Below are positions 1 to 49,388 of a stretch of DNA of 49,388 nt, piece after piece. The translations under genes were made by a program, and so were the position numbers. The notes under the pieces were generated by a model. That model had not been told where the DNA came from, did no database searches, and worked only from the letters and a program-made list of their open reading frames with translations. The stretch's first letter is position 1, and the number at the start of each line of letters is the position of its first letter. Source of the DNA: Beijerinckiaceae bacterium (lineage in GTDB: Bacteria > Pseudomonadota > Alphaproteobacteria > Rhizobiales > Beijerinckiaceae); NCBI GenBank assembly GCA_947476075.1, contig CANJPM010000006.1, positions 1 to 49,388 of the forward strand, in the 5' to 3' direction.

Positions 1-438
1 GTCGAGGGGCTGGTCATCGACAAGTCCGCCCATCTTGGCCATCTGAAATGGGTGCTCGAAGAATTCTGCAAGGCGTTCTTCGAAGTGCCGAGCGTGAAGA
101 TGCGCTTCCGCCCGTCGTTCTTCCCGTTCACCGAGCCATCAATGGAAGTCGACATCCAGTGCAGGCGCTCGAACGGCGAAATCCGCTTTGGCGAGGGTGA
201 CGACTGGCTGGAGATTCTGGGATGCGGGATGGTCCATTCCAACGTGCTGCGAAATTGCGGCATCGACCCCGAAATCTATCAGGGCTTCGCCTGGGGCATC
301 GGTATCGACCGCATCGCCATGCTGAAATACGGCATGTCGGACCTGCGCGCTTTCTTTGAAGCCGATTCCCGCTGGCTGTCCCATTACGGTTTCCGCCCCC
401 TCGACCTGCCGAGTTTGGCGGGCGGGTTGAGCGCATAA
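1..438 (+). CDS. pheS: Phenylalanine--tRNA ligase alpha subunit, 3' end
   Basis: Last 145 codons of the catalytic alpha subunit of phenylalanyl-tRNA synthetase, which charges tRNA-Phe as an alpha2-beta2 tetramer in the cytoplasm. The frame is open to the left edge, so the gene begins outside the window; an internal GTG at 52 is not the start. Visible class II features are the motif 2 segment ([13 protein letters not shown]) and motif 3 ([14 protein letters not shown]), which bind ATP and phenylalanine. The stop is followed 11 bases later by pheT, the usual pheST operon. Identification is secure; only the N-terminal part is missing. Confidence 0.97.
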
Positions 439-449
439 AAAGAGCTGAC

Positions 450-2876
450 ATGAAACTCACCCTCTCCTGGCTCAAGGACCATCTCGAAACCGACGCGCCG
501 CTCGACGAAATCGTCGAGAATTTGACGCGCATTGGCCTTGAGGTTGAAGGCCTCGACGATCCGGCCAAGAAGCTGAAGGACTTCGTGATCGCGCATGTGA
601 TCGAGGCCCATCAGCATCCCAACGCCGATCGCTTGCGCGTGTGCATGGTCGATTGCGGCGAGGGCGCGCCAATTCAGGTCGTCTGCGGCGCTCCCAATGC
701 GCGCGCCGGGCTGAAGACCGTGTTCGCAAAGCCGGGAACCTACATTTCCGCAAAGGACATGACGCTCGGCAAGGGCGTGATTCGCGGAATCGAATCCAAC
801 GGCATGTTGTGCTCGGCGGCGGAACTCGAACTCTCCAGCGACCATGACGGAATCATGGAGCTGCCGGAAGACGCGCCCATTGGCGCCCGCTACGTGGATT
901 TCGCCAAGCTCTCGGACGCAATGATCGACGTCAACCTCACGCCCAACCGCCCGGATGCGGCCGGCGTACACGGCATCGCGCGCGATCTGGCCGCCGCTGG
1001 CCTTGGCAAGTTGAAGGATCGGCCGATCAAGCCGGTCGCCGGGGCTTTTGCCTGCCCCGTTTCCGTGAAGCTCGATCTGACTGTCGAAGACGCGCATCTG
1101 GCGCCGGCCTTCGCCTTGCGCCTTGTGCGCGGCGTAAAGAACGGCCCTTCGCCGGACTGGATGCAGAAGCGGCTGAAGGCTATCGGCCTGCGCCCCATCA
1201 ATGCGCTGGTCGACATCACCAATTACCTCACCTTTGATCGCGGGCGCCCGCTGCATGTGTTCGACGCAAAGAAGGTTGTGGGAAATCTTGTCGTGCGCCG
1301 CGCGCGGGCGGGCGAGAGTATCATCGCGCTCGACGGCAAAACTTATGAGCTTGGCGCCGACAATATCGTGATCGCCGACGACAAAGGCGTTGAATCCATT
1401 GCTGGCGTGATGGGCGGCGAGCATTCGGGCTGCGATGAGACCACAACCGACGCGCTGATCGAATCAGCGCTCTGGGACCCGATGAACATTGCGCGCACGG
1501 GCCGGAGCCTCGGCATCGTGACGGACGCGCGCTATCGCTTCGAGCGCGGAATCGATCCTGCGTTCTGCGTTCCCGGCGCGGAGCTTGCGACCCATCTGGT
1601 GATGGAGATTTGCGGCGGACAGCCCTCTGAACTGTTCATGGCGGGCGCCCCGCCTGTCCCTGAAATCTCGGTCGATTTCCCGTGGAGCGAAGTCAAGCGC
1701 CTCACCGGGCTTGAACTGCCTGTCGAAGAAATGGCCGGCACGCTGGAGCGTCTTGGGTTTACCCTGCAAAAGCAGGATGCAGGGCGCGTGCGTGTGACCG
1801 CGCCGTCATGGCGCCCCGACATCGAAGGCAAGGCCGATATCGTTGAGGAGATCGTGCGCATTGCGGGCGTGGATCGCGTGCTGGCGGTTCCTCTGCCGCG
1901 CATGGGCGACAGCGTGCCCGCGCCCATTCTGACTTTGTTGCAAAAGCGCACCCGCCTTGCGCGCCGGGCTTTGGCCTCGCAAGGGCTTGTGGAAGCGGTC
2001 ACCTGGTCGTTTGTCTCGCACGAGAAGGCGGAGCTGTTTGGCGGCGGCAAGAGCGAGCTGGCTCTGGCCAATCCCATCGCGGCCGATTTGTCGGACATGC
2101 GTCCGAGCCTGTTGCCGGGCCTGCTGGGCGCCGCCCAGCGAAATGCCGATCGCGGTTTCAGCGATGCGGCTCTTTTTGAGATCGGCCAGATTTTCAAAGG
2201 CGCCGGCGAGCAAGACCAGCGCATGGCCGCCGCTGGCGTGCGGCGCGGCAGCGCGAAGGCGCAAGGCGCGGGCCGGCATTGGGCGGGCAAGATCCAAAGC
2301 GTTGACGCCTACGACGCCAAAGCCGACGCGATGGCGCTGCTCACAACGCTGGGCGTAGCGCTGGGCGGGCTGAACGTGGTTCCCGGCGGACCGTCCTATC
2401 TGCATCCGGGCCGCTCCGGCACATTGCAGTTTGGGCCCAAAAACGTCATCGGTCATTTTGGAGAATTGCATCCGCGCGTGCTGGAGGCGCTCGACGCATC
2501 GGGTCCAATCTGCGCGTTTGAGCTGATTCTCGACGATCTCCCGGCCGTGCGCGCAAAGCCAACGCGCGTGAAGCCGAAAGCCGACATCAGCGAATTCATG
2601 CCGCTGGAGCGTGATTTTGCTTTCGTGGTGGCGCGCGACGTCAATGCGCTCGACATCGTGCGCGCAGCGCAGGGCGCCGAGCGGGCGTTGATCTCAAACA
2701 TCAACGTGTTCGACGTCTATGAGGGCCCCGGCGTTCCAGAGGGTTCGAAATCGGTGGCCATCGCCGTGACCTTGCAGCCGCGCGAGCGCACGCTGACGGA
2801 AGCCGACATCGAACAGGCGAGCGCGCGCATCGTGGCGGACGTTGCGAAGAAAACCGGCGGCGCGCTGCGTGGTTAG
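450..2876 (+). CDS. pheT: Phenylalanine--tRNA ligase beta subunit
   Basis: Beta subunit (808 aa, normal for the long bacterial type) of phenylalanyl-tRNA synthetase, which handles tRNA binding and editing of mischarged Tyr. Order of domains: N-terminal EMAP/OB-type tRNA-binding domain (about residues 40-150, with QVVCGAPNA), B3/B4 editing domain (about 210-380), B5 domain (about 400-475), a catalytic-like core, and a C-terminal ferredoxin-fold anticodon-binding domain (about 715-808, beginning near the [12 protein letters not shown] segment). The ATG at 450 follows a purine-rich AAAAAGAG stretch and sits 11 bases after the pheS stop, so the two are cotranscribed. The next gene is convergent. 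Confidence 0.97.
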
Positions 2877-2971
2877 GGCTTGAGGCGCAAGGGAAGCGAG
2901 CTGCTTGGGCTCTGCCTCGGCCTTCCGGCGGAGCGGCTCTGACTTGCTCCTGCTCCCGGGCAAGAACGCGC

Positions 2972-3943
2972 TCAGAGAGTCAACACGATCTTGCCCAAAT
3001 GAGCGTTGGAGCGCATGTACTCCTGCGCCGCCAGCGCCTCGTCAAACGCAAACGTGCGATCAACCATGGGCTTGATCCGGCCGCTTTCGAAAGAGGCGGA
3101 CAAGTCGGCGCTCATCGCCTGCGTGATCGCAATCTTCTCAATGAGCGAACGGGTGCGGAAGGTGACGCCAATCAGCTTCATCCGCTTGAGCGCTATCTTG
3201 TCGAGGTCGATTGTATCGTTGAAGCCGCCAAGACGGCCAACAGTTATGAGGCGCGAGCTTATCGCGGCTGCATTGACCAGCGACATAAGCATGCCCGCGC
3301 CAACATTGTCGGCGATGACGTCGATCCCTTTGCCTTGCGTGGCCTCCATGCAGGCCGCGACAAGATCATCCTTGCCTGCCTGAATCGGCAGATCGAGACC
3401 CAAATCCTTAAGCCGCGCCAGCTTGGCGGCGTCGCGCGAGGACCCGGCTACAAGCCGCGCGCCCATGGCCTTGGCGATCTGGACCATGGCGATGCCAACG
3501 CCGGCGGCGACGCCTGCAATCAGAACTGATTCGCCAGCCTTCAATTGCCCATTGCTCATCAAGGCGTCGTGGCCGGTGGAAAAGAAGGTCGGGATTGCCG
3601 CCGCGTCGACAAAGCTCATGGAGCCAGGAATTTTCATGGCTATGCGCGAATCGGCCAGCGCCTTTTGCGCATAGGCTTTCGTGGTCATCGACATAACGCG
3701 ATCACCCAGCTCATAGCCGCGCACTTCAGCGCCCATGCCGATCACTTGCCCGGCCATTTCCATGCCGGCAATATTGGCGTCGGGATCCTCGGGCTTGGCG
3801 ACAGGGCGCGCCAGCTCGGACCGATTAAGGCCCACGGCCTTGACCGCAATCAGAAGATCATGCGGGCCAGGGGTCGGATCGGCGACGTCGCGCATCTGCA
3901 AGGTCGCGCCCTCGGCGCCTTTGATATTCACGAACGCCTTCAT
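2972..3943 (-). CDS. Zinc-independent MDR-family quinone oxidoreductase/alcohol dehydrogenase-like protein
   Basis: A 323-residue medium-chain dehydrogenase/reductase of the NADPH:quinone reductase type. The N-terminal GroES-like half contains the GMEMAGQVIGMG segment; the Rossmann half has AGVAAGVGIAMVQIAK (about 143-158) where the family has its AxxGxxG nucleotide-binding loop. No cysteine cluster for structural zinc is seen, and the catalytic zinc ligands are absent, as in quinone reductases. The ATG follows a strong GGGAGG. It is the last gene of a minus-strand run, 61 bases after the acyl-CoA dehydrogenase, so it is probably in the same operon and may reduce an enone or enoyl intermediate. 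Substrate unknown. Confidence 0.85.
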   Translation of the reverse strand: MKAFVNIKGAEGATLQMRDVADPTPGPHDLLIAVKAVGLNRSELARPVAKPEDPDANIAGMEMAGQVIGMGAEVRGYELGDRVMSMTTKAYAQKALADSRIAMKIPGSMSFVDAAAIPTFFSTGHDALMSNGQLKAGESVLIAGVAAGVGIAMVQIAKAMGARLVAGSSRDAAKLARLKDLGLDLPIQAGKDDLVAACMEATQGKGIDVIADNVGAGMLMSLVNAAAISSRLITVGRLGGFNDTIDLDKIALKRMKLIGVTFRTRSLIEKIAITQAMSADLSASFESGRIKPMVDRTFAFDEALAAQEYMRSNAHLGKIVLTL

Positions 3944-4004
3944 GATTTATCCTCCCACTTTTATTGTAGCGCCCATATTAAGCCCGCAATCGCGCCCTCG
4001 TCCA

Positions 4005-5159
4005 TCAGCGCGACGGCTTCAGCCCCATCAGGCCGGCGATGAGATTGCGCTGGGTCTGCGACGTGCCGGCGGCAATCGTGCCGCTGCGCGCATCGCGGAA
4101 ATAGCGCTGCATGTCATATTCGGCGCTCAGTCCGTAGCCGCCCATCACCTGCACGCCCATATTGGCGACTTTGGCGTAAACTTCCGACGCAAACAATTTC
4201 GCCATGGTGATTTCGCGCAGAGCGTCCTTGCCCGTCGACACCAGCCAGACGGCGCGCCACATCAACATCGTGGCGGCGTCAACTTCCGTCGCCATGTCGG
4301 CGATCATGTGGGCGATAGCCTGAAACGCGCCTATGGGCTGGCCAAATTGCACCCGCTCCCTGGCGTAACTTGCGGCCAGATCAACGATGGCTTGCGCTGC
4401 GCCGCAAGAACCGGCGGCCGAGACGGCGCGCTCGATCTGCAAGCCGTCCATCAAACATTCCCAGCCGCGATTTTCGCCCCCGATCAGATTGTCGGCTGGC
4501 ACTTCAACGTCGCGCAGAAACACTTCATATGTGCCAATGCAGCGCCGTCCCAGCATTTCAAGCTTGCGACATTCGACGCCGGGCGCGTCCTTGTCGATCA
4601 TCAACAGAGACATGCCTTTGCGATAATGCACGTCGCGATCAGTCAATACATAAGTGTTGATGATCGTGTTCTTGAGGCCGGCGCCTGTGGTCCACAGCTT
4701 CTGGCCGTTCACAATATAGCTGCCGTCTTTTCGCGTCGCAGACGTCTTCAAGGCGCCAACGTCGGAGCCCGCGTCAGGCTCGGATATGCCTATTGCGAAG
4801 CGGATTTCGCCGTTCATCATAGCGGGCAGAAAACGCTGCACCTGCTCGTTGGTGCCCTTGCGCAGGATGTTCAGGCCGCAAAAGACATTGCCGCCATAAG
4901 CCATGCTGAAATCGGCGCTGACGCGGGAAATCTCGTAATTGACGATGGCCAGATCAATGGCGGTTCCGCCAAGCCCGCCGATCTCTTCGGGAAAGGGCAA
5001 CGCAAACAGGCCGGCCTCAACCCATTTGTCGTAAAGCTCGTAGGGGAACTTCTGCTCGCGATCATGATCTCGCACCATCTGCGACGATGCGTGTCGCGCC
5101 ATCAGCTTTTGCACGCTGTCGCGCAAAAGCTCTTGTTCTTCCGTGAACGAGAAATCCAT
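4005..5159 (-). CDS. Acyl-CoA dehydrogenase
   Basis: FAD-dependent acyl-CoA dehydrogenase of 384 aa, the usual length, which would put an alpha-beta double bond into an acyl-CoA. Signature segments are GISEPDAGSD (FAD/substrate contact), LWTTGAG, and the C-terminal QVMGGYGLSAEY...RYFRDAR. The Glu of the usual C-terminal (Y)EGT motif is replaced by Ala (A364, in IAAGT), but a Glu is present at E243 in LQIER, where isovaleryl- and long-chain acyl-CoA dehydrogenases carry their catalytic base. The start chosen is the ATG at 5159 with GGAG six bases upstream. It lies 38 bases after the CoA synthetase gene. In the Acinetobacter hca cluster a similar enzyme (HcaD) acts on dihydrohydroxycinnamates, a plausible role here. 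Confidence 0.93.
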   Translation of the reverse strand: MDFSFTEEQELLRDSVQKLMARHASSQMVRDHDREQKFPYELYDKWVEAGLFALPFPEEIGGLGGTAIDLAIVNYEISRVSADFSMAYGGNVFCGLNILRKGTNEQVQRFLPAMMNGEIRFAIGISEPDAGSDVGALKTSATRKDGSYIVNGQKLWTTGAGLKNTIINTYVLTDRDVHYRKGMSLLMIDKDAPGVECRKLEMLGRRCIGTYEVFLRDVEVPADNLIGGENRGWECLMDGLQIERAVSAAGSCGAAQAIVDLAASYARERVQFGQPIGAFQAIAHMIADMATEVDAATMLMWRAVWLVSTGKDALREITMAKLFASEVYAKVANMGVQVMGGYGLSAEYDMQRYFRDARSGTIAAGTSQTQRNLIAGLMGLKPSR

Positions 5160-5197
5160 AACCAACTCCAGACAAGCGGCAGTTCAACCCAGAGTTT

Positions 5198-7309
5198 TCA
5201 ACGAACCACAATCAGCGCATCAAGGGCGATCGCGCCTTCGCCGTCCGCGAACACGACGACCGGGTTGACGTCGATCTCGGCGATTTCAGGATGCTCCATG
5301 ATGAAAGCGCCAAGCCTGGCCGCAATTCTGGCGGCCGCCTTCACGTCGCGCGGAGCCTGGCCACGGAACGGGCCAAGAAGAGCGGCGCCCTTGAGCTTGC
5401 GCAATTCATCCGCGATGGCGGCCTCATCAAGATCGGGCGCCAACACTCGCACGTCATGCAGCGCCTCCGCCAGAACACCTCCGAGGCCAACGACAAGCAC
5501 AGGGCCCCAGTCTGGGTCGTTGCGCGCGCCGAAGATGAGCTCGACGCCGCGCCTCGACATCGCCTCAACCAGCACGCCGTCCAGCGCCAGACCGGGACGT
5601 GCTTTTGCAACATTGGCGTGCAGCTGCTCCCAACCCTGCGCCAGCGCATCGGAATCGGCCAGATTGAGAATCACGCCGCCGGCGTCGCTCTTGTGCGCAA
5701 GCGCGCTGGCCTGAGCTTTCAACGCGACTGGATAGCCTATGCTTTGCGCAATCTCCTGCGCCTGCGCTGCTGTTGACGCAAAGCCGCTCGGCGGCGCCGG
5801 AACGCCGGCTTTTGCAAGCAGCGCTTTGGCGGCATGTTCTGCAATCACGCCGCTGTCCAGGGGCGGCGCGGCCGGCACATCTTTACGGGTCGTCGGCGCA
5901 ATGCGATTGTAGAATGCAGAGAAGGCGGCGAGCGCGCGCAAGCAACGTTCTGGCGAGCGGAAGAACGGCACGTTCAGCGCACGCAGGCTGTCGACGATTT
6001 CGTCCTGGATCGGGGCCTCGTCGCCGAGCATTGCGAAGATCACCGGTTTTTGAAAATTGAGCTCGCGGGCGGCGTCGATGATCGGCTGCATCTTGCGCGG
6101 CGCAATCAGCGGGCTCGATATGATGCCGGCGATGACAACGCAGCCTATCCCGTCGTCATTAAGAAAAGGCTCGATGGTTTTACGATAGAGGTGAGGGTCA
6201 ATCAAAGCCTGCGCCGTAAGGTCAAGCGGATTGGTGGCGTGAATGAGGTCGGGCGCAATCGCGTTGACGACCGCCTTCGTGGCCGCGCCAGGCTCCGGCA
6301 GCGACAGACCCAAGGTCTGGCAATAATCCAGCGCCATGCCTTTGTAGGCTCCCGAATCCGTCAGGATGGCGGCGCCGCCCTTCATGGGCTTGGGGAACCG
6401 TACAAACAATTCAGCGACGTCGATCAGCTCTTCGAGCGTCTCCACCACGACCACGCCTTCGCGCTCGCTCAACGCGCGCATCACGTCCCAATCGCCGCTC
6501 ATGGCGCCGGTGTGGGTTTGGGCCGCCTCGCGCGCTGCGGCGCTGCGTCCCGGATGCAGCAGCACGAGCGGCTTGCTGGCGGCGCGCGCATCGCGCGCCA
6601 GGGTGAGAAAGCGCCGGGGATCGCGGAATTGCTCGGCCACCAGCGAGATCACATTGGTGGATTCGTCGCTGATTAAAAATTCAAGAAAGTCTTCAAGGCC
6701 CGTCAGCGCTTCATTGCCGGTGGAGGCGTAGAGCGACACCGGCACGCCGCGCGCATGAAGGGCTGCGCGCATGACGCTGGCCATGGCGCCCGATTGCGAC
6801 ACCATTCCCACCGCCCGGCGCCCCTCAAGGGGGAAGGGCGCAACCGCCCCGAATGTGGTGGCGACGCGCGCCACATAATTCACAAAACCCAGGCAATTGG
6901 GCCCTTCAAGCGCCATGCCAGCGTCCGCCGCGATCTGCGCTATCTCGTCTTGCAGCGCCTTGCCAGCCTCCCCGCTTTCGGCAAAGCCGGCTCCAAAAAT
7001 CACCGCTCCGCCGACGCCCTTGGCTGCGCACGCTTTCACAGCGTCGAGCACAAACGCTTGCGGCACGGCGATCACCGCGCAATCAATTGCCTGCGGCAAA
7101 TCCCACGCCGATTTGAGGCATGGCTGACCGTCGATCTCGGCGCGATTGGGATTGATGAGATGGATCTGGCCGGGAAATTCGAACCGCTTGAGATTGCCGA
7201 GCACGCCTGCGCCCAGCGAACCGGGCGTGGCGGACGCGCCAATAAGGGCGAGCGAGGTCGGCCGCAGAAAACGGGCGAGCGCCGCCCGCGTCGCATGGGG
7301 ATTATTCAT
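5198..7309 (-). CDS. Acyl-CoA synthetase, NDP-forming type
   Basis: A 703-residue fused ADP/NDP-forming acyl-CoA synthetase. The N-terminal CoA-binding Rossmann domain begins near LALIGASATPGSLG (about 20-33). The middle succinyl-CoA-ligase-like domains hold the phosphohistidine loop THTGAMSG (His266). The C-terminal ATP-grasp domain covers about 490-703. It would make an acyl- or aryl-CoA from the free acid using ATP. The ATG at 7309 overlaps the hydratase/lyase stop by eight bases (ATGAATAA), so the two are translationally coupled; a TTG six codons further up is less likely. The coupling argues for a hydroxycinnamate or related arylpropenoate as substrate, as for ferA-type feruloyl-CoA synthetases. 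A general acetyl/propionyl-CoA synthetase is the alternative. Confidence 0.9.
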   Translation of the reverse strand: MNNPHATRAALARFLRPTSLALIGASATPGSLGAGVLGNLKRFEFPGQIHLINPNRAEIDGQPCLKSAWDLPQAIDCAVIAVPQAFVLDAVKACAAKGVGGAVIFGAGFAESGEAGKALQDEIAQIAADAGMALEGPNCLGFVNYVARVATTFGAVAPFPLEGRRAVGMVSQSGAMASVMRAALHARGVPVSLYASTGNEALTGLEDFLEFLISDESTNVISLVAEQFRDPRRFLTLARDARAASKPLVLLHPGRSAAAREAAQTHTGAMSGDWDVMRALSEREGVVVVETLEELIDVAELFVRFPKPMKGGAAILTDSGAYKGMALDYCQTLGLSLPEPGAATKAVVNAIAPDLIHATNPLDLTAQALIDPHLYRKTIEPFLNDDGIGCVVIAGIISSPLIAPRKMQPIIDAARELNFQKPVIFAMLGDEAPIQDEIVDSLRALNVPFFRSPERCLRALAAFSAFYNRIAPTTRKDVPAAPPLDSGVIAEHAAKALLAKAGVPAPPSGFASTAAQAQEIAQSIGYPVALKAQASALAHKSDAGGVILNLADSDALAQGWEQLHANVAKARPGLALDGVLVEAMSRRGVELIFGARNDPDWGPVLVVGLGGVLAEALHDVRVLAPDLDEAAIADELRKLKGAALLGPFRGQAPRDVKAAARIAARLGAFIMEHPEIAEIDVNPVVVFADGEGAIALDALIVVR

Positions 7310-8156
7310 CGCGCTTATACCCGCCAAGACCGGGACGAAAGCTCTTCTCGTCGAGGAATTGCTTCATGCCCTGACTGCGCCCGCCCTCTGGATCGAGGAA
7401 GCGCGCCTGATGACCCTTGGCGAACAGGTAATCGTCGGACGTCTCCCACGACATGCCCTGCACAGAGCGCACCGCCTGCTTGCAGGCGCGCAGCACCGTG
7501 GGGTTCTTGCCGAGCAATTCGAGCGCCAGCGTACGGGTGTGTTCGCGCAATTGCGCCAACGGCACGGATTCGTTGACGAGGCCCATCTGCGCAGCCTTCT
7601 TCCCGTCAAACGTGCGCCCGGTCATGATGTAGAACATCGAATCGCGATGGTTCATGGTCTGCACGACAGCGCGGGTGACGTTGCCGCCGGGAATAATTCC
7701 CCAATTGATTTCCGACAGGCCGAAAATCGCCTCGTCGGCTGCTATCGCCAGATCGCACGAGACCAGCGGCGTAAAGCCGCCGCCAAAGCACCAGCCATTG
7801 ACCATGGCGATTGTGGGTTTGGTGTACATTTGAAGCATGCGCCATTGCCATTGCCAGGCGGAGCGGCGAACGTGTAATTGCTGCTCGTAGCTGAGCCCGT
7901 CGGCGGCGCGGAAATATTCGCGCAGGTCCATGCCCGCGGTGAAAGATTCGCCAGCGCCCGTCAGCACCATAACGCCAGCGTCTTCGGCCAGCTCGATTGC
8001 GTCCAGAACCTGCACCATGTCGTCATTGAGGCCCGGGCTCATGGCGTTGCGCTTGGCGGGACGATTGAGCGTCACCCAAGCGATTCCGTCCTCGATCAGG
8101 ACGTCGACATTGCGCCAGTCGCCCAGCTTCCGCGTCCCCGTTTTAGCCTCGGTCAT
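7302..8156 (-). CDS. p-Hydroxycinnamoyl-CoA hydratase/lyase (crotonase family)
   Basis: Crotonase-fold enzyme of 284 aa that closely resembles the hydroxycinnamoyl-CoA hydratase/lyase converting feruloyl-, caffeoyl- or coumaroyl-CoA to the aldehyde plus acetyl-CoA. Shared stretches include LNRPAKRNAMSP, TAGMDLREYF, AMVNGWCFGGGF, GLSEINWGI and GLVNESVPLAQLRE. The catalytic Glu (E149, in GLSEINWG) is present. Two other active-site positions differ from the Pseudomonas enzyme as recalled: Ser to Thr (T129) and the substrate-contacting Tyr to Phe (F245). The start at 8156 has GGGGAG seven bases upstream; an ATG at 8171 lies before that site. First gene of the minus-strand operon. No vanillin dehydrogenase is nearby. 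An ordinary enoyl-CoA hydratase is less likely given the similarity. Confidence 0.9.
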   Translation of the reverse strand: MTEAKTGTRKLGDWRNVDVLIEDGIAWVTLNRPAKRNAMSPGLNDDMVQVLDAIELAEDAGVMVLTGAGESFTAGMDLREYFRAADGLSYEQQLHVRRSAWQWQWRMLQMYTKPTIAMVNGWCFGGGFTPLVSCDLAIAADEAIFGLSEINWGIIPGGNVTRAVVQTMNHRDSMFYIMTGRTFDGKKAAQMGLVNESVPLAQLREHTRTLALELLGKNPTVLRACKQAVRSVQGMSWETSDDYLFAKGHQARFLDPEGGRSQGMKQFLDEKSFRPGLGGYKRDE

Positions 8157-8306
8157 AGCCCGTCTCCCCATTTACGGATATTGACGAAGACATTAGACAA
8201 TATCAGGGTCACTGATCAAGTCGCCGCGGCTTTCACATGTCGGCGCTGTTCAGTAAGGTTGTCTGGAATCAGGCTCAAAAGCCAAAGACCAAAATGGGAG
8301 GCACGA
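8157..8306. promoter_or_regulatory. Divergent intergenic region between hydratase/lyase and FAH genes
   Basis: This 150-base gap must hold the promoters of the two divergent catabolic transcripts. It contains a short dyad, ATCAG-N5-CTGAT, at 8202-8216, which could be a regulator half-site pair, though five-base arms are weak evidence. GGGAGG at 8296-8301 is the ribosome-binding site of the FAH gene. I see no convincing -35/-10 pair. Confidence 0.4.
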
Positions 8307-9158
8307 ATGAAACTTGTCACTTTCAGCGCTAATGGAAAGACCAGCTGGGGCGCAGCTATCGATGCGGGCATCGTGGATCTGGGCGCACGGCTCCCGGAAT
8401 TTGCGGACGTGCGGGCGATGCTGGCCGCTGACGGGCTTTCGCGCGCAAAATCAACCCTTGCGGGCGCAGGCGCCGATTACGCGCTCGACGCCGTAACCTT
8501 CCTGCCGCCGGTTCAAAACCCCGACAAGATCATCTGCGTCGGTCTGAACTATGCCGACCACGTGGTCGAGACCAACCGGGAAAAAACTGAAGATCCGGCG
8601 CTTTTCATCCGCTTCGCCAACAGCCAGATGGGGCATTTGCAGCCGATGCTGGTTCCCCCGGAATCCAGCCACCTCGACTACGAGGGCGAGATCGCAATCG
8701 TCATCGGCAAGGGCGGGCGTCGCATCCCTGAAGCGCGCGCCTATGAGCATGTGGCGGGCTTCTCCTGCTACAACGACGGCTCGGTGCGCGATCTGCAATG
8801 GGCGACGACCCAGTGGACCACCGGCAAGAATTTCCCCGCCACCGGCGCCTTTGGCCCCTGGCTGACAACGACCGACGACGTGCCCGCCGACACCAGGCTC
8901 ACCCTCATCACCCGCCTCAATGGCCAGGAGATGCAGCGCGCCACCACAGACATGATGATCCATTCGATCCCGCGCCTGATCGCGTTCATCTCGGTGTTCA
9001 CGGAACTGGTTCCCGGCGACGTGATCGTCACCGGTACGCCCGGCGGCGTGGGCGCCCGCAAGAAGCCGCCGCTGTTCATGAAGGACGGGGACGTTTGCGA
9101 AATTGAAATCGAGCGGGTCGGCGTTCTGCGCACGCCCATCCAGAACGAGCGTCTCTGA
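8307..9158 (+). CDS. Fumarylacetoacetate hydrolase (FAH) family protein
   Basis: A 283-residue FAH-family protein; members hydrolyse or isomerise acylpyruvates and ring-cleavage products using Mg or Mn. The metal ligand pattern is visible: LDYEGEIAIVIGK supplies two acidic residues and YNDGSVRDLQ the Asp. GKNFPATGAFGPWL and VTGTPGGVG are family segments. Start: ATG at 8307 with GGGAGG five bases upstream; the reading frame runs open far upstream of this, but with no site for initiation. The gene is 18 bases ahead of an extradiol dioxygenase, so it probably processes that enzyme's meta-cleavage product or a downstream keto acid. The exact substrate cannot be told from sequence. Confidence 0.92.
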   Translation: MKLVTFSANGKTSWGAAIDAGIVDLGARLPEFADVRAMLAADGLSRAKSTLAGAGADYALDAVTFLPPVQNPDKIICVGLNYADHVVETNREKTEDPALFIRFANSQMGHLQPMLVPPESSHLDYEGEIAIVIGKGGRRIPEARAYEHVAGFSCYNDGSVRDLQWATTQWTTGKNFPATGAFGPWLTTTDDVPADTRLTLITRLNGQEMQRATTDMMIHSIPRLIAFISVFTELVPGDVIVTGTPGGVGARKKPPLFMKDGDVCEIEIERVGVLRTPIQNERL

Positions 9159-9176
9159 ACCGGAAAAGGAATCGCC

Positions 9177-10175
9177 ATGAGACCGTCCGCCCTCGGCTAT
9201 CTGGTCGTCAGCACCAAAAACCTTGAAGATTGGGGCTCCTTCGGCCCCGGTCAGCTCGGCTTGCAGCGCATCGACAAAAGCGCATCGACGCTCGCCTTCC
9301 GTATGGACGACCGCAAGCAACGACTGGTCGTCAATTCCGACGGCGCCTCCACCATCAGCGCCTATGGCTGGGAAATGGAGAGCGCGGCGGCGCTTGACGC
9401 GCTGGCGGCGCAAGTGGAGGCGGCGGGCGTAAAGGTTGCGCGCGGTTCGCGGGCGCTGGCCGACGAGCGCCATGTGCGCGATCTGGTCGTACTTCATGAT
9501 CCGGGCGGCAATCGCATCGAATTGTTCCATGATCCCGAAACTGCCAGCGATGCGTTTGCGCCGGGCCGCAACATTGCGGGCTTTCGCACCGGCGCACTGG
9601 GACTGGGCCATGTCGTGGCGCAATGCGCGGACATCGACCCGATGATCGCGTTTTATCGCGACGTGCTCGGATTTGGAGTCAGCGATTTCTACGACAAGCC
9701 TTTCACGGCGTGCTTCTTCCATCTCAATGCGCGCCATCACAGCCTTGCCTTCATTGAAAGCGAGAAGAGTCAGGTCCATCATCTGATGATGGAATATTTC
9801 GCATACGACGACATGGGCCATGGGTGGGACATTGCGCAGGCTGAAGAGCGCGTCGCCGTCACCATTGGCCGGCATGCGGGCGACGACGTGACCTCGTTCT
9901 ACACGTGGACGCCTTCGGGCTTCATGATTGAATCAGGCTGGGGCGGCAAGTGCATCGATCCTGAAACGTGGGTTCCAGGCGAGCGCACCGCAGGGCCAAG
10001 CATCTGGGGCCATGATCGCGTCTGGATGCCGGCCGAGAAACGCAAACTGGCGCGCGACATGGTGCTGCGCAACGGCGCCAACGGCTTGCGCCGACCCGTG
10101 CAGGTGATCGCAGGCAATCATGAATTGATGCCGGGCGTATGTCCGTGGTGGGACGAGACGATGCGCAAGGCGTGA
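9177..10175 (+). CDS. Type I extradiol ring-cleavage dioxygenase (BphC-like, VOC fold)
   Basis: Two-domain vicinal-oxygen-chelate protein of 332 aa resembling 2,3-dihydroxybiphenyl 1,2-dioxygenase, which opens catechols next to the hydroxyls using Fe(II). The C-terminal domain keeps the metal triad: His145 (LGLGHVV), His201 or His202 (VHHLMMEY) and Glu252 (FMIESGW). The catalytic His pair is in NARHHSLAF (187-188). It is about 35 residues longer than typical BphC (about 298 aa), with the extra length at the C terminus. Start ATG at 9177, 18 bases after the FAH gene stop. Since the neighbours point to phenylpropanoids, the substrate may be a carboxylated or substituted catechol; this is inference. 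Confidence 0.92.
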   Translation: MRPSALGYLVVSTKNLEDWGSFGPGQLGLQRIDKSASTLAFRMDDRKQRLVVNSDGASTISAYGWEMESAAALDALAAQVEAAGVKVARGSRALADERHVRDLVVLHDPGGNRIELFHDPETASDAFAPGRNIAGFRTGALGLGHVVAQCADIDPMIAFYRDVLGFGVSDFYDKPFTACFFHLNARHHSLAFIESEKSQVHHLMMEYFAYDDMGHGWDIAQAEERVAVTIGRHAGDDVTSFYTWTPSGFMIESGWGGKCIDPETWVPGERTAGPSIWGHDRVWMPAEKRKLARDMVLRNGANGLRRPVQVIAGNHELMPGVCPWWDETMRKA

Positions 10176-10205
10176 GGGGTGAGGCAGAGCGCAGAACAAA
10201 CTAAA

Positions 10206-10238
10206 AAGGCCGGCTCGATGCCGGCCTTCTTTGTTTTT
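10206..10238. terminator. Bidirectional intrinsic terminator
   Basis: Perfect 9-bp stem AAGGCCGGC / GCCGGCCTT with a 5-base loop, followed on the plus strand by CTTTGTTTTT and preceded by AAAAA, which gives a U tract for minus-strand transcripts too. It lies between the convergent dioxygenase and MetE-like genes, where a two-way terminator is expected. Confidence 0.88.
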
Positions 10239-10260
10239 GGGCGCCTGTTCGTCTGGGCGC

Positions 10261-11427
10261 TTACTTGCCCCAGAGTTCCTTTGTAGCCAGACGCGCGCCT
10301 TCCGACAGCGCTTCAAACTTCGCCCACATGATGGAGGGATGCACGCGGCGATAGAACGGCCCCTGCGCGAAGCCGCAATCTGTGCCGGCGATCACGTTCT
10401 CGCGGCCAATGAGTTTGGCGATGCGCACGATGCGCTCGGCCACCAGTTCGGGATGCTCCACCACGTTCGTGGCGTGGCTGATAACGCCTGTCGCCAGCAT
10501 GCGGCCGGCCTTGGGCTTCTTCTCGCCCCAGACTTTCCATTCATGCTCATGACGCGGATTGGCGCCTTCAATGACGAAGCAACCGGCGTTGATCTTGTAG
10601 ATTTCATCGATGATCGCGCGGAGCGGCACGTCGGTCGTGTGCGGACCGTTCCAGCTGCCCCAGCAAACGTGATAGCGCACACGATCTTCGGGAATGCCGC
10701 GCAGCGAATAATTGATCAGCTCAACCTGTTTGGCGACCCATTTGAGGTAATCGGCAAGATCGCCCGGGGGCACCATGCGGTCATAGGTGACGGCGAGGCG
10801 CGCGTCGTCGAGCTGCACCAGCAGGCCTGAATCGACGATGGCCTTGTATTCAGCGTTCATCGCTGTGGCGATGGCGTGCATGATGTCGTCTTCGCTCGAA
10901 TAGAATTCGTTGCGACGATCAGGGATGACGCTTGAGGGCGATGCGACCGGCAGGAAACCTTCTTCCACGCCATTGGCGGCCATGGCCGCTTTCATATTGT
11001 CGATATCGAGCTGCACGGCGGCCTGGCCGGTATATTCGATCGGGCCGATGCAGACCGAATCCAGCGTCGTCGCCATGCCTTCCTTGGAATCCATCTCGTC
11101 GTAGAAGGCGCCAAAGCGCGTGCGGTCGGCGCCGCGACGCCACGAATTGTCGCCCTGAAAGGGACGACGCTCGAAACCGCTCATGCGTTCGATCACATAT
11201 TGCGACCACGAGATGCCCTTGCCGAATTCGCCGTCGCTGGGAAGATCGATTCCGGCCACCTTCTGCTGCGCCACGACTTCGCGCACTTCCTCTTTCAATT
11301 TCGCCTGATGGGCGGCCTCGTCCACTGGCTGGCCGGCCTGCTTGGCGCGCAGGTAATCGACGACCGATTGCGGGCGGATGAGACTGCCGACGTGAGACGT
11401 CAGGATACGATCGGTGCTGTGCTTCAT
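10261..11427 (-). CDS. MetE-like zinc methyltransferase, paralogue 1
   Basis: A 388-residue protein homologous to the C-terminal catalytic barrel of cobalamin-independent methionine synthase (COG0620 type); the N-terminal MetE half is absent. Putative zinc ligands are all present: His253 and Cys255 (RYHVCWG), Glu287 (FVIEGAN) and Cys351 (GTDCGFAQG). The N-terminal SHVGSLIRP segment is shared with paralogue 2 (QVGSLIRPDN). Start ATG at 11427 with GGAG eight bases upstream. It is surrounded by aromatic-degradation genes and lies downstream of the molybdoenzyme gene on the same strand. Stand-alone core MetE proteins can be methionine synthases or other zinc-thiol methyltransferases; here a role in removing methyl groups from substrates is possible but unproven. 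Confidence 0.85.
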   Translation of the reverse strand: MKHSTDRILTSHVGSLIRPQSVVDYLRAKQAGQPVDEAAHQAKLKEEVREVVAQQKVAGIDLPSDGEFGKGISWSQYVIERMSGFERRPFQGDNSWRRGADRTRFGAFYDEMDSKEGMATTLDSVCIGPIEYTGQAAVQLDIDNMKAAMAANGVEEGFLPVASPSSVIPDRRNEFYSSEDDIMHAIATAMNAEYKAIVDSGLLVQLDDARLAVTYDRMVPPGDLADYLKWVAKQVELINYSLRGIPEDRVRYHVCWGSWNGPHTTDVPLRAIIDEIYKINAGCFVIEGANPRHEHEWKVWGEKKPKAGRMLATGVISHATNVVEHPELVAERIVRIAKLIGRENVIAGTDCGFAQGPFYRRVHPSIMWAKFEALSEGARLATKELWGK

Positions 11428-11537
11428 AGCGGCGTCTCCAATGTTTTCTATAGGGCTAAAGCCTTGGTCAGGCGACCCACGTTTGTCGGCGCGGTTTTAG
11501 AGCAGCGGGCAGGCGGGCGCAATGGCGACCGCCTGCC

Positions 11538-13937
11538 CTATCTGGCGCTGCGCGCCTTTGAAATCGCCTGCCAAACCCGATGCGGCGTGGCGGGCATATC
11601 CAAATGCGTGACGCCGACGCTGGCCAGCGCGTCGAGGATCGCGTTCATCACAGCTGCGGGCGCGGGGGTCGTGCCGCCTTCACCGCCGCCCTTGATGCGC
11701 AAGGGGTTAGCCTTGGTGTTACCCTTCGTGGGATCTTCGGACAATTGCACGTTGAAAAACGGCACGAGGTCGGCGCGGGGCATTGCGTAATCCATGAAGC
11801 TGGCGCTGACGACCTGACCTTGCGAATCATAGACGTGGTTCTCAACCAGCGCCTGCCCGACGCCCTGCACAATGCCCCCGTGCACCTGACCATGGAGGAT
11901 CAGCGGATTGATCGGCTGGCCGGCGTCGTCGATCTGGGTATAGCGCACGATTTTGACGACGCCGGTCTCGGGATCGACCTCAAGTTCGCAGACGGCCGCG
12001 CCCGTGGGGAAGGCGGGTATGCGGCCGCGCATGGCGGCGGTGGCGCAAAGGCCAGCGCGCAAATCTTGGCCTAAATCGGGCAGATTTGGCGCCGCGCGGG
12101 CAATGTCGAAAATTCCAAGGCGTCGGTTTTTGCCAGGCGTCGAAAACAAGCCCTCCTCGAAGAGGATCGCGCTCTCTTTGCATTCCAGTATGTGCGCGGC
12201 GATTTGGCGCGCTTGCGCGACGATCTTCGCGCCAGCCTCAACCATCAAGGCGCCGCCGATGCGCATCGAGCGATCCGAATGCGAACCGCCGCCGGAGACG
12301 ACCTTGTCGGTGTCGCCTACAACCAAACGCACCTGACGCGGCGTGACGCCAAACAGATCGGCGACGACCTGCGCGAACGACGTCTCGTGGCCCTGACCGG
12401 TTGATTGCGTGCCGATCACAAGCTCAACGCATTCGTCCGACGCGTTGACGTTGAGATCGACGCGCTCATGGGGCGCGCCCACAGGACATTCAACGTAGTT
12501 CGAGAGTCCTATGCCCGCCAGCATTCCGCGCCTGGCTGCGGACTTGCGTCGGCGCTCAAAGCCCTTCCAGTCAGCGGCGTTCAGAACATTGCGCATGTTG
12601 CCGACAAAATCGCCGCTGTCATAGGTGAGGCCTGTCGCGGTCTTGTAGGGAAATTCCTTGCGGGTCACGAGATTGCGCTTGCGGATTTCGATGCGATCAA
12701 GCCCAAGTCGCGAAGCGGCGAGGTCAAGCGAGCGCTCCATGGCAAACATCGCTTCGGGACGACCGGCGCCGCGAAAAGGGCCTGTGGGCGTGGTGTTGGT
12801 GATTACGCCGCGCACGCGGAGCGCGGCGTAAGGTACGCGGTAAACGCTGGGCGCGATGCGATAGGTATTGTGCAATTGCACAAAGGAAATCGTATGTGCG
12901 CCGACTGCGCCTGTAACATCGAGGGCCATGCCTGTAATGGCGCCGTCGGCGTTAAAACCCATGCGCATATGCGTGACGATGTCGCGGCCCTGATAATCCG
13001 TGAGCAGGGATTCGGTGCGGTCGTTGGTCCATTTCACCGCACGCTGCAAGCGCGCGGCCGCCCAGACGACGCAAACCTGTTCGGGATAGGGATCGGTGCG
13101 CGCGCCAAACCCGCCGCCGGTGTCGGGGCAAACCACGCGCAGCGCTTCAACGGGCAGTTTCAGCGCGCCGCAAACGCCCATTCGAACGCGATGCACGCCC
13201 TGACAGCCGGTTTGCAAAATGATCCGACCGGTCTCGGCTTCAATGTCAGCGACGGCTGACCGGGGCTCCATGAAGGCGACCACGATGCGCGGATTGCGAT
13301 AGGTTTCCTCGACCACAAGATGAGCTTGCGCCAGAGCGGCCTCTGCACTTTGGGCGTTTCCGAAATCATTCTCGAAGGCGACGTTGTCTCGCGCGTTGGG
13401 CCATATCTTCAGTGCGTCTTCACGGGCCGCTTGCGTCGAATCGATCAATGCCGGCAGCGCATCGTATTCAACGATCATTTTCTCAGCGGCGTCTTGAGCT
13501 GCACTGAGCGTGTCAGCGACGACCATCGCAACGGGCTCGCCCGGATAGCGAACGCGATCCATCGCCAACGGCCATTGCGTTGAAATGAAGATGGGGCGCT
13601 GGTCCGTCGCCTTGAAGGCTGGATCGTCCACGTCCAGCGCGCCTGCGGGCACGGGCATGACGGGGATTGGCGCCTTGCCGTCGGCCGCGTAATCGGCGCC
13701 CGTGAAGATTGCGGCCACGCCTGGCATGACTCGGGCAGCGCTGGCGTCTATCGACAGAATATTGGCGTGGGCGTGCGGCGAGCGCACGAACAGAGCGCAC
13801 AATTGATGGGCGGCGCTGATGTCGTCGGAATAGCGCCCGGCGCCGCGCACCAGCCGCAAATCCTCAAACCGGGGCAGAGAGCGCCCAATCCACGGGCCAC
13901 CCCTGGCTTCGTCTGCTATGTCGCCGCCCAAACTCAT
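11538..13937 (-). CDS. Xanthine dehydrogenase-family molybdopterin-binding large subunit (CoxL form II-like)
   Basis: A 799-residue molybdenum-hydroxylase large subunit. Family features: GRSLPRFEDLRLVRGAGRYSDD at the N terminus, TGGGFGART (273-281), GQGHETSFAQ (514-523), and catalytic Glu753 in GGGEGGT. The active-site loop is GPFRGAGRPE (386-395), of the AYRGAGR form II kind and not the AYxCSFR loop of true CO dehydrogenase, so it should hydroxylate an aromatic or heterocyclic carbon or oxidise an aldehyde. Start ATG at 13937 with AAGGAA upstream; the open frame extends 23 codons further. No 2Fe-2S small subunit or FAD medium subunit is encoded anywhere in the window, although the holoenzyme needs them. 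Confidence 0.92.
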   Translation of the reverse strand: MSLGGDIADEARGGPWIGRSLPRFEDLRLVRGAGRYSDDISAAHQLCALFVRSPHAHANILSIDASAARVMPGVAAIFTGADYAADGKAPIPVMPVPAGALDVDDPAFKATDQRPIFISTQWPLAMDRVRYPGEPVAMVVADTLSAAQDAAEKMIVEYDALPALIDSTQAAREDALKIWPNARDNVAFENDFGNAQSAEAALAQAHLVVEETYRNPRIVVAFMEPRSAVADIEAETGRIILQTGCQGVHRVRMGVCGALKLPVEALRVVCPDTGGGFGARTDPYPEQVCVVWAAARLQRAVKWTNDRTESLLTDYQGRDIVTHMRMGFNADGAITGMALDVTGAVGAHTISFVQLHNTYRIAPSVYRVPYAALRVRGVITNTTPTGPFRGAGRPEAMFAMERSLDLAASRLGLDRIEIRKRNLVTRKEFPYKTATGLTYDSGDFVGNMRNVLNAADWKGFERRRKSAARRGMLAGIGLSNYVECPVGAPHERVDLNVNASDECVELVIGTQSTGQGHETSFAQVVADLFGVTPRQVRLVVGDTDKVVSGGGSHSDRSMRIGGALMVEAGAKIVAQARQIAAHILECKESAILFEEGLFSTPGKNRRLGIFDIARAAPNLPDLGQDLRAGLCATAAMRGRIPAFPTGAAVCELEVDPETGVVKIVRYTQIDDAGQPINPLILHGQVHGGIVQGVGQALVENHVYDSQGQVVSASFMDYAMPRADLVPFFNVQLSEDPTKGNTKANPLRIKGGGEGGTTPAPAAVMNAILDALASVGVTHLDMPATPHRVWQAISKARSAR

Positions 13938-14135
13938 CGCGTTCCGTTCCTTGCGTGCGGCTCCAGCCGCCGGGGCGTTTTTAGCGGCAGATCCGGCAAA
14001 GTCCAAAATACCTCAATGCAACGCGTTCTGATTTTACACGCCCGCGTTTGATTCCTTGTCTGAGCGCCGTATAGAGAGCCGCATTCAAGGCGTTTGAGCG
14101 CCTGATAAACTTCTTGTGTTCCGCTGGGAGGAAAC
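13938..14135. other. Divergent intergenic region, molybdoenzyme / MetE-like 2
   Basis: About 200 bases separating the divergent molybdoenzyme and MetE-like genes. It should carry both promoters. I see the GGGAGGA ribosome-binding site of the plus-strand gene just before 14136, but no repeat or promoter pair I can support. Confidence 0.4.
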
Positions 14136-15260
14136 ATGTCCGAGAGAAACAAGCCGCCGTTCCGCGCCGATCAGGTCGGCTCGCTCATCCGCCCCGACAA
14201 TGTGCGCGCTGCGCGCAAGTCGTTTGAGGCCGGCCAATTGAGCGAAGCTGAGCTGACGCAGATTCAGCAGGCCGCGATTCCCGGCATTGTGAAATTGCAG
14301 GAAGAGCTTGGCTTCAAGGGCGTCACCGACGGCGAATACAATCGTGGCGGCTGGCAGCGCGATTTTCTGCTGAGCTTTGAAAACGTTGAGCTCGTTCCCT
14401 CCAAGGTTCCTGTACGTTTTCACAATTCGGAAGGCGTGGTGCTCCAGCAGCCGCCGACGATGGCTATCACCGGCAAGCTGTCGCGTCGCAAGCCTATCTT
14501 CGTCGACGACTTCAAATTCCTGACCAGCGTGGTCTCGTCCAAGTCGACGCCCAAGATCACCATACCTTCGCCTACCCTGCTGCACTTTCGCGGCGGCCGC
14601 GACGCGATCGACAAGGTCGCCTATCCCACGATCGAGGAATTCTACGTCGATCTCGCCCGCATCTACCGCGAGGAGATCGCCGATCTGGCCGCCGCCGGTT
14701 GCCGCTATTTGCAAATCGACGAAACCAACCTTGCCTATCTGTGCGATCCCACGCTGCGTGACCATGCCCGAAGCCTTGGAGAGGATCCCGATCAGCTCTT
14801 GCGCACCTATGCCAAGCTCCTGAACGACGTGATCGCCGGCAAGCCCGACGACATGACCATCTGCATGCATCTGTGCCGCGGCAATTACGGCGGCGCATGG
14901 GTGGCCGAAGGCGGCTACGAGCCGGTGGCTGAAGTTCTTTTGGCCGACATCAACGTCGACGGCTATTTCATGGAGTTCGACAGCGACCGCGCCGGCGGCT
15001 TCCAGCCGCTGCGGTTTCTACCCAAGGGCAAGACGGTTGTGCTGGGCCTCATCACCACCAAGAGCGGCGCGCTTGAGACCAGCGAGTCCATAAAGGCGCG
15101 CATCAATGAGGCGGCCAAGGTCCTGCCGCTGGATCAGCTTGCGCTGTCACCGCAATGCGGCTTCGCCAGCGGCATCGAGGGCATGGCCATGTCCATCGAC
15201 CAGCAGATCGCAAAACTCAAGCTTGTGGTGGAGGTGGCGCGCGACGTCTGGGGCGATTGA
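14136..15260 (+). CDS. MetE-like zinc methyltransferase, paralogue 2
   Basis: A 374-residue stand-alone homologue of the MetE catalytic barrel. Zinc ligands: His245 and Cys247 (CMHLCRGN), Glu280 (YFMEFDS) and Cys341 (SPQCGFASG). It is distantly related to the 388-residue paralogue at 10261-11427, so the pair is not a recent duplication. GGGAGGAAAC before the ATG is a strong ribosome-binding site. It heads a plus-strand run that continues with the LigJ-like hydratase after 179 bases. Possible roles are methionine synthesis from a methyl donor other than methyl-folate polyglutamate, or methyl transfer from methoxylated or methylthiolated substrates; the gene neighbours favour catabolism. Confidence 0.85.
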   Translation: MSERNKPPFRADQVGSLIRPDNVRAARKSFEAGQLSEAELTQIQQAAIPGIVKLQEELGFKGVTDGEYNRGGWQRDFLLSFENVELVPSKVPVRFHNSEGVVLQQPPTMAITGKLSRRKPIFVDDFKFLTSVVSSKSTPKITIPSPTLLHFRGGRDAIDKVAYPTIEEFYVDLARIYREEIADLAAAGCRYLQIDETNLAYLCDPTLRDHARSLGEDPDQLLRTYAKLLNDVIAGKPDDMTICMHLCRGNYGGAWVAEGGYEPVAEVLLADINVDGYFMEFDSDRAGGFQPLRFLPKGKTVVLGLITTKSGALETSESIKARINEAAKVLPLDQLALSPQCGFASGIEGMAMSIDQQIAKLKLVVEVARDVWGD

Positions 15261-15439
15261 ATTCCTGGCTTTGCGGGACGCTTGCGCGGACGCAAGTTCC
15301 CGCCACGATTTGCATTCTGAGGCTGCGCCGTCCATTGTGCGATCGGCGCATCCGGGCTCTGCGTAAGAGAGACAAACCTCCACGCGGGCGCCGGGATGCC
15401 AGACATCTCACCCTGCTCGTCATGAAGGTTCTCTGAGTC

Positions 15440-16468
15440 ATGATCATCGATTGTCACGGCCATTACACGACTGCGCCTTCGGAACTCGAATCCTGGCGCG
15501 ACCGTCAGCTCGCCGGTCTGGCCGACGGTAACCGCACCCTGCCGACGCCCGCCCCCAAAATCACCGACGACCAATTGCGCGAAACCATCGAGAAGGGCCA
15601 ACTTCGGCTCATGAGCGGTCGCGGCAGCGACCTCACCATCTTCTCGCCGCGCGCCGCCGGCATGGCTCACCATGTGGGCAACCAAAAGACCAGCGAAGAC
15701 TGGTCGCGCGTTTGCAACGATCTCATCTATCGCGTCACACAATTGTTCCCGAAGAACTTCATCGGCGTCTGCCAGCTGCCGCAATCGCCCGGCGTGGATC
15801 CGCGCAATTGCATTGCGGAACTGGAGCGCTGCGTGACCGAACTGGGTTTCGTGGGCTGCAATTTGAACCCCGATCCGTCGGGCGGATATTGGAAAGAGCC
15901 CCCGCTCACCGATAAATGGTGGTATCCGCTCTACGAAAAGATGGTTGAGCTCGATGTTCCGGCCATGATCCATGTGTCGAACTCGTGCAACCCCTGCTTC
16001 CACGCCACGGGCGCACATTACATCAATGGCGACACGACTGCGTTCATGCAGCTGATTCAGGGCAATCTGTTCAAGGATTTCCCGACGCTGAAGTTCATCA
16101 TCCCCCACGGCGGCGGCGCAGTTCCCTTCCATTGGGGTCGCTATCGCGGCCTGGCGCAGATGCTCAAGAAGCCGCTGCTCGGCGAGCATCTGATGAAGAA
16201 CGTCTATTTCGACACCTGCGTCTATCACCTGCCCGGCATGGAATTGCTGTCCAAGGTGATCCCGGTCGACAATATCCTGTTCGCCTCCGAGATGATCGGG
16301 GCCGTACAGGGCATAGATCCGGAAACCGGACACGATTACGACGACACCAAGCGCTACGTCGATCAGCTTCCAATCAGCGATTCCGACAAGAAGAAGATCT
16401 TCGAGTTGAACGCGCGCGCTGTGTTTGGTCGCCTCGACGGCCAGCTTAAGTCACGCGGCCTGATCTGA
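15440..16468 (+). CDS. ligJ: 4-Oxalomesaconate hydratase, LigJ-type amidohydrolase
   Basis: A 342-residue amidohydrolase-family protein matching LigJ of the protocatechuate 4,5-cleavage/gallate pathway in length (about 341 aa) and along the chain: IIDCHGHYTTAP at the N terminus with the HxH metal motif, RGSDLTIFSPRA, LPQSPGVDPRNC, NLNPDPSGGYW, MIHVSNSCNPCFHATGAHY, IPHGGGAVPFHWGR and LFASEMIGAV. The enzyme hydrates 4-oxalomesaconate to 4-carboxy-4-hydroxy-2-oxoadipate. ATG at 15440 begins the conserved MIIDCHGH. It is followed by an HpcH-type aldolase, so hydration and aldol cleavage may be linked. The other pathway genes (ligAB, ligC, ligI, ligU, ligK) are not in the window. Confidence 0.9.
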   Translation: MIIDCHGHYTTAPSELESWRDRQLAGLADGNRTLPTPAPKITDDQLRETIEKGQLRLMSGRGSDLTIFSPRAAGMAHHVGNQKTSEDWSRVCNDLIYRVTQLFPKNFIGVCQLPQSPGVDPRNCIAELERCVTELGFVGCNLNPDPSGGYWKEPPLTDKWWYPLYEKMVELDVPAMIHVSNSCNPCFHATGAHYINGDTTAFMQLIQGNLFKDFPTLKFIIPHGGGAVPFHWGRYRGLAQMLKKPLLGEHLMKNVYFDTCVYHLPGMELLSKVIPVDNILFASEMIGAVQGIDPETGHDYDDTKRYVDQLPISDSDKKKIFELNARAVFGRLDGQLKSRGLI

Positions 16469-16496
16469 TCACAGTCGTGCTGATGGCGGCATAAAA

Positions 16497-16519
16497 AGGG
16501 CGGCCCATGCGGCCGCCCT
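16497..16519 (-). terminator. Hairpin between ligJ and aldolase genes, terminator-like on the minus strand
   Basis: A 9-bp stem AGGGCGGCC / GGCCGCCCT with loop CATGC. On the plus strand no U tract follows (GTATCC), but read on the minus strand the stem is followed by TTTTTATG, the layout of an intrinsic terminator. It might stop antisense transcription or act as a processing or attenuation hairpin inside the plus-strand operon. Confidence 0.5.
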
Positions 16520-16547
16520 GTATCCTCAACTTAATCATCGGTGAATT

Positions 16548-17411
16548 ATGGCTGATATCCCTCGCCTCAATAACGTCATTCGCGCGTTCGAATCCGGCAA
16601 GCCGGCGTTCGCGACCTTCTCGCCCGCCACCGCCGACGCCGCGATTGCGCTGCATGGCTCGAAATACGACGGCGTCGTATTCGAGACGGAGCACAACGTC
16701 TGGAACGGCTCCAATGTGCGCGACGCGTTGCAATACATGATGAACCGCGGCGAAATCGCCCGTAGCGGCTCGGTCGCTCCACGCGTGACGCCAATCGTGC
16801 GCATTCCTCCCAATGGTGCGGAAATGAACCAGCACTTCGCCAAGCAGGCGCTGGATCTGGGCGCCTATGGCATCGTCTGGCCGCATGTGGGCACGGTTGA
16901 GCAGGCCTATAACGCCGTCTCATCCTGCCGCTATCCGCGCATGAAGGACAAGCCGCTGTACGAACCCTTCGGACAGCGCGGCGACGGCCCGACCTCTGCC
17001 GTACGCTATTGGGGAATCACCCAGCAGGAATATTACGAGCGCGCCGATGTATGGCCGCTGGCGCCCAAAGGCGAAATCCTCGTCATCCTGATGATCGAGG
17101 ACCTTGAGGGCATCGCCAACCTGCGCGACATGCTCAAGAACGTGCCCGGCATCGGCGCGCTGCTGATTGGCGAGGGCGATCTCAGCCAGGAGCTGGGCTA
17201 TCCGCGCCAGTACGAGCACCCGGTCGTTCTCGACCACATGCGCCAGATCCGCGAGATCGCTAAGGAATTCAACGTTCCGGTCGGTCATCCGCACGTGGAT
17301 TCCAAGAACATCGCGCGCGTGGTGGAAGAGGGCTATCGCTTCATCATGCCGGCGCCCGAGCGCACCTACAAGGCGCTCGAGACCGGTCTTGAACTGACGG
17401 GCCGTAAATAA
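16548..17411 (+). CDS. HpcH/HpaI-family aldolase
   Basis: A 287-residue class II pyruvate-type aldolase of the HpcH/HpaI (citrate-lyase beta-like) family. Visible family features are FETEHNVWN near residue 43 (the EH pair), the metal-binding Glu in LMIEDLEGIANL and the Asp in LLIGEGDLSQELGYP. Such enzymes release pyruvate or oxaloacetate from 4-hydroxy-2-oxo acids. Sitting directly after ligJ, it may cleave 4-carboxy-4-hydroxy-2-oxoadipate in place of the unrelated LigK. The ATG at 16548 has only a weak GGTGA upstream. The next gene follows after 35 bases. Confidence 0.88.
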   Translation: MADIPRLNNVIRAFESGKPAFATFSPATADAAIALHGSKYDGVVFETEHNVWNGSNVRDALQYMMNRGEIARSGSVAPRVTPIVRIPPNGAEMNQHFAKQALDLGAYGIVWPHVGTVEQAYNAVSSCRYPRMKDKPLYEPFGQRGDGPTSAVRYWGITQQEYYERADVWPLAPKGEILVILMIEDLEGIANLRDMLKNVPGIGALLIGEGDLSQELGYPRQYEHPVVLDHMRQIREIAKEFNVPVGHPHVDSKNIARVVEEGYRFIMPAPERTYKALETGLELTGRK

Positions 17412-17446
17412 GCCAGTCAATCACGAAAGCAGAACGAGAGCACGCC

Positions 17447-18358
17447 ATGCCAACGTTTCCTTCGAGCGGCCCGGTGCGGCTTGCAACCAATCTTGCCGAT
17501 TCAGCATTGGCGAAAGCGGCAAAATCGGGCGAGGTCTCATCGGACCTCGTCCAGTTCGACTTCTGCGGGCCGACCACCGCAAACCAGGGCTTCAAGCCGA
17601 TGGTGCGCGAAGGCAAATTCGACGCTGGCGAACTCGCCATCGTCACCTACATGCAGGCGCTGGATTACGGAAAACCTCTGGTTCTGCTGCCCGCCACCAT
17701 GGTCGGCCGCTTCCAGCATCAATTTTTCGTCTGCCGCAAGGAACGCGCGCCGATGGATCCAAAGACGCTGGAAGGCAAAAAAGTCGCCGTGCGCGCCTAT
17801 ACGCAGACCACTGGCGTGTGGGTGCGCGGCATCTTGCAGGACGAATATGGCGTCGACCTCAATAAGCTGAAATGGCTGTGCTGGGACGATCCGCATCTGG
17901 CCGAATATACTGACCCGCCGGAATTGGTGGAACGCGCTCCCAAGGACAGCAAATCGCTCAATGAACTGGCCCTTGCGGGGGAAGCGGACGCAGTGATTCC
18001 GGCCGCCGATCTTCTCGCCTATCCCGATATGCGCACAGTCGTTGAAAATCCCGACGAGGCCGGGCGCCAATGGGGGGAGAAATACGGCTGCGGCCATATC
18101 AACCACATGTTCGCAGTCCATAGCGATCTGCCGAAGGAGCGCCCCGACGCAGTGCGCGAAATCTTCCGCGTGCTGAAGGAAAGCAAGGCGCGCGCGAACC
18201 TGCCCAAAACGGGCGAAATAGATCAATTGCCGTTTGGCTTTGAGGATTGCTTCAAATCGCTCGACCTCATCACGCGCTACGCGTTTGAGCAGAAGGTCGT
18301 GAAGAAGCGTTATCGGCCCGAGGAGCTGTTCGACGCCATGACGATCAAGCTCGCGTGA
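17447..18358 (+). CDS. Leaderless periplasmic-binding-protein-fold protein, 4,5-dihydroxyphthalate decarboxylase-like
   Basis: A 303-residue protein of the NMT1/SBP type that resembles 4,5-dihydroxyphthalate decarboxylase (Pht5), an enzyme derived from a solute-binding-protein fold. The N terminus (MPTFPSSGPVRLATNLADSA) is hydrophilic, with no signal peptide or lipobox, so the protein should stay in the cytoplasm and is unlikely to be a transport receptor. The segments GKKVAVRAYTQTTGVWVRGIL and INHMFAVH resemble the ligand cleft of the family. No permease or ATPase gene is nearby. Last gene of the plus-strand catabolic run. It may decarboxylate an aromatic acid; automated annotation would probably call it an ABC substrate-binding protein. 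Confidence 0.72.
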   Translation: MPTFPSSGPVRLATNLADSALAKAAKSGEVSSDLVQFDFCGPTTANQGFKPMVREGKFDAGELAIVTYMQALDYGKPLVLLPATMVGRFQHQFFVCRKERAPMDPKTLEGKKVAVRAYTQTTGVWVRGILQDEYGVDLNKLKWLCWDDPHLAEYTDPPELVERAPKDSKSLNELALAGEADAVIPAADLLAYPDMRTVVENPDEAGRQWGEKYGCGHINHMFAVHSDLPKERPDAVREIFRVLKESKARANLPKTGEIDQLPFGFEDCFKSLDLITRYAFEQKVVKKRYRPEELFDAMTIKLA

Positions 18359-18413
18359 AGCGAGTCCCGGTTGCTATCTCAACTCAATCGGGTCCGGTCG
18401 ACGGGGTTTTAAT

Positions 18414-19382
18414 TCAGAGAAAGCGATCGGGGGCCGCGCCCAGCCCGCGCAAAAAATCCTGCGCCAATACTGGCGTCTTGCCGGCGCGCTGGACTTCCAA
18501 CAGGCGCACCGCGCCCTGACCGCAGACAACGGTCAGATCGTCGCCAATCATCGCGCCTGGCGGCTGCCCGCTTGAAGCTTCGGTCAATGAGGATTGCAGC
18601 GTCGATCGCAGCGCCTTCACGCGCTCCGGCCCGCGCCCAAAATCAGCTTCAAACCAGGCGCCTGGGAAAGGCGACAGGCCGCGAATGCGATTGTGGACCT
18701 CGAGCGCAGGCGTGCTCCAGTCGATCCGCGCTTCGGCCTTCTCGATCTTGTGGGCGTAGATCACGCCCTCATTGGGCTGCGGCATGAACGTGAGGCCGAC
18801 GCCCTCCAGCGCATCAAGCGCCTGCACGGCCAGATCCGCGCCAAGGCCTGCCAGAACGTCATGCAATTGGCCGGCGGTGACGTCGTCGCCAATGGGCGTG
18901 CGCGCGATCAGCGCCACGGGGCCGGTGTCGAGGCCCTCCTCCATCTGCATCACCATCACGCCGGTCTCGCGATCTCCGGCCATGATCGCGCGCTGAATCG
19001 GCGCCGCGCCGCGCCAGCGCGGCAAAAGCGAGGCGTGCAGATTGAGGCAGCCGAAACGGGGCGCGTCCAGCACGGGCTTGGGAAGAATCAACCCGTAGGC
19101 GACGACGATAGCGACGTCGGCCGCATGGGAGCTGAGCGTCGCGATCTCGTCTTCTCCGCGCAGGGAACGCGGCGTGAAGACCGGAATTTCATGGCTTTCA
19201 GCCAGTTCATGAACGGGCGATCTTGTGAGCGCAAGACCACGCCTACCGCCGGGTTTTGGGGCGCGAGTATAGCAGGCGACGACCTGATGGCCGCGCGCAA
19301 GAATAGCTTCCAGCACGCGGGCGGAAAACACCGGCGTTCCCATGAAGACGATTCGCAGCGGCTTGGGGCGATGCAGCGACAC
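18414..19382 (-). CDS. fmt: Methionyl-tRNA formyltransferase
   Basis: Adds a formyl group from 10-formyl-THF to initiator Met-tRNA. 322 aa, normal length. The N-terminal formyltransferase domain starts [12 protein letters not shown]; the catalytic Asn-His pair is in [20 protein letters not shown] and the Asp in EEGLDTGPV. The C-terminal OB-like tRNA-binding domain follows from about residue 205. The start at 19382 is GTG with AGGA seven bases upstream, just ahead of the conserved RIVFMG. It lies 33 bases after def, the usual def-fmt operon. No truA follows; the next gene is the convergent end of the catabolic block. Confidence 0.96.
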
Positions 19383-19415
19383 GGGCTATCCTGGCTCAAG
19401 GTATAAAGGTGAAAC

Positions 19416-19946
19416 TCAATCGCCGTAGCGTCGGGCTTCCTTGGCGAAGCGCTTCATGACGCGTTCGCGCTTCAAGCGTGAAAGGTAATCGATGAAGAGA
19501 ACCCCGTTGAGATGGTCGATCTCATGCTGGATGCAGGTGGCGAGCAGGCCGTCGGCCTCCATCTCCTTCATCGCGCCAGCGCGATCCAGATAGCGGATCC
19601 AGACGCGAGCGGGTCTCTCTACTTCGGCGTAATAGTCCGGGATCGACAGGCAGCCTTCCTCGTAGACGGCTTTTTCGTCCGAAACTCGGATAATCTCCGG
19701 GTTCACAAGAAAGATCGGATCCTTGACCTCGTCGTCCTCCTCGCCTTCACGCTTGGCGACGTCGATGACGACCAGGCGCTTGGGAATCCCGATCTGGATC
19801 GCAGCCAAACCAATCCCGGGCGCGTCGTACATCGTCTCCAGCATGTCGTCCATGAGCATGCGGATAGACGAATCCACGCCGCTCACGAGAGCCGATTCCT
19901 GCCGCAAACGGCTATCAGGAATGATTACGATTGGAATCAGAGACAT
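19416..19946 (-). CDS. def: Peptide deformylase
   Basis: Removes the N-formyl group from new proteins. 176 aa with all three motifs: [10 protein letters not shown] (45-54), EEGCLSIP with metal ligand Cys99, and HEIDH (141-145) with His141, Glu142 and His145. The start at the ATG at 19946 gives [11 protein letters not shown], typical of the family; the open frame runs 18 codons further up, but that passes through a terminator hairpin. No good Shine-Dalgarno is visible because the T run of that terminator lies 10 bases before the start. Forms an operon with fmt. Confidence 0.96.
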
Positions 19947-19956
19947 GTTTACGCCG

Positions 19957-19988
19957 AAAAAAAGCCCGCCTGAATTAAACAGACGGGC
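19957..19988 (-). terminator. Intrinsic terminator between hypothetical gene and def
   Basis: On the minus strand a 9-bp stem GCCCGTCTG / CAGGCGGGC (one G-U or mismatch position) with a 7-base loop is followed by TTTTTTT. It ends the transcript of the upstream hypothetical gene and abuts def, whose ATG is only about 10 bases past the T run. Confidence 0.82.
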
Positions 19989-20040
19989 GTTCGAAATCAA
20001 GGTAGCCGCGTGTAACCGCGGTCTGGCGCCGTTCGAACGA

Positions 20041-20469
20041 TCAACCAGACGCGCCCGCGGGACGGCGGGTCAAATCAAAGGTGCGCACGCGCGGCGTCAA
20101 CTGAATGCGCGGACGCCGCTCGACAACGACGGCGCCACCGCCAGAAGAACCCATCGAAGGAGCCAAAGAGCCCATGGGCTTACGGACCCGAGTGCGTTCG
20201 ACAATAACGCTGCGTTCTGCGCCACGACGATCAGCGATGACGCGCTTTTCTGTGTTCTGAGTTTCCTGAAAGGCCTGGAGGACCAGCGGACGGACGTCGT
20301 CCACAGGAACACCCATGAAGCCAGCCGCTATCTCGACCTGTCCATCTACATCGTCAGCCAAGCCCTGAGCCGCTATAATAGCCTCCTCAATCGTAGGCGG
20401 ACACTTCTTGATCCGGATCGGAGGCAAGGTCTTAGGGTCGATTGAGCGCTTTTTCTCTGCGCGGTTCAT
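20041..20469 (-). CDS. Conserved-looking hypothetical protein, basic C terminus
   Basis: 142 residues from the ATG at 20469 ([13 protein letters not shown]); the frame is open 25 codons further up. Function not recognised. The N-terminal half (about 10-70) is acidic/neutral and probably helical, with [18 protein letters not shown] and [17 protein letters not shown]. The C-terminal half is Arg-rich with a Gly/Ser stretch ([14 protein letters not shown]) and looks disordered, perhaps nucleic-acid binding. No signal peptide or membrane segment. It has its own terminator and stands alone between recR and def. Its codon use is like its neighbours, so it is probably real. Confidence 0.7.
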
Positions 20470-20681
20470 AACCAGATCATCCTGTTTAATATTCTCATTA
20501 TGCCAAATGTTTTGCATCGCAGCAAGAAAAATTGTGCACTGCACATCTCAACGCGGCTGCACCGGGAACGAATCGATAGCGTTTGATATAGTTCGACTAT
20601 GAGCGCTCTGGAAGGGCGCGCCGTCGAAACCATCCCCCGAATGGTGACTCATGCCAAGTTCAGGTGTCGAAGCAGCCTGAT

Positions 20682-21287
20682 TCAGAACGCCGTTCGTTGC
20701 CGCATGGCGGCCGACAAAGTTCCTTCGTCAAGATAGTCAAGCTCGCCGCCAACGGGAACGCCATGAGCGAGGCGGGTGATCTTTACCGACGTGTGAGCGA
20801 GGGCGTCCGTGATGTAATGAGCGGTTGTTTGTCCGTCCACGGTCGCGTTCACGGCGAGCACGACTTCCTGGATGTTGGCCTCTATGACACGTCCGATCAA
20901 TGAATCGATATTGAGGTCCTTTGGCCCGATCCCATCCAGCGGCGACAACGTGCCGCCAAGCACATGGAAGCGCGCCCGGGTGGCGCCGGCGCGCTCGAGC
21001 GCCCACAGGTCGGCCACGGTCTCGACGACGACGATCGTCGTCTCATCCCGTCGCGCATCACGGCAGATCGTGCAGGGATTGATGGTGTCCACATTGCCGC
21101 AGGCGGCGCAGACGACGATGCGCTCACGCGCGACCTGCATCGCCTCGGTGAGCGGGCCGAACAATTCCTCGCGTTTGCGGATGAGGTGCAAAGCGGCGCG
21201 CCGGGCTGAGCGTGGCCCCAAACCGGGCAAACGGGCGAGCAATTGAATCAGGCGTTCGATTTCGGGTCCGGCGACGCGTTCAGCCAT
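20682..21287 (-). CDS. recR: Recombination mediator protein RecR
   Basis: 201-residue DNA repair protein that works with RecF and RecO to load RecA at gaps. N-terminal helix-hairpin-helix ([17 protein letters not shown]), a four-cysteine zinc finger ([16 protein letters not shown]) and a Toprim domain ([16 protein letters not shown]) are in order. The ATG at 21287 gives the standard [14 protein letters not shown] start; 13 extra in-frame codons upstream are not conserved. It follows ybaB by 56 bases in the dnaX-ybaB-recR operon. Confidence 0.97.
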
Positions 21288-21343
21288 GGTGCACAATACG
21301 AGGGGCGCATCACGCCCGCCCGCCAATTCCTGTTAAAAATGTC

Positions 21344-21667
21344 TCAAAAAGGCAGTTTCATGCCCGGCGGCAGAGGGATCCCGGCGGTGACCGCTTGCAT
21401 CCGCTCCTGCATCACGGCTTCGCCCTTCTTGCGGGCGTCCTCATGAGCGGTGACGATAAGATCCTCCAGCATATCCTTCTCGCTGGCGACCAGCAAAGAA
21501 GGGTCAAGGGTGACGCCGCGCATCACGCCCTTGGCGCTCAAGACGATTCGAACCGCGCCGCCGCCGGATTGTCCCTCGACCTCGACAAGCTCCAATTCGC
21601 CCTGAAGCTCCTGCATGCGCGATTGCATCGCCTGCGCCTGCTTCATCAACCCCATGATGTCTTTCAT
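21344..21667 (-). CDS. ybaB: YbaB/EbfC family nucleoid-associated protein
   Basis: 107-residue small DNA-binding protein. Typical N terminus MKDIMGLMKQAQAMQSRMQ (coiled helix), central beta-sheet with GGGAVRIVLSAKG, and C-terminal helix ending in a PPGMKLPF tail. GGGAG upstream supports the ATG at 21667. Located between dnaX and recR as in most proteobacteria, 44 bases after dnaX. Confidence 0.96.
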   Translation of the reverse strand: MKDIMGLMKQAQAMQSRMQELQGELELVEVEGQSGGGAVRIVLSAKGVMRGVTLDPSLLVASEKDMLEDLIVTAHEDARKKGEAVMQERMQAVTAGIPLPPGMKLPF

Positions 21668-21711
21668 GCTTCATCTCCCAAGATAACTCGATCGGCAATT
21701 GCGCGGCTACC

Positions 21712-23610
21712 TCAAAGATCCTCGTCTTCGATCTGGTCCACATAGGCTACCTCGTCGCTACTCTCACGGGCCGATGCAGAATAGGCCGGCTCTGGAATGT
21801 CGCCCCCGGTCGAACGTACGGACACAATTTCGGCGCCTGGAAACCGCTCCAGCACACTTTGCACCAGCGGATCGGCGCGCACGCCGATGGCGCGTTCACG
21901 CTGGCGGCTCTGCTGGCGCTCGTTGATGGTGGGCGCGCCCTCGGCGGTTGAAATCGCCACCATCCAACGCTCGCCCGTCCATTCCTGCAAGCGACGCATC
22001 AAATGCGCGGCTATCTGCGGCGACGCGCCGGGCACAAGCGAAAACTCTATAGAGCCTTGTTCGAAGCGCACCAGACGCATGTCGCGCTCCAGCGCCGTGC
22101 GCAATTGGATGTCGCGGTTAACCTGTGACAGGGCGACAAGATCCTCGAAACGCGCGAGCTGAACTCGAGGGGCGGCACTGGGCGCAACTTGCGCCCGCGT
22201 CGCCGTCTGCGGCGCATAAGACTGAGCAGGGGCCGTTTGGGCAGATAAGGACGCCGGCGCCCGGGCCAAAGCCACGGATCCGCCGCCGCCCGACGGCGCT
22301 CTCGCCGGGGCTGAATCGCCCTCGCCATAGGCCTGATTGGCGAGGCGTCGCAGTGCGTCTTCCGGGGAGGGCAGATCAGCCGCAAAGGCTAGGCGAATCA
22401 GCACCATGTCGGCGGCCGCCAGCGGCCGCGGCGATTCGCGGATTTCCGGTAAGCCCTTGGTCAGAATTTGCCAGGCGCGGGTGAGGGTCTGCATGCTCAA
22501 CGCAGCAGCAAACGCTTTACCGCGCCGCAATTCTTCTTCCGTGATCGCCTTATCGATGCGCATGTCCGGCGACAGCTTCAACAACGTTACGAAATGAACG
22601 AAGCTGGCGACGTCCACCAAGATAAGATTTGGGTCCGAGCCCTGGTCGTATTGATCCTTCAAGAGCGCCAACGCGCCGGGCATGTCGCCCTTCATGACGG
22701 CTTCAAACAGGTCGATCACGCGGGCGCGATCAGCCACGCCGAGCATGTCGCGGATCGTGTCCTCAGAAATTTCGTCGTCAACTGCAGAGGGGCCGTGCGC
22801 AATCGCCTGATCGAGAAGCGACAGCGCATCGCGTACCGATCCTTCAGCGGCGCGCGCAATCAGCGACAGAGCAGGATCGCTGATTCGCACGCTCTCGCGT
22901 ATGCAGATGCCCTGCAAATGAGCCACCATCGCGCCCGATTCAATGCGGCGCAAATCGAACCGCTGGCATCGCGAGCGGACGGTCACGGGAACCTTGTCAA
23001 TTTCCGTTGTCGCGAAAACAAATTTAACATGTCCAGGCGGCTCTTCAAGGGTCTTCAAAAGACCGTTAAAGGCGGCTTTTGAGAGCATGTGCACTTCGTC
23101 GATGATGAAGACCTTGTAGCGCGCCATCACTGGCTTGTAGCGCGCGCCTTCTATGATCTCGCGCACGTCGTCAATGCCGGTGTTGGAGGCGGCGTCCATT
23201 TCGATGACGTCAACGTGACGCGATTCGATGATTGGACCGCAATGCAAGCCCAGAACCGGCATGTCCACGCTTGGCCTGTCAATCACTGGATGGTCAGCTG
23301 AGGCTTCGAGCTGGTAATTGAAGGCGCGGGCCAGAATGCGAGCGGTCGTGGTCTTACCAACGCCGCGAACGCCAGTGAGCAAATAGGCCTGATGAATACG
23401 ATCAAGGCTGAAGGCGTTGCGCAGCGTGCGCACCATCGCCTCCTGCCCGATCAAATCCTCAAAGGTCGAAGGGCGATATTTACGCGCCAGAACACGATAA
23501 GCGCCGGCGACAGAGGGCGACGCCGGGATTGCGTCAAGATCGAACCCAACCTGATCGGGGCTTGGTTTGTTTTCTGTCCCAGGCGTCTTCTGCGAGCGTT
23601 CCTCGTCCAT
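21712..23610 (-). CDS. dnaX: DNA polymerase III subunit gamma/tau
   Basis: Clamp-loader ATPase and polymerase organiser, 632 aa. AAA+ core: GVRGVGKTTTARILA (Walker A), DEVHMLSKAAFNGLLKTLEEPP (Walker B/DEVH) and sensor 1 near VKFVFATTEIDK. Domain III and an Ala/Pro-rich linker (about 450-520) follow, then the tau C-terminal domain. The ATG at 23610 was chosen because the frame upstream runs into the SRP RNA gene. The N-terminal 40 residues before AYRVLARKYRPSTF are a charged extension. I see no clear A-rich slippery site for a gamma form. First gene of dnaX-ybaB-recR. Confidence 0.95.
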   Translation of the reverse strand: MDEERSQKTPGTENKPSPDQVGFDLDAIPASPSVAGAYRVLARKYRPSTFEDLIGQEAMVRTLRNAFSLDRIHQAYLLTGVRGVGKTTTARILARAFNYQLEASADHPVIDRPSVDMPVLGLHCGPIIESRHVDVIEMDAASNTGIDDVREIIEGARYKPVMARYKVFIIDEVHMLSKAAFNGLLKTLEEPPGHVKFVFATTEIDKVPVTVRSRCQRFDLRRIESGAMVAHLQGICIRESVRISDPALSLIARAAEGSVRDALSLLDQAIAHGPSAVDDEISEDTIRDMLGVADRARVIDLFEAVMKGDMPGALALLKDQYDQGSDPNLILVDVASFVHFVTLLKLSPDMRIDKAITEEELRRGKAFAAALSMQTLTRAWQILTKGLPEIRESPRPLAAADMVLIRLAFAADLPSPEDALRRLANQAYGEGDSAPARAPSGGGGSVALARAPASLSAQTAPAQSYAPQTATRAQVAPSAAPRVQLARFEDLVALSQVNRDIQLRTALERDMRLVRFEQGSIEFSLVPGASPQIAAHLMRRLQEWTGERWMVAISTAEGAPTINERQQSRQRERAIGVRADPLVQSVLERFPGAEIVSVRSTGGDIPEPAYSASARESSDEVAYVDQIEDEDL

Positions 23611-23700
23611 TGGATCGTCCGTCCGCGAAAAAGCCGTCGGGACGCCCCGCCGACAAAGAGCCGACCATCCCTTGGGGCTGGCCGCAAACAGATAACAAGT

Positions 23701-23794
23701 AGGAGGCTGGACAGAGACCCGCCCGATCTCGTTAGGGCTGCTTCCTTCCGGACCTGACCCGATTGGCGAGTGGAACGTCCACCGCCAACCTCCC
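23701..23794 (-). ncRNA. ffs: Signal recognition particle RNA (4.5S RNA)
   Basis: On the minus strand the conserved SRP RNA apical loop region GGTCAGGTCCGGAAGGAAGC is present around 23736-23755, followed by AGCCC. The RNA ends pair: 5' GGGAGGUUGG with 3' CCAGCCUCC, closing a long hairpin of about 94 nt, the small bacterial form without an Alu domain. It lies about 90 bases upstream of dnaX, a standard alphaproteobacterial position. The 339-base stretch 23611-23949 holds only this gene and its promoter. Ends are estimated from pairing and may be off by a few bases. Confidence 0.95.
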
Positions 23795-23800
23795 AACGTC

Positions 23801-23829
23801 TATTTGGCAGCGGAACGCATGCGGCGCAA
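23801..23829 (-). promoter_or_regulatory. Candidate promoter of ffs
   Basis: On the minus strand TTGCGC (23829-23824) and CAAATA (23806-23801) are separated by exactly 17 bases, and the -10 element ends six bases before the predicted first G of the SRP RNA. The match to consensus is moderate. Confidence 0.42.
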
Positions 23830-23949
23830 GTGCGTGCTTGGTTTTAGCGCGGCCCGTTTGCGCGATTGCTCTTTCTTCCGGGCGCACTGCGGGGCTAATG
23901 CTTCTGGGCGCATCGTCATCCTGCACACGCGCTGCGCCTTTGAGGTTTC

Positions 23950-24951
23950 ATGACCCAGTCTTTCCGCTTTCCCGACGCTTCCGCTTTGACCGGCTATGCC
24001 GCCAACCCACTGGATCGATTGAACGATTTGCGGGACGATCCTGATCGTCAGGCACAGGTTCTTCGCGAGGATTCCACACGATTGGTGGTTTTTTGCCGCG
24101 ACAAGCCGGTCCTGAAATGCGGCGAAAACGGCGCCAGCGCGGCCTTCACGCTTGAGGAGGCCTTCAACCTCGGGGCCAGACGCGAGCTTGTAATGCTTGG
24201 GTCGAATTCAAAACGCACATTTTTCGCGCTGCAACTGGACGACAGCGCCGCCACCTTGCGGGAATTTGCCGACGAGGGACCAATGGGCGAAACCCGGGAG
24301 CTGGTCATTCCCGGCCGTCCGGACCTGACGATAGGCGAGCTGCGGTCGCTGGCGCTCGACGAGACGCTGGACGCTGAAGAGGTCGGACTGCTTGGCTGCG
24401 CCAAGAGCGTACTTCACTGGCACGCCCGCCACCGGTTTTGCAGCGCCTGCGGGGCGCCGTCACAACCCAACTCAAGCGGCTGGCGGCGCGATTGCCCGAC
24501 CTGCAAAGCTATGCATTTTCCTCGCACGGACCCCGTCGTCATCATGCTGGCAGTGCGCGGCGACTTCTGCCTCCTCGGGCGTCAGCCCCGATTCACCAAG
24601 GGGATGTATTCGGCGTTAGCCGGCTTTCTGGAGCCCGGAGAAACCATTGAGAATGCCGTTCGGCGGGAAATCCAAGAAGAATCCGGCATCTTTCTTGGTA
24701 AAGTTGCTTATTTCGCCTCGCAGCCATGGCCCTTTCCCTCATCCATCATGATTGGCTGCATCGCAGAAGCGCTGTCTGAGGAGATTCAGATGGATGCGGC
24801 TGAACTTGAGGACTGCCGCTGGTTTTCGCGCAACGAGCTCAAGGCAATGTTTGAGGGCTGCCACCCAGATAGTTTCGGCGTGCCGCAGCCGATAGCCATC
24901 GCCCATCTCTTGATGCGCTCATGGGTAGACGGCAAGACACCGCAGTTTTGA
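23950..24951 (+). CDS. nudC: NAD(H) pyrophosphatase / RNA NAD-decapping Nudix hydrolase
   Basis: 333-residue NudC that hydrolyses NADH to NMNH and AMP and can remove NAD caps from RNA. Zinc ribbon Cys164, Cys167, Cys182 and Cys185 (CSACG...CPTC), Nudix box from GFLEPGETIENAVRREIQEE to SG (225-246), and the NudC-specific SQPWPFPSS after it. The ATG at 23950 follows GAGG. It stands alone, divergent from ffs. Confidence 0.96.
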   Translation: MTQSFRFPDASALTGYAANPLDRLNDLRDDPDRQAQVLREDSTRLVVFCRDKPVLKCGENGASAAFTLEEAFNLGARRELVMLGSNSKRTFFALQLDDSAATLREFADEGPMGETRELVIPGRPDLTIGELRSLALDETLDAEEVGLLGCAKSVLHWHARHRFCSACGAPSQPNSSGWRRDCPTCKAMHFPRTDPVVIMLAVRGDFCLLGRQPRFTKGMYSALAGFLEPGETIENAVRREIQEESGIFLGKVAYFASQPWPFPSSIMIGCIAEALSEEIQMDAAELEDCRWFSRNELKAMFEGCHPDSFGVPQPIAIAHLLMRSWVDGKTPQF

Positions 24952-25055
24952 TTTTCCTCAGTGCAAACCAGAATTGACAGTCGGAGGGGCACAACTTAAA
25001 ACTTGTTAGGAAGAAACGGTGCTTTCGTATGAAGAAGGCGCACAGGGAGCGCTCC

Positions 25056-26099
25056 ATGAGTTTTCAGACCGGCTTGGCTATTGCCCCAAACGCTAGCCTT
25101 CGTAGCCGCCTGATCTCACTCTACCTTTGCCTTGGGCTGGTTAATGTGTTGGCATGGGGTTGGGCCTGGAGCGTTTTCAGCAATGAGCCGGTGCTTCTTG
25201 GAGCCGCATTGCTTGCTTGGGTGTTGGGTCTTCGTCACGCCGTCGACCCTGACCATATAGCCGCCATCGACAATGCCACGCGCAAGCTGATGAAGCAGGG
25301 CGAGCGCCCGGTGTCTGTGGGGCTCTGGTTTGCACTTGGCCATTCCACCGTTGTGGTAGTCGCCTGTGCGCTGATTGGTTTTTTCGCCGCCGGGATCAAG
25401 GATTCGCTCGAAGATTTCAAGGACATAGGCGGCCTGATCGGGACATTGGTCTCGTCCGGCTTCCTCCTCACGATAGGCCTCTTCAATCTGTTTGTGTTCC
25501 TTGGCGTCCGGCGCGCGTTTCAAGCGTCGAGGCGGGGAAACAGATATCGCGAAGAAGACGTTGAGGCCATCATGGCCAAGCACGGGTTTCTGGCGCGGTT
25601 CCTGCGCCCGCTGTTCGCGCTGGTTTCCAAGAGCTGGCACATGTATCCGCTCGGGTTTCTTTTTGGCCTTGGCTTTGACACGGCGACCGCCATCGGTCTT
25701 TTCTCCATGACCGCGGCCACCGCCACAGATGGAGTGTCTTTGGCTACAGTCATGGTGTTTCCTGCTCTCTTCGCCGCAGGCATGGCGCTTGCCGACGCCA
25801 CCGACGGGGCCTTGATGCTGGGCGCATATGAATGGGCTTACGTCGATCCTGAGCGGAAGTTGTTTTACAACCTGACCGTCACCGCAATGTCCGCCTTTGT
25901 CGCGCTGGTCATCGGCGCCATTCAGGCAATGAGCCTTGTCGCGGAGAAACTTCACCTGACCGGCGGCGCGTGGGATCTTCTTGTAGCAGTACGCGAGCGC
26001 TTCGACGTGCTCGGGTTCCTGATTGTCGCTTTGTTCGTCCTCGCCTGGGCCGGCGCTGCGCTCGTCTACCGGCAGACTGTCGTCAGCCCGGCCAAGTAA
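25056..26099 (+). CDS. Nickel/cobalt transporter, NiCoT (HoxN/NixA) family
   Basis: Inner-membrane permease for Ni2+ or Co2+, 347 aa with about eight membrane segments. Signature motifs are present: RHAVDPDHIAAIDN (the HX4DH metal-selection motif in the second membrane helix), FALGHSTVVV, LFGLGFDTATAIGL and GMALADATDG. The start at 25056 (MSFQTG) has AGGGAG six bases upstream; an in-frame ATG at 25029 lacks a spaced ribosome site. No cobalamin riboswitch is seen in the short 100-base leader, and no urease or hydrogenase gene is nearby. Ni versus Co preference cannot be told. Confidence 0.94.
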   Translation: MSFQTGLAIAPNASLRSRLISLYLCLGLVNVLAWGWAWSVFSNEPVLLGAALLAWVLGLRHAVDPDHIAAIDNATRKLMKQGERPVSVGLWFALGHSTVVVVACALIGFFAAGIKDSLEDFKDIGGLIGTLVSSGFLLTIGLFNLFVFLGVRRAFQASRRGNRYREEDVEAIMAKHGFLARFLRPLFALVSKSWHMYPLGFLFGLGFDTATAIGLFSMTAATATDGVSLATVMVFPALFAAGMALADATDGALMLGAYEWAYVDPERKLFYNLTVTAMSAFVALVIGAIQAMSLVAEKLHLTGGAWDLLVAVRERFDVLGFLIVALFVLAWAGAALVYRQTVVSPAK

Positions 26100-26101
26100 C
26101 G

Positions 26102-26130
26102 AACCTGACACCAAAATCTGGTGTCAGGTT
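26102..26130. terminator. Perfect 12-bp hairpin between convergent genes
   Basis: AACCTGACACCA and TGGTGTCAGGTT form a perfect 12-bp stem around the loop AAATC, three bases after the NiCoT stop and 18 before the pheA stop. There is no U tract on either strand. It may be a bidirectional Rho-assisted terminator or a REP-like element; only this copy is seen in the window. Confidence 0.55.
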
Positions 26131-26147
26131 GTGAGTTTACATTCGCG

Positions 26148-27014
26148 CTAGTCGGCTTTTGCATGAATCAGCCTAAATTCGTGGGCGGGATATACGCCCA
26201 CGATACGCACCTCCCTTGAAAAGAACTCCAGCTCTTCCAGAGCGCGCTTCAAAGCGGGGTCGTTGGGATGTCCATCCACGTCGGCAAGGAACATGGTCGC
26301 CGAAAACTCGCCCTCGACCATATAACTCTCGATCTTCGTCATATTGACGCCATTGGTGGCGAACCCGCCCAGTGCCTTGTAGAGGGCTGCCGGGACGTTG
26401 CGCACTCTGAATACGAACGTGGTTACAGTGGGCCCCTCGCCTGCGGGCGCCCAGTCGGCGCTCCGCGACAGAACGATAAAGCGGGTGGTGTTATGCTGTT
26501 CGTCCTCGACATTGCGCATCAAGATATCGAGGCCGTAGATTTCCGCCGCCAGCTCGGGAGCCAAAGCAGCCTGGGTCAAATCAGGCGATTCTGAGATTTC
26601 TCGCGCGGCGCCAGCCGTGTCCCCGGCGGTGATCGGGGTCAAACCCAGCTTGCGGGTAATCTTGCGGCATTGGCCCAACGCATGAATATGGCTATGGACC
26701 GACTTCAGCCCCTCAATCGAGGCGCCCCTAACCGCCATCAACTGGAAATGGATGGGAAGGAAGAATTCGCCAATAATGTTTAGCCCTGAGCCGGGCAGAA
26801 AATGATGAATGTCGGCGACGCGACCGGCGATGGAATTCTCGATCGGGATCATGCCAAGTTCGGCGGTGCCGTCAGCGATCGCCGCAAAGGCGTCCTCAAA
26901 CGTTGGACAAGCGAGCGGCTCCCAGCCGGGATAGACGGCCCGGCAGGCGAGGTGAGAATTCGCGCCTGCTTCACCTTGATAGGCGATGACCTTCTTGCCA
27001 GATCCGCCAGCCAT
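26148..27014 (-). CDS. pheA: Prephenate dehydratase
   Basis: Converts prephenate to phenylpyruvate in phenylalanine synthesis. 288 aa, monofunctional (no chorismate mutase). Periplasmic-binding-like catalytic domain with YQGEAGANSHLA, IPIENSIAGRV and the NTTRF motif that contains the catalytic Thr; a C-terminal ACT regulatory domain with KIESYMVEGEFSATMF. The ATG at 27014 gives MAGGSGKKVIAYQGE and has GGAG upstream; the open frame extends 73 codons further but with non-family sequence. Divergent from cycM. Confidence 0.95.
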   Translation of the reverse strand: MAGGSGKKVIAYQGEAGANSHLACRAVYPGWEPLACPTFEDAFAAIADGTAELGMIPIENSIAGRVADIHHFLPGSGLNIIGEFFLPIHFQLMAVRGASIEGLKSVHSHIHALGQCRKITRKLGLTPITAGDTAGAAREISESPDLTQAALAPELAAEIYGLDILMRNVEDEQHNTTRFIVLSRSADWAPAGEGPTVTTFVFRVRNVPAALYKALGGFATNGVNMTKIESYMVEGEFSATMFLADVDGHPNDPALKRALEELEFFSREVRIVGVYPAHEFRLIHAKAD

Positions 27015-27265
27015 GATCCCAACTCCAGTTTTGAATTTGCGTTCTGTATCGGGCGCGGGCGCGCGACGCCAGCAGGCGTTGCGGGCTCTCCCAAGCGCCT
27101 TGGCTAGCCAAGCGGCAAAAAGTAGCAAGCTGAAGAAGCTTATTACGTGTTGCCAAGCGGGGCGCAATCCCTGTATCCAACCAGTCGACTTGCTACTTGT
27201 GGCTCCCCTCCGGGAGCCGTTCGCGTAGCGCATTCCGAGCCGATATCAGGCGGAGTCTTCTAAGC
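27015..27265. repeat. Intergenic region with three nested inverted repeats (pheA / cycM)
   Basis: A 251-base divergent gap. It holds a 14-bp perfect palindrome CTTGGCTAGCCAAG (27099-27112), a pair of 10-base inverted arms AAGTAGCAAG (27120-27129) and CTTGCTACTT (27189-27198) 59 bases apart, and a 7-bp hairpin GGCTCCC-CTCC-GGGAGCC (27201-27218) ahead of cycM. These may be regulator sites and a leader hairpin; no protein is implicated. Confidence 0.5.
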
Positions 27266-27817
27266 ATGATGGATTCGTTTGAATTTAACAAAATCGCGGG
27301 GGCCGTGCTTGGCGCTCTCCTGTTCCTGATGGGACTGAGCATTTTCTCCAGCTCTATTTTCCATCCCCAGAAACCCAAGACGGCTGGCTACGACCTGCCG
27401 TCCGCAGAAGTGGCGTCGGCTGCGGCGCCTGCGGCTGCTTCGGCTGTGCCGGTCGCTGAACTTCTGGCCAAAGCCGATCCAGCCAAGGGCGCTGCCACGG
27501 CAAAAGCTGCTTGCGGCGCTTGTCATAACTTCGAGCAGGGCGCCGCCGCCAAGCAGGGGCCCACGCTCTATGACGTGGTCAACCGTCCAATTGCTTCGGC
27601 AGCTGGTTTCTCGTATTCGAGCTCGTTGCAGGAAAAATCGAAGTCTGACAAGCAATGGGCGTTTGAAACTCTGAACTCATTCATCACCAACCCCAAAGGC
27701 TACGCCAGCAATACCAAGATGGCCTACGCCGGCGAGAAGAACGACGGTCGTCGCGGCGACATCCTGGCTTACTTAAGGTCCCTCTCCGCCAGCCCGGCTC
27801 CCATTCCCGCCAAGTAA
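27266..27817 (+). CDS. cycM: Membrane-anchored class I cytochrome c (CycM-like)
   Basis: 183-residue cytochrome c that carries electrons from the bc1 complex to aa3-type oxidase in rhizobia. The N terminus MDSFEFNKIAGAVLGALLF is an uncleaved membrane anchor, closely like Bradyrhizobium CycM. Then an Ala/Pro-rich linker (about 45-65), the heme site CGACH (83-87) and axial Met152 (TKMAYAG). Length matches CycM (about 184 aa). Start ATG at 27266, with GGCGGAG upstream and another ATG directly following. A strong terminator follows at 27847. Confidence 0.93.
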   Translation: MMDSFEFNKIAGAVLGALLFLMGLSIFSSSIFHPQKPKTAGYDLPSAEVASAAAPAAASAVPVAELLAKADPAKGAATAKAACGACHNFEQGAAAKQGPTLYDVVNRPIASAAGFSYSSSLQEKSKSDKQWAFETLNSFITNPKGYASNTKMAYAGEKNDGRRGDILAYLRSLSASPAPIPAK

Positions 27818-27846
27818 GCGGCGTATTAGCGGCTTTGTATGAATTG

Positions 27847-27876
27847 AATGAGGCCGGCCCCTGGGCCGGCCTCATT
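27847..27876 (+). terminator. Intrinsic-type terminator hairpin after cycM
   Basis: AATGAGGCCGGCCC and GGGCCGGCCTCATT form a 14-bp perfect stem (13 bp with a realistic four-base loop) 30 bases after the cycM stop. The following CATTTAAA is only weakly U-rich. Confidence 0.75.
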
Positions 27877-27986
27877 CATTTAAAGCGCCGAGTGTCTGCG
27901 TCAGCAAAGACCCTGCTGGCACGGGCTCGAAAAACCGACATAATCGAACCGAATCATCCGTTCTGTTTCTCGGGGATCGCCGCTTC

Positions 27987-29873
27987 ATGAATATTTCCCG
28001 CCGCAAGGCGATGCAATTGGGGCTTGCGGCTACCAGCGCCGCCGCATTTGGCGCGCCAAGCTTCGTTGCTGCGCAGGCTGGTTTGCAAGGCGCTGCCGCA
28101 GAAGTGGAGCTTCATGGGCTCTCCACTTTCGGAGAACTCGCGTTGCCGCCTGATTTTCCGCATTTTTCTTACGTGAACCCCACAGCGCCGAAAGGCGGCA
28201 CGCTACGCCTTCAGATCAAGGGAGCGCTCGGCAATCAGAACTTTGAGACTTTCGACACGCTGAATGTGTTCGCATTCAGGGGCGATGGCGCCGCCGGCAT
28301 GCAAGGCACGTTCGACAGCCTGATGACCGGGAACGCGGATGAGCCTGGCTCGGTCTACGGATTGCTTGCGCGCGCCGTCCGCGTTTCATCTGATAAACTC
28401 ACCTATCGTTTCTTATTGCGACCTGAAGCGCGTTTTCATGACGGCTCAAAAGTCACTTCGGCCGATTGCGTTTTTTCGTTCCAGACGCTTAAGGAAAAAG
28501 GTCATCCGCTATATCGCATGCTGCTGCGCGACCTTGCTGCGGTCGAGACCGAGGGCGAGGAAATCCTCGTCGTGCGCTTTGCGCCTGAGCGCGGGCGCGA
28601 CGTTCATTTGTTCGTGTCTGGCCTGCCAGTGTTTTCGCGCACATGGTGGAATGGACGCGACTTCGAAGCCTCAACCCTGGAGGCGCCTCTGGGATCTGGC
28701 GCCTATCGCGTCGCACGTTTTGAGCAAGGACGCTTCATTGAGTTTGAGCGGGTGGAACATTATTGGGGCGCAAGGCTTGCCGTAAACATCGGCCAGAATA
28801 ATTTTGACCGGATTCGATATGAGTATTACCGCAACCGGCAGATCGCATTTGAAGGTTTCAAATCGGGTCAACTCAATTTCCATGAGGAATATACCGCCCG
28901 CTTCTGGGCAACTGGCTATGATTTTCCAGCCATGCGCGACGGACGTGTGCAGAAAATAGAGCTCCCTAGCGGCTCCGCTGTCGGCACCCAAGGCTGGATC
29001 TTCAATATGCGGCGCTCAAAGTTTTCCGACCCGCGTATTCGTGAAGCATTTGCACATGCGTTCGATTTTGAATGGACCAACAAGAACATCATGTATTCGG
29101 CCTATCAACGGCTAACGTCATATTTTGAAGATTCTGACATGAAGGCCGTTGACGCACCAAGCCCCGCGGAGCTGACATTGCTGGAGCCGTTTCGTCAGCA
29201 TCTGTCTGCAGAGGTTTTCGCAGAGCCGTGGGTTCCGCCAGTCTCCGACGGTTCGGGCTCGGACCGCGCGATGCTGCGACGCGCCAACGATCTCTTGCTG
29301 GCTGCCGGGTGCAAGCGTTCGGGCTCCCGCATGTTGTTGCCTGATGGACAGCCTTTCGATGTTGAGTTTCTTGATTCGTCGGGCGCGCTCAAGCCGCATA
29401 CTGAACCATTTCAGGCAAATCTGCGACGGCTGGGGATCGAATCTACCTTTCGTCAGGTTGACGCAGCGCAATACAAGCGCCGGATCGACAGTTTCGACTT
29501 TGACATCGTCTCGTCTGCCCTGGGCGGATCTACTACGCCCGGAGAAGGCTTACGCAACGTCTATTCCACGCAAGCAGCCAGAACGCCGGGCTCGCGCAAC
29601 CTTGGCGGGATCGCCGATCCAGCCATTGACGCGCTGGTCGACCGTATTGCAGTGGCGGCCACGCGCGAAGAGCTGACGACAGCTGCTCGCGCACTCGACC
29701 GAGTATTGCGGGCAGGTCGCTATTGGGTTCCGATGTGGTACAAGGACAAGGCTCTGGTCGCCCATTGGAGCGTCTTTGGCAGACCTCAAAAGACGCCAAA
29801 ATATGGAACTGGCGCCCCGGATTTATGGTGGTGGGACGAAGAGCAGGCGCGCAAATACGGACAGCCTGGTTAG
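27987..29873 (+). CDS. yejA: Peptide ABC transporter substrate-binding protein (YejA-like)
   Basis: Periplasmic receptor for oligopeptides (and microcin C in enterobacteria), 628 aa. The N terminus MNISRRKAMQLGLAATSAAA is a twin-arginine signal peptide followed by AFGAPSFVAAQA, so export is probably by Tat. SBP family 5 core with FSYVNPTAPKGGTLRLQ, KLTYRFLLRPEARFHDGS and DIVSSALGGSTTPGEGLRN. First gene of yejABEF; yejB starts 31 bases later. A general dipeptide receptor is the alternative, but the gene order and C-terminal segment fit YejA. Confidence 0.93.
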   Translation: MNISRRKAMQLGLAATSAAAFGAPSFVAAQAGLQGAAAEVELHGLSTFGELALPPDFPHFSYVNPTAPKGGTLRLQIKGALGNQNFETFDTLNVFAFRGDGAAGMQGTFDSLMTGNADEPGSVYGLLARAVRVSSDKLTYRFLLRPEARFHDGSKVTSADCVFSFQTLKEKGHPLYRMLLRDLAAVETEGEEILVVRFAPERGRDVHLFVSGLPVFSRTWWNGRDFEASTLEAPLGSGAYRVARFEQGRFIEFERVEHYWGARLAVNIGQNNFDRIRYEYYRNRQIAFEGFKSGQLNFHEEYTARFWATGYDFPAMRDGRVQKIELPSGSAVGTQGWIFNMRRSKFSDPRIREAFAHAFDFEWTNKNIMYSAYQRLTSYFEDSDMKAVDAPSPAELTLLEPFRQHLSAEVFAEPWVPPVSDGSGSDRAMLRRANDLLLAAGCKRSGSRMLLPDGQPFDVEFLDSSGALKPHTEPFQANLRRLGIESTFRQVDAAQYKRRIDSFDFDIVSSALGGSTTPGEGLRNVYSTQAARTPGSRNLGGIADPAIDALVDRIAVAATREELTTAARALDRVLRAGRYWVPMWYKDKALVAHWSVFGRPQKTPKYGTGAPDLWWWDEEQARKYGQPG

Positions 29874-29904
29874 GCCACATTTTTCCTGAAGGTATCGCCC
29901 GATA

Positions 29905-30996
29905 ATGTTTGCCTACATCTCACGCCGCTTGCTGTTGATGATTCCGACGCTGCTCGGGATTCTGCTGATCTCGTTCGCCATCATCCAGTTCGCGCCTGGC
30001 GGTCCGGTCGAGCGGATCATGGCGCAATTGCAAGGCATGGATTCTGGCGCCACCGGCCGTTTCAGCGGCGGCGGCGCAGATGTGGGCTCAGCGCAAATGC
30101 AGGCCTCAGACACAGGCTATCGGGGGGCTCAGGGCCTCGATCAAAAGCTTGTCGAAGAATTGAACAAGCAGTTCGGCTTCGACAAACCGGCGCATGAGCG
30201 CTTCATCAAGATGGTGGGGGATTATATCGTCTTTGATTTTGGCAAGAGCTTCTTTCGCGATACGCCCGTGCTGCAACTCATCAAGGAAAAGCTCCCGGTT
30301 TCTATCACACTGGGGCTCTGGATGACGATACTGTCTTATGGAATCTCGATCCCGCTTGGAATACGAAAAGCGGTACGCGATGGCACGCCGTTCGACACAT
30401 GGACGTCGGCTGTCGTGATCGTCGGCTACGCCATCCCGAGCTTTCTGTTTGCAGTGTTGCTGGTGGTCGTGTTAGCCGGCGGCTCATTCTGGCAGATTTT
30501 TCCGCTGCGGGGGTTAACGTCCGAGAATTGGTCGGAGCTTTCGACGCTGGGCAAGATCAACGATTATCTCTGGCATATTGTTTTGCCGGTGACAGCGATG
30601 GCGATCGGCGCGTTTGCGACCTCCACCTTCCTGACCAAGAATTCTTTTCTGGACGAAATCCGCAAACAATACGTGCAAACGGCGCGCATGAAGGGGCTGA
30701 CCGAAAGCCAGGTGCTTTACGGACATGTGTTTCGCAATGCCATGCTGATCGTGATCGCGGGCTTTCCCGGAGCCTTCATCCATGCATTTTTCACCGGCTC
30801 ACTGCTAATCGAAAACATTTTCTCGCTCGATGGTCTTGGCCTGCTGTCGTTTGAATCGATCATCAATCGCGACTACCCGGTGGTTTTCGCCACACTCTAT
30901 ATTTTCTCGTTGCTGGGTCTGGTTGTGAACCTGCTCTCCGATCTCACCTACACATGGATTGATCCGCGTATTGATTTTGAAACGCGGGAGACATGA
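29905..30996 (+). CDS. yejB: Microcin C/peptide ABC transporter permease YejB
   Basis: Inner-membrane permease of 363 aa with about six membrane helices and a long hydrophilic insertion (about residues 30-95, Gly-rich) in the first periplasmic loop, characteristic of YejB compared with DppB. The EAA-type cytoplasmic loop contains RMKGLTESQVLYGHVFRNA. N terminus MFAYISRRLLLMIPTLLGI is the first helix. It pairs with YejE downstream to form the channel. Confidence 0.94.
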   Translation: MFAYISRRLLLMIPTLLGILLISFAIIQFAPGGPVERIMAQLQGMDSGATGRFSGGGADVGSAQMQASDTGYRGAQGLDQKLVEELNKQFGFDKPAHERFIKMVGDYIVFDFGKSFFRDTPVLQLIKEKLPVSITLGLWMTILSYGISIPLGIRKAVRDGTPFDTWTSAVVIVGYAIPSFLFAVLLVVVLAGGSFWQIFPLRGLTSENWSELSTLGKINDYLWHIVLPVTAMAIGAFATSTFLTKNSFLDEIRKQYVQTARMKGLTESQVLYGHVFRNAMLIVIAGFPGAFIHAFFTGSLLIENIFSLDGLGLLSFESIINRDYPVVFATLYIFSLLGLVVNLLSDLTYTWIDPRIDFETRET

Positions 30997-31003
30997 GGTG
31001 AGG

Positions 31004-32161
31004 ATGCAGAAGAAAATTAATCAAAAGCAGCAACTTGCGCCGACGCTACCGAGCGCAGGAGCCATCGCCCTGTCGCCTGTCAACCAGAGGCGACTCGCTA
31101 ATTTTCGCGCCAACAGGCGTGGCTATTATTCTTTCTGGATCTTTCTGACCCTGTTCATGCTGTCGCTGTTTGCAGAATTTATCGCAAACGACAAGCCTAT
31201 CATCGCCTATTACAAGGGTGAGCTTCTGGCACCTGTTTTCAAGTCCTATCCAGAGGAAAAGTTCGGCGGCTTTCTCGCGCAAACCGATTACCGAGACCCC
31301 CTGATCGCATCTGAGATTGAAGCCAACGGCTGGATGGTTTGGCCACCGGTGCGTTTCTCTTACCGAACGCACCAATATGATCTGCCCAATGCAGCACCTT
31401 CTGCGCCAACATGGATGGTCACGGACGAAAAGTGCGCGCCCATAGCGTCAAAGCAAGGCGTCGCGAACGGAACCTGTCGCGATATTGAATGGAACTGGCT
31501 TGGTACTGACGACGAGGGCCGCGACGTTCTGGCGCGTCTGATCTACGGGTTTCGTATTTCGGTTCTGTTCGGGCTGATTCTAGCCGCAATATCGTCCGTT
31601 ATTGGCGTGCTAGCGGGTGCGGCGCAGGGTTATTTCGGGGGATGGACGGATTTAATTTTCCAGCGCTTCATTGAGATATGGTCGTCGCTGCCGCATCTTT
31701 ATCTCCTCATCATCGTATCGTCCGTCATCACGCCGAGCTTCTTCGTGCTGCTGGGCATCCTGCTCTTGTTCTCGTGGGTGTCGCTGGTTCACGTTGTTCG
31801 CGCCGAATTCTTGCGCGCACGAAATTTTGAATATGTGAACGCTGCGCGCGCACTTGGACTGTCCAATCGCAAGATCATGTTCCGTCACCTTTTACCAAAC
31901 GCCATGGTGGCGACGCTGACCTTCCTGCCGTTCGTGCTCAACGCCTCAATCACGACGCTCACCTCGCTCGATTTCCTCGGATTTGGTCTGCCCCCGGGCT
32001 CACCCTCGCTTGGCGAGCTTCTTCTGCAAGGCAAATCTCATTTACAGGCGCCATGGCTGGGGCTGACCGGTTTTACTATCATCGCCCTGATGCTCTCGTT
32101 GCTGATCTTCATCGGCGAGGCCGTGCGTGACGCGTTTGATCCAAGAAAGACCTTTGCCTGA
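31004..32161 (+). CDS. yejE: Microcin C/peptide ABC transporter permease YejE
   Basis: Second permease, 385 aa. A first helix (about 43-60, FWIFLTLFMLSLFAEFIA) is followed by a long periplasmic segment with DIEWNWLGTDDEGRDVLARL, then the transport helices and the EAA loop ARALGLSNRKIMFRHLLPNA. Ends DAFDPRKTF as in DppC/OppC relatives. The ATG at 31004 has GAGG five bases upstream; the frame is open 15 codons further into yejB. Its TGA overlaps the ATG of yejF by one base. Confidence 0.93.
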   Translation: MQKKINQKQQLAPTLPSAGAIALSPVNQRRLANFRANRRGYYSFWIFLTLFMLSLFAEFIANDKPIIAYYKGELLAPVFKSYPEEKFGGFLAQTDYRDPLIASEIEANGWMVWPPVRFSYRTHQYDLPNAAPSAPTWMVTDEKCAPIASKQGVANGTCRDIEWNWLGTDDEGRDVLARLIYGFRISVLFGLILAAISSVIGVLAGAAQGYFGGWTDLIFQRFIEIWSSLPHLYLLIIVSSVITPSFFVLLGILLLFSWVSLVHVVRAEFLRARNFEYVNAARALGLSNRKIMFRHLLPNAMVATLTFLPFVLNASITTLTSLDFLGFGLPPGSPSLGELLLQGKSHLQAPWLGLTGFTIIALMLSLLIFIGEAVRDAFDPRKTFA

Positions 32162-33807
32162 TGGCGCAAGCTCCTCTGACTCAAACACCGCTCCTGGAAG
32201 TGCGCAATCTGTCGGTCTCGTTTCGGCAAGGCGGCGCTGATCATCTGGCGGTCGATCGCGTCTCATTCTCGCTCGCAAAAGGAAGAACGCTTGCGCTCGT
32301 CGGCGAATCGGGTTCCGGAAAATCGGTTACGGCGCTTTCGATCGTGCGGTTGCTTGGCGCGACGTCGGCCAGTTATCCTTCAGGCGAGGTGGTCTTCAAC
32401 GGAGCGGACCTGCTCCGCGCACAAGAGCCCGCATTGCGCAACGTGCGCGGCAATCAAATTACGATGGTTTTTCAGGAACCGATGAGTTCGCTCAATCCGC
32501 TGCACACCATCTTGCAGCAGATCAGCGAAATCCTTGAGCTGCATGGCCTGCGCAACTCGCAACGAATTCGTGAACGCGTGATAGAGCTACTCGACGAAGT
32601 CGGCATTCCTGATCCCGCCTCCCGGCTCAACGCCTATCCTCATCAGCTATCGGGTGGACAACGTCAGCGAGTGATGATTGCGATGGCTTTGGCCAACAGA
32701 CCTGCTTTGCTGATAGCCGACGAGCCGACCACCGCGCTCGACGTGACTGTGCAGGCACAAATTCTGAAATTGCTCAAGGATCTTCAAAGCCGCATTGGCA
32801 TGGCGATGCTGTTCATAACCCATGATCTTGGCATCGTCCGCAAAATCGCCGACGATGTTTGCGTGATGCAAAAAGGGCGCATCGTTGAGGCGGGACCTGT
32901 GGAGAATGTCTTTTCAAATCCTCAGCACGCCTACACAAAGACTCTGCTGGCCGCAGAGCCCAAGGGTCAGGCTCCAAGATCCGATCCCATGGCGCAGACT
33001 ATCATATCAGCCAAGGACGTTAGGGTCTGGTTTCCTATCAAACGCGGATTTTTCCGTCACACCATTGGGCACATCAAGGCGGTGGACGGCGTGTCGATCA
33101 ACGTACGCGAGGGACAGACGCTGGGCGTTGTGGGAGAATCAGGCTCAGGCAAGACAACGCTCGGACTCGCCTTGTTGCGGCTCATTCGCTCGCAAGGGCC
33201 AATCGTTTTCATGGGCCATGCGATAGAGGGACTAGATTCGAACGCCATGCGGCCGTTGCGGCGAAACATGCAGATCGTGTTTCAGGATCCGTTCGGTTCA
33301 TTATCGCCGCGCATGTCTATCGCCGAGATCATAGCGGAAGGGCTTGAAGTGCAGAAGCCATTGCTGAGCTATTATGAACGTCGGGAGATAGTAGCACAGG
33401 CGCTGATCGACACCGGGCTCGATCCTGCAGCCATGGACAGATACCCGCATGAATTTTCCGGTGGTCAGCGCCAGCGCATCGCGATTGCACGCGCCATGGC
33501 GCTGGAGCCAAAGTTCATCGTTCTCGATGAGCCAACGTCTGCACTCGACATGTCAGTGCAGGCGCAGATAGTCGATTTATTGCGCAATCTCCAGCAGAAG
33601 AAAAAGCTTGCTTATATGTTTATAAGCCATGATCTGAAAGTTGTTCGCGCTTTGGCGTCCGACATCATCGTGATGCGGCAGGGTCGCGTGGTGGAGCAAG
33701 GGATCGCAGCCGATGTGTTCACTGCGCCGCGCAACGAATACACGCGCGCTCTGTTCGCCGCTGCGTTCAATATTGAGGCGGATGTAACCGGGACTGTCAG
33801 TCAATAA
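32161..33807 (+). CDS. yejF: Peptide ABC transporter ATP-binding protein YejF (two fused ATPase domains)
   Basis: 548-residue fused double ATPase that powers YejBE. Domain 1: Walker [13 protein letters not shown], signature LSGGQRQR, Walker [13 protein letters not shown]. Domain 2: Walker [13 protein letters not shown], signature FSGGQRQR, Walker [13 protein letters not shown]. Its start overlaps yejE (TGATG) and its stop overlaps deoB (TAATG), so translation is coupled through the operon. Confidence 0.96.
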
Positions 33808-35024
33808 TGCCACGGGCGCTCATCATCGTTCTAGATTCGCTTGGCTGCGGCGGCGCTCCCGATGCTGAAGAGTTCGGCGACAAAGGAGCTGACACGCTTG
33901 GACATGTGGCGTGCGCTTGCGCGCGCGGCGAAGCTGACAACGAACGTCGCAGCGGGCCATTGCGCCTGCCAAATTTAACCTCTCTCGGCCTTGGTCTTGC
34001 GGCGCAAATCTCCACCGGCGAAATACCTTCAGGACTGGAAGGCGGAGTTCTGGAAGGCGTTCATTTTGGCGCCGCAAGTGAACGTTCGTATGGAAAAGAC
34101 ACGCCGTCTGGACATTGGGAAATTGCAGGCGCGCCTTTGACAACTCGCTTTGGACTGTTCAGGCCTAACGATCCCGCTTTCCCGTCTGAGCTCATAGCCG
34201 CCATTATTAAGGAAACGGGAATACCTGGAATTCTTGGAGATTGTCATTCAGCGGGCATCGAAGCGCTCACCCTGTTTGGAGAAGAGCACCTGAAGACAGG
34301 CAAGCCTATCTTGTATACGTCGAGCGATTCAGTACTTCAGATTGCAGCGCACGAGGAGAGCTTCGGGCTTGAGCGCCTTTATGATCTTTGCCGCAGCGTT
34401 CGGCGCCTTGTTGATGCGCTCAATATTGGACGCGTAATCGCAAGGCCTTTCATTGGAAGCGCTCGAACAAATTTCCAGCGAACGCCTGAACGAAAGGATT
34501 TCACCATGCCGGCGCCGGCAGGCAATCTCCTGGATTGCGCATTTGATGATTCACGTGCGGTGATCACGATTGGCAAGATCGGCGATATTTTCAGCCACAG
34601 GAACACGGGTCATGAATTGAAAGCGCCAAGCGATATGAGTCATTTCGATCAGATCGTAGAAAACTACGGCGATCTAGCCGATGGCGGCCTGATGTTCGCT
34701 AATCTGGTTGATCTCGATACCGAATATGGTCATCGCAGAGATATCGTCGGTTATGCCTGCGCACTTGAAGCTCTCGACAAGCGATTCGCCGACTTAATCC
34801 CGCTTATCCGGGAAGGCGACTTATGCGTCGTAACCGCCGACCACGGAAATGACCCCACATGGCGGGGGACAGATCATACACGCGAGAACATTCCCATTTT
34901 AGCTTATACGCCGGGCGGGCGCAGCGGCTCTGTCGGAACGCGCTCGAGCTTTGCCGACATTGGCGCCAGCGTTGCGCAGCATTTGCGGCTGAAACCGCCA
35001 GTTGAAGGCCTGCCCTGGTTCTAG
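33807..35024 (+). CDS. deoB: Phosphopentomutase
   Basis: Interconverts ribose or deoxyribose 1- and 5-phosphates in nucleoside salvage. 405 aa, alkaline-phosphatase-like Mn enzyme. DSLGCGGAPDAEEFGD at the N terminus, GADTLGH, the metal segments LVDLDTEYGHRRD and VVTADHGNDPTWRGTDHTREN are present. The ATG shares one base with the yejF stop. Its TAG stop lies in a CTAG shared with the stop of the convergent ggt gene. Having deoB at the end of a peptide-transport operon, without deoA, deoD or cdd, is unusual. Confidence 0.95.
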   Translation: MPRALIIVLDSLGCGGAPDAEEFGDKGADTLGHVACACARGEADNERRSGPLRLPNLTSLGLGLAAQISTGEIPSGLEGGVLEGVHFGAASERSYGKDTPSGHWEIAGAPLTTRFGLFRPNDPAFPSELIAAIIKETGIPGILGDCHSAGIEALTLFGEEHLKTGKPILYTSSDSVLQIAAHEESFGLERLYDLCRSVRRLVDALNIGRVIARPFIGSARTNFQRTPERKDFTMPAPAGNLLDCAFDDSRAVITIGKIGDIFSHRNTGHELKAPSDMSHFDQIVENYGDLADGGLMFANLVDLDTEYGHRRDIVGYACALEALDKRFADLIPLIREGDLCVVTADHGNDPTWRGTDHTRENIPILAYTPGGRSGSVGTRSSFADIGASVAQHLRLKPPVEGLPWF

Positions 35025-36772
35025 TGACCGAGCGTCGCCGCACCGCGTTGTCTTGGATCACTGGCGCCCATCAACCATGCTCCAGAGCGGCTGATCGATT
35101 GTACCGAGCCTATTGTGGGGGCTACGCGCACGCTATGGCCTTTGGCTTGCAGCAGGCGAATCGTATCCAGCGACAAGCCACGCTCAATACGCAATTCATC
35201 TGGCTGCCATTGATGATGAACGCGCACGCTGGCTGCGGCTTCCGCCACGTTCATACCGTGCTCGACGACATCGAGGATCGTTTGCAAAACAATCGTGATA
35301 ATGCGGGAGCCGCCAGGGGAGCCGGTAACAAGCTCGACCTCGCCGTCACGCAGCAGAATAGTAGGGCTCATCGAGGAGAGAGGCCGCTTGCGCGACGCAG
35401 GGGCGTTCGCCTCGCCACCCAGCATGCCATAGGCGTTTGATGCGCCCTCGCGGGCGGCAAAATCATCGAGCTCATTGTTGAGGAGAATACCCGTGCCCGG
35501 CGCGACAAGGCCAAGGCCATAGGAGAAGTTCAAAGTATAAGTATTGGAGACGGCGTTACCGTCCTTATCCACGATGGAATAATGGGTCGTCTGGTCGCTC
35601 TCATAGGCCAGTGGCTCGCCGTGGCGTATATCAGCTGAAGGCCGGGCGCGATCGGACGAAAGCTCGCCGCGAACTTGCGCCGCATAGGCCTTGGACGTCA
35701 GACCACGCAAAGGAACAACGACGAAATCAGGGTCACCAAGAAACTCCGCCCTGTCGGCGTAAGCGCGCTTCATCGCCTCAGCCATCAAATGAATCGTCTG
35801 CGCGCTGTTGTGACCAAGAGATGCCAGTGGATAAGCTTCAAGTATATTTAGCAATTGAATCACGTGGGCGCCTCCTGAGGATGGCGGGGGCATTGCTACC
35901 ACCTCCCTGCCCCGGAATGAACCGCGCAACGGCTCGCGCTCTATGGCGCGATAGGATTTGAGATCCTCAAGCGTCATGCGGCCACCAGCGGCGCGAACGG
36001 CAGCCACCACCCGGCTGCCAACACCACCGTCATAAAACGCTTGCGGTCCCTGCTGCGCTATCTGAGAGAGCGATTCGGCAAGATCCAGTTGCAGAAGCTG
36101 ATCGCCCCGCTGCTTCGTCTCAGTTTCGTTACGAAAGAAAACAGCCCGCGTGGAAGGGTAGCGGCCAAGGCGCTCCAAAGCCTGCGGAAGAGAATCGGCA
36201 AGGTCGTCGTCGACGATAAATCCATCCCGCGCGAGCGTAATAGCAGGCGCGATGAGTTGCGAGAGCGAGAACCGACCCGATCCATATTTTGCATGGGCAT
36301 GCGCCAATCCCGCCACCGTGCCCGGCACGCCGACGCCGAGTCCCGTTGACTGAGAGCGCTCAGGCACAAAACGGCCGCCCTCGTCCAGAAACACGTCGTG
36401 GGGCGTATCGAAAGGTGCAGTCTCGCGATAATCGATAGCGATCGTTTTCTTTAGCGCCGCCAGATGAACGAGCATGAAGCCGCCGCCACCAAGATTTCCC
36501 GCTCTTGGCAGCGTAACAGCCAATGCAAAGCCAACCGCCACCGCCGCATCGACAGCATTTCCGCCGCGTTCAAGAATATCGACGCCGATGCGGGATGCGC
36601 GCGCCTCCTGGCTGGCGACCATGCCATTCCGCGCCAGAACGGGAAGGGCGCGCGCCCAACCCGAAATAATCGGCGACTGCCGGATCGCTTCAACCTGAGC
36701 GCTTAGGCTTTGGCAGCAAGCGATGAAAAACGTGGCGGCCCAAAGGCTACGCAGCAAACATCCATGCACCAT
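35021..36772 (-). CDS. ggt: Gamma-glutamyltranspeptidase
   Basis: Periplasmic enzyme that hydrolyses or transfers the gamma-glutamyl group of glutathione; autocleaves into two subunits. 583 aa from the ATG at 36772. Signal peptide MVHGCLLRSLWAATFFIACC with a likely cut after QSLSA. The nucleophile and cleavage site is Thr395 in SDQTTHYSIVDKDGNAVS; the lid-loop region LLNNELDDFAAREG and the oxyanion segment RKRPLSSMSPT are present. The start lies 4 bases after the DUF1194 gene stop, so the two are cotranscribed. The stop is shared in a CTAG with deoB. Confidence 0.95.
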   Translation of the reverse strand: MVHGCLLRSLWAATFFIACCQSLSAQVEAIRQSPIISGWARALPVLARNGMVASQEARASRIGVDILERGGNAVDAAVAVGFALAVTLPRAGNLGGGGFMLVHLAALKKTIAIDYRETAPFDTPHDVFLDEGGRFVPERSQSTGLGVGVPGTVAGLAHAHAKYGSGRFSLSQLIAPAITLARDGFIVDDDLADSLPQALERLGRYPSTRAVFFRNETETKQRGDQLLQLDLAESLSQIAQQGPQAFYDGGVGSRVVAAVRAAGGRMTLEDLKSYRAIEREPLRGSFRGREVVAMPPPSSGGAHVIQLLNILEAYPLASLGHNSAQTIHLMAEAMKRAYADRAEFLGDPDFVVVPLRGLTSKAYAAQVRGELSSDRARPSADIRHGEPLAYESDQTTHYSIVDKDGNAVSNTYTLNFSYGLGLVAPGTGILLNNELDDFAAREGASNAYGMLGGEANAPASRKRPLSSMSPTILLRDGEVELVTGSPGGSRIITIVLQTILDVVEHGMNVAEAAASVRVHHQWQPDELRIERGLSLDTIRLLQAKGHSVRVAPTIGSVQSISRSGAWLMGASDPRQRGAATLGH

Positions 36773-36776
36773 CAGA

Positions 36777-37631
36777 TCAATTGCCCCAGCGGTTGCGCCA
36801 GAGGGATTCGCCGACCATGCAATCCACACGGGGTTCACGTCTCTGGACGAGCGTTACCTTAGCGCCCTCGTTCCATGGCTTCACGACTGGCGCAAGAGCT
36901 ATCTCCAGAACGAGCTTTGTGCGCGTGGCTTCGGAAAACTGCGAGGGTTCGCGAATCGGAATCGAAAAGGCTCCGACTCCACCGATGACACAATCTTCGT
37001 AATAAACATCAAGATTGGATATGTCTCCGAAACCCCATGACGAGGGACGCAACAGAAGCGGCAGGCCATTGATGGTTACGCCATGCTTGATTGCCTCATC
37101 GCGTGCGATCGTCACGGGTCGACCACTATTGTTAGTGCCGTCTCCGGACACGTCGATGACACGACGCATCCCATGAAAACCATTGCCCTCGAACAATTTC
37201 ATGGCGCTGTCGATAGCGCCGGAGATAGACGTGCGCTGAGCTCGGCGATATGGGGCTCCGGACAATTTATCTGCGACGCTGCGTGCGCTGTCGGCGCCAT
37301 CGATCAGAGTCCAAGGCAGCAGAACATCCTGATCTGTTTGAGACGCCCATTGCAGGTACACGACGGCTATTCTCCCATAAGCGCCGTTCTTGACGGCGGC
37401 GAGGAAGCTGGGAGAGAGAAAGGCTTGAGCATACCCTTCTCTCTGAAGTCGTTGCTCTTCGGGGTCCATGGAATAGGAAATATCGACGGCCAAAACGAGC
37501 TCAACGTCAACTTCTACAGGACCATCCTTCGCCGTTGAGGGAATAGTCATAGCAAAGACCAAGAAAAGTATAGCTGATCCCGCTGCTATCAAACGAAACC
37601 AGCAAGCACGATGGGGCGAATGATAGTGCAT
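36777..37631 (-). CDS. DUF1194 (von Willebrand A-like) exported protein
   Basis: 284 aa from the ATG at 37631, which has GGAGGA six bases upstream; an ATG at 37643 overlaps that site. An N-terminal hydrophobic stretch (LIAAGSAILFLVFAMTIPSTA) is a signal peptide. The VWA metal-ion site DISYSM lies in LVLAVDISYSMDPEEQ near the N terminus of the mature protein, with a further Asp/Thr in DVSGDGTNNSG. This is the DUF1194 family common in alphaproteobacteria; function unknown. It is transcribed with ggt. Confidence 0.88.
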   Translation of the reverse strand: MHYHSPHRACWFRLIAAGSAILFLVFAMTIPSTAKDGPVEVDVELVLAVDISYSMDPEEQRLQREGYAQAFLSPSFLAAVKNGAYGRIAVVYLQWASQTDQDVLLPWTLIDGADSARSVADKLSGAPYRRAQRTSISGAIDSAMKLFEGNGFHGMRRVIDVSGDGTNNSGRPVTIARDEAIKHGVTINGLPLLLRPSSWGFGDISNLDVYYEDCVIGGVGAFSIPIREPSQFSEATRTKLVLEIALAPVVKPWNEGAKVTLVQRREPRVDCMVGESLWRNRWGN

Positions 37632-37707
37632 CAAGTCCTCCATATTGTTCTAGTTTGCCATGAGGCTCGCAAGTAGCAAGCGGCGCATTATGCGATCATC
37701 CAGCCCT

Positions 37708-37735
37708 CTTGAACGTCATGGCATGATAGCCATAT
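37708..37735 (+). promoter_or_regulatory. Heat-shock (RpoH) promoter of hsp20
   Basis: CTTGAA (37708-37713) and CCATAT (37730-37735) are separated by 16 bases, close to the alphaproteobacterial sigma-32 consensus (CTTG with CYTAT). Transcription would start near 37742, about 50 bases before the small heat-shock gene. Confidence 0.68.
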
Positions 37736-37771
37736 TTAGGACAGGGCCGCTGTATGGGCCCATCCCGAGGC

Positions 37772-37784
37772 GCCTTTTGAGGGC
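37772..37784 (+). promoter_or_regulatory. Candidate RNA thermometer covering the hsp20 ribosome-binding site
   Basis: GCCTT and AGGGC pair over a three-base loop (G-C, C-G, C-G, U-G, U-A), burying the Shine-Dalgarno GAGGG (37779-37783) that lies nine bases before the ATG. The UUUU opposite the AGGG resembles fourU thermometers. Weak short stem, so this is a candidate only. Confidence 0.4.
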
Positions 37785-37792
37785 TTCGCTAT

Positions 37793-38221
37793 ATGTCGCG
37801 CGCACCAAACTTGAACTCGCCGTTTCTACTTGGCTTTGACGAAATAGAACGAGCGCTTGATCGCGTAACCCGATCAGCGTCCGATGGATATCCACCTTAT
37901 AACATTGAACGTTTGCCCAAAGATTTGGCGCATCCAGAGCGCTTGCGCATAACGCTTGCCGTGGCGGGATTTACCTTGGACCAATTGGAGATCACGCTTG
38001 AGGAGCGGCAACTCCTTATCCGTGGCCGCCAGTTCGAAGATAAAGAGCGGATTTTCTTGCATCGGGGCATTGCAGCGCGGCAGTTTCAGCGCTCGTTTCT
38101 GTTGGCGGAGGGCATGCGGGTGGAAGGCGCTGACCTCACCAATGGTCTCCTTTCGGTCGATCTTGCCCGGCCCGAGCCGGAGCGGGTAGTACAGAAGATC
38201 CAGATTACCGCGCGGGATTAG
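37793..38221 (+). CDS. Small heat-shock protein, Hsp20 family
   Basis: 142-residue ATP-independent holdase chaperone of the IbpA type. The N terminus has PFLLGFDEIERALDRV (as in rhizobial sHsps), YPPYNIER begins the alpha-crystallin domain (about 38-130), and the signature LLIRGR and AARQFQRSFLLAEGM, then ADLTNGLLSVDLARPEPE, follow. The C-terminal IxI-type motif may be in VQKIQI. Preceded by an RpoH-type promoter and followed by a DUF1150 gene 55 bases on. Confidence 0.94.
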   Translation: MSRAPNLNSPFLLGFDEIERALDRVTRSASDGYPPYNIERLPKDLAHPERLRITLAVAGFTLDQLEITLEERQLLIRGRQFEDKERIFLHRGIAARQFQRSFLLAEGMRVEGADLTNGLLSVDLARPEPERVVQKIQITARD

Positions 38222-38276
38222 CCTATTTCCATGCACGCCTTTGCGGGCTCAAGGAGCCGCAATCAAGGAGACTACC

Positions 38277-38543
38277 ATGTTAAACAAGAAGAAAATCTCT
38301 CGTCACACAAACCTGACCGCCGAGCAATTCGCCAATCTGGGGGACGGAACGGTCGCCTATGTGAAGCAGATCTTGTCAGAGAAGGCGGCACAGCTATTCC
38401 CGCAGGCTGACGGCCTAAAGCCGGGCCTCCGCCTGTTTGCGCTTCTAGGCGCAGACGGCTCCCCAATCCTCCTGACGGACTCAAAAGACGTTGCAATAGC
38501 AAACGCTTGGGAGCAGGAACTCGAAATGGTAAGCGTCCATTAG
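38277..38543 (+). CDS. DUF1150 family protein
   Basis: 88-residue small protein, typically encoded after an Hsp20 gene in Rhizobiales. Start ATG at 38277 with AAGGAG six bases upstream. Segments LTAEQFANLGDGTVAYVKQI and LFALLGADGSPILLTDS fit the family. Function unknown; probably co-induced by heat. Its stop lies seven bases from the convergent PBP stop. Confidence 0.88.
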   Translation: MLNKKKISRHTNLTAEQFANLGDGTVAYVKQILSEKAAQLFPQADGLKPGLRLFALLGADGSPILLTDSKDVAIANAWEQELEMVSVH

Positions 38544-38550
38544 GCCTCTG

Positions 38551-40788
38551 TCATCCGCCAAAAAGCCGGTCCAGCAATCCGCCCCGGCTCCCTTTATAGT
38601 CGCCAGATGCGGCGCCCAGATTAGCTGGTGGCAAGAGATCGCGAGAATTGTGGTCGCGAGAATTCATGGCAGGCGCAGTTTGACCATGTGATCCCGCCTG
38701 AAGTGAAGAGCCCCCTAACTGCTGAGAGGACTTGGGTGCAGCGAGTCCGGTGTTGATGACCGGGGCGTTGCGGGACTTAGCTGGCGCTGTCGACGCTTCC
38801 CCAATCAACGGCTGTTGCTGCGGCTGTGGGTCTCGCCAATTGGATGGAAGCGGCGGAGGATGATCTAGTCGATGAGCTTCGCGCATTGTTTGGGACCATA
38901 TGGAGACAGGCAGATTTGCGCCTGACACACGTTTTGTGGGCGAAGAATCGTCATTTCCAAGCCATACGCCAGTCAACATTTGGCTCGTATATCCAACAAA
39001 CCATCCATCCCGATAATCTTGGCTCGTACCGGTTTTTCCCGCAGCGTCAAACCCTCGTGCGTCAGCCCTGGCCGCAGTGCCGGTCACGAAAGTTTCTTGC
39101 AGCATTGCGTTCATCATCGCTACAATCCGCGGCTCAAGCACCTTACCGAAACTCGCGCCCTTACGACGATAAAGAACTGCGCCTGAAGCGGTCTTCACCT
39201 GGGTGATCACATGGGGCTGAATGCGGATGCCGCCGTTGGCCAACGGCGCATAAGCTGAAACAAGCTCAAGCAAAGTCACCTCGGACGTGCCGAGCGCGAT
39301 CGTGGCATTATCGGTCAGGGGCGATTGAACACCCATGCGCCTTGCTGTCTCAGCAACGGTCTTTGGTCCTACCTCAAGCCCCAAGCGCACCGCCACTGTG
39401 TTTAAAGACAGCGCCAGCGCTCGCTGGAGCGTGACGGCGCCTTGATATTCACGGTTCGAGTTTTCAGGTTTCCAACCACGCACGTTGACGGGCGAATCCT
39501 CGCGAACAGTGTCGGGATCGAGTCCGCGCTCAAGCGCAGCGACGTAGACGAAGGGCTTGAAGGCTGAGCCAGGCTGTCGTCTGGCTGCGATGGCGCGGTT
39601 AAACTGGCTTTCCGCATAATTCCGACCGCCCACTATCGCGCGAATCTGCCCACCGGGATCCATCGCCAGAACTGCGCCTTGGGAGACGCCAAAGCGCGCG
39701 CCCCGGCGCTCCAGTTCGCCCACCAGCGCTTTTTCTGCGGCGGACTGGATGTCGGTGCGCAGCGTCGTCGAGACGACAATGTCCTCCTCAATCGCCCCGA
39801 TCGTCTCGTCGAGGATGTCCATAATGTAGTCGGCGGCGTAATTGATGGAGCTTGAACCTGTTTCGCGAACCGCTTCAGCTGGTTTGGCTAACGCCATCGA
39901 CGCCATTTTGTCGGTAACATAACCCTCGCGCGTCATGGCGGCGACGACCAGCGCAGCCCGCTCCGTGGCGCCCTTGGGATTTCTGTTTGGAGCTAGGCGG
40001 GACGGGGCGACCATGAGGCCGGCCAAGGTCGCGGCTTCAGACAGCGTGATCTGGCGGGCGCTGCGCCCAAAATACTTCTGCGCCGCAGCTTCTATTCCGT
40101 ATGAGCCTGAGCCGAAATAGACCCGGTTCAGATAGAGTTCGAGAATCCGGTCCTTAGAATATTTACGCTCAAGCCAAAGGGCTAGGATCGCCTCTTGTAT
40201 TTTCCGCGATATGGTTCGCTCCTGCGTCAGAAAAAGGTTTTTCGCCAATTGCTGCGTGATGGTCGAGCCGCCCTGCATACCGCCGCCGCCGGAAAGATTG
40301 CGGGATATAGCGCGCATAATCCCAACTGCGTCGACGCCGCCATGGGCGTAAAAACGTCGGTCTTCAATTGCTACGAAGGCTTGAGGGACATAGGCTGGGA
40401 GATCTCCCAGCCTGATTGCAGGCCCGCCACTGTCGCCCCTGTTGGCGACGGGGACGCCGTCAATGTCCAAGATCGCAATGTTGGGTGGGCGTTTGGGGAC
40501 CGCCAATTGGTCAATCGGCGGCAATTGTCCCGCATGCCAGACGACAAGCCCAGCCACGCCAACAAAGCCCCAGATTCCCAGAACAAAGCACCAATAAAAA
40601 AGGCCACGGAGGAATGAGCGCCTGCGCCTTCTTCCTCTACCGCCTTCGGCTCGAGAACCGCCGCCGTCACCTTTGGCGTTTGAGCCTCCAAATAGCCGCG
40701 CAAAGAAACTTCGGCGTTTCGACCGGGTGGGGCCGATCCGCTCGTCGGGCGAGACCCGAATTTCCTTTGATTTCCCGTTTCGGGACAT
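38551..40788 (-). CDS. Class A penicillin-binding protein (PBP1A-type)
   Basis: 745-residue bifunctional peptidoglycan synthase. Basic cytoplasmic tail (about 1-58, with RGRRRRR), a membrane helix (about 60-85), glycosyltransferase domain with catalytic Glu142 in AIEDRRFYAHGG and the QGGSTITQQLAKNLF motif, and transpeptidase domain with the nucleophile Ser in PGSAFKPF, SLN, and KTGTS. The C terminus is Pro/Gln/Ser-rich and low complexity. Start ATG at 40788 with GAGG upstream; the frame continues 13 codons further. Divergent from dnaN. Confidence 0.95.
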   Translation of the reverse strand: MSRNGKSKEIRVSPDERIGPTRSKRRSFFARLFGGSNAKGDGGGSRAEGGRGRRRRRSFLRGLFYWCFVLGIWGFVGVAGLVVWHAGQLPPIDQLAVPKRPPNIAILDIDGVPVANRGDSGGPAIRLGDLPAYVPQAFVAIEDRRFYAHGGVDAVGIMRAISRNLSGGGGMQGGSTITQQLAKNLFLTQERTISRKIQEAILALWLERKYSKDRILELYLNRVYFGSGSYGIEAAAQKYFGRSARQITLSEAATLAGLMVAPSRLAPNRNPKGATERAALVVAAMTREGYVTDKMASMALAKPAEAVRETGSSSINYAADYIMDILDETIGAIEEDIVVSTTLRTDIQSAAEKALVGELERRGARFGVSQGAVLAMDPGGQIRAIVGGRNYAESQFNRAIAARRQPGSAFKPFVYVAALERGLDPDTVREDSPVNVRGWKPENSNREYQGAVTLQRALALSLNTVAVRLGLEVGPKTVAETARRMGVQSPLTDNATIALGTSEVTLLELVSAYAPLANGGIRIQPHVITQVKTASGAVLYRRKGASFGKVLEPRIVAMMNAMLQETFVTGTAARADARGFDAAGKTGTSQDYRDGWFVGYTSQMLTGVWLGNDDSSPTKRVSGANLPVSIWSQTMREAHRLDHPPPLPSNWRDPQPQQQPLIGEASTAPAKSRNAPVINTGLAAPKSSQQLGGSSLQAGSHGQTAPAMNSRDHNSRDLLPPANLGAASGDYKGSRGGLLDRLFGG

Positions 40789-41048
40789 AAAACCTCGCAC
40801 ACAAGACACGACGTTTGTGCGTCTCAAGCGATTCTTACACTAAACGTATCGACTTAAGAGCCCGTTACGTCAGCAAGCAAGGATGGCGGACACCTGCGCA
40901 GCAAATTGAATATCTGGGGATTTCGTCGTTCGCTTCGGGTCGTTTTCGCTGGGAGACTTGCGCTATTGGCATGGTCTTGCCAAAGTTGCGTCCCTTTGGT
41001 GGCCCTCCGGGCGACTGCGCGCGATATCAGTAGGATCGGGTCGGAACT
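40789..41048. other. Intergenic region upstream of dnaN
   Basis: 260 bases between divergent PBP and dnaN genes. It contains an inverted repeat TTGGCA-N6-TGCCAA (40966-40983), a possible regulator site. I see no DnaA box (TTATCCACA-like) cluster, so it is not an evident origin, and no dnaA gene is present. Confidence 0.4.
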
Positions 41049-42167
41049 ATGAAAGTAACACTCGAGCGGGCGGCGCTCCTCAAATCACTTGGCCATGTTC
41101 ACCGGGTCGTTGAGCGCAGAAACACGATTCCGATCCTGTCAAACGTGCTTCTCCAGGCAAACGGATCGTCTCTATTCCTCAAGGCGACTGATCTTGATCT
41201 TGAAATCACAGAGAGCGTTCCAGCTGACGTTGCGCAGAGCGGGTCGACCACGCTGCCCGCCCACACGCTCTATGACATCGTACGCAAGCTGCCAGATGGC
41301 GCGCAGGTTTCGCTTGAGATGACGGGCGACGCGGGCCAATTGCTCCTTCGCTCCGGGCGCTCGCGCTTCATGCTTCAATCATTGCCCGAGACGGATTTTC
41401 CCGATTTAGCCGCGGGCGACATGTCGCACAAGTTCACGCTTTCGGCGGTTGAACTCAAAAAGCTGATCGAGAAGACCCAGTTTGCAATCTCGACCGAGGA
41501 GACCCGCTATTATCTGAACGGTATTTTCGTTCACACAATTGAAGTCGAGGGCCACACCATGTTGCGGTCGGTGGCCACAGACGGGCACAGGCTCGCTCGT
41601 GTCGAGATGCCGGCGCCTGCAGGGTCGGCGGGCATGCCGGGCGTGATTGTTCCGCGCAAGGCGGTGACGGAAGTTCAGAAACTGATCGACGACGGCGCCG
41701 GCGACGTCGCCATCGAAATATCGACCACCAAAGCGCGCTTTACGTTTGGCGATGTCGTATTGACGTCAAAGCTGATCGACGGGACGTTCCCCGATTATGC
41801 GCGAGTCATTCCGTCGGGCAACGACAAGCGCCTTGTTGTGGAGCGCGATTCATTTGCGCGCGCCGTTGATCGCGTGTCGACAATTTCTTCGGAACGCGGG
41901 CGCGCCGTAAAGCTGGCTCTCGCCGATGGCAAGCTGACGCTCTCGGTCACCAATCCCGACTCGGGTTCGGCGACGGAAGAGCTGGAAGTGGATTATGATT
42001 CCACGCCCATGGAGATCGGCTTCAACGCAAAATATCTCCTCGACATCACCAGCCAGCTCGACAGCGACACAGCGCTTTTCAAACTCGCTGATTCAGGTTC
42101 GCCGACGCTGGTGCAAAATCGCGACGGATCGTCGGCGCTTTATGTCCTGATGCCGATGCGCGTCTAG
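41049..42167 (+). CDS. dnaN: DNA polymerase III sliding clamp, beta subunit
   Basis: 372-residue processivity clamp, three-domain fold. N terminus MKVTLERAALLKSLGHVHRV and the middle NGIFVH, ATDGHRLA segments are diagnostic; the C terminus ends in SSALYVLMPMRV, the usual clamp end that forms the partner pocket. ATG at 41049. dnaN is usually followed by recF; here recF is 2.5 kb away, separated by two genes on the opposite strand. Stop shared in a CTAG with the next gene. Confidence 0.97.
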   Translation: MKVTLERAALLKSLGHVHRVVERRNTIPILSNVLLQANGSSLFLKATDLDLEITESVPADVAQSGSTTLPAHTLYDIVRKLPDGAQVSLEMTGDAGQLLLRSGRSRFMLQSLPETDFPDLAAGDMSHKFTLSAVELKKLIEKTQFAISTEETRYYLNGIFVHTIEVEGHTMLRSVATDGHRLARVEMPAPAGSAGMPGVIVPRKAVTEVQKLIDDGAGDVAIEISTTKARFTFGDVVLTSKLIDGTFPDYARVIPSGNDKRLVVERDSFARAVDRVSTISSERGRAVKLALADGKLTLSVTNPDSGSATEELEVDYDSTPMEIGFNAKYLLDITSQLDSDTALFKLADSGSPTLVQNRDGSSALYVLMPMRV

Positions 42168-43087
42168 CGCGGGAGGGGGTCGAACCCTCCCTCTGCATTC
42201 AGCCGCACTGCACCTTCGCGCGGGGCTTTGACCCATTGGGCCGTTTGTACAAGTCCGCCAAACGCAAACAGATGGGCGCGCACATCGTCGATGGCGCCCT
42301 CTCCGGCGGCCTTGGCGAGGGATCGTATCAATGGGTCGGGAGCAACCGCCTTGAAGGCTTGCTTCACGAGCCCGCTTCGCGTCGCCAGCGCTTCAGCCGA
42401 TGCCTTGACGCCGCATTTGCGGGCGTAATTCAACCATGTGAGCAGGCTCGTTGGCCCAGCAAGCCCGATGCGAACGGGGGCGTGAACGCCGCGCGCGCGT
42501 AGCCAGTCTATCCAGCCGACGATCGGTTTTGCGTCGAAACAAAACTGGGTGACGATTTCGCCTTCAATGCCCCGTTGCTGAAGTGCGGCGAGCTTTGTCA
42601 ATAAGTTTGCTTCAATTTCATCCGCACTCAAATGCGGGTGACCTTGGGGAAAGCCCGGCAGGCCGACGTGTTGAACGCCATGCTCTTCAAGGATTCCGGT
42701 TTCTATCAACGACAGAACGTCGCGCACCTCGCCCATGGGCTTGGGGATGTCGCCTCCCACCAGCATAATCTTGTCGACGCTTGCCCTCTTTGAGAGATCG
42801 CCCAGAAGCCTGCCGACCGCGGCAAGATCGGTGAAATGCCGAGCAGAAAGATGCGGCACGGGCGTGAGGCCAACTTGCCGCAAGGCAATGGACGAGCCCA
42901 CCAATTCCTCGATCGGCTTGCCCGGGATGGCGGTGAGGTAGACCAATGAATTGGCGGGCAGGATTTCACCCAGCGCTGTTATCTCCTCGCGCGTTGGACG
43001 CGTCGCCTCTATCGAGCAACCGCGCATGAACGTCTGGATTTGCGCAATTGACGCGGCGCCGTCGTCAATCGCCAAGATCGTCGCCAT
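42164..43087 (-). CDS. MetF-like methylenetetrahydrofolate reductase
   Basis: 307-residue TIM-barrel protein related to 5,10-methylene-THF reductase, which makes 5-methyl-THF with FAD. Catalytic counterparts are visible: Glu27 (GCSIEATRP), Asp113 (LVGGDIP) and the folate-contact QFCFD (181-185). It is divergent from E. coli MetF and has the shortened SIEATRP N-terminal strand seen in atypical members. Start ATG at 43087 with AGGGAG upstream; 20 extra in-frame codons precede. It lies 14 bases after the HTH-methyltransferase gene, so the two form an operon inserted between dnaN and recF. Confidence 0.85.
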   Translation of the reverse strand: MATILAIDDGAASIAQIQTFMRGCSIEATRPTREEITALGEILPANSLVYLTAIPGKPIEELVGSSIALRQVGLTPVPHLSARHFTDLAAVGRLLGDLSKRASVDKIMLVGGDIPKPMGEVRDVLSLIETGILEEHGVQHVGLPGFPQGHPHLSADEIEANLLTKLAALQQRGIEGEIVTQFCFDAKPIVGWIDWLRARGVHAPVRIGLAGPTSLLTWLNYARKCGVKASAEALATRSGLVKQAFKAVAPDPLIRSLAKAAGEGAIDDVRAHLFAFGGLVQTAQWVKAPREGAVRLNAEGGFDPLPR

Positions 43088-43101
43088 GATCGCTCCCTTC
43101 G

Positions 43102-44511
43102 CTAATCGCGCCGACGCGAGATGACAAACGATTCGTCCTGAAACCACAGGCCGCCATGCTCGTGGAGAACCTGCTGGGTGGCTTCGAGATATTGATTGTT
43201 GGCCACGACCGGCGCCAGCCGCTCGTCTTCTACCTGAGCGACATAGATGGCTGCATTCCAGGCGGCAAACAACGTTGAGGTGCCAATTGAGCCTGCAACC
43301 TCGCTTGGCAATGTGTGCATATGATATCGAAACAATGCCTTCAGATCGGAGTTTGCATTGAAATTGAACTCACGTGCGCTGGCGCCCAGTTCGTGCTTCA
43401 CTTGCTTTAGGATGTCATGACGGTTGTTGGTGACAAAGGGGCTGTCATCGGGCCAAACTTTCCTGATGATTTCCATGCCAGGATCAATCCCACAGGAATG
43501 GATGCCTATCAGCCTTCCCCCCGGCCCGAGTGCTTTAGCCAAGGGCGCCAAGACCCGCTTGGCTTTGAATTCAATCGAGGCGCGGGCGCGATAAGGTTGC
43601 GACGCTATTACCAGATCATAATTGGCGGGCGTCTGGCCTTGACGCGGGATGATGGGATCGAGAAGGAATTTGTAGTCTTCACGATAGACCACGAGAACAA
43701 CGGGGCGCTCGTAAACCGAATGCCCGGAATCGCTGACGCGCGCATTCCAGTTGCGAGACAGGAAGGGCTCCAGATCCGTGATCTGGCGTTCGAACGAATG
43801 GCCGGTATCGCCAGACAACTTGACTTCATGCCAAAGCAGGCTTGAAGCGGCGCTGAGGGATTTCACAGTGAGCCAGGGCGCGCTGGCGTATTGCAAATTG
43901 GTCAAGACAAGGCAGGTCGATGGGTGCTCGACAAAGCGGTCGACCATCTTGCGCAAAGCAAGACGCACGTCTTCCAGACTGATCTCTTTGCCCACGACGT
44001 AGAACGGCATTGTTGGGTGGCGATCATGCATTGCGCGCATCACGCGGGCAAGAACGCTGCCGTCGCCAACGCCGGCGTCAAAGACCCGCAAAGCGGGCGG
44101 ACGGGGATGAATATTGCTCAGCTCCTGCGAGATACGGCTGGCGACTTCCCACTTTTCGCTGCAGGTGTTGACGAACAGAAGATATTTCTGGCGATTATCG
44201 TAGAAGCGAAAATTTTGATGAGCGTCTATGCCGTTGCGCGGCGGGGTCGACGGGCTTGTCGGCGCCTGCAAAATCGGAACAGGCTGCGAAACGGCAAGAT
44301 GCGTGAGAGCCGTCGTTCTGCGCTCGTCCGTCTCGTAATTGGCCATGAAGGCGTGGATCTTGTCGAGCGTATGAGTGGTGATCCGGCCACCGTTTCGCAA
44401 TCTTGAAACAAGCTTGCCGTCGTTTATGGCGGCGCGTCCGAATGTAGATTCCGCCAAGCCCAGTTTGCGACAGAAATCGCTGATGTCGACGAGCAGCTGT
44501 TCTGCGCGCAT
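43102..44511 (-). CDS. HTH-domain protein fused to a SAM-dependent methyltransferase-like domain
   Basis: 469 residues from the ATG at 44511, with AAAGGA upstream (the open frame goes 31 codons further). Residues 1-58 look like a helix-turn-helix of the lambda-repressor kind: KLGLAESTFGRAAINDGKLVSRL followed by RITTHTLDKIHAFM. A Pro-rich linker (about 76-95) leads to a Rossmann methyltransferase-like domain with motif I VFDAGVGDGS (143-152), acidic E177 (VGKEIS), YDLVIASQPYRA in the motif IV position and LGPGGRLIGIHSCG in motif V/VI. I do not recognise the family or substrate. It is operonic with a MetF-like reductase, and repeated TGCCCA boxes lie upstream. Confidence 0.7.
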   Translation of the reverse strand: MRAEQLLVDISDFCRKLGLAESTFGRAAINDGKLVSRLRNGGRITTHTLDKIHAFMANYETDERRTTALTHLAVSQPVPILQAPTSPSTPPRNGIDAHQNFRFYDNRQKYLLFVNTCSEKWEVASRISQELSNIHPRPPALRVFDAGVGDGSVLARVMRAMHDRHPTMPFYVVGKEISLEDVRLALRKMVDRFVEHPSTCLVLTNLQYASAPWLTVKSLSAASSLLWHEVKLSGDTGHSFERQITDLEPFLSRNWNARVSDSGHSVYERPVVLVVYREDYKFLLDPIIPRQGQTPANYDLVIASQPYRARASIEFKAKRVLAPLAKALGPGGRLIGIHSCGIDPGMEIIRKVWPDDSPFVTNNRHDILKQVKHELGASAREFNFNANSDLKALFRYHMHTLPSEVAGSIGTSTLFAAWNAAIYVAQVEDERLAPVVANNQYLEATQQVLHEHGGLWFQDESFVISRRRD

Positions 44512-44569
44512 ACAGGTGTCCTTTTTGCCTCTCCCCCACGCTGAGCTAAGCGTGCGCGACATCTTCTCC

Positions 44570-44630
44570 TGCCCAACACGCGGCGCAACCATAAAATTGC
44601 CCACGCGCCGAGTGGGCAGAAAGTGGGCAG
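44570..44630. repeat. Cluster of four TGCCCA/TGGGCA boxes in the divergent promoter region
   Basis: The gap 44512-44705 holds TGCCCA at 44570-44575, TGCCCAC at 44598-44604, and AGTGGGCAG twice (44611-44619 and 44622-44630). The second and third boxes form an inverted repeat with a 7-base spacer; the two last copies are direct repeats 11 bases apart, one helical turn. Probably an operator controlling the HTH-methyltransferase operon, recF or both. Confidence 0.62.
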
Positions 44631-44705
44631 CAACCGAAGCGCTTTTGCACCCTTTCTAGCTGCAAGACCTTTGAGGGAAACTTCGTTCTGTGTCAGGGTT
44701 GAAAG

Positions 44706-45866
44706 ATGTTGGAATCGCCGCAAAGCTTGGGAAATAGGGTCGTTCCGGCGGTGCGCCGCTTGCTACTGAGCGACTATCGTTCTTATCCGAATCTGGAGCT
44801 CGAGCTCGAAGAGGCGTCTGTCGTCGCCCTTTGCGGCGAGAATGGCGCTGGCAAAACCAATTTGCTGGAGGCGCTCTCGCTTCTCACGGCGGGACGAGGA
44901 TTACGGCGCGCTGATTTTGCTGATTGCGCTCGACAAGGCGGCGCCGGCGGCTTTGCAGTGTCCGTTGAATTGATGGGACCTTATGGTCCAGTCCAGCTGG
45001 GAACGGGGATCGATCCCGCAGAGGGGCCCGGACGCAAGTTCCGCCTCAACCGTGCGCCCGCAGCCTCGGTCAGGCCGCTAGCTGAACATGTGCGCGTCGT
45101 CTGGTTGACGCCCAGCATGGATGGTTTGTTCGCAGGCTCGCCGGGCGAGCGCCGCCGCTTCGTTGACAGGTTGGTTCTGGCTGTTGACCCTGAGCATGGC
45201 AACAGGGTTAGTTCGCTCGAAAAAGCTCTGCGCAATCGCAATCGGCTATTGGAAGAGCGGCCAAGCGATTATGCTTGGTTGGACGCCGCAGAGCAGGAAG
45301 TAGCCGAAGTCAGCATTGCTGTTACGATGGCGCGAAGCGAAACGATCGAGAGGCTCAGTTCCCTTATCTTCGCGGCTCAGGACGCATCGTCGCCCTTTCC
45401 ATGGGCTGAGATAAGTTTGGAGGGCGACCTTGTCCGCATGGTGCAGGAACATCCCGCACTTGAGGCCGAGGACGCATATCGGCGGCTTTTGCGCGATAAT
45501 CGTCGGCGCGACGCGGCTGCAGGACGAACTCTTGTAGGGCCGCAATCAACAGGCCTTCACGTCAAACACGGCCCAAAAGGGATAGCGGCGGCTCAATGTT
45601 CAACTGGAGAACAAAAAGCGCTGTTGGTGGGATTGGTTCTCGCCCATGCTCGCCTAGTTAAAATGATGAGTGGAATAGCGCCCTTGACCCTGCTCGACGA
45701 GGTTGCCGCCCACTTTGATTCCAAGCGACGCAGTGCGCTTTTCCAGCTTCTGGACACTCTGGGAGGGCAAGTCTGGATGAGTGGAGCGGATCCGCTAGCG
45801 TTCACAGACCTGTCGAGGCGCTCGATTTTGTTGCAAATCACGTCCGGCGGAGCGGCCCGCATTTAG
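44706..45866 (+). CDS. recF: DNA replication and repair protein RecF
   Basis: 386-residue SMC-like ATPase that helps RecO and RecR load RecA at gaps. Walker A GENGAGKTNLLEAL (about 43-56), signature-like CSTGEQKALLVGL and Walker B TLLDEVAAHFD. RLLLSDYRSYPNLELE is the standard RecF N terminus. Start ATG at 44706 with a weak GGG upstream. Followed by gyrB after 236 bases. Confidence 0.96.
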   Translation: MLESPQSLGNRVVPAVRRLLLSDYRSYPNLELELEEASVVALCGENGAGKTNLLEALSLLTAGRGLRRADFADCARQGGAGGFAVSVELMGPYGPVQLGTGIDPAEGPGRKFRLNRAPAASVRPLAEHVRVVWLTPSMDGLFAGSPGERRRFVDRLVLAVDPEHGNRVSSLEKALRNRNRLLEERPSDYAWLDAAEQEVAEVSIAVTMARSETIERLSSLIFAAQDASSPFPWAEISLEGDLVRMVQEHPALEAEDAYRRLLRDNRRRDAAAGRTLVGPQSTGLHVKHGPKGIAAAQCSTGEQKALLVGLVLAHARLVKMMSGIAPLTLLDEVAAHFDSKRRSALFQLLDTLGGQVWMSGADPLAFTDLSRRSILLQITSGGAARI

Positions 45867-48559
<2,693 letters not shown>

Positions 48560-48581
48560 CCATCGTCACAAGGCGATGAAA

Positions 48582-48627
48582 GTCCCCAGGGTCCGATGCG
48601 CAATTGGGATCTTGGGGACGTTTTTAT
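48582..48627 (+). terminator. Intrinsic terminator of gyrB
   Basis: GTCCCCAGGGTCC (48582-48594) pairs with GGATCTTGGGGAC (48607-48619) through 13 pairs, two of them G-U, with a 12-base loop, followed by GTTTTTATC. It starts 23 bases after the gyrB stop. Confidence 0.85.
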
Positions 48628-48701
48628 CTTATTGCCTACAATATTGAGCCACATTTGCCCGTTACTTCGCGTCCCATCGTCAATAGCGAAGGGTTTGCAC
48701 A

Positions 48702-49064
48702 TTGAAAAAAACTATCCTCATTGCAGCTTCTGGTTTCATCTTCGGACTAAGCGTCCATTCTGCACGGGCCGCTGCTCCGATCGAAGGAGCCGCGGTAAAA
48801 GCGTCATTTTATTATCATGGCTCAAAGACTGCGTCTGGAGAAAGATTTAATCCCAACGGCCTCACGGCGGCACATAGATCATTGCCGTTTGGAACAATGC
48901 TGCGTCTTGTTAATCATTCAACCGGACGCTCGGTCACAGTTCGCGTCAATGATCGTGGACCTTTCATCAAGGGTAGGGGGCTCGACGTTTCTCGTGGAGC
49001 CGCTGCAGCGCTGGGCATGATCGGCTCGGGCGTGGCGACCCTTCAAATGGCGCGCTTGAACTAG
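48702..49064 (+). CDS. RlpA-like septal ring lytic transglycosylase domain protein
   Basis: 120 aa, TTG start at 48702 with AAGGG nine bases upstream. Signal peptide [22 protein letters not shown]; cleavage near ARA-AAP. The mature part is a single double-psi beta-barrel RlpA domain: [36 protein letters not shown] and [17 protein letters not shown], carrying the family Asp/Glu positions. No SPOR domain and no lipobox, so this is a minimal soluble periplasmic member. Monocistronic after the gyrB terminator. Confidence 0.9.
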
Positions 49065-49075
49065 CGCAAATCTGA

Positions 49076-49107
49076 GCGGGGCTCCTGAGCGCATTTCAGG
49101 ACCCCGC
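49076..49107. terminator. Bulged hairpin between convergent rlpA-like and thiolase genes
   Basis: GCGGGG-C-TCCTGA pairs with TCAGGA-CCCCGC (12 pairs, one bulged C, 7-base loop). No U tract follows on either strand. Its place between two convergent genes suggests a terminator function. Confidence 0.5.
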
Positions 49108-49116
49108 GCTTGCGCT

Positions 49117-49388
49117 CTATGTCCGCTCAAAGAGCGCAGCGCTTCCAAGGCCGCCAGCTGCAGCGATCGCTGCAAGTCCAAAGCTGCCTTCAGGCTCGTA
49201 TCTCAGCTCGTGGAAAAGACGAACGGCCAGTATGGCGCCAGACGCACCGATGGGATGTCCGCGTGCCATGGCACCTCCGCCGCGATTCACTTTCAGCGGA
49301 TCCAAGTCAAGCGCATATTGCCAGACCATAGCTTGCACAGCGAACGATTCCATCAACTCAATCGCGACCACGTCATTCTGTGGGACCA
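49117..49388 (-). CDS. Thiolase-family protein, C-terminal part, with atypical active site
   Basis: The frame is open past the right edge, so the gene starts outside the window; about 90 codons are visible. The thiolase C-terminal domain is clear: GGAMARGHPIGASGAI carries the catalytic His. However the Asn of the NEAF motif is replaced (ELMESFAVQ), and the position of the second catalytic Cys, normally in CIGGGxG, is Ala (AIAAAGGLG). The protein may be a non-condensing thiolase-like enzyme or use another acid/base residue. The N-terminal nucleophilic Cys region is not in the window. Confidence 0.85.
   Translation of the reverse strand, partial: VPQNDVVAIELMESFAVQAMVWQYALDLDPLKVNRGGGAMARGHPIGASGAILAVRLFHELRYEPEGSFGLAAIAAAGGLGSAALFERT

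Follow-up and report, generated by a model that had tools for sequence, protein, structure and literature searches.

The window analysed here (49,388 nucleotides from the genome of a Beijerinckiaceae bacterium, G000 below) carries between pheT and fmt a block of enzyme genes for which a sequence-only reading had found no complete known pathway, proposing a composite route for a methoxylated or carboxylated phenylpropanoid, and the question that it raises is what such an assembly could do. The placing of accessory enzyme genes between these two flanks is borne out, both being above their NCBIfam cut-offs. Twelve intact enzyme genes occupy positions 2972-18358, eleven of which had been named before (the quinone oxidoreductase in the second line below had been overlooked). 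A Pfam scan of 20 open reading frames (ORFs) from this stretch gave a family match in 13 (the twelve island ORFs and fmt), the other seven of the 20 being overlapping or shadow frames without any. Along the window, the features are:

450-2876, plus strand: pheT, block bound
2972-3943, minus strand: PIG3-type NAD(P)H quinone oxidoreductase (MDR); ADH_zinc_N, E 9e-20; TIGR02824, E 7e-73, below cut-off
4005-5159, minus strand: acyl-CoA dehydrogenase; N-terminal, middle and C-terminal acyl-CoA dehydrogenase domains (Pfam)
5198-7309, minus strand: FerA-type ADP-forming acyl-CoA synthetase (FerA); ATP-grasp_5, Succ_CoA_lig, CoA_binding_2
7302-8156, minus strand: p-hydroxycinnamoyl-CoA hydratase/lyase (FerB); NF006588 equivalog, 440 bits against a cut-off of 276
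8307-9158, plus strand: FAH-family hydrolase (FAH), proposed to be of acylpyruvate-hydrolase type; FAA_hydrolase, E 8e-62
9177-10175, plus strand: BphC-type extradiol dioxygenase (EDO); TIGR03213, E 8.5e-71, below cut-off; PDB 1han, E 8.7e-52
10261-11427, minus strand: MetE-like 1, a single catalytic domain; Meth_synt_2, E 2e-10
11538-13937, minus strand: orphan molybdenum-hydroxylase large subunit (MoL); MoCoBD_1, MoCoBD_2, Ald_Xan_dh_C
14136-15260, plus strand: MetE-like 2, PRK06520 subfamily; NF005085, 450 bits against a cut-off of 313; PDB 1ypx, E 6e-97
15440-16468, plus strand: 4-oxalomesaconate hydratase (LigJ); PDB 2gwg, E 1.3e-162; 6dxq, E 3e-158
16548-17411, plus strand: HpcH/HpaI-fold class II aldolase (HpcH); HpcH_HpaI, E 1.4e-20
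17447-18358, plus strand: Pht5-like protein, a proposed decarboxylase; PDB 9jp7, E 5.7e-13; Pfam match below cut-off
18414-19382, minus strand: fmt, block bound

The oxidoreductase gene closes the minus-strand block, and none of the NCBIfam models exceeded its cut-off for the acyl-CoA dehydrogenase. FAH (start assigned by codon score) precedes EDO by 18 bp, and EDO has candidate 2-His-1-Glu residues, which we take to be its ligands. MoL, whose start is the first ATG of the reading, lies upstream of MetE-like 1, with no small or medium subunit gene beside it. The matches of the two MetE-like proteins (374 and 388 residues) cover the C-terminal part of MetE chains of 755-789 residues, so that the N-terminal domain of full-length MetE is absent from both, and the H-x-C, E and C residues of the catalytic domain, presumably zinc ligands, are present in both. 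In LigJ, residues H6, H8, H178 and E284 are aligned and conserved, and by homology this protein is a near-certain 4-oxalomesaconate hydratase. As had been stated, the twelve genes include no regulator, transporter, vdh, ligAB or ligK; they also include no LigU-type tautomerase and no aldehyde dehydrogenase (vanillin dehydrogenase), and a ring-cleaving dioxygenase of the LigAB, DesB or DesZ type is absent from 2972-18358.

In the reading that we favor, with a probability of roughly 0.58, the block is a functional, though reduced, island for aromatic catabolism with three modules, for which the substrate, the reactions of the G000 proteins, the replacement of the aldolase and the role in methyl handling are proposed from sequence. 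In module A, FerA and FerB, known from the CoA-dependent ferulate route of Sphingobium SYK-6, would convert a hydroxycinnamate to its CoA thioester and cleave the side chain, releasing acetyl-CoA and an aromatic aldehyde; saturated (dihydro) side chains would enter through the acyl-CoA dehydrogenase, via phenylpropanoyl-CoA dehydrogenation, and the orphan MoL may oxidise the aldehyde, substituting for vdh. In module B, EDO would cleave a second kind of ring, of catechol type (the diol being the product, in other bacteria, of a FAD monooxygenase, FMO), and FAH would hydrolyse the acylpyruvate-type product. In module C, LigJ would hydrate 4-oxalomesaconate, HpcH would replace LigK in splitting 4-carboxy-4-hydroxy-2-oxoadipate (CHA) into pyruvate and oxaloacetate, and the Pht5-like protein may be a partner decarboxylase. 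Additionally, the two MetE-like zinc proteins would dispose of the methyl groups from O-demethylation, and the missing upstream steps would be supplied from elsewhere in the genome.

Modules A and B each resemble a known system in part. The block shares with the CoA-dependent, non-beta-oxidative ferulate route an ADP-forming CoA synthetase and a hydroxycinnamoyl-CoA hydratase/lyase, the start of FerA overlapping the end of FerB, but it has no vdh, and the acyl-CoA dehydrogenase and PIG3 oxidoreductase genes lie behind on the same strand. Similarly, EDO and FAH are adjacent, as in the MhpA-type monooxygenase/extradiol dioxygenase/FAH operons, whereas the window has no monooxygenase and that of the congeners belongs to a different family of FAD monooxygenases. 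A pathway for picolinate or nicotinate, which combines a molybdenum hydroxylase with a NicC-like monooxygenase, was ruled out because LigJ does not fit it.

The gene order in relatives bears on whether the grouping is fortuitous, non-conservation, along with a lack of co-induction by aromatics, having been named beforehand as the sign of a chance grouping. The order recurs. In the best 30 of 45 matches, LigJ and HpcH are adjacent in 29 loci, HpcH and Pht5 in 25, and all three genes lie together in 24. Among 31 hand-picked congener loci (some genomes entered twice), adjacency was found for MoL and MetE-like 1 (11 loci), FMO and a cupin (11), FMO and MetE-like 2 (11), a LigB-type dioxygenase and MetE-like 2 (8), and EDO and FAH (6); in a clade at 50-60% identity EDO and FAH are not contiguous, and EDO there adjoins MetE-like 2. 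HpcH is present in 43 of 51 genomes of the genus. The composite route proposed earlier is thus supported, in the form of three separable modules which recur in relatives.

It could nevertheless be argued that the pheT-fmt interval is a hotspot which gathered unrelated catabolic operons with separate functions. This interval is indeed lineage-specific, since pheT, fmt and the gene run lie hundreds of kb apart on the long contigs of G022 and G024 and on three different contigs in G003, G013, G020 and G031. Additionally, the modules are distributed separately: module A is narrow in distribution, FerB being nearly private to G000 and the congener G045 (the only one of 17 other genomes searched with an ortholog above 60%, at 93%), while the island of another congener, G048, has FerA and lacks FerB; and module C occurs alone on plasmids. 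In five plasmid regions from Burkholderiales and Paracoccus, drawn from 11 records with HpcH at at least 55% identity, a search at E 1e-8 found no homologue of EDO, MetE-like 1, MetE-like 2, MoL, FerA, FerB, the acyl-CoA dehydrogenase or PIG3, and a FAH homologue in just one, so that module C stands alone there. Against a chance neighbourhood, module C keeps both its gene order and its leading FMO-MetE-like 2 pair where the run lies elsewhere, LigJ (61-68%) and HpcH (59-65%) share one run in all five of these betaproteobacterial and Paracoccus plasmid regions, and in G077, from a different family of the order, EDO, FMO, MoL, FerA and FerB form one cluster. We consider this explanation decidedly unlikely; the recurring order in relatives, together with the purifying selection described below, makes the grouping more than chance.

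The comparison with congeners also explains much of the incompleteness. Between pheT and fmt, G048 additionally has FMO, a cupin, a LigB-type dioxygenase, solute-binding proteins, a TPP enzyme, another amidohydrolase and a Rieske ferredoxin, and G045, whose syntenic fuller island spans two contigs, retains the monooxygenase and the cupin. The block is a reduced remnant of this larger, recurring aromatic-breakdown gene set; the monooxygenase, cupin, LigB-type dioxygenase and binding-protein genes are present in congeners and lost from the G000 lineage, and the upstream steps must therefore come from elsewhere in the genome. The earlier statement that no known pathway explains all the genes holds, with the addition that in this organism the block does not amount to one complete pathway: its missing genes sit in the congeners' interval, and the erosion of this copy is largely why no complete pathway fits. 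Remnants of the lost genes within positions 1-20000 were rejected: of 66 queries, taken from nine gene clusters of congeners, none matched better than E 0.007, a match made up of two fragments of 19-49 residues at the end of pheT, and the cupin and FMO left no trace (best E 0.076 and 0.11). The absences from G000 as a whole are provisional, the assembly being about 92% complete: no FMO ortholog was found (best match 41%), and the congeners' LigB-type gene, which has orthologs in seven of 13 genomes searched and in G007, has elsewhere in G000 only a 41% paralogue. A second LigB-type gene of G000, on contig 40, was rejected as a classical ligAB operon; its neighbours, judged by eye, seem to encode TauD-like and class II aldolase-like proteins, and not ligA, ligC or ligI.

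The twelve retained genes are under purifying selection. Against G045, omega is 0.056-0.165 for these genes (0.20 for pheT and 0.255 for fmt), values which are rough because synonymous differences are high (pS 0.45-0.61). A decaying island was ruled out by the low omega in all twelve genes and by gene lengths close to those of the orthologs wherever contig ends do not cut these.

The genes lost from G000 could also belong to a pathway for the A ring of flavonoids, of the fde/ifc type. There, hydroxylation of ring A by the FAD monooxygenase would be followed by its opening by a glyoxalase-fold extradiol enzyme and then by the action of a cupin and a hydrolase, the coumarate-like remainder being left to FerA/FerB; the window would be a copy minus the first enzyme. 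The passages on fde/ifc consulted (PMC11069340, PMC8552027) list a FAD monooxygenase, an extradiol (glyoxalase) enzyme, cupins and the Rieske carrier FdeD, and the congeners likewise have FMO and cupin side by side (the 11 loci above), a glyoxalase-fold EDO and FAH, with a small Rieske ferredoxin in G048; the G077 cluster, too, joins EDO and FMO with MoL, FerA and FerB. However, the structures nearest to FMO are tropone 2-monooxygenase, vanillate 1-hydroxylase and 6-hydroxynicotinate 3-monooxygenase, and the window has no monooxygenase next to its extradiol enzyme, no cupin and no Rieske protein, nor the FMO ortholog or cupin and FMO traces searched for above. This pathway also leaves LigJ, HpcH, the Pht5-like protein and the MetE pair unexplained (those passages make no mention of LigJ, HpcH or MetE genes), and we regard it as unlikely.

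Returning to the three-module island, its LigJ-HpcH-Pht5 run is probably, on homology and gene order, the tail of a meta pathway of the gallate/protocatechuate-4,5 type, with the HpcH-fold aldolase doing the job of LigK. As in the known systems (ligABCIUJK; gal), LigJ is followed by a protein of a pyruvate-aldolase family, and a LigB-type dioxygenase lies beside LigJ or one gene off in eight congener loci (a LigB-type protein, at 32-33%, is also found in three of the five plasmid regions). Unlike them, the block has an HpcH/HpaI-family aldolase and not the RraA-fold LigK/GalC, and lacks LigU, LigC and LigI; the congeners' LigB-type protein, lost from the window, is distant from the LigB and gallate-dioxygenase models. 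The LigK model TIGR02798 was above cut-off in four of 18 genomes and had no match at E 0.001 in seven, among them G000 (assembly about 92% complete); LigK and HpcH coexist in four of the 18, so HpcH could catalyse a different reaction. At E 1e-40, the window's genome was the only one of 398 in a phylum sample with HpcH, the other 397 being negative, but a genus-only family was ruled out by the Burkholderiales and Paracoccus plasmids (11 records, 55-65%). The parts of the open-licence literature seen hold no report of an HpcH-fold CHA aldolase.

The same run could be imagined as an uptake and sugar-acid module, in which the Pht5-like protein binds a solute instead of acting as an enzyme and the substrate of HpcH is a different 4-hydroxy-2-oxo acid. 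Annotated Pht5-like proteins on plasmids are mostly called ABC or phosphate transporter substrate-binding proteins, and the match of HpcH to 2-dehydro-3-deoxyglucarate aldolase (4tv5, E 6e-12) is no weaker than that to the 4-hydroxy-2-oxoheptanedioate aldolases 4b5s and 7et8 (E 3.6e-8). Nevertheless, the Pht5-like protein has no visible signal peptide in its sequence (P0001), its sole, distant PDB match is 4,5-dihydroxyphthalate decarboxylase (9jp7), and the neighbour of HpcH in 29 of the 30 loci is a very strong 4-oxalomesaconate hydratase match, which makes this alternative very unlikely. The Pht5-like protein may be a decarboxylase distantly homologous to Pht5 of the phthalate pathway, although the block has no phthalate dioxygenase. 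Its family has 17 matches in the genome, and its predicted structure (mean pLDDT 40) is too low in confidence for use. In G095, a Pht5-like gene (43%) lies in a run with a LigK equivalog, a sulfomuconolactone-hydrolase/LigI-like protein and an LmbE-type protein, which may fill the same roles with other folds.

The aromatic character attributed to the block draws support from the recurring modules and from the surroundings of MetE homologues. In three of six MetE contexts examined, plasmids of Sphingomonadales (one Croceicoccus and two Novosphingobium), homologues of MetE-like 1 at most 38% identical to it share a gene run with a DesA/LigM-type O-demethylase, metF and purU, which fits a methoxylated substrate; the other three have no O-demethylase beside the MetE gene. 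Folate-dependent syringate/vanillate O-demethylation (DesA/LigM, metF, purU, folD) thus includes a MetE-family protein in the module on these plasmids, whereas the block has no DesA or LigM, and has two different MetE-like proteins, one tied to MoL. Another contig of G000 carries a MetE copy 68% identical to the Croceicoccus one, and the Croceicoccus DesA-type query (E 1e-15, over half its length) found nothing in the window and 11 other G000 loci. A plasmid search with MetE-like 2 was uninformative (mostly Klebsiella, Priestia and lactic bacteria). A bolder proposal, which we consider highly improbable, is that the MetE-like zinc proteins are themselves O-demethylases, passing the methyl of an aryl ether to a thiol (e.g. 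homocysteine) without folate or cobalamin, and supplying a meta pathway for methoxy-aromatics whose final enzyme is the HpcH-fold CHA aldolase; no MetE-like protein is assigned to aromatic O-demethylation in those parts of the open-licence literature seen.

If HpcH performs the LigK step, a central route of aromatic breakdown would have a second, non-homologous enzyme for its final reaction, genomes scored as having no LigK and an incomplete pathway, G000 included, would be misread, and such genomes could be picked out directly by the LigJ-HpcH signature. The MetE proteins, by their recurrence, indicate that the pathway includes methyl handling; were they O-demethylases, this would be new chemistry for aerobic aryl O-demethylation, and the same reading would add a second, unrelated solution for the last gallate/protocatechuate-4,5 step. 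Finally, the congeners, with their differing amounts of the island, form a natural series in which upstream steps are lost and downstream genes are still under selection.

The interval between pheT and fmt in the window contains 12 enzyme genes, given below with the two boundary genes and the strength of each identity. The sequence-only reading had identified these genes correctly, leaving out only the PIG3-type gene at its start, and its statement that no regulator and no transporter is present holds for the 12 island genes. The window is one entire contig (49,388 bases); the source assembly comprises 3.87 Mb in 357 contigs and is about 92% complete.

Genes of the island and its boundaries (positions in the window, strand, identity)
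450-2876, +, pheT, island boundary
2972-3943, -, PIG3-type oxidoreductase, family level only
4005-5159, -, acyl-CoA dehydrogenase, family level only
5198-7309, -, FerA, family level only; overlaps FerB
7302-8156, -, FerB, above curated NCBIfam cut-off
8307-9158, +, FAH-family hydrolase (FAH), family level only
9177-10175, +, extradiol dioxygenase (EDO), nearest to 2,3-dihydroxybiphenyl dioxygenase
10261-11427, -, MetE-1, family level only
11538-13937, -, molybdenum-hydroxylase large subunit (MoL), family level only
14136-15260, +, MetE-2, above curated NCBIfam cut-off
15440-16468, +, LigJ, matches 4-oxalomesaconate (OMA) hydratases of known structure
16548-17411, +, HpcH, HpcH/HpaI-fold aldolase, family level only
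17447-18358, +, Pht5-like protein, one PDB match
18414-19382, -, fmt, island boundary

LigJ matches the OMA hydratase structures with E-values of 1.3e-162 and 3e-158, with H6, H8, H178 and E284 (which we take to be metal ligands) in register, and, as judged from sequence, we are very sure of its identity as an OMA hydratase. The EDO keeps a candidate two-His-one-Glu set of residues, presumably its metal ligands, and the single PDB match of the Pht5-like protein is a 4,5-dihydroxyphthalate decarboxylase (E 5.7e-13). Close orthologs of the latter (80-89%) lie on 11 named contigs, ten of them from metagenome assemblies and one from Roseiarcaceae bacterium H3SJ34-1; the names given to these contigs are Rhizobium sp. 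Q54, Rhizobiales, Hyphomicrobiales, Beijerinckiaceae or Roseiarcaceae. The Pht5-like family is much expanded in the genus, being present in 51/51 genomes with 17 matches in the window's own genome and as many as 22 in other members of the genus; among 50 genomes of other genera, ten have one match and 40 have none.

Fuller islands are found in congeners. The pheT-fmt interval of the congener G048 contains every island gene but FerB. In addition it has a TctC-type protein, two substrate-binding proteins, a cupin, a FAD monooxygenase (FMO), a TPP enzyme, a second amidohydrolase, a Rieske ferredoxin and, between MetE-2 and LigJ, a LigB-type dioxygenase; of these, the TctC-type, substrate-binding and TPP assignments were made by eye from the sequences. 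The interval of G045, split over two contigs, has the window's set, FerB included (93%), with the cupin, monooxygenase and TctC genes; for the LigB-type gene, it offers at best a paralogue at 44%. In G021 and G023, the EDO is the only one of the 12 genes left between pheT and what follows it. Spread over two contig ends, G021 further retains MetE-1, LigJ, HpcH and Pht5-like genes; G023 retains LigJ, HpcH and Pht5-like genes ahead of fmt. LigB-type orthologs (at least 68%) occur in 7 of the 13 genomes searched, the other six (the window's own included) reaching 46% at best, and G007 has the gene by synteny (75%); monooxygenase orthologs (at least 72%) occur in 11/18 genomes, with a best match of 41% in the window's own. 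A tree built from pheT alone places the window with G021 and G023, and next with G048 (support 0.61) and G045; read by eye, it would imply three or four losses of the LigB-type gene and a single loss of the monooxygenase in the window's clade. No remnants of lost genes were found in positions 1-20000 of the window. The arrangement also varies, pheT, fmt and the gene run being separated by hundreds of kb in G022 and G024, and each lying on a different one of three contigs in G003, G013, G020 and G031. Among related genes, G021 (contig C46) and G023 (C64) each have one in-frame stop in their second LigB-type paralogue, and the best fmt match in three congeners (G005, G033 and G034) has one internal TGA, which may be an annotation effect or a real change. 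Another LigB-type dioxygenase gene of the window's genome (locus L102 on contig C40, region 2832-5505) stands beside what by eye are TauD-like and class II aldolase-like genes, and is possibly a separate ring-cleavage locus.

The remaining island is reduced, not decaying. Against G045, omega (Nei-Gojobori) is 0.056-0.165 for the 12 island genes (for LigJ over 162 residues only), 0.200 for pheT and 0.255 for fmt, values which are rough because the synonymous differences of the 12 genes amount to 0.45-0.61. HpcH is 99-100% identical to its counterparts in G021 (181 residues only) and G023, with a low synonymous difference (0.22-0.28), the other genes common to these genomes and the window showing 85-95% identity and pS of 0.32-0.52; this near-identity may reflect either strong constraint or recent recombination.

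Gene order is conserved in the genus, where HpcH is present in 43/51 genomes. Among the best 30 of the 45 HpcH matches listed, LigJ adjoins in 29, the Pht5-like gene in 25 and both in 24; the single locus that lacks LigJ is at a contig end, as are two of those five that lack the Pht5-like gene, and the other three loci (L233, L235 and L237) had no Pht5 match within the 1.5 kb covered. In 31 hand-picked congener loci (a selection with some genomes counted twice, not a full survey), the pairs adjacent among query genes with a gap below 1500 bases were LigJ-HpcH (15), HpcH-Pht5 (13), MoL-MetE-1, FMO-cupin and FMO-MetE-2 (11 each), LigB-MetE-2 and LigB-LigJ (8 each), and EDO-FAH and EDO-MetE-2 (6 each). 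MoL is an orphan, kept beside MetE-1 in 11 of these loci yet with no small or medium subunit among neighbouring genes; a crude search for cysteine motifs in the window and 14 loci likewise gave no small subunit.

In the 4,5-cleavage and gallate routes, the final step is known to be carried out by an aldolase of 4-hydroxy-4-methyl-2-oxoglutarate and 4-carboxy-4-hydroxy-2-oxoadipate (CHA) whose fold, according to PMC5065237, is unlike HpcH/HpaI. The corresponding LigK model (TIGR02798) is matched above cut-off in 4/18 genomes, and at E 0.001 it has no match in seven of the 18 (G000, the window's own, and G001, G007, G021, G023, G045 and G048). LigK is thus unmatched in the window's genome, so that HpcH, the aldolase after LigJ, would be the natural substitute, and it likely stands in for LigK as a non-orthologous replacement. 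Two points speak against this replacement: LigK and HpcH are both present in four genomes, and there is no LigU tautomerase among the 12 island genes. Outside support comes from plasmids: HpcH (at least 55% identity) occurs on 11 plasmid records, and all five regions viewed (Diaphorobacter, Acidovorax, Paracoccus, Caballeronia and Paraburkholderia) have both LigJ (61-68%) and HpcH (59-65%), with a LigB-type protein (32-33%) in three and a Pht5-like protein (43-49%) in four, those of Paracoccus being at 26-32%. A second support for HpcH as the LigK substitute comes from G095, from another family of the order, where a LigK equivalog (TIGR02798, 357 bits vs 304.5) shares a gene run with a Pht5-like gene (43%). 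The run also contains a sulfomuconolactone-hydrolase/LigI-like protein, which scores below the cut-off of that model, and a protein that weakly matches BshB deacetylases and is taken as a putative member of the LmbE family. GalB, the other known OMA hydratase, we assume to belong to that family. The Pht5-like gene can therefore also accompany an OMA hydratase and a CHA aldolase whose folds are unrelated to those of LigJ and HpcH.

The EDO-FAH pair also recurs elsewhere. EDO matches at E <=1e-50 occur in 9/398 genomes of a phylum sample, own genome counted. Of nine loci taken from outside the genus, five have FAH near the EDO, along with a protein some 500 residues long; a family model shows this protein to be MhpA-like in one locus (L150), by eye it is a flavoprotein monooxygenase in another (L154), and it is equated with these by size and place in the other three. 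In all three EDO plasmids viewed (of 8 records), FAH adjoins or is at most two genes off and a FAD monooxygenase lies in the same stretch, with a quinone oxidoreductase too on one. As for substrate, a methoxylated phenylpropanoid, one of the two kinds that the sequence-only reading had proposed, is plausible; the best rival explanation is that the EDO module is flavonoid-type in origin. A single cluster of G077, a genome of a different family, holds EDO, FMO (67%), MoL, FerA and FerB, together with, by eye, IclR-regulator-like and TRAP-type-transporter-like genes, and therefore the FerA/FerB/acyl-CoA dehydrogenase and EDO-FAH modules are linked in at least one genome beyond the genus. For the five LigJ-HpcH plasmids, a search at E 1e-8 found FAH on one and no EDO, MetE-1, MetE-2, MoL, FerA, FerB, acyl-CoA dehydrogenase or PIG3.

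Regarding the fate of methyl groups, three of the six MetE-1 contexts viewed show an O-demethylase neighbourhood. In Croceicoccus marinus, the gene run that holds the MetE-1 homologue (38%) also includes a DesA/LigM-type O-demethylase above both cut-offs (DesA 839.9 vs 800; LigM 619.9 vs 580), metF, purU, folD, ligK, ligA/ligB, a homologue of LigJ and an OMA tautomerase, and in Novosphingobium PP1Y and RL4 a DesA-type gene, metF, purU, ligA and ligB lie beside a MetE 35-36% identical to the window's. In the other contexts, metE adjoins (Rhodococcus) or cupin and hydrolase genes are found (Ruegeria and Marinovum). In SYK-6, according to PMC6888825, the methyl donor of methionine is the 5-methyl-H4folate produced by LigM and DesA. 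This fits a role in methyl disposal. Against this role, MetE-1 of the window falls in another subgroup, one tied to MoL, and a different contig of the same genome has a copy that shares 68% identity with the protein of Croceicoccus. Two further window genes lie between dnaN and recF: a very divergent MTHFR-like protein (42164-43147, -), below the Pfam cut-off and 32% identical to the metF beside the Croceicoccus DesA-type gene, and a 500-aa ORF (43102-44604, -) with no Pfam or NCBIfam match.

The sequence-only reading had concluded that the island fits no complete known pathway. This puzzle is explained by gene loss and an unusual aldolase. The island is real and functional, a composite of known catabolic modules that has been eroded in this lineage and in which one enzyme is likely a non-orthologous replacement.
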